64,000 nt of DNA, taken from the NCBI GenBank assembly GCA_025617375.2, contig JAMYGW020000004.1, positions 1,612,001 through 1,676,000 of the forward strand, in the 5' to 3' direction. The DNA comes from Acarospora socialis (taxonomy: Eukaryota; Ascomycota; Lecanoromycetes; Acarosporales; Acarosporaceae). Below the pieces are notes generated by a model that searched no databases, was not told the DNA's origin, and saw only the letters and a list, made by a program, of their open reading frames with translations. Within the stretch, counting starts at the first letter, position 1; each line of letters begins with the position of its first letter. Below are positions 1 through 64,000 of this stretch, in pieces. Position numbers and translations under genes: made by a program.

Positions 1-540
1 GTAGCAATTTTAGATATTACTTCAGACACTGTTAAAAAACTATATAGTGATTTGTGACACAATTAACATTCAAAATATCTCAAATGTCAAAAGAAATCTA
101 CAGAAACTTCAAAAGAAAAAAACACAACTAAAAACTGCAAAGACTGTTATGTGAACAGATCAATATAAAGAATAATGAAATTTAACACACTTATATATTT
201 ATGATGTGAGATATCATTATTGAAGATCTTTAAGCTCTGATGACAGTTGTTTTCTTTATTAAAAGTAATTTAAGTGTTTTTTATGCAGTAACACTCATCA
301 TATATAAGACTGCAAATATCTTTTTACTGTTCACAAGTATGAGACTAGTCTTGACAGCTACATGACTGTAAACTTCATAGATTGAGATGCATAAATAGAA
401 TTGTCACTAGTTTTTACAAAAAAAAAAGTGTGTTCTTTTATTTCTTTGCAAAGACTGACTTACTAAGCATACTAATTATGCAAGATCTTGCAAGAGAGTT
501 CTAGCTCTTCACAAATCAAAGTGAGCTTACAACAAGATCA

Positions 541-795
541 TTGAGTAAAGAAGTTACTGACTTAATCATGATTAAGTCATTTATGAAGTCAGATAAGTTG
601 ACTGCAGTTATGTCACATTATAATAAGTCAAGATTTAAGTTCAAATGCAAGAAAAACAAACATAAAACTTTTGATACTGAGATCAAGAAAGACAGCAATT
701 TATTATTATTGAAATCTGAAGTGAAGAAGAAAATTAATGATGAGATTACTGTTTTATTTAAAGAAACTGTTCATAAGATGTTCAATTTTAAATAA
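541..795 (+). pseudogene. Copia gag remnant (COP1)
   Basis: An open stretch of about 84 residues that is rich in lysine and matches position for position the minus-strand frame at 51477-51773 in COP3. Both contain a block of the form SxxNKxRFKFKxKK followed by a K/E-rich tail. Position between the 5' end and the integrase places it in the gag or gag-protease part. The assignment rests on order in the element and on the shared frame in two copies, not on a recognised catalytic motif. It is a fossil piece, not a working gene. Confidence 0.6.
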
Positions 796-1859
796 GTTGT
801 TGATTTTAAATCTTTATTATACATAATTAATTAACTTTAACTCTTCAGTGACTCTTTAATATGCATAAGATGTTGATGAATTAAAGTTGAAAAAAAAGAA
901 CTACACTTTTATTACTGTGAAGTAACAGTCATATAAAATAAATTGAAAAACTTTGTTGATCTAAGTTTCACACTTTATATATCTAAGCTTGAAGTCAATC
1001 TTCTGTCAGAAAAATGAATGTGTAAAATGAAGTTGTATAATCATTTTGATTAATACAGTCTCTATATGTAAAATAAGTATGATAGAATTATGACAAAAAG
1101 TGTTTGAGTAAAAAGATGTTTATATAGTTAAACACATTGCAAAGAATCTAAATGAATTCATTTTAATGTCTGTTATACATGTAATGTTTTCACAAAAGAT
1201 TTCTCTTGTATTAGAACTAAGAGTTTTGACTTATTGATATAAAGATTCTCAGACACAGTTGTCAAGTATAATTCTTAGATTGTTATTTAAGTTGTACATG
1301 ATTATTTTCATAGAAAAAACAATTCTACTATATACTAGAAACTTAATGTTCTTATATGTTGAGTTGATCTTTCAATTAATCAATTCATTAAGTTGATTAC
1401 TCAATCTGTTGAGTTATCAAGCCATTATGTAACTTGTTCTTGACAAGCAAACTGTCAAACACTCACTCAACATACAAGTCAATCTGCATCTTATCTCTCT
1501 GAGTATAACTATAACAATATACACTTCATTTGATTCAGAAAATTGTTTTTTCAGTTACAGTGAATATAAATTCACAAATTGTTCAAGATAACTGCTGTCA
1601 ACTTCAATATTAAGTTAATTACAATTAATATGAGTCACAAGACAATAAGATTAAAATCTACAAACTGTAACATCAGTAATTTGTTCATCTCAGTTCTGCA
1701 AAGCTCTGCAATCTTTATAAAATTATAATTTTTGAAAAGTTAATTTTCATTATTGAGAACAAAAAAAACATATGTAAAATCTGTGTCATTATTAAGTTTG
1801 TTAATCAGTGAAAACATATTGTGAATGAGTAAAAGATCAATATTCTTACTTTAATTTTC

Positions 1860-2330
1860 ATTAATATATGTGATTCTCTGCTCTTGTCATTTACTGAATA
1901 TTAGTATTTTTTGAAAATTGTAAACAATTACTCATAAAAGATATAAACAATACTGCTGAAACAACATAACAGTGTTTTACAGAAACTGCAAGAGTAATAA
2001 TTAAAAGTTGAGCTTCAAAGTAACACAAAGATTCTGACTGTATAAAGTGACAATGTCACTGAGTTTAAAGTTATTCTTGATAACTGATACAAATCTTTTA
2101 ACATTACATCACAATACATTATGTTTTACATGTTTATTCAGAACAATGTTGCTAAAAGAGCAATTTGAATTACTGAGAACTCAGTGTACATAATGATCAA
2201 AAAAACTGAACTTTCAATAAAATTCTAAGTGAAAACAATGTAAACAAACATCTATCTTTACAATTAAACAGTAACTGACTTCTTAATTAACAGCAAACAA
2301 ACAATCTCAGAGAAGATCTTCATCAATAAA
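1860..2330 (+). pseudogene. Copia integrase core remnant (COP1)
   Basis: The plus strand reads as a decayed Copia-type integrase. Near 2047-2067 there is SDNVTEF, the counterpart of the SDNGxEF motif around the second catalytic aspartate. About 25 codons later, near 2136-2165, comes QNNVAKRAI, the counterpart of the QNGVAERxxRT motif that precedes the catalytic glutamate. Order and spacing match Copia integrase. The integrase lies before the reverse transcriptase, which is the Copia rather than the Gypsy order. Confidence 0.75.
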
Positions 2331-3786
2331 AAATTATTTATTGATTATATTTATGTATGAAAATACAAAGATTATATCTATATTGACTTCAAGTTTCTGT
2401 CAAAAGACAGATAGAATAAGTTTATGAATTTTGCTGTTAAGTTTGTTGAGAATGAGAAGAATAATAGCATTAATTTCAAACTGCAAAAACAGACATTAAA
2501 CACTCTGTTGAAGCAACAATCAGTTAAATAATTATAAAAAAATACAATCACTGCAAAATTCACAGCATCTATAACTTCACTTACAATTACTGAGTAAATT
2601 TACAGATTCAAATTTGTGAACTTAAATAACAAAAAAATGTCAAAATTAACTGCAGTCAATCTCAACACATCTGTGTCAGACATCAGTACAGTGAATAAAT
2701 TAATTATAATTAACTTAAACAGATTACAGATTAATGAATAAGATAAAATCAAACAATTTTTATATATTAAGATTTTCATCAACAAAACAAACAAATCAGT
2801 AGAGAACACTTTAACTGAGAAAGTCAGAACATTCTTGTGTGTTGAAATTTTAAAGAGAAAATGAGACAATAATGACAACAAGTAAAACTTAAACAAATCT
2901 TTGTTCAAGATGTCAAGAGTTATGTTGACATTAATTATTTTCACAGCAAATAAAGAAAATCATAACAACATCAGATTTGACATTTCTACATTTGTCATTC
3001 ATGTTGAAACAGTGAAAGATTTAATTTAAAAATAGATGTAAAAAATATTATTTATACAGAGTTAACAATCTTAACAACAAATGAAATCTGAGAAGAAGTT
3101 GTGTCATTAAAGAATGTAAACAATGTGACAAACAAATAAATATTTAAACTTAAATTAAACACTGATGAATCTCTGAACAAACTTAATTATTAATTTTGAT
3201 ATAGTGTATGAATTTAGTGAAAGTCAATTTATACTTAAATACTCTGACTCAAACTATACATCAGACAAATAAAATTAAAAGTTTCATTTTAAAACATATC
3301 TATATGCTTAAAGATGAATCAGTATTGTAAATAAGTTAAAAACAGAAATCTGTTGTCACATCAATCACTGAGACTGAGTACATAGTTATGTCAATGTGTG
3401 CAAAGATTAAAATCTAACTCACTTAAATACTAAGAGACATGAATATAAATAAACATCTTAAAAACAACTTATACTATATAAACATTAAAGAAGATGAAAT
3501 TCATCAGATCACTTTATTTCTTCAGTTAAAAGAAAATAATTAAGTTGTTTTAATTTTAATCAAGAACACACATATGCATGAATAATTAAAACACATTAAT
3601 ATTGTTATCATCATGTTCATGATCTGCAGAAGAAAAATTAAATTTAGATGAATTTTGTGTTCAGTTACAACATAATGATTGATGAACTAATTAAGTTCTT
3701 GTTTAAACAGATCTTTGAGCATTTTGTGAAATAGTTGAAACTTGCTGTCAGTGAAAGTCAATAAATGCAGTGTCACTGAGTGAAAT

Positions 3787-4009
3787 TGTTGAGAAGTGTG
3801 ATGTTCTAACTGCTTTCATTGTTCTAGTTAGTTTAAGTGTCAGAAGTTGATTTATGTAGTAAATGAAGTTGATTGCAGTTAAATACAATCAATATAATTC
3901 ATGTTGATTACAGTCAAAATAATCAATTCAGATTGACTACAGTCAATCTTAATGATATATATTTCACTAGATAGACAGTATAGCACAAGTATTCTTTTAT
4001 CTTTCAATA
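3787..4009 (+). repeat. COP1 3' LTR (long Copia LTR subtype)
   Basis: A 223-bp repeat that begins TGTTGAGAAGTGTGATG and ends in TTTCAATA. It is the reverse complement of the LTRs at 41480-41701 and 52911-53132, so the element points to the right. The short inverted ends (TGTTGA, TCAAYA) are typical of an LTR. It contains the TGACTACAGTCA dyad shared by the long subtype. The base right after it (4010) resumes B-family Gypsy sequence. Confidence 0.9.
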
Positions 4010-6057
4010 ATTGATTGTATTCTGATACAGTTCAAACAACAATTTTTTATTTTCAGAGATTATTTGTAAAAACTAATAAAATACTGATAATTAAACAGTA
4101 TTACTGCAACTTTATTGCTTCTGTGATCTGTTATTTCATTATTTATATTGATTATTAGAAAACTGATTGTCATAAGAAAATCAGTTATCATAAGAAAATT
4201 GATCATAATAAAATGATTAAGACTGATTAAGTTCTTTAAATCTGATATTGAAAGACTGAAATGAGTGATTTCTACTGAATAAGTCAGACTGTTGCTACAT
4301 TGACTAATTCAACACTGTTGATTAATTTTAAACATAAATATCATATCAGATATTTTTCTGAGTATTTACTGTCTTAATTGATTTATCATTTGATGAAGAT
4401 AGATATAAATATAATTTGCTGTTTATATGCTCATAGACTAAAAAAACTTGAAATCAATCATCTGTGACAATATTAATGTTTTTACTGTGAAGAATAATGT
4501 TTTGAATATAGTTGATAGATTTTTGTATCAATGTATATCATTGAGAGTATATTGTAATGACTCAAGCATGAATAAGACACAGCTAAATAAATAATGAAAT
4601 TAATTTTCAAGATCTTACATCATTTTTCAATATTTTTATTGTTGTTCTGAAGCTTAACTCTAATAAGATAATTAATTTCTTCTGTATATCAGTGATCTGT
4701 TTTGCTTAAAAGACATAATTTAAGATTTTTTTGTAGAACAGCTACATTCATGATGATGATCTTGACTCATACTCAGTTCATGAAAAAAAAAAAATTGATG
4801 ATAAATCTATTTGTAATCATTAATCTCAAGAGAATCAATATCAAAATTACAGTTAAAATAGTCAATGTTTCTGACACAAAAGTGACTCTTTGTGCTGTAA
4901 TTATCAAGTTCATATTATTTATCATAATTAGACAGTTCAGATGAGTTTGATATATCTGATGAGTTAGATTGATATGTAGTTAAAACTCTGACTATAGTTT
5001 ATTCAATTAACTGATTTAACTGATCTTGAATCATAGTGATGAAGTTGTTATTTGAAGAATTATTTAACATGTTAAACTCAGCATTGAAAAACTGATTTGA
5101 TGATGTCTTAAAAGATAAACTAAAATCATGCTGTATTTTCTTAATCATAGTATTAAATGAGCATCTTGCTTCAGATTGATATGAAGAGAGTTATTTTGAT
5201 GATGAGATTGAGATATGTAATGTATTAAAATGCTATTCATTAAAGTAAGTGACTTCTCAAAAGTTCTTTGTAAAAGTTCAGAGTCTTTTAACTGTACAGT
5301 TGTAATCAGACTGACTTAAAACAATATTAAGTACTGAAAGAAAATCAAATTTAAATGAGTGATGAGTAATAACATCAATAAAATCTTAATCAATTAATGT
5401 AGCTTATCTGAATAGATAAAGTCTTGTTTAATTAGTTCAGCAAGTTGTCAGACAAGTATGATGACATTATGAAGTGAATTCAGAGTAAGATAGACATTGA
5501 TGACTTAATGAATTGAGAACATCAATAAGACTAAATAGATTCAATGAAATGAGTAGATCAAAGAGATAGATTTTTTAAAATGAGTAAATCAACAAGATAG
5601 AGTAACAAGACTGTCACTGATTTACTAATTTAAAACAATGAGATGAATATGAAGTAAATAAATGATAAAGAATAGATATTAGATAAAAAACAAAAGATAA
5701 AGTAAATAATAATGTAACTGTGACTTAATCTGAAGATCTTAATATATTCAGTAGTTAATGATGCAAAATATTTAATGTGATGAACAATAAATCAATGATC
5801 ATTGTTGTCATTATTATAATGAAGTTATTGATGCTATCAAATTGCTATATGCACAATGTGTCAAGTGATAAAAGAATGAATTTTTTAAGCTACAGAATCA
5901 GTTAGTTATATATGAGAATAAATTTATAAGTAAGATAAGTCACATGCTCATAAGATAAGTGAATCACATATTGTCAGCAATCTAGTTAGCAACATCATGA
6001 GTAACTTTGTCAGTAATCTTGTTGACAATCTCTAGTCACTAGTCACTAATTATAACA
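4010..6057 (-). mobile_element. GYB2: B-family Gypsy retrotransposon, 5' end, minus strand
   Basis: This stretch is the reverse complement of GYB1 from its 5' LTR (7033) to about 9130. It covers the 5' LTR at 5843-6057, the leader and the gag region, and is then interrupted by COP1 at 4009. The rest of the element is left of the window. The leader next to the LTR carries the same GATAGCATCAATGACTTC block seen after the GYB1 5' LTR. It is inserted in the 3' end of a chromovirus (GYA2), whose sequence resumes at 6058. Broken by COP1 and by many small changes. Confidence 0.87.
5843..6057 (-). repeat. GYB2 5' LTR
   Basis: A 215-bp repeat, starting TGCTATATGCAC and ending AATTATAACA, that is the reverse complement of the GYB1 LTRs (7033-7236 and 15319-15523). 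It includes the repeated TTGCTGAC-type units of this LTR family, here on the other strand. The right flank 6058-6062 (AAAAG) should be one copy of the 5-bp target duplication; the partner lies outside the window. Confidence 0.9.
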
Positions 6058-6499
6058 AAAAGCATTGTTGCTGACAGCAGCTTTGTTATATACTCTTGTT
6101 TAAAAAGACTTTAGAGAACTAGTGTCTAAGAAGAAAAAAATGATATTATAATCATATCTCATGAAAAAAAAACTCATAAATCTGAATTCAGAAGTTTGTT
6201 CAGAACATATGCATGAGAAATTAACTGAGTAGCAGTTACATAATGTTTTGATGTGTATAAAATGAGAAATGCTTAATGACTCAAGAACAAAATGTTAAGA
6301 AATGCTTAACAGCTTAGAGACAAGCAGACAAGCAAGATTTAATATAGTAAAATCAATTCTTTTAGAAAATTAATTGTGTTCAACTTCAGTTATTATTTAA
6401 GAGTTAAATTCAGAGTCTATCATATTATATAAATTGTTATATCAATAAGCACAAACTCTTAACTTCAATACTTAAGAAATCTCAGATCAGAATATAACA
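6058..6499 (+). mobile_element. GYA2: chromovirus (A family), 3' end, plus strand
   Basis: Positions 6058-6143 read in reverse complement match the segment just inside the 3' LTR of GYA5 (42646-42720), and 6144-6499 is the matching LTR. So this is the 3' tip of a plus-strand A-family Gypsy. GYB2 was inserted just inside it, and the body lies left of the window. Right of the LTR, at 6500, minus-strand integrase sequence of GYA1 resumes in mid-domain, so GYA2 sits inside GYA1. Degraded. Confidence 0.85.
6144..6499 (+). repeat. GYA2 3' LTR
   Basis: A 356-bp repeat running from TATTATAATCAT to GAATATAACA. It is the reverse complement of the A-family LTR at 30637-30999 and shares that LTR's 3' half, unlike the 319-bp and 361-bp subtypes. 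The next five bases (6500-6504, GATAA) are the expected right copy of the target duplication within the GYA1 integrase region. Confidence 0.88.
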
Positions 6500-7032
6500 G
6501 ATAACTTTATAATAAAGTTTATAGTAATTGACTTTCATGATGCACTTAGTGCATTCAGTTATGTTACTTTATTATATTACTTGTCTCAATTAATCTTATT
6601 TCTTTGACATGAGTTACACACAGTGATCATTTTGATGACTCAATTTCTAAAATCATTAATATTGTATTTTCTTTGCACAAAATCTTCTGTGTATTTAACT
6701 TTTAGATGTTCATTAACTTTGTTGTAGTGACATATTTTAATGAATTTTTTATTCATTAAAAAAGCTTAATTCATCTTGTACATTGCTGTTAAACTCTTTA
6801 TAAAAATTTTGTTATTGTTTTTGCTTAAAATTTCAGTATATACTGTCTGTATATCTACATAATTGAGTTGTCTGCTTAAAGTGTTTGTTTTATTATTTTT
6901 ATTTATTTTCTTGTAATGAATTCAAAATTGATAATCTCTCAACTACTTTGTTCAATGAATTTGTCATTGATTAAGTTGTTTTGTTGTTGTAAAGTTTCTT
7001 AAATTTTTATGATCTGTATAGATCTGAATTAA
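6500..7032 (-). pseudogene. GYA1 integrase to RNase H linker remnant
   Basis: Minus-strand chromovirus sequence equivalent to 44130-44672 of GYA5. It covers the zinc-binding and linker part between RNase H and integrase core. No usable open frame remains. The left edge is the GYA2 insertion and the right edge is the GYB1 insertion at the ATTAA site. Confidence 0.75.
7028..7032. repeat. GYB1 target-site duplication, left copy (ATTAA)
   Basis: ATTAA directly precedes the TG of the GYB1 5' LTR and is repeated at 15524-15528 directly after the 3' LTR. The unoccupied counterpart in GYA5, at 44672-44676, reads ATTGA, which differs by one transition. Confidence 0.9.
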
Positions 7033-7236
7033 TGTTATGACTAGAGATTGCTGACAAAGTTGCTGACAAAATTGTTCATGATGTTGCTGACTAAACTGCT
7101 GACAACATGTGATTCACTCATTTTATGAGTGTGTGATTCATCTTGCTTATGAATTTACATCTTATATATATAACTAGCTAATTTTCATAGCTTAGAAAAT
7201 ATCATTCTTCATTCACTTCACACAATGTTCATAGCA
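7033..7236 (+). repeat. GYB1 5' LTR
   Basis: A 204-bp LTR from TGTTATGACTAG to CATAGCA. It contains four spaced TTGCTGAC-like units in its first 70 bases. It pairs with 15319-15523. Confidence 0.93.
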
Positions 7237-7239
7237 ATT

Positions 7240-9240
7240 TGATAGCATCAATGACTTCATTATAATGATGATGATAACAATCATTGATTTGTCATTTGTC
7301 ACATTAAGATTCTCAACACTATTGATTGTCATAAATCTATTAAGTTCTTCAAATTAAGTCACAATCACACTGTTGTCTTTATCTTACTCTTTCATTTTTT
7401 ATTCATATTCATCTCATCATTCTAAATCAGTAAATCAGTCAACAGTCTGATTATTTTATCTTGTTTTGTTTTTTAGTTATCTTTCTGATTCATTTATTTC
7501 ATCAAGTTTACTATTGTTATTTTACTGATTTTGCTCTGAAATTAACATTTTCAATATTTATTTAGTCATTAACAGCTATCTGATGCTGAATTCACTATTA
7601 TTATTATTTAATGTTATTATTCTTGTCTGACAACTTGTCAAATTAATCAAACAAGACTTCACATATGCAGATAAACTATGTTTATTGAATTAAGATTTTA
7701 TTAATGTTGTTATTCATCTTTCATCTAAATCTGATTTTCTTCCAATACTTAATATCATTTTAAGTCAGTCTGATTACAACTGTATAGTTAAAAGACTTTG
7801 AGCTCTTATAAAGAACTTTTGAGAAGTTATTTACTTCAATAAATAATGTTCTAGTACATTACATGTCTCAATTTCATTGTTAAAACAACTCTTTTCATAT
7901 CAGTTTGAAGAATGATGTTCATTTAGTTTTATTAAAAAGATAATACACAATTTTAGTCTATCTTCTGACACTTTTTTGAATCAATTTTCTGAAACTGAGT
8001 TTAACATGTTGAATAATCTCATCAATATAACTCAAAAATAACTAAATCAGCTGATTGAACAGATCATAGTTGAAGTTTTAGTAATATATTAAAGTGACTC
8101 ATCAAATTCATTAAACTCATCTAAACTATCTGATTATAATGAGCAAAATGAACTTAACAGTCATGATACAAAGAATCACTTTTGTGTGAGAGATATTGAC
8201 TATTTTGATTTTAATTTCAATATTAACTTCATTCAGATTAGTGATAACAAGCAGATTTATTATAATGTTTTTTTCTTCATGAATAAGATATGAGTCAAGT
8301 CAACTATCATGAGTGTAGTTATTTGACAGAAAAATCTTAAGTTATGTTTATTAAGCAAAGTCAATCACTGATACACAGAAGAACTTAGTTATCTTATTAG
8401 AATTAAATTATGAAATGACAACAAGAACATTGAAAAGTGATGCAAGACATTAAAAATTAAATTTCATAATTTGTTTAGCTGTGTCTTATTCATGCTTGAA
8501 TTCTTACACTATATCATCAATGATGTACATCAACACAAAGATTCAATCAACTATATTTAAAATGTTATTCTTCATAGTAAAACATCAATATCATCACAGA
8601 TGATCAATTTCAAGTTCTTTTAGTTTATAAGCATATGAATGACAAATTATATCTACATTTATCTTCATCAAATGATAAGTCAACAGTTCAGAATCTCATT
8701 AAAGTCATAAATACTCAAAAGAATATCTGATTTGACATTTATTTCAGAGATTAACATGCTTTGACATTATTGAATAAATCATCACAGCAATATCAACAGC
8801 AACAGTCTCAGATATTTAGTAGAAATTGTTTATTTTAATTCTTCAATGTTAGATTTGATGAACTCAATCAATCTAGATCTTTTTATTACAACTGAGTTTT
8901 CTATAACAATTAGTTTTCTTATGTTTTTTATGAAAATCAGTTTTTTAATAACTATAAATAATGAAATAACTATCAACAGAATTAAAACTGCAGCAATGCT
9001 GCTGAAGAATTATGTTGATATTTACTGTCACTATTGATGTTTTATCAGTCATTGCAAATAACTTCTGAAAACAAAAAATCATCATTTTGAACTGTATTAG
9101 AATACAAATTAATCTTGTTATGATTCAAAAGTCTTAAAATAATCTTATCAATCAAATCATCTGTATCAGTCATATCAGTCTTATTGTTCTTTATATCAAT
9201 ATGATCAATCATGAATCTATTATGAAAATGATCAGCTCAA
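7240..9240 (+). pseudogene. GYB1 leader and gag region remnant
   Basis: The 2 kb between the 5' LTR and the protease region should hold the leader and gag. The same segment is present in reverse complement in GYB2 (4010-5842), which confirms it is element sequence. I see stretches of acidic and glutamine-rich coding texture but no clear CCHC knuckle. No long open frame survives. Confidence 0.65.
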
Positions 9241-9259
9241 TGAATAAATGAAGTATTAA

Positions 9260-9586
9260 GTGTATAAGAGTGCATACTATGAAAATAACTCAACAGTTAA
9301 TGAGAACATCATCAAGAAAGAGAAGAAAAAAAATGTTAAATTAGATGTAACTGATGAAAATAAAAATTTTATTGATATAAGACATGTTGCTGAATTATTT
9401 AAACTTGAATATCAAGTCTGCTATCAATCTTTTCAGTTTAATAATCAGTTTCATAAGTATCTTTGTGCTGAGTATAATCATGATAAATCTGTCATGAAAC
9501 TAAACTTAAAAATAATATCAACACTGTTGACTCTGATATCTATTTATAAAAAAAACTATCACTGCAAATTAACTAAGTTCAGATAG
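9260..9586 (+). pseudogene. GYB1 open remnant with C2H2-like finger
   Basis: An open stretch of 108 residues between gag and protease. Around residues 50-75 it reads YQVCYQSFQFNNQFHKYL, which has the layout of a C2H2 finger: a cysteine, then F, F, then a histidine in the recognition helix. The N-terminal half is acidic and lysine-rich. Some fungal Gypsy polyproteins do carry a finger-like segment between gag and protease; whether this is one is inference. Fossil. Confidence 0.5.
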
Positions 9587-9806
9587 TTACATGTTGCTTA
9601 TTACTTTTGTTAAATTTATCATTACAAATCAACTCAGTTCAAATAACTATGAATTCTGTAACTGACATTATACTATAGTAAATGTTAAATTGTTGTTTAA
9701 TGCAACTACAAATTAGTTAATCTATCTCAACACTGATTACATTATGACTTTAGTTAACAGACAGTTTCTAACAAAATAGACACTTTATACAACAACTTAC
9801 TGTATA

Positions 9807-10310
9807 ATGTCATCTATATCAGTACAAAAATTAAACTTTATTGTTCATAACTCTGATCAATATACTAAGATAAATATCTATCTATCTGAAAAGAACAGTC
9901 ATACAGCAGTTATTTTGCAGAAAATTCATATTGTTGAGAATTTTAAGATTAAAATGCTTATTAATATGAACATACTAGTATCTGAAGATATAATTATAAA
10001 TTTATTTAAAAAGATGATTATTATTGAAAGTTGTGACAACATTAATATTTTTCTCACTATTATCATCAAGTTGATCAATCAGATTAGTCAGATCATTCTG
10101 ATTAAATATTGTGTTGTTGTTTCACTGTATATTAATTTTGCTATTATAATTATATTACTCAATCTACTAAATGATCACAACTTTCTTTTCAAATCAAATT
10201 GCTGTCATGCTGATGTTGCAGTTTATACTTATATAGTTGATCATATTATGTTGAAAGTACATGTACAAAATAACAACAACACTTTTTTAATCATTTCACA
10301 GAAATCTTAA
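9807..10310 (+). pseudogene. GYB1 protease and pre-RT remnant
   Basis: A 167-residue open stretch. Near residues 45-65 it contains KMLINMNILVSEDIIIN, the arrangement expected near the C-terminal part of a retropepsin domain (hydrophobic, then MDILxxxGI/xID). The following 100 residues correspond to the segment between protease and reverse transcriptase in fungal Gypsy polyproteins. Placement before the reverse transcriptase supports this. Fossil. Confidence 0.6.
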
Positions 10311-10719
10311 ATGAAGCAAGTCATCAAATATAAGACTGAAAACTGTTATCTGACTAGTTCAAATGATATTATATTGATTTCATTGTCTTGTCAAAAGAAA
10401 CAAAAATGAGTAAGAACAGCAATAAAATCTGTTTTAGTTGCTGCTGCTGTCTTTCATACTAGTATGAATGAATTTATGAAATGCAAGCTTGATAATGACA
10501 TCATGATATATGATAATCTTAATGCATTCATCAAAATTAAAAATATTGTTTGTAACTACTCACATTTAAAAAAGAACAGTGATAACATCATCAATATATT
10601 TAAAAAAAAGTGAATAAACATATCTTTGCTGAATGATTAACAGAATTAATATAAGTCTGATTAAGTCAAAGTATATTTTCTAGAGATAAATGATAGAGCA
10701 ATTGTTGACAAAATATTTG

Positions 10720-11320
10720 ACAAACTTCATACTCAGAAACAAATGAACTGAATAATGAAATCAATTTCATTTTCATTTTCATGTTTTATTGTATGACATA
10801 CTCTACTGAATAATATGCACAAAAACTGTGTTGTTATCAACATTTGAGTACTCAATAAAATCAGTATGTCAGATACATATTTAGCTTTGTTACAAACAGA
10901 TATTCTTGCTACTATACAAGACATTAAATACAAATTTACTGTGAATTGCAGTATTTACTTCTATCAATAACAAGTAAATTCAAAATATCATTATCATTTA
11001 ACAATGATCTTTCATAAAGAGCAGAAAATCTTTAAAATAGCAGTCATAAACTACTGCAATATATTTACATATGTGCAGTATATGACAGATTGAGATCTCT
11101 GATCACACTGTGACTATTTTTGTGTTTATATTGATAATATTGTTATATACTTAGTAATTCTGACTAATCATCTCTGATATTTGTAAAGTGTCTTTCAGAA
11201 ATTGACTAATCAACAGATTTTTTTGACATCTGATAAATTCTTTTTTGATTATTCATCAGTTCAACTTTTAAATCAATAAATTAATATTTTAAATCTAACT
11301 ACATCAGAAGTGAAACTGTC
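10720..11320 (+). pseudogene. GYB1 reverse transcriptase remnant
   Basis: The plus strand reads as a worn Gypsy reverse transcriptase. Around 10840-10880 there is LNKISMSDTYLALLQTD, the counterpart of the block 'LNxxxxxDxYPLPxxxD'. Near 11125-11145 lies YIDNIVIY, the counterpart of the catalytic YxDD box. The RNase H region follows directly. Confidence 0.75.
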
Positions 11321-11559
11321 TGTTATTACAAGTTTTAAATTTTTATGAACTTTCACTTAGCTAAAAAAATACCTCAGTCTGATCAGCTACTTATGACAAT
11401 ATATATCTTACTATACTATACTACTGTTATTAAGTCATTGCAGATACAGAAAACTCTATTTAATCAGTGTTTATGAAAGAAACATGATGTTATTAGTTGA
11501 AATGAACAAAAATAACTGACTGATCATATCAGTATAGTCAAATCAATTTCTAAAAAAAC

Positions 11560-12030
11560 TTAATGTCTTTTATTAGTTGCAGACATTGTTTTCAAAACTC
11601 ACAATACTCAGTCATTTCAACTCAAAGTATCAGCTTTATATTGATCTGAATGAGTTGAAGAAATTTGATTTTGATGCTCATGTTTATCATGCAAAACCAC
11701 AAAAATTATTGATTAAAACAGCAATTACTACAATAATAAAATCAGATTCAATATTATTAGTTAATTACACTTCATTCATTACATTGCTAAGTCAGAAGAA
11801 CACAGAATTTTTTTTTTTTTTTAGTTGTCTTTTTACTGATATTGACACATGATACTGATCTATGAAACTTAAAGTTGTAAGTATTGTCTGAGTGATCAAG
11901 AAAGTTTATTATATGATTGAAGTGATTAAACTGACAACAATTATATATACTGATCATTTCACTGCTGTTTTTATAGTTTAATAATTCAGTCTGAATACTG
12001 TTAATGTTGAAAAGTTAAATGTTTATTTTA
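11560..12030 (+). pseudogene. GYB1 RNase H remnant
   Basis: The open piece at 11577-11852 contains LYIDLNELKKFDFDAHVY, the counterpart of the start of the RT-associated RNase H domain (D-A-S-x-x-G-F-G-A pattern). Further on, near 11945-11960, an IYTDH-like segment fits the later part of the domain. The mariner transposon interrupts the element at 12031, just past this domain. Confidence 0.7.
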
Positions 12031-12100
12031 TAAGAGTATGTGTCATAAGTCATTGCACATGTGAATTTGGGAAAATTTTGAAAATTTCTAAGTCAATTCA
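12031..12100 (+). repeat. MAR1 left terminal inverted repeat (with TA)
   Basis: Seventy bases that match the reverse complement of 13414-13483 with three mismatches, all transitions. The repeat starts TA-AGAGTATGTGTCATAAG. The leading TA is the target duplication. Confidence 0.95.
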
Positions 12101-13481
12101 CCACATAATGATTTGTCTAACCCACACCTCTAAAACCACTCATAGTCATGCATTTAAATCATATTTAAATCATGAATTCTATAGAGTCATCACTTTCTTG
12201 TAAGAAAGTCAGAAACAAATGAACAATCTTTACATACTTCTGTATTTGACATCTTAAGTGAAAAGACTACTTGTTTTGATGAATTTTGAACAAATTTTGA
12301 CAGATTTATGACATTGAAATTTCTCATTCAGCTGTGCATCACATATGTAACATCAAGGTATATCTTTTTTAGAACTATTTTATACTGTATTAACATATAA
12401 AAGTGTATCAGACACAATCAAATCAAGCAAACTGATTGATCAAGAAAGATTAGTAATTGCACTGCTCACTATCTAGTCTGTATCTGTTGCATCAGCTGAT
12501 ATGACAGATGAAAGATCTATAAGTAGTTAGCTAAATTTATTGTGCTGAATGTCTCAGTCACTATGGTATGTTGAGTACTCAAACAAATTGAATATTGATG
12601 ATGCATTGTCTGTTCTCACTCATTTATCACTGAAAAACAGACTGCAGTTAGACAGAAATGAGCACTAAATCATTAAGATTGAACTTTGAATAACTGAACT
12701 CATGTGATTTGAACTGATAAGTATTTCTTTGAGACTGAGCAGCAAGATTGCATCTGAATCATCAGATCTAGCACTGAAAAGTACTGTTCTATCTGCATAA
12801 AGTGCAATTATTGTTCTGAATGCTGCACTTTCATGGTATGAGATGCAATTAACTGAGAATATAAGTCTAAACTTGTCTTTTTGCAGAAGAATGATTCTAA
12901 GAACAAAAGTAAGAGATTATTTTCTGAAGTTTACTATGTAAAGTGTACTGATTTACTCAGAAATCAATTTGAAAGCTTATATCAAGCAAGTTCTTGAAGA
13001 TGTTGCAGTGTCATTTCTGCAAGATCTTGAGAAAGAAATTGAACACACTGTCTTCATGAAGAATGATGTCAAGATTCATCAGAAATTTGCAAAGTCTGTA
13101 AGAGCAAGATATGAAATTAAAGAATCTGATAAGAACTGATCATCATCATTTTCAGATTTGAATTCAATTGAGAAGATATAAAGATGAATAAAGACTAGAA
13201 TTACTGAAATAAAGTTCTTTTCAGCAACTAAAAAAAAACTCATGTGTGTGGTGCAGAAACTATGAAATGAGATGAATTCTATGATGTTTCTTTCTAATAT
13301 TGAGAAGATGTTGAAGAAGTTATGAGAGATAATTAAGTGACATGAATTTGCTACTAAATACTAGAAGTTTCTGCCTGTGTTGTAGATTTGTGTAGCTAGC
13401 TAGGCAGCTAGTTTGAATTGACTTAGAAATTTTCAAAATTTTTCCAAATTCATGTGTGCAATGACTTATGACACATACTCT
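12033..13481 (+). mobile_element. MAR1: Tc1/mariner DNA transposon
   Basis: A 1449-bp DNA transposon with long terminal inverted repeats (12033-12100 and 13414-13481) and a duplicated TA on each side, which is the hallmark of the Tc1/mariner superfamily. It encodes one transposase on the plus strand. It is inserted in GYB1 between RNase H and integrase. It is notable for base composition: about a dozen GG or CC dinucleotides survive within it (for example 12069-12071, 12121-12123, 12357, 12565, 12835, 13250, 13374, 13403, 13444), against roughly ten in the remaining 62.5 kb. It must have arrived late or has been exposed less to the mutation process. It is still inactive because the transposase frame is broken. 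Confidence 0.95.
12240..13390 (+). pseudogene. Tc1/mariner DD34E transposase, broken
   Basis: The transposase would bind the inverted repeats and cut and rejoin the element DNA. Near 12305-12360 the frame EISHSAVHHICNIK looks like the second helix-turn-helix of Tc1-type DNA-binding domains. The C-terminal catalytic part is plain: HTVFMKNDVKIHQKFAKSVR at 13044-13103 holds the second aspartate (codon 13065-13067), and SDLNSIEKI follows with the glutamate at 13170-13172. That leaves 34 residues between them, the DD34E spacing of Tc1 transposases. The frame is open from about 12960 to 13136 and then has several TGA stops where the family has tryptophan (for example 13137-13139 and 13182-13184), fitting G-to-A change in TGG. 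Further frame loss in the N-terminal half makes the exact start unclear. Confidence 0.85.
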
Positions 13482-13483
13482 TA
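13414..13483 (-). repeat. MAR1 right terminal inverted repeat (with TA)
   Basis: Reverse complement of 12031-12100 with three mismatches. The last two bases, TA (13482-13483), are the right copy of the target duplication. AGCT-rich sequence (TAGCTAGCTAGGCAGCTAG) lies just inside it. Confidence 0.95.
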
Positions 13484-13799
13484 CAAGCATTTAAATATCT
13501 ACAGCACTTCTGACTAAATATTCAATACAAGCTCAGTAAAATTAATGTTGTTCTCAATATTTTATCTTGATTAATCAGTTAGAAATACTAGTTAGAATCA
13601 GATAAATTCAGTTTAAATGTCTTGTATATATTTATTACATCTATTTATATGAAGAGTCTCATCAAAATGTCATCTGAATTTTGTCAACATATTTTTCATA
13701 GCTATGTCACAAAATTATGATGACAACAAATTGTTAAAATAATTGAACAAAACAATGCTCTTGATTTGAACAAAGAGTCTAGTACAAATGTGACTATGT

Positions 13800-14900
13800 T
13801 ACTTTATATATGTATACAAAGTTTTCTGTATTACAAAGATATTGAGAAAGAATACTGATTGTGCATTTTTACATATCTATATGAAGAAGTTTTCATTTTA
13901 ACTCATAACTTTATGAGTTATTCAGAATATGCATGAATTCATGAGTGTCTTATTGATAGTTTATATCTTTTAGATTTGTTCAAGTATTTTTACAAGTATA
14001 TACATTACTGTTTTCAGTGTCAACTGATGCAAACATTACAGCATCATTCTTATGAATTCATACAATTCATTCTCATGTCTTCACAACTGTTTCACATTAT
14101 AATTGTCAACTTTATTCTTGCACTGCTGATCTTCATCTCAGATGAATTTGATATTATTTTCTTTGTCATGAATAAGTTCAGTAAAATGATTATCTTTATA
14201 TTTAAACATAAAATCATGACAGCTGAGAACTGAGCAATACAATTAATGAATTAACTCATCTTACTGAATTGAAGTTTATCACAAATCATTCTCTTTAATC
14301 AAGATTATAAATTCATGACTGCTCTGTGAAAAGAACTTTTCAGATAACTTTATGTTGACTTGATGTTTTCAATAATTTATCATTCACAAACTAACAGTAA
14401 TTTTAAAACTACTAATCAGATTGCAGAAGTTGTTTTATGTCACTGACTAATTACTTTGAAATAGTCACAAGATTAATTAACAGTTTTGTTACATCTACAA
14501 ACTGTATTGAATAACTTTATTAAATACAGCTCAATGAATCTTAGTTTGAATCAGATTTTATCTGACTTTTGAACATGTGAGATTCTCAATCTAATATGAG
14601 TTAATGAATATGATGTTGTTGAAACTTCTGTTAATATTGTTAAGTGAAATATTTTGTGAAAAATGTCAAACTTACTATTTTAAATCAATATAAGTTAATT
14701 TATATTGATGTAAAAGATGCAATTGTCTTTGCTGTCATGTATATGAAGCACTATTATGACAAATCACATCAGTTTCTTGTCTTCAATGAGAGTAATATGA
14801 TTAATCTACAATTACACTGTGATTACATCTTACTCAATATTCAAAACAAGAAGTTAAATCAGCAATTTGTTGATTCTTTATGTGTCATCAAATGAATAGA
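13800..14900 (+). pseudogene. GYB1 integrase remnant
   Basis: The open piece 13976-14233 reads as the integrase zinc-binding domain end and core: CFQCQLMQTLQHHSYEF resembles the CxxC of the HHCC domain, and FHIIIVNFILALLIFI followed by FFVMNKFSKMIIFI resembles the region of the first catalytic aspartate. The second open piece 14644-14895 matches the integrase C-terminal part of fungal Gypsy elements (ARDAxxFAxxxMKHYYDKSHQ-like, then NLQLHCDYIL). Gypsy order is confirmed because integrase follows RNase H. Confidence 0.82.
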
Positions 14901-14979
14901 TCAATTGACATATTGACTCAATTTACTCAACACATGAAAGATTCATGATATTGTATTGATTGCTCATCTTAAATCAGTT

Positions 14980-15240
14980 TCACAAATTAAAGATAACTCT
15001 TATTAACACTTTTAATTCAATCATTTTGATGTCATTATTACTGCATTTGACACTGCATCAAAATGAAAACTTGAACACTTATTAAGAAAATGAATGTATT
15101 AAAAGAAATGTAAATTTATCACAAAATATTTAACACAATGAGTAAAATACAAATCTAAGTTTAACAGTTGAATCAATGTTAAGAATCTTGACAATGCAAG
15201 AAAGTTAATAAAAGAGTTTGAATGAAAAAATAAGATGAAT
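14980..15240 (+). pseudogene. GYB1 chromodomain-like tail
   Basis: Downstream of integrase the plus strand has a frame with an acidic start, LEHLLRK, then a basic segment and QWVKYKSKFNSWINVKNL-like texture before the 3' LTR. That resembles the C-terminal half of a chromodomain (VKWxGYxxxxxTWEpxxnL). The match is weaker than in the A family. Confidence 0.5.
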
Positions 15241-15318
15241 ATGAAAATAATATTGCTGTAAAACTGATCTATGCTGATATAATAATGAAATACTGTTTTA
15301 TTTGCTTTATTGACAGAC

Positions 15319-15523
15319 TGTTATAACTAGAGATTGTTGACAAAGTTACTGACAAAATTGTTCATGATGTTACTGACTAAATTGCTGACAACATGTGATT
15401 CACTCATTTTTATAGATGTGTGACTCATCTTGCTTATGAATTTATCTTTTATGTATATAACTAGTTAATTTTTATAGCTTAGAAAATATCATTCTTTATT
15501 CACTTCACACAATACTTATAGTA
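15319..15523 (+). repeat. GYB1 3' LTR
   Basis: A 205-bp LTR, TGTTATAACTAG to TTATAGTA, paired with 7033-7236. Differences between the two are nearly all C/T or G/A, consistent with mutation after insertion. The duplication ATTAA follows at 15524-15528. Confidence 0.93.
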
Positions 15524-15528
15524 ATTAA

Positions 15529-16378
15529 CTTGTTTATTCTTACAAAATAAGATCTTCAGTCTTACAGTACTTTCACTATTGCAAGAAGTTACTTGTTGTA
15601 AATCTTATATTTTTTCTTGAAGTCTGATAATTTTCTAAATTAATACACTATGAGTTTTCATTACTTTTCTTCAATCTGATATAAACATGTGTTTATTGTA
15701 AAATTTGAAGTTTCAGTTTTCAGTATCTTCTTATATACTGAATTAAGTATTCTCAAATGTGCTGTTTCATTAAGATTTCTTTTTAATATGTGAAATGCAT
15801 TTTTTTAATTTCTTTCTCAATGTCATTCTTTACTCTTATATGTCAAACACATCAGTGATTCTGTGATCTTTGTATAGTTTGATATGAACTTTTAATAGTA
15901 GTTAATCAATTCTAAAAAAACTTATACTTTCTTAATTCATTTTAATGTTGATCAGTTTCTGACTGCTTTTATTTTCTTTAAATTTTTCTTAATTTGTTCA
16001 GATCAAATCACATAGTTTAAAAATTTAATTTTCTTGATCTCAATCTGCTCTTTAACTTTTTTATTTACAGAGCTTTTTCATTGAACTTTATCAATATCTT
16101 GTGTACATGTTTGTGATACTTCTCAAAATTCTCTAAATATATCAGAATGTCATTAAAATATATAATTATAAAATTATCAAAATATTCTCTTAACATATCA
16201 TTGATCAATCTCTAAAAGATAACTGAAGTGTTTTTTAACTTAAACAACATAACTATATACTTATAATATTCATATCTTGTTCAGAATGCTGTTTTTTACT
16301 TTTTTTCTTCTTTTATTTTCACTCAGTAATAGATCTTCTCAAAATTTAAGCTCATGAATTACTTAATCTTGTTTAATT
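15529..16378 (-). pseudogene. GYA1 RNase H and reverse transcriptase remnant
   Basis: Minus-strand sequence matching 44677-45527 of GYA5. It spans RNase H and the C-terminal part of the reverse transcriptase. It is cut on the left by GYB1 and on the right by COP2. Confidence 0.78.
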
Positions 16379-16383
16379 AATTC
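16379..16383. repeat. COP2 target-site duplication, left copy (AATTC)
   Basis: AATTC before the TG of the left LTR is repeated at 27874-27878 right after the other LTR. Confidence 0.88.
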
Positions 16384-16593
16384 TGTAAAGAGATAAAAAA
16401 ATACTTATGCTATACTGCTGATTAACTGTTTATCTAGTGAAATGTACATAATTGATTTAAACATAATTGACATAAATTGTAAAGATTGTTCATTCACATA
16501 CTCTGTTACACAGACTATATGAATAATGAGTAATTTTTAATGTTAATCTCAACTAAAACTATAAAAGCAGCTAGAACATCACACTTCTTAACA
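16384..16593 (-). repeat. COP2 3' LTR
   Basis: A 210-bp LTR of the short Copia subtype, from TGTAAAGAGATA to CTTCTTAACA. Paired with 27666-27873. Confidence 0.9.
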
Positions 16594-16999
16594 CTTTTAC
16601 TTGATGACACTGCATTTATTGATTCTCACTAACAGCAAATATTAGTTGTTCAATAAAGTGCTTAAAGATTCATTTAAATAAGAACTTAATTAATTCATCA
16701 ATTATCATGTCTTAACTGAACACAAAGTTCACATCAATCTGATTTTGTTTGTGCAGATTACAGATATAATGATAAATAATATTAATGTGTTTTGATTACT
16801 TATGCACATATACATTTTTAATTAAAGTCAAAACAATCTGATTGTCTTTCTTGAGCTGAAAAGATAAGACTGCTTGATGAGTTTTATTCTTTTTAATGTT
16901 TATATGATATGAATTATCTTCAAAATACTTATTCATATTTATGTCTTGCAACATCTGTGTAAGTCATACTTCAGTCTTTGCACATATTGATATAATTAT

Positions 17000-18600
17000 G
17001 TATTCAGTTTTTGTGATTGAGATGATAACAAACTTTTGTCTTTAACTTACTTATAACACTAATTTATCTTCAAGCATGTACATATATCTCAAAATTAACT
17101 TTCAATCTTACTTGTCTGATACATAATCAGAGTTAAAGTATTCAAGTATGATTTGACTTTTACTGAGTTGATATACAATGTCAAAATTAATAATTGATTT
17201 CACATATCACAGTAATTTTTTAAATACATATTCATGATACTTTGCAGAATCACTAAAATACTGACTCAGTCAGTTTAAAACAAAAATGATGTTTAATTGA
17301 GTGTAAATCACTGTGTACATCAAACTTTTAATTACATATTAATACTGTCTTTAATCTATTCTTTAATCAGCTGAGTTAGTGAGACAAAAAGCATCATATT
17401 TATTGAGTGAGATTGTTGTAATCTTGTGCTTATTAAATTACATATGAAAATTTCTTAACATCTTATTTATATAATGAGTTTAATTCAGATGTAGAATTCT
17501 TCTCTTGTGATTGTGTATAACTTGTATGTTAAGAATTTTTTGTGTCTTTTTTTAAATTCTTAACTTTGAATATCTTCACAAGAACTTTCTTGAATCAAAG
17601 AATATATATTAAATTTGTTGAGACTACAATTATATTATTTACATAGAGAAGCAACATAATTCTTTTGACACTGTGAATGAAAAAACATAAATTAATATTG
17701 CTTTAATAAAAGTTTCATTTGTACAGATCAGTGATGCATCATTTATATTAATTTTGTGTAATTTACTTCAGATCATAGAAACTACACTATATACACAGTA
17801 CACAGTTAGATGCAACTTAAACTTCAGAAAAAATTATTATATAGATGATTTTTTTAAGAAAGAATTTCATGAAAATGTTGTTAATATTTACTTGATGATA
17901 TTTAAGATTCTTAAGAACAATGATGACAAGAAAAACTCAAAAAGTGTTGAATTTGACTATAAATAAAAAGATGTTCTTATAATCAATATTATACATCTGT
18001 GAAAAATCTCTCATTATAATTCTTATTTTAAATTTATTCAGAGATTCATCAGTATTTAGTTTAAATTTGAATACTCATTTACTGATTACTATATTTATAT
18101 TTTTTGATAATACAATTTCTTTTTATGTTCTGTTGACTGTCAAAGCTGTTAATTTTGCATAAATAGCATTTTTTCACATCTTTTCTCAAACTGAGTTTCT
18201 CACTGCTTCAGCATAGATAACAGATGTGAAAATGTTAAATTTAATGTTTTTAATGTCTTTTTCATCATTTATAATGAATATTATGAATATTAGTATAATT
18301 CATGATATCTTAATTATAAATTTATTAAAGTCTTCATCATCATCATTTTGTTTTCTCTTTAAAATCTTGATACACAAGAATGTCTTAACTTTCTCAGTTA
18401 AAATATTCAGTACTTTGCTGATAAAGACTTCAATATGTAAAAACTGCTTAATTTCACTCTATTTATTTGTCTGTGATCTGTTTAAATTAACTGTAATTAA
18501 TTTATTTATTATATGAATATCTGATGAAAATGTGTCAAAATTGTTTACAGTTAACTTGAACTCTTTTTTGTTATTTAAACTTATAAATTTAAATTTATAA
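17000..18600 (-). pseudogene. COP2 reverse transcriptase remnant
   Basis: The minus strand near 17619-17646 reads LLYVNNIIVV, the counterpart of the Copia YVDD catalytic box. The following sequence to about 17000 matches the C-terminal part seen more clearly in COP3 at 48699-48914. The segment 18385-18538 is identical to 59865-60018 in COP4, although flanking sequence differs at many positions. Confidence 0.75.
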
Positions 18601-20208
18601 ATTTGTTCAGAGACAGTAAATAGAGTTGTAGATGCTGTAGAATTTTGTGATAATTATATTTTTTTATAATTATTTAATTGACTTTTGTTCAGACAAAATG
18701 TTCAGCATTTATTTTTGCAGTTTGAGATCAATATTGTTTTTCTTTTCATTCTCAGCAAACTTCACAGCATAATTCTTAATAATTCACTTAAAATCTGAAG
18801 TTTAAAGCAGATATTGTTTTGTGATTTTTTCTGCATAATTTATGAAAACTTTGATTCATTCTTGATTTATGAACTTATTCTGTCTGTTTTTTGACAACAA
18901 CTTGAGATTAATATAGAAATAATACTTGTATTCTCAGATATAATGTAATTAATAAATAACTGCACACTAATGAAGATCTTCTTCAGAATTATTTATCTAT
19001 TGTTGATTAAGAGATTAGTTGCTGTTTAATTGTGAAGATAAATGTTTATTTACACTATTTTTATTTAAAACTTTATTGAAAGTTCTGTTTTCTTGATCAT
19101 GATGTGCACTGAATTTTCAGTAATATAAATAACTTTTTCAACAACATTATTCTGAATGAACATGTAAAACATAATGTACTATAATGTAATGTCAAAAAAC
19201 TTGTATCAGTCATCTAAAATTGATCTTAACTTTGTGACATTGTCACTTCATACAATAAGTACTTTTGCATCAGTTTGAAGTTCAATCTTTAATTATTACT
19301 TTTGTATTTTCTATAAAACATTATTGCATCACTTTAGTGATATTATTTATATCTTTTGAAAATAGTTGTTCACAATCTTCAGAAAGTACTGATATTCAGT
19401 AAATGATAAAAATAAAAGATTACATATATTAATGAAAATTAAAGCAAGAATGTTGATCTTTTTTTTACTCATATTGTGTTTTCACTGATTAACAAACTTA
19501 ATGAGAATATAGATTTCACAGACATTCTTTTTGTTCTTAACAATGAAAATTGACTTTTTCAGAGTTGTGATCTTATGAAAATCACAAAGCTTTATGTTAT
19601 TAAAATAAGCAAATCATCAATATTACAGTCTATAGATTTTAGTTCTCTTATCTGCATTATTAATTTAATTATAATTAATATGAGCTTGATTCTGTAAGCT
19701 AATATCAATAATATTTAAGATTTTAATTATCACAGAAAACTTACAGATCTGAGTTTGCAAGTTTACATTTTGTACTATAATTGAAAGAGTAATATCTAAA
19801 TAAAATGATGCATGTATAACAGATATTAAGATAAATTTGTTTAGACTCTTTACAATATATTTAACTATATAAACATTATTTTATTCAGATACTTTTATCA
19901 TGATCTTATTATGTTTATTCTGCATATAAAAATTATATTGATTAAAACTTTCATGCAGTTTCATCTTACACATTTGTTTTTTCAACAGAAGATTAACTCT
20001 AAGTTTAAACACATAAAGTATTAAATTTAAATTTACAAAGTTTTCAAATTCATTCTGTATGATTATTACTTCATAGTAATGAAAGTATAAATGTTTCTCT
20101 TCAACTTTGATTCATCAGCATTTTATGTGTACTAGAAGATTACTGAAAAGTTAAAGTTAATTAATTATGTATATGAAGAATTCTGAGTTTACAACTCAAT
20201 CAGAATTG

Positions 20209-20213
20209 AATAT
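20209..20213. repeat. GYA3 target-site duplication, left copy (AATAT)
   Basis: AATAT here and AGTAT at 26353-26357 flank GYA3. The unoccupied site in COP4 at 61688-61692 reads AGTAT, so the left copy changed by one G-to-A. Confidence 0.85.
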
Positions 20214-20532
20214 TGTTATGTTTTAATCTGAGATTTCTTGAGTATTAGAACTAAAAGTTGATACTTGTTGATATAACAATTTATATGATACAATAGACTC
20301 TGAATTTAATTTTTAGATGATAACTGAAGTTGAACATGATTAATTTCATAAAGAATTGATTTTACTATATAAAGATAAATACACTGACATATTTATTATT
20401 TTAGTGTTCTGATGTGTTTTTAGATATATGTGCATGAGAAAATGTTTGATGTTTTATCATTTCATGTCTTAAATCATGTCTTTCTCTATGTATCTTTTGA
20501 TACATTATTTTTTTCAAAGTATAATTATAACA
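20214..20532 (-). repeat. GYA3 3' LTR
   Basis: A 319-bp LTR, TGTTATGTTTTAATCTGAG to ATAATTATAACA, paired with 26034-26352. Confidence 0.92.
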
Positions 20533-20575
20533 TCATTTCTTCTCTTTCAGATATTAATTTTTTAGACTTATTTAA

Positions 20576-20797
20576 GTGAGAGTACACATTTACAATACTT
20601 ATCATCTGTTAACAATGCATTTAAAATTTAAAAATCATTTTTGTTTTACAGATATCATATTTTGTAAAGAAAATTCTACACTTATCTTTTATGATTGCTG
20701 TCTAAATATTAATTTGTCTTGTATAAAAATGTCTTTTGATTTCTCAATATTATTTAATTTCTTAAAGTTTGTGAAGTGTGCTGAGTGTGTGCATTGA
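20576..20797 (+). pseudogene. Cysteine-rich frame antisense to GYA3 3' end
   Basis: An open stretch of 73 residues on the strand opposite to pol, directly inside the 3' LTR. It carries the pieces CCLNINLSC and KCAECVH, that is, two CxxC-type groups. The same region in GYA4 (40650-40877) and GYA5 (42720-42905) also reads as a cysteine-bearing frame in the same place and orientation. Small cysteine-cluster proteins followed by a helical tail are commonly annotated as hypothetical proteins near fungal transposons, from my memory of such annotations. Its role is unknown. Fossil. Confidence 0.5.
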
Positions 20798-21167
20798 AAT
20801 TATTTTTGTATTGATTTTTTTCTTAAGTTTCTTGAGTTTGTCTACTTAAAAACTGAAAATGAGTTCTTTCAAATTCTTAATGAACAACTTTTTACATTTT
20901 TAACAAAAATTACTCAGTTATAAAAAATCTTAAAACAGTCTGAAGTTCAAATAAACACAAAAGTAATGTATTTCACTTAAGAGTTTACTGATAATAATGA
21001 TGAAACAAAAAATAAAAATTTTCAATTATTATTATAACTGATCAATGCAATATCTTTATTTTTTTAATTTAACATTGATTTCTTTTCTCAAAATGTCAAA
21101 ATATTTTCACACAGTTCTTAAAATTTTCTCTGAGTTTTTAAATATTTTCTGAAATATCATAATTTTT

Positions 21168-21497
21168 TCATTTTATAAAATAGTAAACTTTCTTACTAAT
21201 CATTTTCTTTTCTAAAATGTTCTCAATTTCATATTCTTTATTAAATTCAATAGATGTTTCATTGATCTGAAGTAATATGAATTGATTGCAGCACTGTAAT
21301 ATGAATATATAAAATATCAAATGTATTTTCATTTTTCTGAGTAAATTTAACTCATAATTTAACTCTTTAATATTTTTCTTGATCTTGAAAGATTCAATAT
21401 TCTTATTTTTCAGCTTTTTACTTCTTTTTTTAATGTGAATATTATTTATTTTTAAGTATATTTTTTTTTCAATCTCAAATAATTTCATTATTATCAT
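21168..21497 (-). pseudogene. GYA3 integrase C-terminus and chromodomain remnant
   Basis: An open piece of 109 residues. It starts with KIYLKINNIHIKKRSKKLKN, matching the region VxLxxxNLxxKRPSKKLxxK that precedes the GPY/F motif, continues with LNYELNLLRKMKIHLIFYI (the YRLELPxxxxIHPVFHV block) and ends with EYEIENILEKKMISKKVYYF, which is the start of a chromodomain (YxVExILxxR...YLVKW). This identifies the A family as chromoviruses, Gypsy elements whose integrase carries a chromodomain thought to guide insertion into heterochromatin. Fossil. Confidence 0.85.
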
Positions 21498-24400
21498 TTA
21501 TCTCATCTGCTGTTCAATTCATTCTGTAAGATCTCAGTGCAGTTTTTTTATTTGTGCAATATTTAAAATTATTTTTTAACTCTATGATTTATGTATCTGT
21601 AAATCTCATTATATCTTTAAATTATAATTATAATTTATATAGAAAGATATTTCTTTTGTGATTTTTGTTCTTTGTGTTGTTATATATAAATTGTGCTGTA
21701 AATAACAGTTATATTTAGTCATTTTAATTTTTGTTGACATAGTGTCTTCAATATATTTTTACTGTTTAATTTATTCATTTACTCTGCTTATCTGTCTGTA
21801 AATAATATATTGTTAATATTTTGTGTTTTATTTTGAACACTGCTGTGAATATTTCTCAAAATTTGCTCATAAACAGTTTATTTCTGTTAATAATAAATTT
21901 CTTTGATAATTTATGATTATTAATTAATTTTTGCAATATAATGTATATTAATACTGATGCTGTTGCAGTTTCTTTGAATAAAATGAACATTATGTATTTG
22001 ATTAATTTGTTTATTATGATTAATATATTATTAAATTTTATCTCTCATATTAAATTCTTTGATGATAATAACTTTATAATGAAGTTTATAATAACTGACT
22101 TTCATGATGTATCTGATGCATTTAATTATGTTATTTCATTGTATTGTTTATTTTTTTGAATTTTATTTCTTTAACATGAATTGCACACAGCAATTATTCT
22201 GATAACTTAATTTCTAAAATTATTAATGTTGTGTCTTTTCTGCATGAGATCTTTTATGTATTTTACTTTTAGATATTTATTAATTTTATTGTAATAACAT
22301 ATTTTACTGAGTTTTTTATCTGTTAAAAGAGCTTACTTTATTTTGTATATTGCTGCTAAATTTTTCATGAGAATTTTTTTGTTATTTTTGTTTAAAATTT
22401 CAGTGTATATCTTCTGTACATCTTTATAATCAAATTATTTATTTAAAATGTTTATTTTATCATTTTCTTTAATTTTTTTGTAATGAATCTGAAATTCATA
22501 ATTTAACAACTGTTCTGTTTAACAAATTTGTCATTAATTAAAATATTTTATTGTTGCAAAGTTTCTCAGATTCTTGTGATTTGTATAGATTTAAATTGAT
22601 TTATTTGTTTTTACAAAATGAAATCTTTAATTTTACAGTACTTTCACTATTAAAAGAAGTTTCTTATCATGAATCTTATATCTTTTCTTGAGTTCTGATA
22701 GTTTTTTAAATCAATAGATTATAAATTTGTGTTGTTCATTTTTGATTTAATATAAACATACTTTTATTGTAAAATTTGAAGTATCAGTCTTCAGTATCTT
22801 TTCACATGCTGAATTGAGTATTTTTAAATGCATTATTTCATTAAAACTTTTCTTTAATATGTGAAATGCATTTTCTTAATCTTTCTTTCAATGTCATTTT
22901 TTACTTTTATGTATTAAATATATCAGTGATTTCACAATCTTTGCATACTGTAATACAAACTTTCAATAATAATTTCTTAATTTTAGAAATATCTGTACTT
23001 TCTTGATTTATTTTGATATTGATTAGTTTTGACTGTTTTTATTTTCTTTAAATTCTTTTTAATTTATTCAGATCAAATTACATAGTTTAAAAACTTAATT
23101 TTCTTAATTTTAAATCTACTTTTTGATTTTTTCATGTACAGAACTTTCTCATTAAGCTTGTTAGTATTTTGTGTATATATTCTCAATATTTTTTAAGATT
23201 GTCTGAGTATATCAGAATATTGTTAAAATATATGATCACAAAATTGTTGAGATATTCTCTTAATATATTATTAATTAATCTCTGAAAAATGACAAAAACA
23301 TTTTTTAACTTAAACAGCATAACTGTATACTCATAATATTCATATCTTGTTTAAAATGTTATTTTTCATTTTTCATCTTCTTTTATTCTGACTCAGTAGT
23401 AAATCTCTTTAAGATTTAAGTTGATAAATTACTTAATTTTGTTTAATTGATCTTGCAACTCTTTTATCAATGATAAGAAATAATTATCTTAATGAGTTAT
23501 CTTGTTGAGTTGTCTATAATTAATACACAATTACTTTTTGTCATTCTTCTTTGTTACAAACAGAATTGAATATTCTGTCAATGATTTTAATGATTTTATG
23601 AATTTTTTTTTGAAATTCTCATCAAGATAAGTTCTTACTTTCTTGAGTTGATCTTTGCTCATTGAGTATAATGATATTTACTTAAATTGTTTTTCATTTA
23701 ATAACAGTATTTTGTAATCTCATAACTTATACTCTGATAAACTCATCTTTGATTATTTCAGAATTTTATATGCATCTTTAACTGCACATAGTTTTTTTAT
23801 AACTCAGTCAATTTTAGAATTCTCTTTGTGCAATTAAAACATTTTTAACATTGCATCATATTTAATTGACTCTGTAACATCAAATGTTATTTTTTGTAAA
23901 TTTTTAAGAATCAAGACTTTCACATAAATTTTCTCTTCATTTCTCTTTATAATATCATTTATTATTCATATGTTAAATGAACAACATACTTATCATGTCT
24001 CTAATTTCAACATATTGATTATTCTGCAGTTTAAAATATCACTATTTACTTTGAAATTTATTAATATGTTGATTTGATGTTCATTAATCTCAATTTTAAT
24101 TCATATTCAATACTCATTGTTCTTTCTTTGAGATGTCACTAGCTTTTTATTCTCTAGTTTTGTCAAGAAAACTTTTCATTATTTAATTCATTCTCAATAT
24201 TAATTTATCTTTAAAGTTCTTGAAATCATCTGAACTTTTTTTCAATCATAAAATTCAAATACTTTAGACTATACTGCTCAATGTGTCTTTTTGAATGTAT
24301 TTAAAATTCATATTGATTATATTTTATCTGCAACTAACTCTGAAAAAACTTTTATTCTTTGTAGAAATTTAAATAATATATATTCTTCACTGAAAATTCA

Positions 24401-26033
24401 TCTATCTTTATTCTGCATGATATATTCTTCAGATAAGTATATTTTAATTTTGTGACTTTTTGTTTTTTACACAAGAAGTTTTGACATCAGTTTCTTGCTT
24501 GTGACTGTTCATATATTTTGCATAAAATTGTTAAATTCTTTATATGTCTTTACTTTCTGTTCATAGACTTAATTTTTTTTCTTAAACTTTTGTTTTTTGA
24601 ATCAAAGCTTTTTTTCTTTCAATACTTAATATTGATTTTCAAGATTCTGATATTTTATCTTCAGTTTTATATTGATTTTTTATTTGTTGATCTCTTTCTG
24701 ATTCACATTCAAATTCAGTATTTGTTAAATATTATCACTGTAGTCTTTTTTTGTCTGAGTTTCTTCAATATTTATTTTGTCAATCTCAGCATTAAAATCT
24801 TCTTTCTTGATAAGAATATTTAATTCTTTCTTATAAGTCTTCAGTTAACTTATTATATCATAACTGTTTTATTTCTTCTTTAAACTTCTGTGAATATCAT
24901 CTGACTTTATTTTTATTATTTATGTATGTTCAACAAATATTATTATAACAAGCTGTTCAGCTCAGACTGACATGCATTTTAAATGTGTTCTTTGTTTTTT
25001 TTTCTGCTGTTATGATTGTGATGTTTTTTCTATTTATTTAAAATTTGTTACATTCTTAAACAAGATGTCTGAGTTTTCTGCAATTATAATATATTTGTAT
25101 TTTATTTCATAATATTATCTGAGACTTAGTGAATTACTTTGATCAGCATTCATACTCTGTTTATTTAGTCTTTTATAACTTTTGACAGTTCTTTTTGATC
25201 ATATTGAGATTTATAGAGTTATTTTATCAATTTTATATTGATGAAATATATCTTCTGATTCACAGTTTAAAGCTTTTTTCTTGATTTTTTTTCATAAATA
25301 ATGTTTAATATTTCTTGTGCTTCATCTGATGCTTTTATTGATGATTGTTAATGTTAATGCTTAAATTAATCATTCTTTAAAGATTGTTTGATTGTTTTGC
25401 TCAAGCTATTTTGTCTTTGATGATCTTTTATAATTTATAATAATACTGATAAATGAGTGCTTCTTTAATTCATTTAATGAGTATTGCTAAATGTTAAAAC
25501 TCTGTGATGTAAGTTGCTGCTGATTTATTCTGTTATAAAATGTAAATTTATTTCTCTGTTACTTGTTTTTCATCAATTACTTTGAAAGTTTTCTTCAGTT
25601 TTTTTTTAAACTCTTTAAAATTATTAAACATTGATTCTGTATTAACATTGTATATTTTATAATTTTTCTTTAGAAATTTGTGCAGCTTAAAGTCAACTCA
25701 ATTAAAGACTGCATTCATGAGATAAATTATTGTAAACAGCATTTTTTCTTAATTGATCTGAAACTTTAACTAATTGAATTTAATGTATAAATTAAGCTTA
25801 GTCACAAAGATTCACAACTTTTCTTATTCTTTATCAAAGATATTGAGTATTTGTATCTTAAATACACTCATAAATAGTTGTATGATTTGAACTGACATCA
25901 CTGTTAATTGTGTTGTCATTTTATTTGAACTAAATGATAAAGATAAGTTCACTTAAATTTGTCTTAAAAATAAAATTAAAACATTCTTTAATGTATCAGA
26001 TATCACTGCATTATATTATAAGAATATTCAAAG

Positions 26034-26352
26034 TGTTATGTTCTGATCTGAGATTTCTTAAATATTAAAATTAAAAATTGATACTTGTTAATATAATAAT
26101 TTGTATGATACAATAAACTCTGAATTTAACTTTTAAATAATAACTGAAGTTGAACACAATTGATTTCATAAAAGAATCAATTTTACTATATAGAGATAAA
26201 CACACTAACATACTTGTCATTTCAGTGTTCTGATGTGCTTTCAGACACATGTTTACAAGAAAACATTTAATATTCATTATTTTATATCTCAAACTACATC
26301 TTTCTCTGTATATCTTCTGACACATTATTTTTTTCAAAATATGATTGTAACA
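26034..26352 (-). repeat. GYA3 5' LTR
   Basis: A 319-bp LTR, TGTTATGTTCTGATCTGAG to ATGATTGTAACA, followed by the duplication AGTAT at 26353-26357. Confidence 0.92.
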
Positions 26353-26357
26353 AGTAT

Positions 26358-27665
26358 TTTATTAATGCTTTCTTTAAATAAAACAGCAATTTTCTTCTCA
26401 ATGTTGAAGTCTAAAAAAAATAAATAGTTCTTTTTCTTGATCTCAGTCTCTGTATTGAAAATTTTATGTTTTTTTTCTTTGCACTTAAATTTTGACTTAT
26501 TGTGATGTGAATTGTCTGCAGTTAACTTACTTAACTTTTTTAACTTAATGTTTTTGCAAACAGCAAAAAGATACTTACAATCTTAAATATGATAAGTGCT
26601 GCAACAGAGAAGATACTTAAATAATTTGTAGTAAGAAAAATGTTTATTGTCAGAGTTTGATGATCTTCAATAATGATATTTCACATTATGTTGATATAAA
26701 TACATTAAATCTCATTCATTCTTATATAAATCTGTTCACAGAGCATTCTTTGCAGTTTTTAGCTGTGTTTTTTTCTCTTGAAGTTTCTGCAAATTTCTTT
26801 TGATGTTTGAAATATTTTAAATATTGATTGCATCATAAATCACAATATAGTTTTCTGATAATGTTTGAAGCAATATTTAAATTGTTGTGCTGACTTAAAC
26901 AGTTCAGTCATGTCAGACTGAGTTGCAGTAATTTTTTTGTTAAGTTTACTGAGATAAATTTACACTTTATCAATAAATATGTCTGCTGTCATTCTATACT
27001 CAATGAACTTTGTTAAATATTGTTTTTCAATGATTTGTAACTTTTTCTTGTATTTAAATCTTAAGATATTTTAAGCATTTTTTGCATTAATTTTATCTAT
27101 CAAATATTCTTGATTGTCTGTACTGATGTAGATAATGAGTTAATATAAGATTTTTGCATCAGTTTTTTGATTTTTAAAATTGAGATTACTTAGAAAAAAG
27201 AAAAAGTCATAAACAGATATATTGATTGCTGAGATCTCAATAATATATTATAAATCTTTGTTCATCAGTTATTTCTTTATAAGAATAAATCATTGATTAC
27301 AGTTTTTCTGAGTGAGAATTAAAACAAATTATCACTTTGTAAAGAAGTTATTAAAGTTCATGATGTAGCTTGTGATGATAGTTGATATGTAGTATAAGAA
27401 ATGAATAAATTAATGTAATAAGATGTACAAAAAAGATAGTGTAAATAAGAGAAAGATTATGTTTATGTATGTACTTATTTTGTTTAACTGTTAAACATCA
27501 TATTAAGTCATCAGTATATCTCATTCTGCTCAATTTTAAAGCTCTGTATCAATAATTAGTAATGTTTGTTTTGTTTAATCTTTGAGTTTTTGTATCAAGC
27601 TGTTGAGATATTAAAACAGTATACACTTTCTTTAAAAAGTTTCTTGTTAATCTGAGTTCATAATT
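26358..27665 (-). pseudogene. COP2 gag region remnant
   Basis: Minus-strand gag part of COP2, resuming after GYA3. It matches 61693-63178 of COP4 and 51480-52910 of COP3. The first bases (TTTATTAATGCTTTCTTTAA) continue the site seen uninterrupted in COP4. Next to the 5' LTR, at about 27640-27665, lies the presumed primer-binding site. Confidence 0.7.
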
Positions 27666-27873
27666 TGTAAAGAAATAATAATACTTGTGTTATACTGCTG
27701 ATTAACTGTTTATTTAGTGAAATATACATCATTAACTTGACTGTGATCAATATAAGTTGTAAAAATTGTTTATTCATATACTCTGCTACACAGACTATAT
27801 GAACAATGAGTAATTTTTGATGCTAGTTTCAACTAAGACTATGAAAGCAATTAGAACATTATACTTCTTAACA
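27666..27873 (-). repeat. COP2 5' LTR
   Basis: A 208-bp LTR, TGTAAAGAAATA to CTTCTTAACA, paired with 16384-16593 and followed by AATTC at 27874-27878. Confidence 0.9.
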
Positions 27874-29277
27874 AATTCTGCAATTCTTCTATTAATAGTA
27901 AAAAATAATTATCTTAGTGAATTATTTCATTGAGTTGTTTGTAGTCAACACACAATCAATTTTTGTCATTCTTTTTTGATACAAACAGAATCAGATATTT
28001 CACTGATGATTTTAATGATTTTATGAATTTTTTTTTGAGATTCTTGTCAAGATAAATTCTTACTTTCTTAAGTTGATTCTCACTTATTGAGTACAGTGAT
28101 ATTCACTTAGATTGTTTTTTCTTCAATAGTGATATTTTGTGATTTCATAATCTATACTTTGATAAACTCATTTCTGATTGCTTTGAGATCTTATATGTGT
28201 TTTTGACTGTGTATATCTTCTTATTAACTCAATCAATTTTTAGATTCTTTTTACACAATCAAAACATCTCTAACATTACATTATATTTAATTGATTCTGC
28301 AATGTTAAATGTTAATTTTTGTGAGTTTTCTTGAATCAAGACTTTCACATAGACTTTTTCTTCAATTCATTTGATGATAATTATTTATCATTTATAGATT
28401 GAACAGATACTGCACTCATTGTGTTTTAATTTTTAATCTTTTAATTATGCTGTAATTAATGATGTTGCTATCTGCTTTGAAATTCATTAAGATATTAATT
28501 TAATGTTCATCAATATTCATTATAATTCATATCTAATAATCATTGTTTTTTCTTTGAGATATCACTAGCTTCTTAATCTCTAGTCTTGTTGAGAAAACTT
28601 GCAGTTTTTTAATTGTACTGTGTTTTTAATTCTTCTTCATAGATTCTTGAATTATTTAAACTCTTTCTCTCAAAGTAAATTTATATACTCTGCATTATAC
28701 TGTTTAATGTGTCTTTCAGAGTGTAATTTAAATTTGTACTAATTATATTTTATTTGCAATTGACTCTTCATGACTTTAACTCTTTGTAGATATTCAGAAA
28801 ATATATATTCTTCACTGAAGATTCATTATTTTTCATTGCTTAAATTGTATTTCATTAATAGAAAAATCTTAATCTTTTGACTTTTTGTCTATCATACAAG
28901 CTCTTTAAGTACTGTGATCACTGAGTTTTTTTATTCATTAGTTGTATTTTCTTCATTAACTTACTCAACTCAAAGCATACTTATACTTCTTTATCAATCT
29001 TTTGCTGATGTTTCTAAAGTATTGTTTTCAGTTTTTGCTTTTTTTCTTAAAGTTTTTTGTTGTATTTTGTGATTCATTGATTCTTAAGATGCTTGTATTG
29101 ATTCTTGAGCTTTAAGTTGTATTTTTATTTATTGATATTTTCTGAATTCACATTCAAATTCAGATATTCTCAAATAAACATATTATCATTTTTCTGTGTT
29201 TTACAAGTATCAGTTTCTTTGATTTTGACTTTTAAATGCTCATCATTTAGAATTTCTTTCTTACTTAAAGATACTAT

Positions 29278-29282
29278 CTCTC
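29278..29282. repeat. Solo LTR target-site duplication, left copy (CTCTC)
   Basis: CTCTC is repeated exactly at 29444-29448. Confidence 0.75.
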
Positions 29283-29443
29283 TGTTAGAGTGTAAATCTA
29301 AGTTATGTGATTCAAGATATAATATATAAGTAAGTTTTTTGAAGTAAGTGAGTAAAGAAGTGTGATCACTATATATGTGGTGAAAATACTTAATAATCAT
29401 ACTTAGTAAGCATGACATCATGTGAATGTCTTGCTTTATAACA
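29283..29443. mobile_element. SOLO1: 161-bp solo LTR of an unrelated family
   Basis: The related elements GYA3, GYA4 and GYA5 lack this block at the same place. It starts TGTTAGAGTG, ends TTTATAACA, and is flanked on both sides by the 5-bp repeat CTCTC. TG...CA ends with a 5-bp duplication and no coding sequence are what a solo LTR leaves after recombination between two LTRs. It keeps one GG (29379-29380), which is rare here. No second copy is seen in the window, and its orientation cannot be told. A short non-autonomous LTR element would look the same. Confidence 0.72.
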
Positions 29444-30636
29444 CTCTCTAGTAGATATTAATTAATTTATTGCATCATATTTATTTTATCTCTTCTTAAG
29501 CTTTTGTAAGTATTATCTGACTTTATCTTTATTTTTTATGTATATTTAACACATATTATTGTAACAGACTGTTCAGCTGAAAGCATTATGCACTATATGT
29601 ATATTTTTTTTAATTATCACTACAACATTTTTTCTATTCATTTGAGATCTGTTGCATTTTTGAGTAAGATATTTGAATTTTCTGCAGATGTAATATATTT
29701 ATGTTTTATTTTGTAATGTTGTTTAAGTCTTAGTGAATTGCTCTGATTAATGTTCATTCTTTGTTTATTAAGTCTTTTATGATTTCTGATGATACTTTTC
29801 AATCATACTGAGATTTATAAAATTATACTATTTATATTGTATTAATAAAATATATCTTTTTATTCATAATCTGAAGCTTTCTTCTTGATCTTCTTTCATA
29901 AGTAATATTCAATATTCTTTGCACTTTATCTGATACTTTTATTGATGACTATCAATGTTAATACTTAGATTAATCATTCTCTGAAGATTATTTGATTATT
30001 TTGTTCTGATTATTTTATCTTTAATGAACTTTTTCAAATCTCAATAGTATTGTAAAATAAGTACTTCATCATTTTATCTGATGAGTGTCACTAATTATTA
30101 AAACTCTATAGCATAATTTGTTACTGATTCACTCTGTTACAAAATGTAAATTTATTGCTTTGCTGTTTTTTCTTCATTGATCACTCTGAATACTTACTTT
30201 AGTTCTTTTTTGAGTTTGCTGAAGTTGTTGAACATAAACTTTGTATTGATATTGTATTTTTTATAACTTTTTTTTAGAAATTTGTGCAGTCTGAAGTCAA
30301 CTCAGTTAAAAACTGCATTCATCAAATAAATTGTTACAAACAGTGTCTTCTTTTAATTGAAAAAGTCTTTAACTGATTGAATTCAATATATAAATTGAGT
30401 TTAATCACAAAGACTTGCAACTTTTCTCATTCTTTATTAAAGATATTCAGTATCTGTATCTTTGATATACTTATAGATAATTGTATAATTTAAACTAATA
30501 TTATTGTTAATTGTGCTGCTGTTCTTTCTGAAGTAAATAATAAAGATGAGTTTGCTTAAATTTATTCTAAAAATAAAATTAAAACATTCTTCTGAGTATC
30601 AGACATTGCTATATTATATTATAAGAATATTTAAAG

Positions 30637-30999
30637 TGTTATGTTCTGATCTGAGATTTCTTGAGTATTAGAACTAAGAGTTTGTGATTATTGATATAAT
30701 GATATGTATAATTTAATAAACTCTGAATTTAACTCTTAAATGATAACTGAAGTTGAACATGATCAATTTCATAAAAAAATCAATTTTACTATATAGAACT
30801 CTGCTTATTTACTTATTCTTGAGCTGTTGAGTATCTTTTAATGTGTTATCATTGAGCTTTTAAGTCATTAAGCTCTTTCATTTTATGCATATTGAGATAT
30901 CATGTAACTGCTATCTAATCAGTTCTCTGTGTATACTCTCTGAGTGAACTTTTAAGTTTAAATTCATAAGTGTTTTTTTTATGAAGCATGATCATAACA
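30637..30999 (-). repeat. GYA1 5' LTR
   Basis: A 363-bp A-family LTR, TGTTATGTTCTGATCTGAG to ATCATAACA. Its 5' third matches the other A-family LTRs while its 3' two thirds match GYA2. The flank 31000-31004 (TGATA) should be the right target duplication; the left copy lies outside the window. Confidence 0.9.
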
Positions 31000-31004
31000 T
31001 GATA

Positions 31005-32700
31005 TCATTAAAGTATGAAGCACTTGTGAAATCAGTGATGAATAACAATTTGTAAATAATTATATACATAACTGAAATTGAAGATGTAGCAAAACTAAAT
31101 ATAAAATTGAAAGAAGAAAAAACAAAAAAAAATCAATTATTTAATGTTTGTAAATAATCAAAAGTAAAGTGATCATCAAATCAGATCAAGTCAGAAATCT
31201 TTGACTTAATTTGACTTACAATTAAAGTCAATCTCAAATTTTTAACTCTGATCTAACTTACAGATTAAGTCAGATCAAATTGAGTTTTTTTTGATGATTT
31301 TGTGCTAATTCTATACTCATTAACTAGTTAATTATTAAGACTCTACATCATTTTAGTCATAGTTGTGCATACAATTATAATTGTTGAAGTAATGTATTAA
31401 AAAGATGCATTAGAAAAAAGTCTTAAAGTAAGAGTACACATAATCTTCATTATTTAGCTACAAGAAATTTACTGATAGCATCATCATCACAAAACTGAGT
31501 GCTGCTCAACAAAGATACTTTATTTAATCATGTTTGTCTTAATCAATTTCATATTTTTCATCTGTATTGTGATACAATTAATATGAATACAAATTAAATT
31601 GATATCTAAAATTAAAATTAGCTGAGATCTGAACTGTTTGATGTACAGAATCTTGATTATATACTTTTAAAAAACATAATAATGTAGATTTCAGCAATTT
31701 CTTACAATGCATTAACTATATTTTACTGTTATTTATAATTCTGTTCATAGTTCTATTCAATTTTCTTAATGAGTTTTCAAAAAGAAAGTGTGAAAATCAA
31801 CAATGTCATGAACTTTTAATAACATTTAATTTCTTACATGATACACTCTAAATCTGAAGTATTAAATTTAAAGTATTAAATTAAAAGCAGACTATAATAT
31901 ATCTTCTGACTTCACAACAAAAGTTAATTTGATCAAAAAAAACTTCTAAAACTTCTTTCTCTTTGTTTTGATCTGTTTTTTGCATTTGTTGTATGCTTTG
32001 ATCTCATTGTTGTATTTGATAAATTTCTTAATAAATTAAATTTGTTTTGACTTCTTCTGAACTGAGATGATAAATGATTTTTTTAATGTTTTAATAGATT
32101 TAAGTATGACTTTAATTCATATCATTTTACAAAACTATATAATTGTTAACACTGAGCATTAGAAAAAATGATGCTTATTTACTTTAAAATGAGTTAAATG
32201 AGAATTTTATAAAGCTGATCATAAATATAATTTTGATGATACTGTTGTAAAATGCTGTCTGTTTTGATTGTAATTGTAATTGTATAATTATGCTTACTTT
32301 ATTATGTTTATATTTGAGATATGATCAGTGAATATTAAATAATAACATAACAGTTCATTTATTTCATTACTTATTTTCTCTCTCTCAATCTCTTTCATAT
32401 ATCATTGTTTTACATCTGCAATTCATATCAACTCAGATCAACAGTGACAGCATTATAAATTTAGACATGTAAGCAGTGTGTAATTTAATGATTAATTTTA
32501 ACAAATCATTTTAGTGCTGACAAAAATCAAGATACTTGATACACAGTTGCATATTAAAGTCTTTGTGCTTAATTAATCAAAATATAATGATTTTATTGAT
32601 AAAGCAGACAATCTAAAAAATAATACAATTGTATGTTTTGATATTTTGTTTTAACATTTAAAGAATGATATACTAATTATATTGTAACTTGAGTTGCATT
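31005..32700. other. Unassigned AT-rich stretch
   Basis: No LTR, terminal repeat or protein family is recognisable. It is as poor in GG, CC and CG as the elements around it. An imperfect inverted repeat lies near 31174-31296. It could be decayed single-copy DNA or a very old element. Confidence 0.5.
31174..31296. repeat. Imperfect inverted repeat
   Basis: CATCAAA at the left and TTTGATG at the right frame a stretch with GATCAAGTC, GACTTAATTTGACTTA and AAGTCAGATCAAATTGA, which partly pair with each other. The arms need gaps to align, so this may be a worn small inverted-repeat element or chance. Confidence 0.25.
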
Positions 32701-32725
32701 TCAAGAATACTGTAATGATGTCAAT

Positions 32726-32920
32726 ATGAAAACTGTTATTATTCAGAATGATGTTGTTGAGAATGATTTTAATAAAAATGATGATAAAGAAGATAATATT
32801 AAGAAGAATACTGTTGAGAAAAAAGATAATGAGAAGAATACTGTTAAGAAAAAAGAAAATGAAAACAATAATGCTGAGAAGAACAGCAATGCAAATATAT
32901 ATTTTAATGCATTGTTTTAG
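32726..32920 (+). pseudogene. Open stretch with 10-residue repeats, unknown
   Basis: Sixty-four residues with a repeated block of ten: KKNTVEKKDN, EKNTVKKKEN, ENNNAEKNSN. It arises from a 30-bp tandem repeat (32801-32890). The product would be a charged, probably disordered or coiled segment. It lies at the start of about 1.6 kb of plus-strand coding texture up to 34369. No family recognised. It could be a piece of a decayed gene or simply a minisatellite. Confidence 0.4.
32801..32890 (+). repeat. 30-bp tandem repeat, three units
   Basis: Units 32801-32830, 32831-32860 and 32861-32890. The first two differ at a few positions; the third is more diverged. A weaker unit may precede them at 32771-32800. 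Confidence 0.8.
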
Positions 32921-33389
32921 AACTGAATCAATGTTGAAATACTGATAGCTGTTAAGTTGAGTCATCTTCTTGTAAGAGTGATATGAATGATGATGATATA
33001 AGAGAAAATGATGTGAAGATGTGTTTTAACACAATACAATAATTACAATTCAATTAATATATTAATGAACAAAACATAAAATTCTCATAATTTATCATCA
33101 AAAACTCATCAATCTAAACAGACAAAACAGAAGCACATCAGTTTCAAATTCTCAGCAAAAAAAAGACAATAACAAGTTAAAAGAAACTTTACATCATTTT
33201 TATTCTCTGAAGTTGAAGACTTCTTATTGATTAAAGTATGATTTATTGAAATAAGAGATTATTCATTGATGAATTTAAGTTTTACTTCAAGTAAGACATC
33301 ATCTGAGTATAGTACAAATTCTGCAATAATTTAAATCAAAAAGCAACAATAAATATTATTCAATGATTTCACAATAAGACAAATTGAAT

Positions 33390-34369
33390 AAGCAGATGCA
33401 GCAGATTGAATTGTAAAGCATGTTGTTTTAAGCAAATTGTGTGCATCAAAGAACTGAAAATTGACAATCAAGATTTAGCAAAAGATCTTGAAAAATAATG
33501 CTGTCAATGTATTGAAAGTTAAACATTATAATCTTAGCATTTTCAGTAAATATTTCTGAATTTTAACAGTTAGTTTTAATACTCATGTTCTAATCTATTT
33601 ATAAAGAAATTTTTCATCAATCAGATCAAAATTAAAGCATATTAATTGCAGAAACAGATCAAAATTCAAAAAAAAGAAGATTGCATAATTCTGTTTAAGA
33701 AAGTCTATATTAAATGAATATTTAAAGAACTTAGTGAAGTTGTTTCAATATTGATTTTTATTTCACTTAAATTAATATGTTGTTGCAGATTGAACTCAAA
33801 GATGTTATGAGTAAGTTTGAAAAAATGTAAATCAATAATTTCATAATGATTATCAAGCATCAAGAATGCATAATCAATTTTTGCAGAGAAAAGCTCTTGA
33901 AGACAGTTGAAAATAAAAATTTAAAGAAGACAATAAGAAGATTTTGATTGCAGATTAAAAACTTTAAGTATATTGAGCATGAAGAACATAAGTAAAAGTC
34001 AGACACATATAATATTGTTGTAATATGTTTTTTTAATGCATCAAATTTCAATGTCAATGTAATTGATATATTTATAATTATATTCTGTCATCTGTCATAA
34101 AACAAATAAATAAAAAAAAAAAGAGTGTTGTTGCAGAATCACAAATTCATGTGAAGTTAAGTGATGATGAACAATTTAACAGTATAATCTCAATGAATAA
34201 TCTTCTTATTAAGTCTTTGACAGATATTTCTGTAATTGAAGTATTATACTTTTTGATTTTAAATTTTAACAGTGAAGATGAATATCAGAAAGATAATCTC
34301 AATAAAGATGAAGTTATTAATAACAATGTAAATAAGAAAGCAAACAAAAAAATTAAGATTAGAATTTAG
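33390..34369 (+). pseudogene. Unassigned decayed coding texture, plus strand
   Basis: Several frame pieces suggest a former protein. Near 33412-33530 there is LNCKACCFKQIVCIKELKID followed later by CCQCIE, a possible cysteine cluster. Near 33785-33950 there is LKDVMSKFEKM and then NFCREKLLKTVENKNLKKTI, helical and charged. The last open piece, 34151-34369 (72 residues), is acidic and serine-rich at first (KLSDDEQFNS) and ends in a lysine-rich tail. I do not recognise a family. It ends about 600 bases before the hAT transposase and might be an upstream part of it or an independent decayed gene. Confidence 0.3.
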
Positions 34370-34970
34370 TTGAAGAGAGTGTGAAAATGAAAAGACAAAA
34401 AAAACTGACATTAATGATTATGTAAGAGAAAACTAATAATTGATTCAAAGAGTCAACTCAATAAAATGTTACATTTCATTAATCAGTAATACTGTAATCA
34501 GCTGAAATGATTTAATGTTTATATTGTTAAAAATAATTGTTAAAATGTTATCACTCTGATCAGATTATATAATAATTTAGTTAAATAATTATTTTGTAAT
34601 ATTTATATTTACACTTTAAGAAATTATGACTTCACAGAACTCTATGTTATATGAAGAAGAAATCAAATTAAGTTAGTAACTCAGTAAGTTCAGTGAAAGC
34701 TAAAGTTTTATGTACAACAATATCACTTAATTTTCTTGTACAACAACTTCATTTATATATCTGATTTAATTTTCAAAATTAAAGTTCTTATGTTATGATT
34801 TAAACATCAGTGAAGAGTTTCAAGACTAATGAAAGACAACACACTGAATTATTAAACATTTATTTGAAATCAAACAAAAGAAATTACTTTTGTAAGATAA
34901 TGTTATACATATTTTTAAAATATAATTTATCTTTGAACTAATTATCCTTATCATTGATAAAGAACTTAAA
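34370..34970. other. Stretch without recognisable gene
   Basis: Simple AT-rich sequence between the unassigned coding texture and the hAT zinc finger. The left terminal repeat of the hAT element should lie here or further left, but I could not find a pair of terminal repeats or an 8-bp duplication. One rare CC is at 34946-34947. Confidence 0.4.
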
Positions 34971-35134
34971 ATGTTCTGCAAAAGATGTAAAACTTTGATG
35001 ATATATTTTACTATGACAAATGAAGAAATTAGTTTGATAAAAAGATATTTAAATCATAAGACATGTCAAAGTGTACAGCAGTCACAAGATAAACAGCAAT
35101 ATGATCTAATCTCAGCATTTGATAAACAGATCAG
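34971..35134 (+). pseudogene. hAT transposase, N-terminal BED-type finger (piece 1)
   Basis: The frame begins FCKRCKTLMIYF and continues through LIKRYLNHKTCQS, the C-x2-C ... H-x4/5-H/C layout of a BED zinc finger, the DNA-binding domain at the start of hAT transposases. After it comes a glutamine-rich linker (QQSQDKQQYD) and AFDKQIS, typical of the start of the following domain. The frame stops at 35134, where GYA4 is inserted, and it resumes at 41279 in the same reading direction. GYA4's duplication reads ATCAG on the left and ATTAG on the right. The gene start is uncertain because upstream sequence is worn. Confidence 0.7.
35130..35134. repeat. GYA4 target-site duplication, left copy (ATCAG)
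   Basis: ATCAG here and ATTAG at 41274-41278 flank GYA4 and differ by one C/T. Confidence 0.85.
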
Positions 35135-35454
35135 TGTTACAATTATACTTTAAAAAAAATAATGTGTCAAAAGATACACAGAGAAAGATATAGTTTGAGA
35201 TATGAAATAACAAAATGTCAGACATTTTCTCATAAACATATATCTGAAAACACATGAAAACACTGAAACAACAGATGTGTCAGTGTGTTTATTTCTATAT
35301 AGTAAAATTTATTTTTTTATAAAATCAATTGTGTTCAACTTCAGTTATCATCTAAGAGTTAAATTCAGAGTCTATCATATTATACAAATTATTATATTAA
35401 CAAGTATTAACTTTTAGTTCTAATACTTGAGAAATCTCAGATTAAAACATAATA
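35135..35454 (+). repeat. GYA4 5' LTR
   Basis: A 320-bp LTR from TGTTACAATTATAC to AACATAATA, paired with 40954-41273. It is the reverse complement of the GYA3 LTR subtype. Confidence 0.92.
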
Positions 35455-35859
35455 CTTTGAACATTCTTATAATATAATATGACAATGTCTGATACATAAA
35501 AGAACATTTTAATCTTGTTTTTGAAGCAAGCTCAAACAAATTTATCTTTATCATTTATTTCAGATAAAACAGCAACACAATTAACAGTAATGTCAGCTCA
35601 AATTATATAATTATTCATGAGTGTATTTAAGATACAGATATTCAATATCTTTAATGAAGAATGAAAAAAACTGCAAATCTTTGTGATTAAGTTTGATCTG
35701 TATATTGAATTCAATCAGTTAAAGTTTTAAATCAATTAAAAGAAAATACTGTTTGCAATAATCTATCTTATAAATGCAGTCTTTAATTGAGTTGATTTTA
35801 AGCTGCACAAATTTCTAAAGAAAAATTATAAAATATGCAATGTCAATACAAAATCAATG

Positions 35860-36440
35860 TTCAACAATTTCAAGAAGTTCAAAAAAGAACTAAAAAAAAC
35901 TTTCAAAATAATTGACAAAAAACAAGCAGCAAAGAAATAAATTTATATCTTACAACAAAGTGAATCAGCATCAACTTATTTCACAAAGTTTCAATATTTA
36001 GCAGTACTCATCAGATAAAATGAAGAAGCACTTATTTATTAATATTATTGTGAATTAAAAAAGATCATCAAAGACAAAATAGTCTGAACAGAACAATCAG
36101 ACAATTTTTAAAAAATGATTAACTTAAGCATTAACATTAACAGTTATCAATAAAAGTATCAGATAAAGTATAAGAAGTATTAAATGTTATTTATGAAAGA
36201 AGATCAAGAAGAAAACTTTAAATTATAAATTAAAAAATATATTTCACTGATACAGAATTGACAGAATGACTTTATGAATCTTAATATAATTAATAGATAT
36301 CATCAAAAATCATAAAAAACTAAATAAACAGAGTATGAATATTAATCAGAGTAATTCACTAAGTCTCAGACAACACTGTAAAACAAGATATAAATGTATT
36401 ATAACTGCAGAAAATTCAAACATCTTATTTAAGAATGCAA
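35860..36440 (+). pseudogene. GYA4 gag remnant with CCHC-like knuckle
   Basis: The frame near 35870-36100 reads FKKFKKELKKTFKII and then YFTKFQYLAVLI, the pattern of the retrotransposon gag domain that forms the particle. At 36394-36440 the frame reads YNCRKFKHLI and then EC, the order of a CCHC zinc knuckle that binds RNA. Fossil. Confidence 0.72.
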
Positions 36441-37829
36441 TAAATCTCAAATAAATAAAAAAAACATCACAGTCATAACAGCAAAAACAAAAGCAAAAAA
36501 TACATTTAAAATGCATGTCAGTCTGAGCTGAACAGCTTGTTACAACAATATATGTTGAACACACATAAATAATAAAGACAAAGTTAGATGATACTCACAG
36601 AAGTTTAAGAAAAAATAAAATGATTATGACATAACAGATCAATCAAAGACTTATAAAAAAGAATTAACTATTCTTATCAAGAAAGAAGATCTTAATGCTG
36701 AGATTGATAAAATAAATACTCAAGAAACTTAAATAGAAAAAAACTACAGTAATAACATTTAACAAACACTGAATTCAGATACAGATCAGAAAGAAATTAA
36801 TGAATAAAAAGTCAATATAAAACTGAAGATGAAATATTAAAACTTCAAAAATCAACATTAAGTATTAAAAGAAAAAAAGCTTTGATTCAAGAAACAGAAA
36901 CTTGAGAAAAAATATTAAGTTTATGAATAGAAAGCAAAGACATATAAAGAATTTGATAGTTTTATGTAAGATATACAAACAGTTACAAGTAAAAAACTGA
37001 TGTCAGAATTTCTTGTGTAAAAAATAAAGAGTTACAAATTAAAATATATTTATCTAAAAAATATATCATGCAAAATAAAGACAGATGAATTTTCAGTGAA
37101 AAATATATATCATTTAAATTTCTACAAAGAGTAAGAGTCTTTCAAAGTCAGTTGCAGATAAAATATAATTAATATGAATTCTGATTACACTTAAAAAGAT
37201 ATATTAAACAATATAATTTAAAATATATGAATCTTATGATCAGAAAAAAACTCAGATGATTTTAAGAACTTTGAAGACAAATTAATATTAAGAATGAGTC
37301 AAAAAATGAAAATCTTTCTTAATGAAACTAGAGAATAAGAAACTAGCAGTGTTTCAAAGAAAAAACAATAATTATTAAATATAAATCAAAATTGAGATCA
37401 ACAAACATTAAATCAACAACTTGATGAATTTTAAAGCAGATAGTAATATTTTAAATTACAGAATAATCAATATGTTAAAATTAAAGACACAGTGAGTGCA
37501 CTGTTCATTCAATATACAAATGACAAATGATATTATAGAGAGAATTGAAGAGAAAATCTGTGTAAAAGTTTTGATTCTTGAAAACTCACAAAAGATAACA
37601 TTTGATGTTATAAAGTCAATTGAATATAATACAATGTTAAAGATATCTTAATTGTGTAAAAAGAATTCTAAAATTGACTGAGTTACAAAAAAAATATATA
37701 CAATCAAAAATACATACAAGATTTTAAAACAATCAGAAATGAATTTATCAGAGTATAAGTTATGAGATCACAAAATATTGCTATTGAATGAAAAACAATT
37801 TAAATAAATGTCATTATATTCAATGAGCA

Positions 37830-38580
37830 AAGATCAACTCAAGAAAGTAAGAACTTATCTTGATGAAAATTTCAAAAAAAAAATTATAAAATCATCAAAA
37901 TCATCAACAGAATATCTGATTCTGTTTATATCAAAGAAAAATGATAAAAAGTGATTATATATTGATTATAGACAACTCAACAAGATAATTCACTAAGATA
38001 ATTATTTTTTATCATTGATAAAAGAGTTACAAGATCAATTAGACAAAACTAAATGATTCATTAACTTAAATCTTAAAGAGATTACTACTGAGTTAGAATT
38101 AAAGAAAACAAAAAATAAAAAACAGCATTGTAAACAAAATACAGACACTATGAATATACAATTATATTATTTGAAGTAAAAAATGTTTTTGTTATCTTTT
38201 AAAAACTAATTAATGATATATTAAGAGAATATCTCAATGATTTTGTGATTATGTATCTTGATGATATTCTGATATACTCAGATAATCTTGAAAAATATTG
38301 AAAATATATGTGCAAAATATTAATAAAGCTCAACAAAAAAACTTTTATATATGAAAAAATTAAAAAGAAGATTTGAAATCAAGAAAATTGAGTTTCTAAA
38401 CTATATAATTTAATCTGAACAGATTAAAAAGAATTTAAAGAAAATAAAGATAATCAAAAACTAATTAACATCAAAATAAATTAAGAAAGTACAGATCTTT
38501 CTAGAATTGATAAATTATTATTGAAAGTTTGTATTATAGTATACAAAGATTGTAAAACTGTTGACATATTTGACATATAA
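37830..38580 (+). pseudogene. GYA4 reverse transcriptase remnant
   Basis: Clear catalytic box at 38254-38274: YLDDILI, followed by YSDNLE, as in Gypsy reverse transcriptases. Upstream near 37880-37990 the region matches the N-terminal fingers. The domain order and the neighbouring RNase H support the call. Confidence 0.88.
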
Positions 38581-38689
38581 GAGTGAAGAATGACATTGAA
38601 AAAGAAATAAAAAAAATACATTTCATACATTAAAAAGAGATTTTAGTGAAACAGTACATTTAAAAATACTTAATTCAGCATACAAAAAG

Positions 38690-39010
38690 ATATTGAAGAT
38701 TGACACTTTGAATTTTGCAATAAAAGTATGTTTATATTAGATCAAAGATGAACAACAAAAATTCATAATTTATTGATTTAGAAAGCTATCAGAACTCAAG
38801 AAAAGATATGAAATTTATAATAAGAAACTTTTTGCAATAGTGAAAGTACTGTAAAATTGAAAATCTTATCTTACAAAAATAAATAAATCAATTTAAATCT
38901 ATACAGATCACAAAAATATGAAAAACTTCATAATAACAAAACAATTTAATTAATGACAGATTCATTGAGCAGAACAGTTGTCAGATTATGAATTTTAAAT
39001 TTATTATAAG
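38690..39010 (+). pseudogene. GYA4 RNase H remnant
   Basis: The frame reads FRKLSELKKRYEIYNKKLF near 38775-38835, which is the standard L-x-x-x-E-x-x-Y-x-x-x-x-x-E-x-L-A block of the RT-associated RNase H, followed by IYTDHKN near 38900. Confidence 0.85.
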
Positions 39011-39169
39011 AAAAGTAATGAGAATGATGAAGTAGATACTTTGAATAAATAATTTGATTATAAAGATGTACAGAAAATACATGCTGAAATTTTAAGTGAA
39101 GATAACAAAGAAATTCTCACAAAGAATTTAATAGCAACATATAAGATGAAATAAATTTTCTTAATGAAC

Positions 39170-40190
39170 AAAGAACTCATCAGAATGTGTCACTACAATA
39201 AAATTAATGAACATTTAAAAGTAAAATACACAGAAAATCTTGTGCAGAGAAAATACAATATTAATAATTTTAGAAATTAAGTCATCAGAATAATTACTGT
39301 GTGCAATTCATGCTGAAGAAATAAAATTTAAAAAAACAAACAATACAATAAAATAACACAATTAAATTCATCAAATGCATCATGAAAGTTAGTTATTATA
39401 AATTTCATTATAAAATTAATATTATCAAAGAACTCAGCATGAAGAATGAAGTTTAATAACATATTAATTATAATAAACAAATTAATTAAATACACAATAT
39501 TCATTTTATTCAAAGAAATTATAACAGCATCAATATTGATCTACATTATACTGTGAGAATTAATTAATAATCATAAATTATTAAAGAAATTTATTACTAA
39601 CAGAAATAAGCTGTTTATGAGTAAGTTTTAAAAAATATTTACAGCAAAGTTTAAAATAAAACACAAAATATTAACAACATATCATTTACAGATAAATAAA
39701 CAGAACAAATAAATGAATTAAACAGTAAAAATGTATTTGAAACACTATGTCAACAAAAATCAAGATAACTGAATATAACTATTATTTACAGCACAGTTTG
39801 CATACAATAATATAAAGAATAAAATCACAGAAAAAATATCTTTCTATATGAATTATAATTACAATTCAGAGATATAGTGAGATTCACAGATACATGAATT
39901 ATAAAATTAAAAAATAATTTTGAACATTACACAAATGAAAAAATTACATCAAGATCTTATGAAATGAATTGAACAGCAGATGAGACAAATGATAATGATG
40001 AAATCATTTAAAATTAAAGAAAAAATATACTTCAAAATAAATAACATTTATATTAAAAGAAAAAAAAAAAGCTGAAAAATAAAAACATTGAATCTTTCAA
40101 GATCAAGAGAAATATCAAAGAGTTAAATTATGAGTTGAATTTACTCAAAAAGATAAGAATACACTCAGTATTTTATACATTTATGTTATA
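39170..40190 (+). pseudogene. GYA4 integrase remnant
   Basis: The frame contains LIIINKLIKYTIFI and then KFITNRNKLFMSKF around 39460-39630, the regions around the first and second catalytic aspartates of Gypsy integrase, and AQFAYNNIKN near 39785, the block before the catalytic glutamate region's end. The GPY/F-type C-terminal part follows and leads into the chromodomain. Confidence 0.85.
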
Positions 40191-40219
40191 ATACTACAAT
40201 CAATTTATATCACTTCAGA

Positions 40220-40390
40220 TCAACAAAGCATCTGTTGAATTTGATGAAAAATATGAAATTGAAAATATTTTAAAAAAGAAATTGATTAATGAAAAAGTTC
40301 ACTATCTTGTAAAATGAAAAGATTATAACATCTTAGAAAATATCTGAAAACTCAAAGAAAATCTTAAGAACTGTGTGAAAACATTTTAAT
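40220..40390 (+). pseudogene. GYA4 chromodomain remnant
   Basis: Reads KYEIENILKKKLINEKVHYL, then a KxKDYN block and a LKENLKNC ending, in the order of a chromodomain (YxVExILxxR, YLVKWxGY, xxENLxNC). It lies after the integrase C-terminus, as in chromoviruses. Confidence 0.85.
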
Positions 40391-40649
40391 ATTTTGAAAA
40401 AAAAAGTCAATATTAAATCAAAAGAATAAAAACATTATATTGATTAATTACAATAACAATTAAAAATTTTCATTTTCTATTTCATCATTATCATCAGCAA
40501 ATTCTTAAGCAAAATATGTTGTTTTTGTGTCTATTTGAACTTTAGACTATTTCAAGATTTTCTGTAATTGAGTAATTCTTGTTAAAAATGTAAAGAGTTA
40601 TTCATTAAAAGTTTGAGAAAGTTCATTTTCAGTTTTTGAGTAAACAGAC

Positions 40650-40877
40650 TCAAAAAAAATAAAAAAATAAATTGATACAAAGATAATCTTGATGTATATA
40701 TTTAATATACTTTACAAACTTTGAAAAATCAAACAATACTGAGAAATCAAAAGACATCATTATGCAGAATAAGTTAATGTTTAAACAGTAATTACAAGAA
40801 ATAAATGTAGAATTTTCTTTACAAAATATGATATTAACAAAATAAAGACAGTTTTTAAATTTCAGATGCATTATCAA
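40650..40877 (-). pseudogene. Cysteine-bearing frame antisense to GYA4 3' end
   Basis: Seventy-five residues on the strand opposite to pol, just inside the 3' LTR. It contains CNYCLNINLFC, the counterpart of CCLNINLSC in the GYA3 frame. Both share MHLKFKN near the start and MSFDFSxLFxFxKFVK in the middle, so the frame has the same origin. Further along the same strand (about 40490-40620) the sequence has a helical K/E/L pattern. Fossil, role unknown. Confidence 0.5.
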
Positions 40878-40953
40878 CAGATAATGAGTATTGTGAATGC
40901 ATATTTTTACTTAAATAAATCTAAAGAATTAACATCTGAAAGAAAAGAAATAA

Positions 40954-41273
40954 TGTTATGATTATATTCTGAAAAAAATAATATGTCAAAAGATACACAG
41001 AGAAAAATGTAGTTTGAGATATGAAATAATGAAATATTAAACATTTTCTTGTAAATATATATCTGAAAACACATCAGAACACTGAAACAATAAGTATGTT
41101 AGTGTGTTTATTTCTATATAGTAAAATCAATTTTTTTATAAAATTAATCATGTTCAACTTCAGTTATCATCTAAGAGTTAAATTCAGAGTCTATTGTATT
41201 ATACAAATTATCATATTGACAAGTATCAACTTTTAGTTCTAATACTCAAGAAATCTCAGGTTAGAATATAACA
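40954..41273 (+). repeat. GYA4 3' LTR
   Basis: A 320-bp LTR from TGTTATGATTATATTCTG to GAATATAACA, paired with 35135-35454 and followed by ATTAG. It keeps one of the few GG dinucleotides (41260-41261). Confidence 0.92.
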
Positions 41274-41278
41274 ATTAG

Positions 41279-41479
41279 TTAATTATTTCATTTTTTTAAT
41301 ACTGATTTTTAACACTTATGTCATTAGAACTTTGTCACAATCTTTACAAAAATATCATCATTCACAGTAAAAATATTCAAGCAATAACTGCTCACAATCA
41401 TTTTTGTACTTAACTGATCTTTTTAATCAATAGAACATTCTCACTTCATAAAACTTATTGAGATACTTCATTCAGATAC
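41279..41479 (+). pseudogene. hAT transposase (piece 2)
   Basis: About 200 bases between GYA4 and COP3. The plus strand carries the short region that links the BED finger to the catalytic domain in hAT proteins, including a worn SFxSIEHSHFIKLIEILHSDT-like segment (the family has PFxxVENPxFxxLLxxLxP). The frame continues at 53138 after COP3, whose duplication is GATAC. Confidence 0.6.
41475..41479. repeat. COP3 target-site duplication, left copy (GATAC)
   Basis: GATAC is repeated exactly at 53133-53137. Confidence 0.9.
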
Positions 41480-41701
41480 TATTGAAAGATAAAAGAATAC
41501 TGATACTATACTGTCTATCTAGTGAAACATACATCATCAAGATTGACTGCAGTCAATCTGAGTTGATTATCTTGATTAAAATCAATATAAATTATATTAA
41601 TTGTGTTGACTACAGTTCACTTTATTCATTATATAGATCAACTTCTGACATTAAAGCTAATTAGAACAATGAAAGTAGTTAGAACACTGTACTTCTCAAA
41701 A
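41480..41701 (-). repeat. COP3 3' LTR
   Basis: A 222-bp LTR of the long subtype, from TATTGAAAGATA to CTTCTCAAAA, with the perfect dyad GATTGACTGCAGTCAATC at 41541-41558. Confidence 0.9.
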
Positions 41702-42279
41702 CTTTTACTTGATGATACTGCATTTATTGACTTTTATTAACAGTAAATCTCAACTGTTTAATAAAGCACTCAAAGATCTGTCTAAACAAAAACTTAAAAA
41801 CTTAATTAATCATTATGTTATAACTAAATACAAAATTCATCTGATTTCAGTTCTTCTTCTACAGATTATGAATATGATGATAAATAATATTAATGTGTTT
41901 TGATTGTTCATACACATGTGTGTTCTTGATTAAAATTAAAACAGCTTAATTGTCTTCTTTAAACTGAAGAGATAAAGTAATCTGATGAGTTTTATCTTCT
42001 TTAATATTTATACAGTATGAGTTGTCTTCAAGATAATTACTTATATTTATATTTCTTAGCATCTGAGTGAGTTAGATTTCAGTTTTTACATATATTGATA
42101 TAATTATGTACTCAGTCTCAATAATTAATATAATGACAGATTTCTGTTTTTGACTTGTTCACAATATTGATTCATTTTCAAACATATAAACATGTTTTAA
42201 AATAAACTTCTGATCTTGCTTGTTTGATGTATAATTTGAGTTAAAGTATTTAAGTATGAATTGACTCTCACTAAACTTA

Positions 42280-42284
42280 TACAT
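42280..42284. repeat. GYA5 target-site duplication, left copy (TACAT)
   Basis: TACAT here and TATAT at 48508-48512 flank GYA5. The unoccupied counterpart in COP4 is TACAC at 58653-58657. Confidence 0.85.
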
Positions 42285-42645
42285 TGTAATGTTCTAATCT
42301 GAGCTTTCTTGAGTATGTAGAACTAAAAGTTTGTGCTTATTGATATAACAGCTGATCTAAAACAGTTCTGGTCTTTAACTTTTAAATTGTTATTTAAGTT
42401 GAACATGATTGTTTTCATAAGAAAAGCAACTTTACTATATAGAATGTGCTCAATGTTTCTGCATTGAGCACTCTTGATGTCTTGATGTCTTAATGTCAAA
42501 AGATTGAGTTCTCAGCTCATCTGCTCATCATTGAGTCATTATATTGTTATATGACTGCTGTTTAACAGTTTTCTTTGTATGCACTTCAGATAAACTCTTA
42601 ATCACAGATTCACAAGTTTTTTTCTTTTTAAATATAATTGTAACA
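42285..42645 (-). repeat. GYA5 3' LTR
   Basis: A 361-bp LTR, TGTAATGTTCTAATCTGAG to TAATTGTAACA, paired with 48147-48507. It keeps a rare GG (42369-42370). Confidence 0.92.
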
Positions 42646-42719
42646 TCATTCTTTCTCTTCAGATGCTAGTTCTCTAAAATTTATTTAAGTGAGAGTATAT
42701 AACAATTCTATCATCAGCA

Positions 42720-42905
42720 ATGATGCATTCTAAAAATTTCAACTGTTTAAGAATTGCAAAGAAAATTCAACTCAGTGATAGTCTCATCACATTTTCTTGT
42801 GAATTCTGTACTGCTTGTGATTTCAATTGCTTTGTTATGACTGATGAGAGATCAAAATGCAATAAGTGTACTCACTGTGATCATTCATGCATTGCAGTTT
42901 TGTGA
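42720..42905 (+). pseudogene. Cysteine-rich frame antisense to GYA5 3' end (best copy)
   Basis: Sixty-one residues on the strand opposite to pol, starting 75 bases inside the 3' LTR. The second half is a dense cysteine cluster: CEFCTACDFNC, then nine residues, then CNKCTHCDHSC, i.e. C-x2-C-x2-C-x4-C-x9-C-x2-C-x2-C-x3-C. That is a plausible zinc-binding module. A separate downstream piece on the same strand (about 43040-43095) reads KTDCLAAELDSNNDEIENED, an acidic helical segment. Frames in the same place exist in GYA3 and GYA4. From memory, small fungal hypothetical proteins with ERSKCxEC-type clusters are common near transposons. Role unknown. Fossil. Confidence 0.6.
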
Positions 42906-43199
42906 AAGTCTCTCAATACAACTTGTCTTTTTCTCTGAAAGAAAATAAATAATGTAAATGTGACTCTTAATGTTCTTGCTGTCAAAGTAATGCATTTTTA
43001 AAAGACTCTGAATTAAACAGATCATTATGTTACACAAAAGACTGACTGTCTTGCTGCTGAACTTGATAGTAATAATGATGAGATTGAGAATGAAGATTCT
43101 CAAACAATATTGTAACTTATTAACTCAATATTGTTATTCTTTTGAGCTAATATTGACTTTTTTTCTCAAAATGTTGAAGTGTTCTCACATAGTTCTTGA

Positions 43200-43340
43200 G
43201 ATTCTCTTTGAGTTCTCAGATATTTTCTGAGATGTCATAATCTTTTCATTTGATGAGATAATGAACTTTCTCACTAATTATTCTCTTTTCTAAAATGTTC
43301 TCAACTTCATATTCTTTTTTGAGTTTGACAGACATTTTGA
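43200..43340 (-). pseudogene. GYA5 chromodomain remnant
   Basis: Minus-strand sequence matching the chromodomains of GYA3 and GYA4, with the same KKVxY/HYL-type centre and the same distance from the integrase C-terminus. Confidence 0.7.
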
Positions 43341-43932
43341 TGATTTGAAGTGATATGAACTGATTGCAATGCTGTAACATGAATGCATGAAATATTGAGT
43401 GTATTCTCATTTTCTTGAGTAAATCTAGCTCATAACTTAACTCTTTGATGTTTCATATGATCTTAAATAATTCAATGCTTTTGTTCTTCAGCTTCTTGCT
43501 TTTTTTTTTGATTTATATGTTGTTTATTTTTAAATATATTCTTTCTTCTTCTTCAAATAATTTTGTCTCTGTCATTTGTTTCATCTGCTGTTCAATTCAT
43601 TTTGTTAAATTTTGATGCAGTTTCTTCATCTGAGCAATATTCAAAATTGTTTTTTGACTTCATGATTCATATTCTTTGAAATCTCATCATATCTTCAAAT
43701 TGTAGTCATAGTTCATATAGAAAGACATTTCTTCTGTGATTTTGTTTCTTGCATTATTGTATGCAAACTGTACTGTTGATAACAGTCATACTTAATTGTC
43801 TTGACTTTTGCTGACATAGTGTCTCAAATATATTTCTATCATCTGATTCATTCATTTACTTTGTTCATCTGTCTGTGAGTAATATGCTGTTGACATCTTA
43901 TGTTTTATTTTGAGTTCTGCTGTGAGCATTTT

Positions 43933-44118
43933 TCAAAATTTGCTCATAAATAGTTTGTCTTTGTCAGTGATAAATTTCTTTAATATTCTGTAATTGCTAA
44001 TCAATTCTTGCAGTATGATGTATGTCAATACTGATGCTGTCATGATTTCTTTGAATGAAATGAACATTGTATACTTAATTAATCTGTTCACTATGATCAA
44101 TATGCTATTGAATTTCAC
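43933..44118 (-). pseudogene. GYA5 integrase core remnant
   Basis: Open piece of 61 residues: FNSILIIVNRLIKYTMFISF, then TASVLTYIILQELISNYRI, then KFITDKDKLFMSKF. This is the Gypsy integrase core from the first catalytic aspartate region (VDRLTKxxxFIP in the family) to the second (SDRDxxFxSxF). Confidence 0.88.
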
Positions 44119-47100
44119 TTCTCATGCTGAGTTCTTTGACAGTGATAACTTTATAATGAAGTTCATAATAACTGATTTTCATGATGCATCTGATGTGTCT
44201 AGTCACATTATTTCATCATATTGTCTATTTTAACTGATCTTATTTCTTCAGCATGAGTCATACACAGCAATCATTTTGATGATTCAGTTTCTAAAATCAC
44301 TAATATTGCATCTTCTTTGCACTAGATTCTCAGTGCACTTAATTTCTAGATGTTCATCAGTTCTGTTATAGTGACACATTTTAATGAGTTCTTTGTTCAT
44401 CAAGAAAGCTTGCTTCATCTTGTATATTGCTGCTAAATCTTTCATGAGAACTTCTTCATTATCTTTGCTCAGAATTTCAGCATATATTGTTTATATATCT
44501 TCATGATCAGATTATTTACTTAAGACATCTGCTTCATCATTCTCATTATTCTTCTTGTAATAAATTTAAAATTCATAATCTGTCAACTGCTTCACTCAAC
44601 AAATCTATTGTTGATTAAGTTGTTTTGTTATTGCAAAGTTTCTCAGATTCTTGTGATCTGTATAGATCTGAATTGACTTGTTCATTTTTACAAGATAAGA
44701 TTTTTAGTTTTGTAGTGCTTTCACTATTGCAAGAAGTTTCTTGTCATAAATCTCATATCTTTTCTTGAGTTCTGATAGTTTTCTAAATTGATATGTTATG
44801 AGTTTTTGTTGTTCATTCTCAATCTGATATAAACATGCTTTTACTGTGAAATCTGAAGCATCAGTTTTCAGTGTTTTTTCACATACTGAGTTAAGTATTC
44901 TCAGATGTGTTGTTTCACTAAAACTTTTCTTTAATATGTGAAATGCATTCTTCTGCTCTTGATCTCAGTGTTATTTTTTGCTTTTGTGTGTTAAACACAT
45001 CAGTGATTTCACAATTTTTGCATAGTTTGATACAAACTTTCAATAATAGTTTGTCAACTCTAGAAAGATCTGTACTTTCTTGATTCATTTTGATGTTGAT
45101 CAGTTTCTGACTGCTTTTGTCTTTTTTAAATTCTTCTTGATTTGTTCAGATCAAATTACATAGTTTAGAAACTTAACTTCTTAATCTCAAATCTGCTTTT
45201 TAACTTTTTCATGTACAGAGTTCTCTCATTAAGCTTTGCTAATACTTTCTGCACATGCTCTCAGTACTTTTTAAGATTTTCTGAGTATATCAAAATATCA
45301 TTAAGATATGTGATCACAAAATCATCAAGATATTCTCTCAACATATCATTAATCAATCTCTGAAAGATAGCTGATGCATTTTTCAATTCAAATAACATGA
45401 CAATGTATTCATAGTGTTCATATCTTGTTCAGAATGCTGTCTTTCATTTTTTATCTTCTTTCATTTTAACTTGATAATAAATGTTCTTAAGATTTAAGTT
45501 TATGAATCACTTAGTCTTGTCTAATTGATCTTGCAATTCTTTTATCAATAATAGAGAATAACTATCTTGATGAGTTATCTTGTTGAGTTATTTATAATCA
45601 ACACATAGTCATTTCTTGTCATTCTTTTTCAATATGAACAGAATCAAATATTCTGCTGATGATTTCAATGATTTTATGAATTTTTTCTTTAAATTCTTGT
45701 CAAGATAAGTTCTAACTTTCTTGAGTTGATTCTTGCTCATTGAATATAGTGATATTCACTTAGATTGCTTTTCATTCAATAGTGATATTTCATGATCTCA
45801 TAACTTATACTCTAATAAACTCATTTCTGATTGTTCAGAAATCTTGTATGTGTCTTTGATTGCACATATTTCTTTTGTAATTTAATCAATCTTTATATTT
45901 CTTTCACACAATCAGAACATTTCTAGCACTGCATCATATTCAATTGATTTCATAACATCAAACATTATCTCTTGTGAGTTTTCAAGAATTGAGACTTTCA
46001 CACAGATTTTCTCATCAATTCTTTTAATGACTTCATTTATTATTTGTATGTTGAATGAACAGTGTGCTCACTGTGTCTCTAATTTTAACATATTGACTGT
46101 TTTTTGATTCATAATATTACTGTCTGCTTCAAAATTCATCAATGTGTTAATGTAATATTCACTGATCATGATCTTAATTCATATTCAATAATCATTGTCT
46201 TGTCTTTGAGATGTTACTAGCTTCTTATTCTTTAGTCTTGTTGAGAAAGTTTTTTGTTTTTTGACTCACTTAATTGTTTAACTCATCTTCAAAGTTCTTG
46301 AAATCACTTTGATTTTCTTTTGATCATAAGATTTGCATACTTTAAACTGTGCTACTCAATGCATCTTTTTGAGTGTAATTGAAGTTCATACTGATCATAC
46401 TTCATCTGCAACTGACTTTCAAAAACTTTTACTCTTTGTAGAAATTCAAATAATATATATTCTTTACTGAAGATTCATCTGTCTTCATTTTGTGTGATAT
46501 ATTCTTCAGATAAGTGTATCTCAATCTTGTGACTCTTCATTTTTCAAACAAGAAATTTCAGCAATACTGCATCATCACTGTTGAAACATTTCTCTTTAAC
46601 AGCTGTTATCAGTTCTTTCAGTTAATTGCATGTTTTTTGTTCTTCTGCACTCTTGTGTTGTGCTTTTTGTTTTTAAGTTTGCATTTTTTGCTCAAGCTTT
46701 TGCTTCTTAAATTGAAGCTTTTTTTCTTTCAACACTCAACATTGATTCTCAGAATGCTGATATGCTGTCTTCAGTTTTATGTTGACTTTTTATTTGTTGA
46801 TTTTTTTCTGATTTGCATTCAAATTCAGTGCTTGTCAGATGCTATCATTATAGTTTTTTTTTATCTGAGTTTCTTAAGTATTGATCTCTTCAATCTCAGC
46901 ATCAAGAATCTTTTTCTTGATATCTTCTTTCACAAGAGTAGCTAATTCTTTCTCATAGTTTGATCAATCTATTATGTCATGTCTGTTTCTAATGTCTTTG
47001 TTGTACAGCTTTTGAGAATATCATTTGACTTTGTCTTTTGTGTTCATGTATACTCTGCACATATCATTGTAGCAGACTGTTTAGTTGAGAGTGTTGTGCA

Positions 47101-48146
47101 CTACACATGTATTTTCTTTGACTGTCACTACAACATTTTTTCTTTTCATCTGAGATCTGTTACACTCTCAAACAAGATGTTCAGATTTTCTGCAGTTATA
47201 ATACATTTATATTTTGTTTTACAGTGTCATCTAAGACTTAGTGAATCACTCTGACTGACATTTATACTCTGTTTATCTAATCTTTTATGACTTCTGACAG
47301 CACTTCTTAATTATATTGAAATTCATAGAATTTGTTTCTCTATGTCTTATTAGTGAAATGTATCACTTAATTCATGATTAAGAGCTTTCTTCTTGATCTT
47401 CTATTATAGATGACATTTAATATTTTTTTTGTTTCATCTGTTGTTTTCACTGACAACTATCAATATTAATACTCAAATTGATCATTCTCTGAAGATTGTC
47501 TGATTATTCTGCTCAGACTATTTTGTTTTTAATGAACTTTCTTAACTTACAATAGTACTGATAAATAAGTGCTTCATTATTTCATCTGATAAGTATCACT
47601 AAATGTTGAAACTCTGTGATATATACTGTTGCTGATTCACTCTGTCATAAGATATAAACTCATTTCTTTGCTGCTCTTTCTTCATCAATCACTCTGAAGA
47701 CTTTTCTTAGTTCTTTTTTAAATTGTGCATAGTCATTGAACATAAACTTCACATCTGCATTGCATTCTTCATACTTTTTTCTCAGAAACTTGTGCAGTTT
47801 GAGATTAATTCAATTGAAGACTGTGTTCACAAGATAGATCATTGCAAACAATGTTTTTTCTTGATTGATTTGAAACTTTGACTGATTGAATTCAATATAT
47901 AGATTGAGTTTTATCACAAAGACTCACAGTTTTTCTTATTCTTCATCAAAGATATTTGATATCTGTATCTTAGATGCACTCAAAGATAGTTGTATTGCTT
48001 GAACTGACATCATCACTGATTGTGTCATCATTCTATCTGAAGTAAATAATAAAGATGAGTTTGTCTGAGCTTATTTCAAGAACAAGATTGAGATGTTCTT
48101 CTGTGTGTCAAACATTATACTTGTTATATTGTAAGAGTGTTCAAAG

Positions 48147-48507
48147 TATAATATTCTAATTTGAGCTTTCTCAGATATGTAAAACTAAGAGTTTGTATTT
48201 ATTAATATAACAGCTGATCTGAAATGATTCTGATCTTTAACTCTTAGATTGTTATTTAAGTTGAACATAATTGTTTTCATAAAAGAAATGATTCTACTAT
48301 ATAGAATATGCTTAATGTCTTTGTGTTGAGCACTCTTGATGTTTCAATGTCTTGATGTTGAGAAGTTGAGCTTTCAGCTTGTCTGCTTGTCATTGAGCTG
48401 TTGCATCATTATGTGATTGCTGTTTAGCAGTTTTCTTTGTATGCACTCTGAGTGAACTTTTAATCACAGATTCATGAGTTTCTTTTTCTTTAGAGATGGT
48501 TGTAACA
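48147..48507 (-). repeat. GYA5 5' LTR
   Basis: A 361-bp LTR, TATAATATTCTAATTTGAG to TGGTTGTAACA, paired with 42285-42645, with a rare GG near 48499. Confidence 0.92.
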
Positions 48508-48698
48508 TATATTATGTCAACATTAATGATTGATTTAACATATCATAATAATTCTTTAAATACATGTTCATGATGTTCTACAAAATCACTGAAATACTGA
48601 CTTAGTTAATTTAGAGTAAAGATAATGTTCAGTCAAATATGAATTGCTGTATACATCAAACTTATAATAACTTATTGATACTGTTTTTAATTTATTCT

Positions 48699-48914
48699 TC
48701 AATCAGTTGAATCAGCAGAATGAAAAGTGTCATATTTATTGAGTAAAATCTCAGTGATTTTGTGCTTATCAGATTGCATATGAAGATCTTTTAACATCTT
48801 ATTTATGTAGTGAGTTTGATTCAGATGCAAAGTTCTTCTCTTGTGATTGCATGTAATTTGAATGTCAAGAATTTTTTGTGTCATTTTTAAATTCTTAACT
48901 TTAAACATCTTCAC
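48699..48914 (-). pseudogene. COP3 reverse transcriptase C-terminal remnant
   Basis: Seventy-one open residues: KMFKVKNLKMTQKILDIQIT, then LHLNQTHYINKMLKDLHMQ. This is the well-known Copia block after the YVDD box (xFxMKDLGxxxxxLGIxI ... LxQxxYxxxxLxxFxM). It identifies the family as Ty1/Copia. Confidence 0.88.
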
Positions 48915-51476
48915 AAAAACTTACTTAAATCAGAAAACATATGACAGATCTGCTAAAGCTACAATAATGTTATTTACATAAAAAAGCAATATAATCTTCT
49001 TAATACTGTAAATGAGAAGATAAGAATCTGCATCATTTTGATGAAAGTTTTATTTTTTTAATTCATCAATATATTATTTATATTAGTTCATTGCAGCTTA
49101 CTTAAGATTATAAAGACTGTGCAGTATGTGCAGTGCACAATTGAGTGCAACTTTAACTTTAAGAAAAATCATCATGTAAATAGTTTTCTTGAGAAAGAAT
49201 TTCATGAAAATATTATTAAAATTCATCTAATAACACTTCAGATTCTTACTTAAGTGTGATAATGATTAAAAAGATTTAAAGAATATTGAATTTGACAGTA
49301 AATGCAAAAATGTTTTTGTAATCAATATTATACATTTAAAAGAATTCTCTTGTTATAACTTTTGTTTTAAGTTTGTTCAGAGATTTATCAATGTTCAACT
49401 TGTACTTAAATCTTTATTTGTTTGTTACAATATTTGCATTCTTTAATGACACAACTTTTTTTTATATTTCATTTGCTGTCAAAACTGTCAACTTTGTGTG
49501 AATAACATTTTTTTACATTTTTTCTCAAATTCAATCTCTCATTACTTCAATATAGATAACAAATGTAAAAATGTTAAATTTGATGTTATTGTGATTTTCT
49601 TTATCTGTTGTGAAAGTAATTAATGTTAATATAATTTTTGACATTTTGAACAAAAACTTATTCAAGTTTTACTTGTTGTCATCATTGTTTTACTTTCTTT
49701 TTGAAATTTCAATGCACAAAAATGTTCTGACTTTCTCAGTTGAGATATTCTCTGCTGATTTGTCTGTTTTATTGATGAGAATTTTAATATATGAAAACTG
49801 TTTAATTTTATCTTATTCATTAATCTGTAATCTGTTTAAGTTGATCATAATTAATTTTTTTGCTGCACTGATGTCTGACACAAATGTGTTGAAATTAATT
49901 ATTTATTTTTAACATTTTTTTATTATTTAAGCTCACAGATCTGAATCTGTAAGTTTGTTCAGTAATTATAAGTGAAATTATAAATGTTGTGAGTTCTGCA
50001 GTAATTGTGTTTTTATATGATTACTTAATTAATTTTTGCTTTGACAGAGTATTTAATGTCTGTCTTTGCAGTCTGAAATTAATGCTATCACTCTTTTTAT
50101 TTTCAATAAACTTGACAATATAACTTCTGATAATTTGTTTAAGATTTGAGATTTAAAACAGATACTGCTTTGTAATTTTCTTCATATAGTTTATAAAAAC
50201 TTTTACTTATTCTTAATTCATAAACTTATTCTGTCTATCTTCTGACAGAGATTTAAAGTTGATGTAGATAGAGTATTTACAGTTTTACATATAAATATAA
50301 TCAATAAATAACTTCTCATTAGTGAAGATCTTCTCTGAAATTATTTACTTACTGTTAATTAAAAGATTAGTTACTGTTTAATTGCAAAAATAGATGTTTA
50401 TTTATGCTGTCTTTACTCAAAACTTTATTGAAAGTTCAGTTTTCTTAATCATTGTGTGCACTAAGTTCTCAATAATTTAAATTACTCTTTCAGCAACATC
50501 ATTCTGAATGAACATGTAAAGTATAATGTATTGTGATGTAATGTTAAAGAACTTACATCAGTCATCAAAAATAATTTTAAACTTAATAACATTATCATTT
50601 TGTACAGTCAGAATCTTTGTGCTGCTCTGAAGCTCAACTTTTAATTGTTATTTTTGCAGTTTTTGTAAGACATTGTCATGTCACTTTAATAATATTATTT
50701 ATATCTTTTGTGAATAGTTGTCTACAATCTTCAAAAAGTACTAATATTCAGTAAACAACAAGAATAGAGAATCACATATATTAATAAAAATTAAAACAAG
50801 AATATTGATCTTTTACTTACTCATAGTGTATCTTTGTTGATTAACAAACTTAATAATGTTGCAGATCTCACATATGTTCTTTTTGTTTTCAGTAATGAAA
50901 ATTAACTTTTCAAAAATTATAATCTTATAAAGATCATGAAGCTTTGCAGAATTAAGATGAATAAATTGTTAATATTACAGCTTGTAGATCTTAATCTTAT
51001 TATCTTGTGATTCATATTGACTACAGTCATCTTAATGACTTGTAAGTTTGTATTCACTGTAACTGAAAGAACAATCTTTAAGTTAAATGAAGTGTGTATG
51101 ACAGATATTAAAGTGAATTCATTTAAACTTTTTGCAATATATTTAACTATATAGACATCTTCTTGCTCAAATACTTTTATCATAATTTTGTTATGTTTAT
51201 TTTACATATAGAGATTTTGTTAATTAACATGATTATACAGCTTTATTTTACACATTTATTTTTCTGACAGAAAATTAACTTCAAGTTTAAACATATAGAA
51301 TGTAAAATTCAGATCAATAAAGTTTTCTGATTTATTCTATATGACTATTACTTTATAGTAATAAAAATGTAATTTTTTCTTCTCAACTTTAATTCATCAG
51401 CATCTTATGCATATTAAAGAATCACTGAGAGTTAAAGTTAATTAGTTATGTGTGATGAAGATTTAAAGTTAGCAAT

Positions 51477-51773
51477 TTATTTAAAACTGAATATTTTATG
51501 AGCAGCTTCTTTAAATAAAATGACAATTTTATCATTGATTTTTTTCTTCACTTTAAGTTTCAATGATGATGAGTTGTTATCTTTCTTGATCTCAGTGTTG
51601 AAAATTTTATGTTTGCTTTTCTTGTATTTGAACTTAAATCTTAACTTATTATGATGTGAGTTGACTGCAGTCAACTTATCTAACTTTATAAATAATTTAA
51701 TCATGATCAAGTCAGCTGACTTCTTTAACTCAATGATCTTGTGAACAGTGAAAAGATATTTATAATCTTGCAT
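51477..51773 (-). pseudogene. COP3 gag remnant
   Basis: Ninety-eight open residues that match the frame at 541-795 of COP1, including SHHNKLRFKFKYKKSKHK and a lysine-rich tail. Its position is between the 5' LTR and the integrase. Confidence 0.6.
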
Positions 51774-52889
51774 ATGATGAGTGCTATCACATAGAAAACA
51801 CTTAAATTGCTTTTGATGAAGAAGATAACTGTTATTGAAGCTTGAAGATCTTTAATAATGATATCTCACATCATAAATATATAAGTATGTTAAATTTCAT
51901 TCTTCTTTATGTTGATCTGCTTACATAACAATTTCTGCAGTCTTCAGCTGTGTTTTTTTTTCTGAAGTTTTTACAAATTTTTTTTGACATTTGAGATATT
52001 TTAAGTGTTAATTGTGTCATAAATCACTATATAATTCTTCAGTAGTATCTAAAGCAATGTCTGAAATTGCTGCTTTAATTTAAATAAATTAATCATATCA
52101 GACTGAGTTGCAGTAATCTTTCTGTTGAATTTATTAAGAAGAGTTTATATTTTATTAATGAATATATTTATTGACATTTTATATTTAACAAACTTCATCA
52201 AATATAATCTTTCAGTAATCTGCAGCTTTTTCTTGTACTTGAATTTCAGAGTGTTTCAGATTTTCTTTATATTTATTTTGTTTATTAAATATTCTTGATT
52301 ATCTACATTAATATAGATAATAAATCAATACAAAACTTTGATATTGATCTTCTGACTTTCAAAGTCAAGATTATTTAAAGAAAAAAAGAAATCACTAATA
52401 AATATATTAACTGCAGAAATCTTAATAACAGATCATAGTTTTTTATTTATCAGTCATCTCTTCATGAAAGTAAATCATTGATTGCAGTTTGTCTGAGTGA
52501 GAACTGAAATAAATTGTCACTTTGTAAAGAATTCATCAAAATTCATAATGTAGCTTGTGATGACAGTTGACACATAGTATAAAAAATGAAGTATTAATAA
52601 GAATATAATCAATGAATAAAGTTAGAGAAAAAATATGTTAAATGTCTTCTTTAGATGAAGACAGTACATAGATGTTTATTTATTTTGTTGACTTGTAGTA
52701 AGCTGCTGAGAATATGTACTTAATTTTTTCAACTATTTGAATTTTATATCAAGTTGCTGAGAATCTCATTTTACTCAATCTTTTGAGCTCTGTATTGAGT
52801 GTTAAGAGTATTTGTTTTGTTTAATCATTTGAGTTCTGTAACAAAGCTGTCAAGATATTAAAAGTATGCACTTTTTCTGAAAAGTTTCT

Positions 52890-52910
52890 TGCTAATTCAG
52901 ACTCATAACT
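52890..52910 (-). other. COP3 presumed primer-binding site
   Basis: Next to the 5' LTR the minus strand reads AGTTATGAGTCTGAATTAGC. The same block is present next to the COP2 and COP4 5' LTRs. Its TTATGxGxxCxG core resembles the internal tRNA-iMet (anticodon stem) primer site used by the Drosophila copia element, instead of a site for the tRNA 3' end. Confidence 0.45.
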
Positions 52911-53132
52911 TATTGAAAGATAAAAGAATACTTGTGCTATACTGTCTATCTAGTGACATATATATTATTAAGATTGACTGCAGTCAATCTGAATTGATTA
53001 TTTTGACTGTGATTGACATGAATTATATTGATTATGTTGACTGCAATCAACTTCATTCACTACATAGATCAATCTCTGACACTAGAGCTAATTAAAACAA
53101 TGAAAGCAGTTAAAACATCACACTTCTCAACA
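52911..53132 (-). repeat. COP3 5' LTR
   Basis: A 222-bp LTR, TATTGAAAGATA to CTTCTCAACA, with the perfect 18-bp dyad GATTGACTGCAGTCAATC at 52972-52989. Followed by GATAC at 53133-53137. Confidence 0.92.
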
Positions 53133-53137
53133 GATAC

Positions 53138-55090
53138 AAAGATTTCTGATTGCACAAAGATTGCAAATTTTTTGAAGAAATAATATGAAAAAGTGTACAT
53201 AATCACTCTTAATGAACTTAAATCTCAAATTAAAGTTTTCATAGTTCTGAACTGTTAAATCAGTTTAAATAATTTTGCTTTTATGAAAATTACTGACTAT
53301 TTTATCAATAAAAACTGAAATTATTGTAAAATTTCTCTTAACTTCAAAGAACTAGAAGAAGTGCATACTGATGAAAATTTAATTAACTATGTAATTAATG
53401 TTCTTGAGTCATAAAAGCTAAAAACAAAACTTTTTGCTGTTACAGCAAACAATGCATACAATAATCAGACTCTTCACAAACATCTTAATAAATTACTAAA
53501 ACAATAAAATGTGAATTGAAACTATCAGAAAAACATGATGAATTGTATGACATATATTATTCAATTAACAATGAATAAACTACTTGAGAAACTCAAAGCA
53601 AAAATATTCAATGAGAAAATTACTGAAACTTTTGACTTTACAACTCTCACTATCATATCAGCAGATTTTATCTTGTTTGATAACATACTGAAAAAGATAC
53701 ATTTTATTTTAATAAAAATATTTAATATACTGAATAAAACTATCACAGATTTAAACACTTACTATTATTATCAATTGTATTTCTCAGAGATTTAAGCAGT
53801 TTAAGTGATTGTAAAGTGTAATTTTTGTCAAAGCTGTTGAAATAATTTAAGATATCAAGACATGCTGAAACTCAATTTATAATATGTTAATGTGAACATT
53901 TAAATGCAGAAATGAACTTAAAGAATAAATTTCTGTTCAGAGTGAGTCAATAAGTATGTTGAGAATCTTTTATAAAAAATAAAAACAAATTAAATACATT
54001 ATTAAGTTTCTGAAGTCATTCAAAACTTTAATTAATGCACTTGATTTTTTTGCTAAGTTGATCATCAATAAAATATGATATATTTATAATGACTTGTTTG
54101 ATCATCTTAAAAATCAATGAGTAAAAGTAAGTATTTATGAATTATCATTCACATCTTAATTAAGTGATGTAATCAAAGATATCAAGAACAAGCTTTCTCA
54201 GTATTACAATAAAACTACTGATAAACAAAACACATTATACAATTTCAACAGTATTTTGAATTTAAATATTAAACTCAGTATCTATCAGATATGTGACTTT
54301 TTTTTAATATTTTAATTTAATACTCAGCTGTTAACAGCACTTCAACATTAAGAATTCAGCATGAGAATTAAAACATTAAAAATATTATGAGCATAAGTTC
54401 AGATCATATTACAAAAGATATTATTAATAATTTGAAATTTAATCAGTTGCACATTTAAATATCTCAGCAATCAAAACTGTACATTTTAGTCTCAGAGCTG
54501 CCATTTGACAATAACAGCAGTTCAGTGAGAAAATGCTGAAAATAACTACATTTAAAGTCACAACATGACTGCAAACTGCATTTATAAAAGATCTTAACAT
54601 TTTAAATGAGTGAAAATTACAAGAAAAAACTAAGTCTATTATAACTTAATTCATCAAAAATATACTTACTATATCTGTTGCAGAAGTGAGTATTGAGTGT
54701 TTTTTCAACATAATTTGCAATGTATGTCATTATCAACAAAACTGACTTAATATCAAGACAATTCAGCACATTATGCTTATTAAGCATTATAACTTTCACT
54801 TATATGAGTACACAGTCAACTTAGACACAATCAGTAAGATTGATACTGTTTATGATTTTAATTTTAAAATGTTATTAATTGATAAACTGTTGAAAAATAA
54901 AGAGTGTCTATTTATCATTATCATCTCAGACAATAATTATGCATTTAATAAGTGTCTAAGCAATTTTCATAAAAAGAAGATGCATAAAGTATTAGAAAAA
55001 GACATTAAAATGAACTCTGACTTAAAGAATGATGATTTGTTTAATATAAATATTAATGTCATTATTATGCAGTCATCATCAACAATTTAA
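53138..55090 (+). pseudogene. hAT transposase, catalytic and dimerisation domains (piece 3)
   Basis: The protein would cut and paste a hAT transposon. Piece 3 starts in the catalytic RNase H-like domain. At 53430-53600 it reads LFAVTANNAYNNQTLHKHLN, then MMNCMTYIIQLTMNKLLEKL. The first block matches the hAT TADNAxNN motif with asparagine (AAC, 53448-53450) in place of the catalytic aspartate. The second matches the hAT CxxHxxxL motif with tyrosine for histidine. At 54659-54790 the C-terminal dimerisation domain is visible: LTISVAEVSIECFFN, then NVCHYQQN and LNIKTIQHIMLIKHYN. A charged tail of about 100 residues ends at 55090. There are many stops, several TGA for tryptophan. Terminal repeats and the 8-bp duplication were not found. 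Confidence 0.82.
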
Positions 55091-55700
55091 TCAATCAACA
55101 TTAAATTCTCTGTCATTACAATAGTCATAAATGCTAATTAATTCACTATCTCAAATTTTAACATTATTGTTTCAGCATTTACAAATTAATCATTTCTTAA
55201 GTCATTATGAGAATCTGTTCTTCTTTAAATATATTTATTAATACTGAATTTATTACAAGATCAACTACTTAGTTTAATTAAATAAACAATAATATTTTAA
55301 AAACTCAAAACAATGTAATAGAATTCTCAAAACAAATTAAACAAAGAGAATAACTCTGATAAGTCATAAATCAGAAAATAATTTTGTTTATGAACAGAAT
55401 TTTAACAATTATTTTTAATGCATGTGATGTAATCATGAACTCATGATAAACTTGTGTTATTTTTGCATTTACTTTTGATTAATGCATTTAAATTTCTCTT
55501 ATTAATATACATGATGAATCTTGTAGAAAGAAAACTCAGTATTAAAGTGTAATATTGTATGAGTGATGCATTGTTTAAGTCTGCACTTTAAAAAGAAAAA
55601 AAGTTTAATAATTACAATAATAACATTGTCATCAGCATAGCTTTTTCACTAAGCTGTTGTTATTGACTGATTGTAAAACATTAAACATCATGTTATGATG
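55091..55700. other. Stretch without recognisable gene
   Basis: AT-rich sequence after the hAT tail. The right terminal repeat of the hAT element should lie here. I saw no clear candidate. Confidence 0.4.
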
Positions 55701-55716
55701 AAGTGCAGACAATAAG

Positions 55717-57470
55717 TTAAGATATACATACATTAAATTTATACATTAAAATCATTTTATATTGTTCTTCTGTTGTTAATATCAATAGATAATTAAGATA
55801 TATTTGTGACAAAAAACATTTTATTTGCATTGAATCATCATCTGTTTTATTTTTTTCATTATTGATATTTGTTTTCTTTTCACTTTCAATCTCAAAATTC
55901 AATAATAAATCATCAGAGAGCTCAATAGCACTCAGAGACTCTTCTTTTATATTATTAATTATAAAGTTATTTAACTTTTTAATGTTAAACAACTTCTCAT
56001 TTTCATCTTTAAATAAACAGATTGTCACATCTTCAATTATAACTTACTTTACACTGTTAAAAGTTGTTACATTTACAGTTCAAACATCTTCAAAAACAGT
56101 AGAAATAGTGATGATAAAAATGACATAGTTATGTGTAGTAGTAAGTACTTTATATTGTTAAAATATATCATTAAATTACTTACTTTACTTTCATATTTCT
56201 GATATTGACTGAATTCTCAATTTACTGTTAAAATTTTCACATATTTGTTCAAAAATCAGAATTCTCAGTTAATTCAAAATTTTGCTGTTCAGTCATGAAC
56301 TTAATTTGCTTTCAGCATTAAATGAAAAAATCAAGATTTTGTGCTGCAACTTAATTAATCTGAGAGTAAATCTACATATATCAGTTAATTTTAATACTCA
56401 ATTTTAACAAACATCATCAACTATTTATCTCTTCAAACACATCAATATTCTGTATCTGCTCTGTTTTTATTTTTTTTCTTGTAATTTTTAAATTATTTTT
56501 GACATAAAGTGCATCAGCAAGTTTCTGTTGTACTTTGTTTTTATTTTCAGTGTGATTCATTTATTTTTTAAGTTATTTTGCTGTTGACTGTTAATATAAT
56601 TTAATTAAATAACTGACTATCATATCACTTTATTCTTTACAAAATCAAGATTTTATTAAAGTTTTTACTGCATCTGTCTTTAATATCTTACATATATTTT
56701 GATTTACTTTAAATTATTTTATTGATTTTCTCAGTTTCTGTATTTTGTGAAGCTTAATATTGTAATTATATTCTTTTGTTTATTCAATAGCTTGAGATTT
56801 AAAAGAAAGATTCTTTCAATAAATGTATATAGCAACAATACATAAGTGTTGAGAAAAGTTTTGCTTCTTTTTATGTGCTAATTTTACATCAAACTCAATG
56901 CTTTATTCTGATATTCTTGATGTAGATGATTGATTTTTGTATTTTTGCAAAATTTTAATTGTTGTCATTATAGCATTAAAATCTTTAACTGACTATACAG
57001 TATATCAGTTAGTGACATATTTAAGAATATTAAAAAAACATATTAAAAACTATAAGTGTAAAAAGTGTTATAATATTAATTAATTCTTCAATCTGAGTTT
57101 CTTCTTTACTGAATGTTCTTGCTGCAGAATTTAATCAATAATTGATTGATTATACTTTGATTTAATAACAAAAATGAAAAGTAATGATAATTTTTTACTT
57201 AATTCATCTGCAGTTTTAGTCATCTTAATTTTCTTCTTGTTCATCTTAAATCTAATATTCTGTTTTAATACACAAGTTTTTGTATTAGATGATTTTTGTT
57301 GTGCTGAAAAAAGATGATGATTTGTTGAAGAGTTTGTTGTCTAAAAGATGAATCATTATGAAAGATGCATATATATACTGTTGTTTGACTACAATATTTG
57401 TTTATTTTGATCAAATTCACTTAGTATGTTAATATAAATATCAAACAAAATAACATGATCTCAACTTCAC
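55717..57470 (-). pseudogene. Unassigned decayed coding texture, minus strand
   Basis: The minus strand over about 1.7 kb has a codon-like pattern with many short open pieces. The longest, 55717-56028 (103 residues), contains FKDENEKLFNIKKLNNFIIN, an ELSDDLLLNFEIESEKK segment and an EKNKTDDDS stretch, so it was acidic and probably disordered. Pieces further upstream are charged and helical (for example NRNLLMHF near 56500). No domain is recognised. It shares an acidic S/D/E style with 34151-34369, but not clear sequence. It could be a decayed host gene or an element protein. Confidence 0.3.
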
Positions 57471-57859
57471 ATCAACAATATCACTACATTACAAATCACA
57501 ACACTACAACACATCAACACATCAAGCAACAAATACAAGTTCAAAATGTTTTGTTTTTAATGTACAGTTTTAACAGTCAACATTTAAAATAATGATGTTT
57601 AAAGAGTTAAAAAGAAAAAAAAATATCTGTTAAATATAAGTCTGTGTTTAAGCTTAAGTTTAATTTTGCATTTAAGTTTAAAACATCACAAAAAATGAAT
57701 TCACTGCATCAAATACAACAAATGTTTAGATTATTGCAGATTTACAGACAGTAAATATTTAGTTTGCATTAGATCTTCAATCAGTGAATATTTTATCAAC
57801 TATATTTCAAAAAAAAAGCAGTTATTAAAGACATCAAAATCTACAATAACTCAATAATC
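57471..57859. other. Unassigned stretch left of COP4
   Basis: Rich in CAACA, CATCAA and AAGTTTAA runs. A plus-strand reading with scattered open codons continues on the far side of COP4, but no family is recognised. Confidence 0.4.
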
Positions 57860-57864
57860 AGTAC
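57860..57864. repeat. COP4 target-site duplication, left copy (AGTAC)
   Basis: AGTAC is repeated exactly at 63389-63393. Confidence 0.92.
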
Positions 57865-58074
57865 TATTGAGAGATAATAGAATACTTATGCTATATTGTT
57901 GACTAACTGTCTATTTAGTGAAATGTACATCATTAACTTGACTGTGATCAACATAAGTTGTAAAGATTATCTACTCACATACTCTGTCATGCAGACTATA
58001 TGAGTAATGAGTAATCTTTAACACTAGTCTCAACTAAAACTATGAAAGCAATTAGAACATCACATTTCTCAATA
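57865..58074 (-). repeat. COP4 3' LTR
   Basis: A 210-bp LTR of the short subtype, from TATTGAGAGATA to TTTCTCAATA, paired with 63179-63388. Confidence 0.93.
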
Positions 58075-58599
58075 CTTTTACTCAATGACACTACATCTAT
58101 TGACTCTCACTAACAGTAAGTCTCAGTTGTTCAACAAAGCACTTAAAGATTCATTTAAATAAGAGCTTGATTAGTTCATCAGTCATTATGTTTTAACTGA
58201 GCACAAAGTTCACATCAATTTGATTTCACTTGTGTAAATCACAAATATGATGATAAACAATATCAATGTGCTTTGATCACTCATGCACATGTGCATTCTT
58301 AATCAAAATCAAGACAATCTGATTGTCTTTTTTGAGCTAAAGAAATGAGACTGCTTAATGAGCTTCATTTTTTTTGATGTTCACACAGTATGAATTGTCT
58401 TCAAAATACTTATTCATATTTATGTCTTGCAGCATCTGTGTAAATCAGACTTCAGTCTTTATACATATTGACATGATTATGTATTCAGTCTCTGTAATTA
58501 AAATAATAATAGACTTTTGCTTTTGACTTATTCATGATACTGATTTATCTTTAAGCATGTTCACATGTTTTAAAATTAACATTCAATCTTGCTTGTCTG

Positions 58600-60050
58600 A
58601 TGCATAGTCAAAGTTAAAGTATTTAAGTATGACTTGACTCTCACTGAGTCTGTACACAATATTAAAATTAATGATTGATTTCACATATCACAGCAGTTTC
58701 TTAAGCACATGTTCATGATGCTCTGTGAAATCACTAAAATACTGACTTAGTTAATTTAGAGTGAAGACAATGTTCAGTTAAGTATGAATTATCATATACA
58801 TCAGACTTTTAATTGCATGTTGATACTGTCTTTAATCTATTCTTTGATCAGCTGAGTTGATGAGATGAAGAGTATTATATTTATTAAGTGAAATTGTTGT
58901 GATTTTGTGTTTATTGAATTACATATGAAGATTTCTCAGCATCTTGTTCACATAGTGAGTCTGATTCAGACATAGAGTTCTTTTTTTGTAATTATGTGTG
59001 ACTTATATGTCAAGAATTTTCTGTGTCTTCTTCAAGTTTTTAACTTTGAACATCTTCACAAGAACTTTCTTAAATCAAAAAACATGTGTCAAACTTACTG
59101 AAACTACAATTATATCATTTACATAGAGAAGCAGCATGATTCTTTTGATACTGTGAATGAGAAAATATGAATTAATGTTGCTTTAATGAAAGTTTAGTTT
59201 GTGCAGATCAGTGACACATTATTTATGTTAGTTTTGTGTAACTTGTTTCAGATCATAGAGACTACACAATATACACAGTATATAGTTAAATGCAACTTGA
59301 ACTTCAGAAGAAACTGTCATGTAAATGATTTTTTTGAAAAAGAATTTTATAAAAACATTGTTGACATTTATCTGATAACATTCAAGATTCTTAAGAACAA
59401 TAATGACAAGAAAAACTTAAAAAGTGTTGAACTTAACTGTAAATGCAAAGATGTTCTCATAATCAATGTTATACATCTGTGAGAAATCTCTCATTATAAC
59501 TTTTATTTTAAACTTGTTCAGAAATTCATCAGTGTTCAGTTTAAGTTTGAATATTCACTTGCTGATCATTATGTTTGTATTCTTTGATGACACAATCTCT
59601 TTTCATGTTTTATTGACTGTCAGAGTCATCAACTCTGCATAAATAGCATTTTTTAACATCTTTTCTCAAACTGAATCTTTTACTGCTTCAGCATAGATAA
59701 CAAATGTGAAAATATTAGATTTGATGTTTTCAGTATCTTTTTTATTATCTGTAATAAATGCTGTGAACATCAGCATAACTCATGATATTCTGATTATAAG
59801 TTCATTGAAGTTTTCATTGTTACTGTTTTGTTTTCTCTTCAGAATCTTGATGCACAAGAATGTTTTAACTTTCTCAGTTAAAATATTCAGTACTTTGCTG
59901 ATAAAGACTTCAATATGTAAAAACTGCTTAATTTCACTCTATTTATTTGTCTGTGATCTGTTTAAATTAACTGTAATTAATTTATTTATTATATGAATAT
60001 CTGATGAAAATGTGTCAAGATTGTTTACAGTCAACTTAAACTCTTTTTTG
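58600..60050 (-). pseudogene. COP4 reverse transcriptase remnant
   Basis: The minus strand near 59100-59135 reads RIMLLLYVNDIIVVSVS, the Copia catalytic box (YVDDI in the family). The C-terminal block seen in COP3 follows at about 58850-59050. Positions 59865-60018 are identical to 18385-18538 in COP2. Confidence 0.82.
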
Positions 60051-60399
60051 TCATCTGAGCTCATGAGTCTGAGTTTGTGAGTTTGTTTAAAGACAGTAAA
60101 CAGAGTTGTAGATGCTGTGAAATTTATGATAACTACATTCTTTCATAATTACTCAACTAACTTTCATTCAAACAGAATGTTCAGCATTTATCTTTGCAGT
60201 TTGAGATCAACACTGTCTCTCTTCTTATTCTCAACAAACTTTACAGCATAACTCTTAATGATTCACTTAAGATCTAAAATTCAAAGCAGATACTGCTTTG
60301 TGATTTTATTTGCATAGTTTATAAAGACTTTCACTTATTTTTAATTCATGAACTTGTTCTGTCTGCTTTTCAACAACAACTTAAAGTCAACATAGAAGT

Positions 60400-61300
60400 A
60401 GCACTTGCAATTTTAGACACAAATATAATTAATGAATAATTACACATCAGTGAAGATCTTCTTTAAAGTTATTTGTTTATCATTGATCAAGAAATTAATT
60501 GCTATTCAGTTGTGAAAATAAACATCTGTTTACACTGTCTTCACTTAAAACTTTATTGAAAGTTCTGTCTTCTTAATCATAATATACACTAAATTCTCAG
60601 TGATACAGATAACTCTTTTAACAATATTATTCTGAATAAACATATAAAGCACAGTATACTACAGTGTAATGTTAAAGAATCTGTATCAGTCATTCAAAAT
60701 TGATTTTAACTTTGTAACATTATCACTTTATACAACAAGTATTCTTGCATTGATCTGAAGTTTAATTTTTAATTGTTACTCTTGCAATTTCTGTAAGATA
60801 TTATTGCATTACTTCAGCAATATTGTTTATATCTTTCAAAAATAGTTGTTCACAATCTTCAGAAAGTACTGATGTTTGATAAATGATAAAGATAAAAAAT
60901 TATATATGTTAATGAAAATCAGAACAAGAATGTTGATCTTATACTCACTTATAATATGTTTTTGCTGATTAACAAACTTAATAAGAACACAGATCTCACA
61001 GACATTCTTTTTGTTTTCAACAATGAGAATTGACTTTTTCAGAATTGTGATCTTGTGAAAATCACAAAGCTTTGTACTATTAAGATAAGCAAATTATTGA
61101 TGTTACAGTCTGTAGATCTTAGTTCTCTTATTTATGTCATTGACTTAATTATGATTAACATGAGTTTGATTCTGTAAATTGATGTTAATAACACTTAAAA
61201 TCTCAGTTATCACAAAAAACTCATGAGTCTAAGTCTGTGAGTTTACATTCTGTACTGTGATTGAAAGAGTAGTTTTTGAGTTAAATGATGCATGTATGAC
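60400..61300 (-). pseudogene. COP4 integrase remnant
   Basis: Matches in reverse complement the COP1 region with the SDNxTEF and QNxVAxRAI blocks (1860-2330). It lies between gag and reverse transcriptase, as in Copia. Confidence 0.7.
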
Positions 61301-61679
61301 AGATATTAAGACAAATTTATTTAGACTCTTCACAATATGTTTAACTATATAAACATCATCTCACTCAAACACTTCTATCATGATCTTGTCATGTTTATTC
61401 TGCATGTAAAGATTATGTTGATTAAAACTTTTATGCAATTTGATCTTATACATTTACTTTTTCAACAGAAGATTGACTTCAAGTTTAAATACATAAAGTG
61501 TTAAGCTCAGACTCACAAAGTTTTCAGATTCATCTTACATGACTGTTACTTCACAGTAGTGAGAGTATAAATGTTTTTCTCAACTTTGATTTATCAGCAC
61601 TGTGTGTGTATTAAGAGATCATTAAAAAGTTAAAGTTAATCAGTTATATATGTTGAGATTTTAGAATCTGCAACTCATT

Positions 61680-63150
61680 TTAAGTTGAGTATTTTATTGA
61701 TAGTTTTCTTAAACAAAGTAACAATCTTTTTCTCTTGTTCTGTGTTTTTCTCAGTGTCAAAGTTCAAGAAAATTAAGTAGCTTTCTGTCTTAATCTCTGT
61801 CTCTGCATCAAAGACTTTATACTTTTTTTTTGTACTTGAATTTCATTTTGACTTTTTGTTGATGTAAGTTGTCTGCAAACAACTTATCTAACTTTCTGAC
61901 TGACTTAATCATGATTGAGATAATTGACTTTTTAACAGCTTTGTGAACAATAAAAAAATACTTACAGTCATGAATATGATAAGTGTTGCTGTATAGAAAG
62001 CATTTGTATAGTTTTTGATGAAGAAAGTGATTGTCATTGAAGCTTAATGACTTTTAATAATGATATCTTACATCATACTGATATAAGTACATCAAATTTT
62101 GTTCTTTTTTGCACTGATCTGCTTACAGAGCAGTTTCTGTGAACTTAAACTGTGCATTTTTTTCTTGAAGTTTTGATAACTTCTTATTCACAACAATGAA
62201 CTATAAGTTGATATTGTTACAGACTGTGCAATAGTTTTTTAACAGTACTTGAAGCAATACTTGAAAATATTATTCAAAAGTATTGAGACTGTCAATGTCT
62301 GATTGTGCTGTGACAAGCTTTCTGTCAAGCTTGATTAAATAGATTTAAACTTTATTAATGAACTCATCAAATAACATCTTATTAACAGTAAACTTCATTA
62401 AATACTGTCTGTCATTGATGAACAGTCTCTGTTTATACTTTGTTTTGAGTAACTGTTAGATCTTTCTTGCAGTAGTTTTCTTTGCAAGAAGTTCTTAATC
62501 ATTCTCACTGATGTAGATGTTCAGTCAATAAAGAGTCTTTGCATTGATCTTTTAATTTTCAAAATCAAGACTGTTTAGTGAAAAGAAAATGCTGCTGCTT
62601 TTGAATATGTTATTAACAGAAATTTAACTTTTAATCACAGATCAGAGATCTTCATCTATAAGTCACTGCTTTATGTAAAAAAATTATTGATTAAAGTTTA
62701 TTTGAGTGAGAACTGAAACAGATTGTCTTTTTGCAAAGATGTCTTCAAAATTCATAATGTAGCTTGTGACAGCAGTTGACACATAATATAAGAAATAAAT
62801 AAACTAAAGTAATAAGATGTACAAAAGAAGATAATGTAAATAAGAGAAAAGATATGTGTTAAATATTTTTCTTTGATGAAGACAGTGAATACTTATTCAT
62901 CTTGTTGACTCATAATAAGCTGTCAAAACTACAGTGCTCATTTTGAGCTGCTGCTTGCTTGTTTGTCTGTATGAAACACATATTAAGTTGTTGTATATGC
63001 TTATTTGTTCACTGTAAAATGCATAGTAAGAGCTGCTTACTCATTTGTCTTCAATGAAACTCATATCAAGTATCATGTATCTTGTTTTGTCTAATGTAAA
63101 ACTTCATATCAAGAATCAAAACACTAAAACAGTATACACTTTCTCTATAA
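61680..63150 (-). pseudogene. COP4 gag region remnant
   Basis: Matches the gag regions of COP3 (51480-52880) and COP1 (1-800). The AGTAT at 61688-61692 marks the site where GYA3 inserted in COP2. Confidence 0.65.
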
Positions 63151-63157
63151 AGCTTCT

Positions 63158-63178
63158 TGCTAATCTGAGCTCATAATT
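63158..63178 (-). other. COP4 presumed primer-binding site
   Basis: Minus strand next to the 5' LTR reads AATTATGAGCTCAGATTAGC, the same block as in COP3 and COP2. It resembles an anticodon-stem tRNA-iMet priming site. Confidence 0.45.
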
Positions 63179-63388
63179 TATTGAGAGATAATAGAATACT
63201 CATATTATATTATTGACTAACTGTCTATCTAGTGAAATATACATTATTAACTTAACTGTAATCAACATAAATTGTAAAGATTGTCTATCTGCATACTCTG
63301 TCATGCAGATTATATGAATAATGAGTAATTTCTGATACTAGTTTCAACTAAAACTATGAAAGCAGCTAGAACATCACACTTCTCAACA
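63179..63388 (-). repeat. COP4 5' LTR
   Basis: A 210-bp LTR, TATTGAGAGATA to CTTCTCAACA, followed by AGTAC. Confidence 0.93.
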
Positions 63389-63393
63389 AGTAC

Positions 63394-64000
63394 AACAATT
63401 AACAAAGATAATCATCAAAAGATATATTAAGTTGAGCAGTATGTATTACTTTCATGATTTCTTCTTCAATTTTAACAGTTTTATTTAATATATTCTTAAT
63501 TAATAATCATTCTGAAAGAGATTTAATGATATTAGAAGACTGTTAATTTATTGATATTAAAACTTTTTTTCTCAAGAGTTACTCAGCAAATTTATCTTTT
63601 CAATGAGCAGTTACAAATTTCAAATGTTTACTGACAGACAAATATCTTATAAGTATTGCAGAAAGCTGTGAAGAAATTCTTTGAAAAAAATAGTATAATT
63701 TAAAACTTCTTCAATACAAAATTTTAATAACTACTAGACATCAATTTCTGTGCTATTTATGTTAAATATATTATGATTTAAGTTAAAAATATGATCTTGA
63801 TTGAGCAGTTTTACAAGTGACTCTTATTTTATGACATTATTTCATCAGAATTTATACATTAAATTAAAATATGTAATATAGTTAAGTTTGTAGTCTGCAA
63901 ATAAGAGATAACTTTGAGATCAAATTCAAATATTATGTAGTATGCTTCTACTGCAGCAAAGTAATAAGTTTATTTTGAAATTTAAAGAAATTGTAAACAT
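63394..64000. other. Unassigned stretch right of COP4
   Basis: AT-rich sequence continuing the target of COP4. Short plus-strand open pieces, but no motif, repeat or RNA gene that I can name. It is as depleted of GG, CC and CG as the elements. Confidence 0.4.

What the first reader, a model, noticed from the sequence alone, without database searches (positions are those of the whole stretch)
1..64000. Mutation signature on C followed by C or G, not the classical CpA context
Seen: no CG found on reading, and only about two dozen GG/CC in 64 kb, while CA, TG, CT, AG and GC stay frequent. In the mariner element, tryptophan positions appear as TGA, as expected if the second G of TGG (a C before C on the other strand) changes. 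Classical fungal RIP in Neurospora prefers CpA and would deplete CA/TG and raise TA. A signature that clears CpG and CpC almost to zero and leaves CpA alone points to a different methyltransferase specificity or a different deamination route.
Basis: partly seen in the sequence, partly recalled or inferred. Interest (0 to 1): 0.75.

Follow-up and report, generated by a model that had tools for sequence, protein, structure and literature searches.

The report
Transposon graveyard mutated at CC and CG
A 64-kb stretch of dead transposons, probably from a fungus, has lost every CG and almost every CC/GG to C-to-T mutation while most CA and CT survive, which resembles the fungal anti-transposon process RIP but with nearly the reverse target preference.

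Summary
The composition is real and extreme: CG 0 (953 expected), CC 13 (977), GG 11 (930); CA and TG enriched 1.5-fold; GC 24.4%. The window is largely nested LTR retrotransposons (Ty3/gypsy, Ty1/copia) and other repeats. The youngest copy pairs differ by 11-19% transitions but under 1% transversions (12 pairs), so directed C-to-T mutation made them. A three-copy hold-out test gives hit probabilities per copy: CpA 26% (430/1636), CpT 30% (407/1343); where other copies imply an ancestral CG or CC, none survives (0/343 and 0/227). Simulations with CpC and CpG far faster than CpA and CpT reproduce most of the dinucleotide table; Neurospora-like, equal, CpG-only and APOBEC3G-like models do not. 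In CC the 5' cytosine is the target. Standard RIP indices of 127 windows positive. Best reading: a RIP-like mutator preferring C followed by C or G ("CpS"), about 15-20-fold over CpA/CpT. Published orders seen here put CpA, CpT or CpG first. Host species and enzyme are unknown (no host genome held); homology dependence and enzyme are inferred.

The parts
1..64000 (.). Whole window: CpS (C followed by C or G) clearance throughout; no unmutated island or boundary seen inside the window
   Evidence: CG 0 in every 4-kb block; 24 CC/GG in all; 0 of 127 1-kb windows pass standard RIP thresholds
20214..26352 (-). LTR element A1 (Ty3/gypsy, coding strand -), nested in B1; LTRs 20214-20532 and 26034-26352 differ by 52 transitions and 2 transversions; flanking target-site duplication AATAT/AGTAT
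22498..22890 (-). RT_RNaseH_2 / RT_RNaseH domain of A1 (E 1.3e-14 and 9.3e-12; Ty3 RT-RNase H 4ol8 E 1.4e-9)
21288..21464 (-). SH3_Tf2-1 domain of A1 (E 1e-7)
35135..41271 (+). LTR element A2, same family as A1, opposite orientation; 946 transitions and 57 transversions over 6135 aligned bases to A1
42285..48508 (-). LTR element A3, third copy of the A family, least eroded of the three at CpA/CpT (GC 28.6%) yet CG 0 and CC+GG 2
16363..27873 (-). LTR element B1 (Ty1/copia), interrupted by A1; LTRs 16363-16593 and 27647-27873
17550..18116 (-). RVT_2 (copia reverse transcriptase) domain of B1, E 1.1e-17
57865..63388 (-). LTR element B2, 5-bp target-site duplication AGTAC on both sides; LTR pair 25 transitions, 0 transversions
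48507..53130 (-). B3, larger part of a third B-family copy; its other part is 41480-42287, on the far side of A3
532..4009 (+). B4, part of a fourth B-family copy, inverted
12031..13483 (.). TIR element flanked by TA with about 67-bp inverted repeats, no Pfam domain found; least mutated stretch: 14 of the 24 CC/GG, CG 0; its two arms differ at one CpG and one CpC site and at 0 of 16 CpA/CpT sites
11802..11984 (+). Weak RNase H match (E 0.0064, below the Pfam cut-off) of a further gypsy relic into which the TIR element appears inserted
31666..31842 (-). Mutated histone H3 relic (Pfam Histone E 5.3e-6; PDB H3 chains E 9e-8)

Best explanation
The window is a repeat-rich, probably heterochromatic block of a eukaryote, most likely a filamentous fungus. 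Its transposon copies were hit on both strands by a RIP-like C-to-T process that strongly prefers cytosines followed by C or G (5'-CpS-3') over cytosines followed by A or T, by about 15-20-fold. Shown: the mutations are C-to-T on both strands; the 5' C of CC is the target; CpC and CpG go to completion while CpA and CpT are hit in about a quarter to a third of cases per copy; the damage is nearly the same in young and old copies. Inferred: new copies are recognised as repeats, hit within a short time (premeiotically, as in RIP) and left alone once copies have drifted to about 81-88% identity; and the enzyme is a C5-methyltransferase-type mutator (RID/DIM-2/DNMT5-like) whose +1 reading accepts C or G.
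For: Dinucleotides. Between LTRs of single elements, transitions to transversions: A1 52:2, A2 36:2, A3 67:2, B2 25:0, B1 31:6; longer pairs A1/A2 946:57, B1/B2 632:30. Hold-out estimate on three-copy alignments (my sums over trios A1-A2-A3 and B1-B2-B3, six focal copies; 14 gapped cells in B3 and 1 in B2 dropped): CpA 430 hit of 1636, CpT 407 of 1343, CG kept 0 of 343 inferred sites, CC kept 0 of 227; the six further trio runs with B4 also list no CG or CC kept. Simulation controls on the same estimator: CG kept 108 of 225 and CC 104 of 224 at equal dose 0.38, 74 of 349 and 70 of 325 at equal dose 0.8, 41 of 68 and 57 of 140 for a Neurospora-like order, CC 86 of 218 if only CpG is fast; the CpS model gives 0 of 611 and 0 of 208. 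The CpS model predicts CA 1.35-1.46, TC 1.24-1.32, CT 1.13-1.16, GC 0.98-1.03 over ancestral GC 0.40-0.55; observed 1.47, 1.27, 1.19, 1.06. Residual CC: of 15 listed comparisons (about five distinct sites) the other copy reads TC in 11, CT in 0, TT in 1, TG in 1, CC in 2. Low-dose case: TIR arms changed at 1 CpG and 1 CpC but 0 of 16 CpA/CpT. Transitions barely rise with transversions: mean 14.8% at tv<1% (12 pairs), 17.1% at 1-4% (26), 18.0% at >=4% (19), slope 0.20.
Against: No host genome, unaffected region or methyltransferase could be examined, so repeat-specificity, timing and enzyme are not shown. 16.1 kb without a detected copy in this window are mutated too, all but the inside of the TIR element as heavily as the rest; whether they have copies elsewhere is unknown. 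Ts and tv are weakly but significantly correlated (Spearman 0.37, p 0.004), so some slow continued deamination is possible. The simple simulation fits imperfectly: best chi-square 59 on 8 features, about 130 TA per kb against 112 observed, TA 0.80-0.89 against 0.72, probably because the ancestor was not a random sequence. CpC sites were inferred indirectly (one copy TC, another CT), because direct CC is almost gone, and cells are shared between focal copies, so counts are not independent. One conserved Pro codon reads CTG in A1, i.e. its second C changed; this fits CCG (CpG hit first) but is not by itself CpC evidence. The strand-tract test on the four longest pairs found no clustering of hits, if anything the reverse, so it gives no support for tract-wise RIP.
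Confidence: 0.72

Rival explanations
1. Slow decay of methylated heterochromatin: cytosines at CpG and CpC are kept methylated (DNMT5/DIM-2/Masc2-like maintenance) and deaminate over time, without any homology-triggered burst.
For: A methylation signal read from the +1 base would also give a CpS pattern. Zymoseptoria Dim2 does put 5mC at CG, CA and, less, CC (PMC8016269, passages). The weak ts-tv correlation fits some slow component.
Against: Transition divergence is nearly flat over a more than tenfold range of transversion divergence, and elements with 0-0.6% LTR transversions already have CpS almost fully cleared. The A1 insert nested inside B1 is as eroded at CpA/CpT as its older host (0.304/0.328 against 0.284/0.340); but B3 (0.349/0.440) is more eroded than its insert A3 (0.150/0.232), which fits this rival.
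Confidence: 0.2
2. Two separate processes: ordinary CpG methylation-deamination plus an independent process acting on CC/GG (and weakly on CpA/CpT).
For: CpG mutation is known in several fungi (PMC4352252, passages; PMC4457147, passages). In the least mutated element CG is 0 but 14 CC/GG remain.
Against: A CG has two targets, one on each strand, so equal per-cytosine rates already predict CG to vanish before CC (inference). The other elements counted have CG 0 and CC+GG 0-2; one CpS specificity is enough.
Confidence: 0.12
3. Classical CpA-directed RIP.
For: LTR retrotransposons, both-strand C-to-T and about 24% GC resemble RIP-affected regions (mean GC 20.8-22.8% in the large RIP regions of three tabulated genome assemblies; PMC7882544, passages).
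Against: TpA/ApT 0.79, (CpA+TpG)/(ApC+GpT) 1.46, composite -0.67, against 1.6, 0.2-0.3 and 1.3 in those regions; 0 of 127 windows positive. TAG/CTA at 0.56 of expectation while CAG/CTG is 1.46.
Confidence: 0.02
4. A single-strand deaminase of APOBEC3G type (target the 3' C of CC).
For: CC is the classical APOBEC3G context (recalled).
Against: In CC the 5' C is changed (11 TC, 0 CT). A 3'-C model predicts CT 1.43, TC 1.0, GC 1.5 against 1.19, 1.27, 1.06 observed. Near-equal C-to-T and G-to-A counts are not explained either.
Confidence: 0.02
5. Sequencing, assembly or chemical-conversion artefact.
For: Total absence of a dinucleotide is suspicious.
Against: AA and TT are normal (1.05, 1.01), so no homopolymer collapse; C-to-T and G-to-A are near-equal; elements are nested with target-site duplications and differ individually. 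No reads were available to check.
Confidence: 0.02

Closest known systems
Repeat-induced point mutation (RIP) of Neurospora crassa (RID, with a DIM-2 branch)
   Same: C-to-T on both strands in transposon copies, extreme GC loss, target set by the base after the C
   Different: N. crassa order CpA>CpT>CpG>CpC (as quoted in PMC5496416, passage); here CpG and CpC far ahead of CpT and CpA
RIP of Trichoderma reesei
   Same: CpG is a strong target
   Different: CpC is the weakest context there (PMC5496416, passage)
CpG-biased RIP-like mutation of basidiomycetes (Microbotryum, Ganoderma, Rhizoctonia) and of Tuber
   Same: CpG mutated in transposons
   Different: No CpC clearance in the passages seen; Ganoderma's second context is CpA (PMC4457147). 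In Rhizoctonia AG8 the SNP table counts CpC more often than CpG (every 214 against 370 bp genome-wide, not corrected for context frequency, although the text stresses CpG; PMC4014442), the nearest hint of CpC targeting found
Zymoseptoria tritici Dim2-dependent methylation and mitotic mutation
   Same: 5mC placed at CG and at some CC
   Different: The resulting mutations are predominantly at CA; CG sites are methylated but not mutated at high rates (PMC8016269, passages)
Double mutations CpG->TpA and CpC->TpT in Monilinia
   Same: CpC involved
   Different: There beside the classical CpA->TpA pattern (PMC8959702, passage)

Membership tests
RIP (repeat-induced point mutation), general sense | C-to-T transitions on both strands concentrated in repeated DNA | tested here: met
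   LTR and element pairs with ts:tv up to 51 or with no transversion, low-tv pairs; C/T and A/G differences near-equal (5085 and 4943). Only repeated or unclassified DNA was available, so concentration relative to unique DNA is the next row.
RIP (repeat-induced point mutation), general sense | Unique DNA of the same genome is spared | not testable with these tools
   No host genome held; a genome-wide state is excluded only by the codon argument
RIP (repeat-induced point mutation), general sense | Triggered by homology, premeiotic, within one sexual cycle | not testable with these tools
   Only indirect: transition level nearly flat against transversion level
Classical Neurospora-type RIP | CpA is the preferred target; product index >1.15, substrate index <=0.75, composite >0 | tested here: not met
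   0 of 127 windows positive; whole window 0.79, 1.46, -0.67 (thresholds from PMC7882544)
RID/DIM-2/Masc-type enzyme as the agent | A DNMT1-class gene in the genome | not testable with these tools
   No host genome; PF00145 was not among the hits of the window frames scanned with Pfam (not all 64 kb were scanned)
CpG-only methylation-deamination | CpC behaves like other non-CpG contexts | tested here: not met
   CC kept 0 of 227 inferred sites, against 86 of 218 in the CpG-only simulation
APOBEC3G-like editing | 3' C of CC is changed | tested here: not met

The most novel reading that the evidence does not exclude
A homology-triggered genome-defence mutator with a nearly inverted dinucleotide code (CpC and CpG far above CpT and CpA), run by a methyltransferase or deaminase that reads a strong (C/G) base at +1. 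It would destroy essentially every Gly, Pro, Trp and CGN-Arg codon of a transposon and leave a composition that the standard RIP indices score as unmutated, so whole clades with this defence could have been recorded as lacking RIP.
Probability: 0.45. Interest if true: 0.78.

Novelty: new variant of a known kind. Interest (0 to 1): 0.62.

Why it matters
The published surveys I read in part describe fungal transposon mutation as CpA, CpT or CpG directed, with CpC last where an order is given. A CpS-directed version would show that the base read after the C can change almost completely, which makes the question of what sets RIP specificity (RID, DIM-2 or another factor) testable by comparing the host's enzymes with those of CpA species. 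It also exposes a blind spot: the TpA/ApT and CpA+TpG indices give 0 of 127 positive windows for a region where essentially every CpC and CpG has been mutated. The ratio (CpC+GpG)/(TpC+GpA), already defined in RIPCAL (PMC2621366, passage), would find it. For transposon annotation, Gly, Pro and Trp codons are absent or nearly so from such relics, so ordinary domain searches can miss them.

Tried and rejected
Open frames with TGA read as Trp: none of 250 aa. Frames read through all stops (TGA=W, TAA/TAG=Q): no Pfam hit for A1 on its + strand or for the TIR element; the - strand and other regions gave RT/RNase H, RVT_2, SH3 and histone hits. Of the 2-kb inverted pair 4015-6038 / 7038-9107 only the first copy was scanned, six frames, one sub-threshold hit (E 0.059). 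tRNA and Rfam scans: nothing.

Looking for the organism: a transition-tolerant LTR pattern in viral contigs and genome contigs, a TIR pattern in viral contigs, an RT-region protein query in viral contigs, and a blastn of 4 kb against plasmids gave nothing. The species is unknown. Fungal identity is inferred from element types and the RIP-like mutation.

The idea that hits come in strand-specific tracts was tested on four pairs and not supported. The H3 relic as a test with a known ancestor: 25 of 41 changed residues can be explained by C>T/G>A alone, 16 cannot, so it is too diverged to measure context.

Literature: ten searches of the open-licence library; listings were cut (15 of 1,044; 20 of 38; 12 of 33). 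No listing or read passage describes a signature dominated by CpC plus CpG. Subscription papers, among them Clutterbuck 2011 and Horns 2012 (the latter asked for and not held), were not read, so prior description cannot be excluded. PMC12543289: abstract, outline and passages; PMC4352252, PMC2621366, PMC5496416, PMC7882544, PMC4014442, PMC5555474, PMC8959702, PMC4522978, PMC7493409, PMC4595289, PMC6141143, PMC8016269, PMC4457147: passages only.
Full report
OBSERVATION. In 64,000 bases (GC 24.4%) CG occurs 0 times (953 expected), CC 13 (977) and GG 11 (930), while CA, TG, CT, AG, TC and GA are above expectation and TA is at 0.72. The pattern is the same in all 16 4-kb blocks; the one exception in degree is a TIR element at 12031-13483 that holds 14 of the 24 CC/GG. 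TAG/CTA, a product of CpA mutation, is at 0.56 of a Markov expectation and CAG/CTG at 1.46.

WHAT THE WINDOW IS. Self-comparison gives nested repeats. Family A is a Ty3/gypsy-type LTR element (RT_RNaseH_2 E 1.3e-14, SH3_Tf2-1 E 1e-7; Ty3 reverse transcriptase-RNase H 4ol8 E 1.4e-9) with copies A1 20214-26352, A2 35135-41271, A3 42285-48508 and fragments. Family B is copia-type (RVT_2 E 1.1e-17) with B1 16363-27873 interrupted by A1, B2 57865-63388, B3 (41480-42287 and 48507-53130) interrupted by A3, and B4 532-4009. B2 keeps a perfect 5-bp target-site duplication (AGTAC); that of A1 differs by one transition (AATAT/AGTAT). There is also a mutated histone H3 relic at 31666-31842, a weak hAT match and a weak further gypsy relic around the TIR element.

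DIRECTED MUTATION. LTRs are identical when an element inserts. The LTR pairs now differ by transitions to transversions 52:2 (A1), 36:2 (A2), 67:2 (A3), 25:0 (B2) and 31:6 (B1); longer pairs by 946:57 (A1/A2) and 632:30 (B1/B2). C/T and A/G differences are near-equal (5085 and 4943), so both strands are hit.

CONTEXT, MEASURED. Visible differences lie mostly at CpA and CpT because CpC and CpG are exhausted in all copies. I therefore used a hold-out test. For CpA/CpT: where two copies keep C, how often has the third T? Summed over six focal copies (trios A1-A2-A3 and B1-B2-B3): CpA 430 of 1636 (26%), CpT 407 of 1343 (30%); per copy CpA 15-35%, CpT 15-44%. For CpG: where one copy reads TG and another CA, the ancestor is taken as CG; the third copy kept CG in 0 of 343. 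For CpC: where one reads TC and another CT, the ancestor is taken as CC; kept 0 of 227 (15 gapped cells dropped in these two counts). The six further trio runs with B4 also kept none. Retained cells are shared between focal copies, so the counts are not independent. Simulations show that the estimator does find kept CG and CC when rates are equal (108 of 225 and 104 of 224 at dose 0.38; 74 of 349 and 70 of 325 at 0.8), Neurospora-like (41 of 68; 57 of 140), or fast at CpG only (CC 86 of 218); with CpS fast it gives 0 of 611 and 0 of 208.

FORWARD MODEL. A model with fast CpS (dose 6-7) and slow CpW (about 0.35-0.44, W = A/T) gives the observed dinucleotide table closely except TA (0.80-0.89 against 0.72), and the alternatives do not. 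A grid fit to A1/A2 prefers ancestral GC 0.40-0.44 and CpS dose 3 or more (best chi-square on 8 features 59 at dose 3 and at 6, 88 at 1.6, 156 at 0.8, 279 at 0.4). It underfits TA, probably because transposon genes are not random sequence. At dose 6 the simulated residue is 0.11 CC+GG per kb; observed outside the TIR element 10 in 62.5 kb (0.16). Hence a preference of roughly 15-20-fold (my arithmetic). CpS clearance is nearly complete even in copies with low CpW erosion (A3, GC 28.6%, CC+GG 2; B2, GC 27.8%, CC+GG 0).

DIRECTION AND LOW DOSE. Where a residual CC is aligned to another copy, the other copy reads TC in 11 of 15 listings, CT in 0, TT 1, TG 1, CC 2 (about five distinct sites, some in several listings). 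A model in which the 3' C is the target predicts CT 1.43, TC 1.0 and GC 1.5 and is rejected. The arms of the TIR element, the least mutated case, differ at one CpG and one CpC site and at 0 of 16 CpA/CpT sites, as expected if CpS goes first. In the gypsy RT/RNase H, two conserved Trp positions in three copies read TGA five times and TAA once, never TAG (the first position rests on a recalled motif, the second aligns in A1 to the Ty3 Trp). In the recalled MPFG..NAP motif the Gly codon reads GAA, GAA and AAG, the first Pro TTA, TTA and CTG, the second TCA, TTT and TTT; the CTG needs its second C changed, as in CCG. Extended context: CAG is the best protected CpW site (copies differ at 26% of C-bearing sites) and CTA the least (60%).

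TIMING. Across 57 aligned pairs the transition level is 14.8% at tv<1%, 17.1% at 1-4% and 18.0% at 4% or more; slope 0.20, Spearman 0.37 (p 0.004). The damage thus arrives early and then nearly stops, at about 81-88% identity between young copies. That is what a homology-dependent process would do, but it is inference. Nested pairs give a mixed picture: A1 is as eroded as its host B1, A3 less than its host B3.

REPEAT OR GENOME-WIDE? No host genome is held. A genome-wide lack of CC, GG and CG is impossible for a living genome, since Gly, Pro and Trp codons need them (genetic code). 16.1 kb of the window have no detected copy within it and are mutated too, the inside of the TIR element least.

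COMPARISON. With the usual thresholds (product >1.15, substrate <=0.75, composite >0; PMC7882544) 0 of 127 windows are RIP-positive, although GC is close to that of RIP regions. Published orders seen in passages: N. crassa CpA>CpT>CpG>CpC; T. reesei CpA and CpG, then CpT, then CpC; Leptosphaeria CpA, Botrytis and Magnaporthe CpA/CpT, Tuber CpG then CpA, Microbotryum CpG; Ganoderma CpG then CpA; Zymoseptoria Dim2-dependent mutation at CA. The nearest hint of CpC is the uncorrected Rhizoctonia AG8 SNP table. So it works like RIP in anatomy, but fails the CpA criterion of classical RIP, and the criteria of homology trigger, sparing of unique DNA and enzyme remain untested.

VERDICT. A real and strong signature; most likely a RIP-like process with CpS preference, a new variant of a known kind. 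The absence of earlier description rests on ten searches of an open-licence library, three with cut listings, and part-reading of 14 papers; subscription papers may hold it.

Noticed in passing
window 31666-31842 (-): A mutated histone H3 relic (PDB H3 chains E 9e-8) inside transposon-rich DNA, with in-frame stops; perhaps a duplicated host gene caught by the same process, or a diverged H3 variant (16 of 41 changed residues are not explained by C>T/G>A).
   Followed up: partly
window 12031-13483: TIR element with about 67-bp inverted repeats and flanking TA, no Pfam domain found, with a fairly long damaged reading frame on the + strand; the least mutated stretch of the window.
   Followed up: partly
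window 4015-6038 and 7038-9107: A 2-kb repeat pair in inverted orientation (74% identity); no confident domain in the first copy, the second not scanned as such.
   Followed up: partly
window 54563-54784 (+): Weak hAT C-terminal dimerisation match (E 0.0048, below the Pfam cut-off).
   Followed up: no
whole window: Among CpA/CpT cytosines those followed by G at +2 (CAG above all) are protected, while CTA is hit most; an extended context of the mutator.
   Followed up: partly
window 5840-6036, 7033-7239, 15319-15526: A short, about 200-bp repeat at the ends of the 2-kb family and again at 15.3 kb, 78-90% alike; possibly a solo terminal repeat.
   Followed up: no
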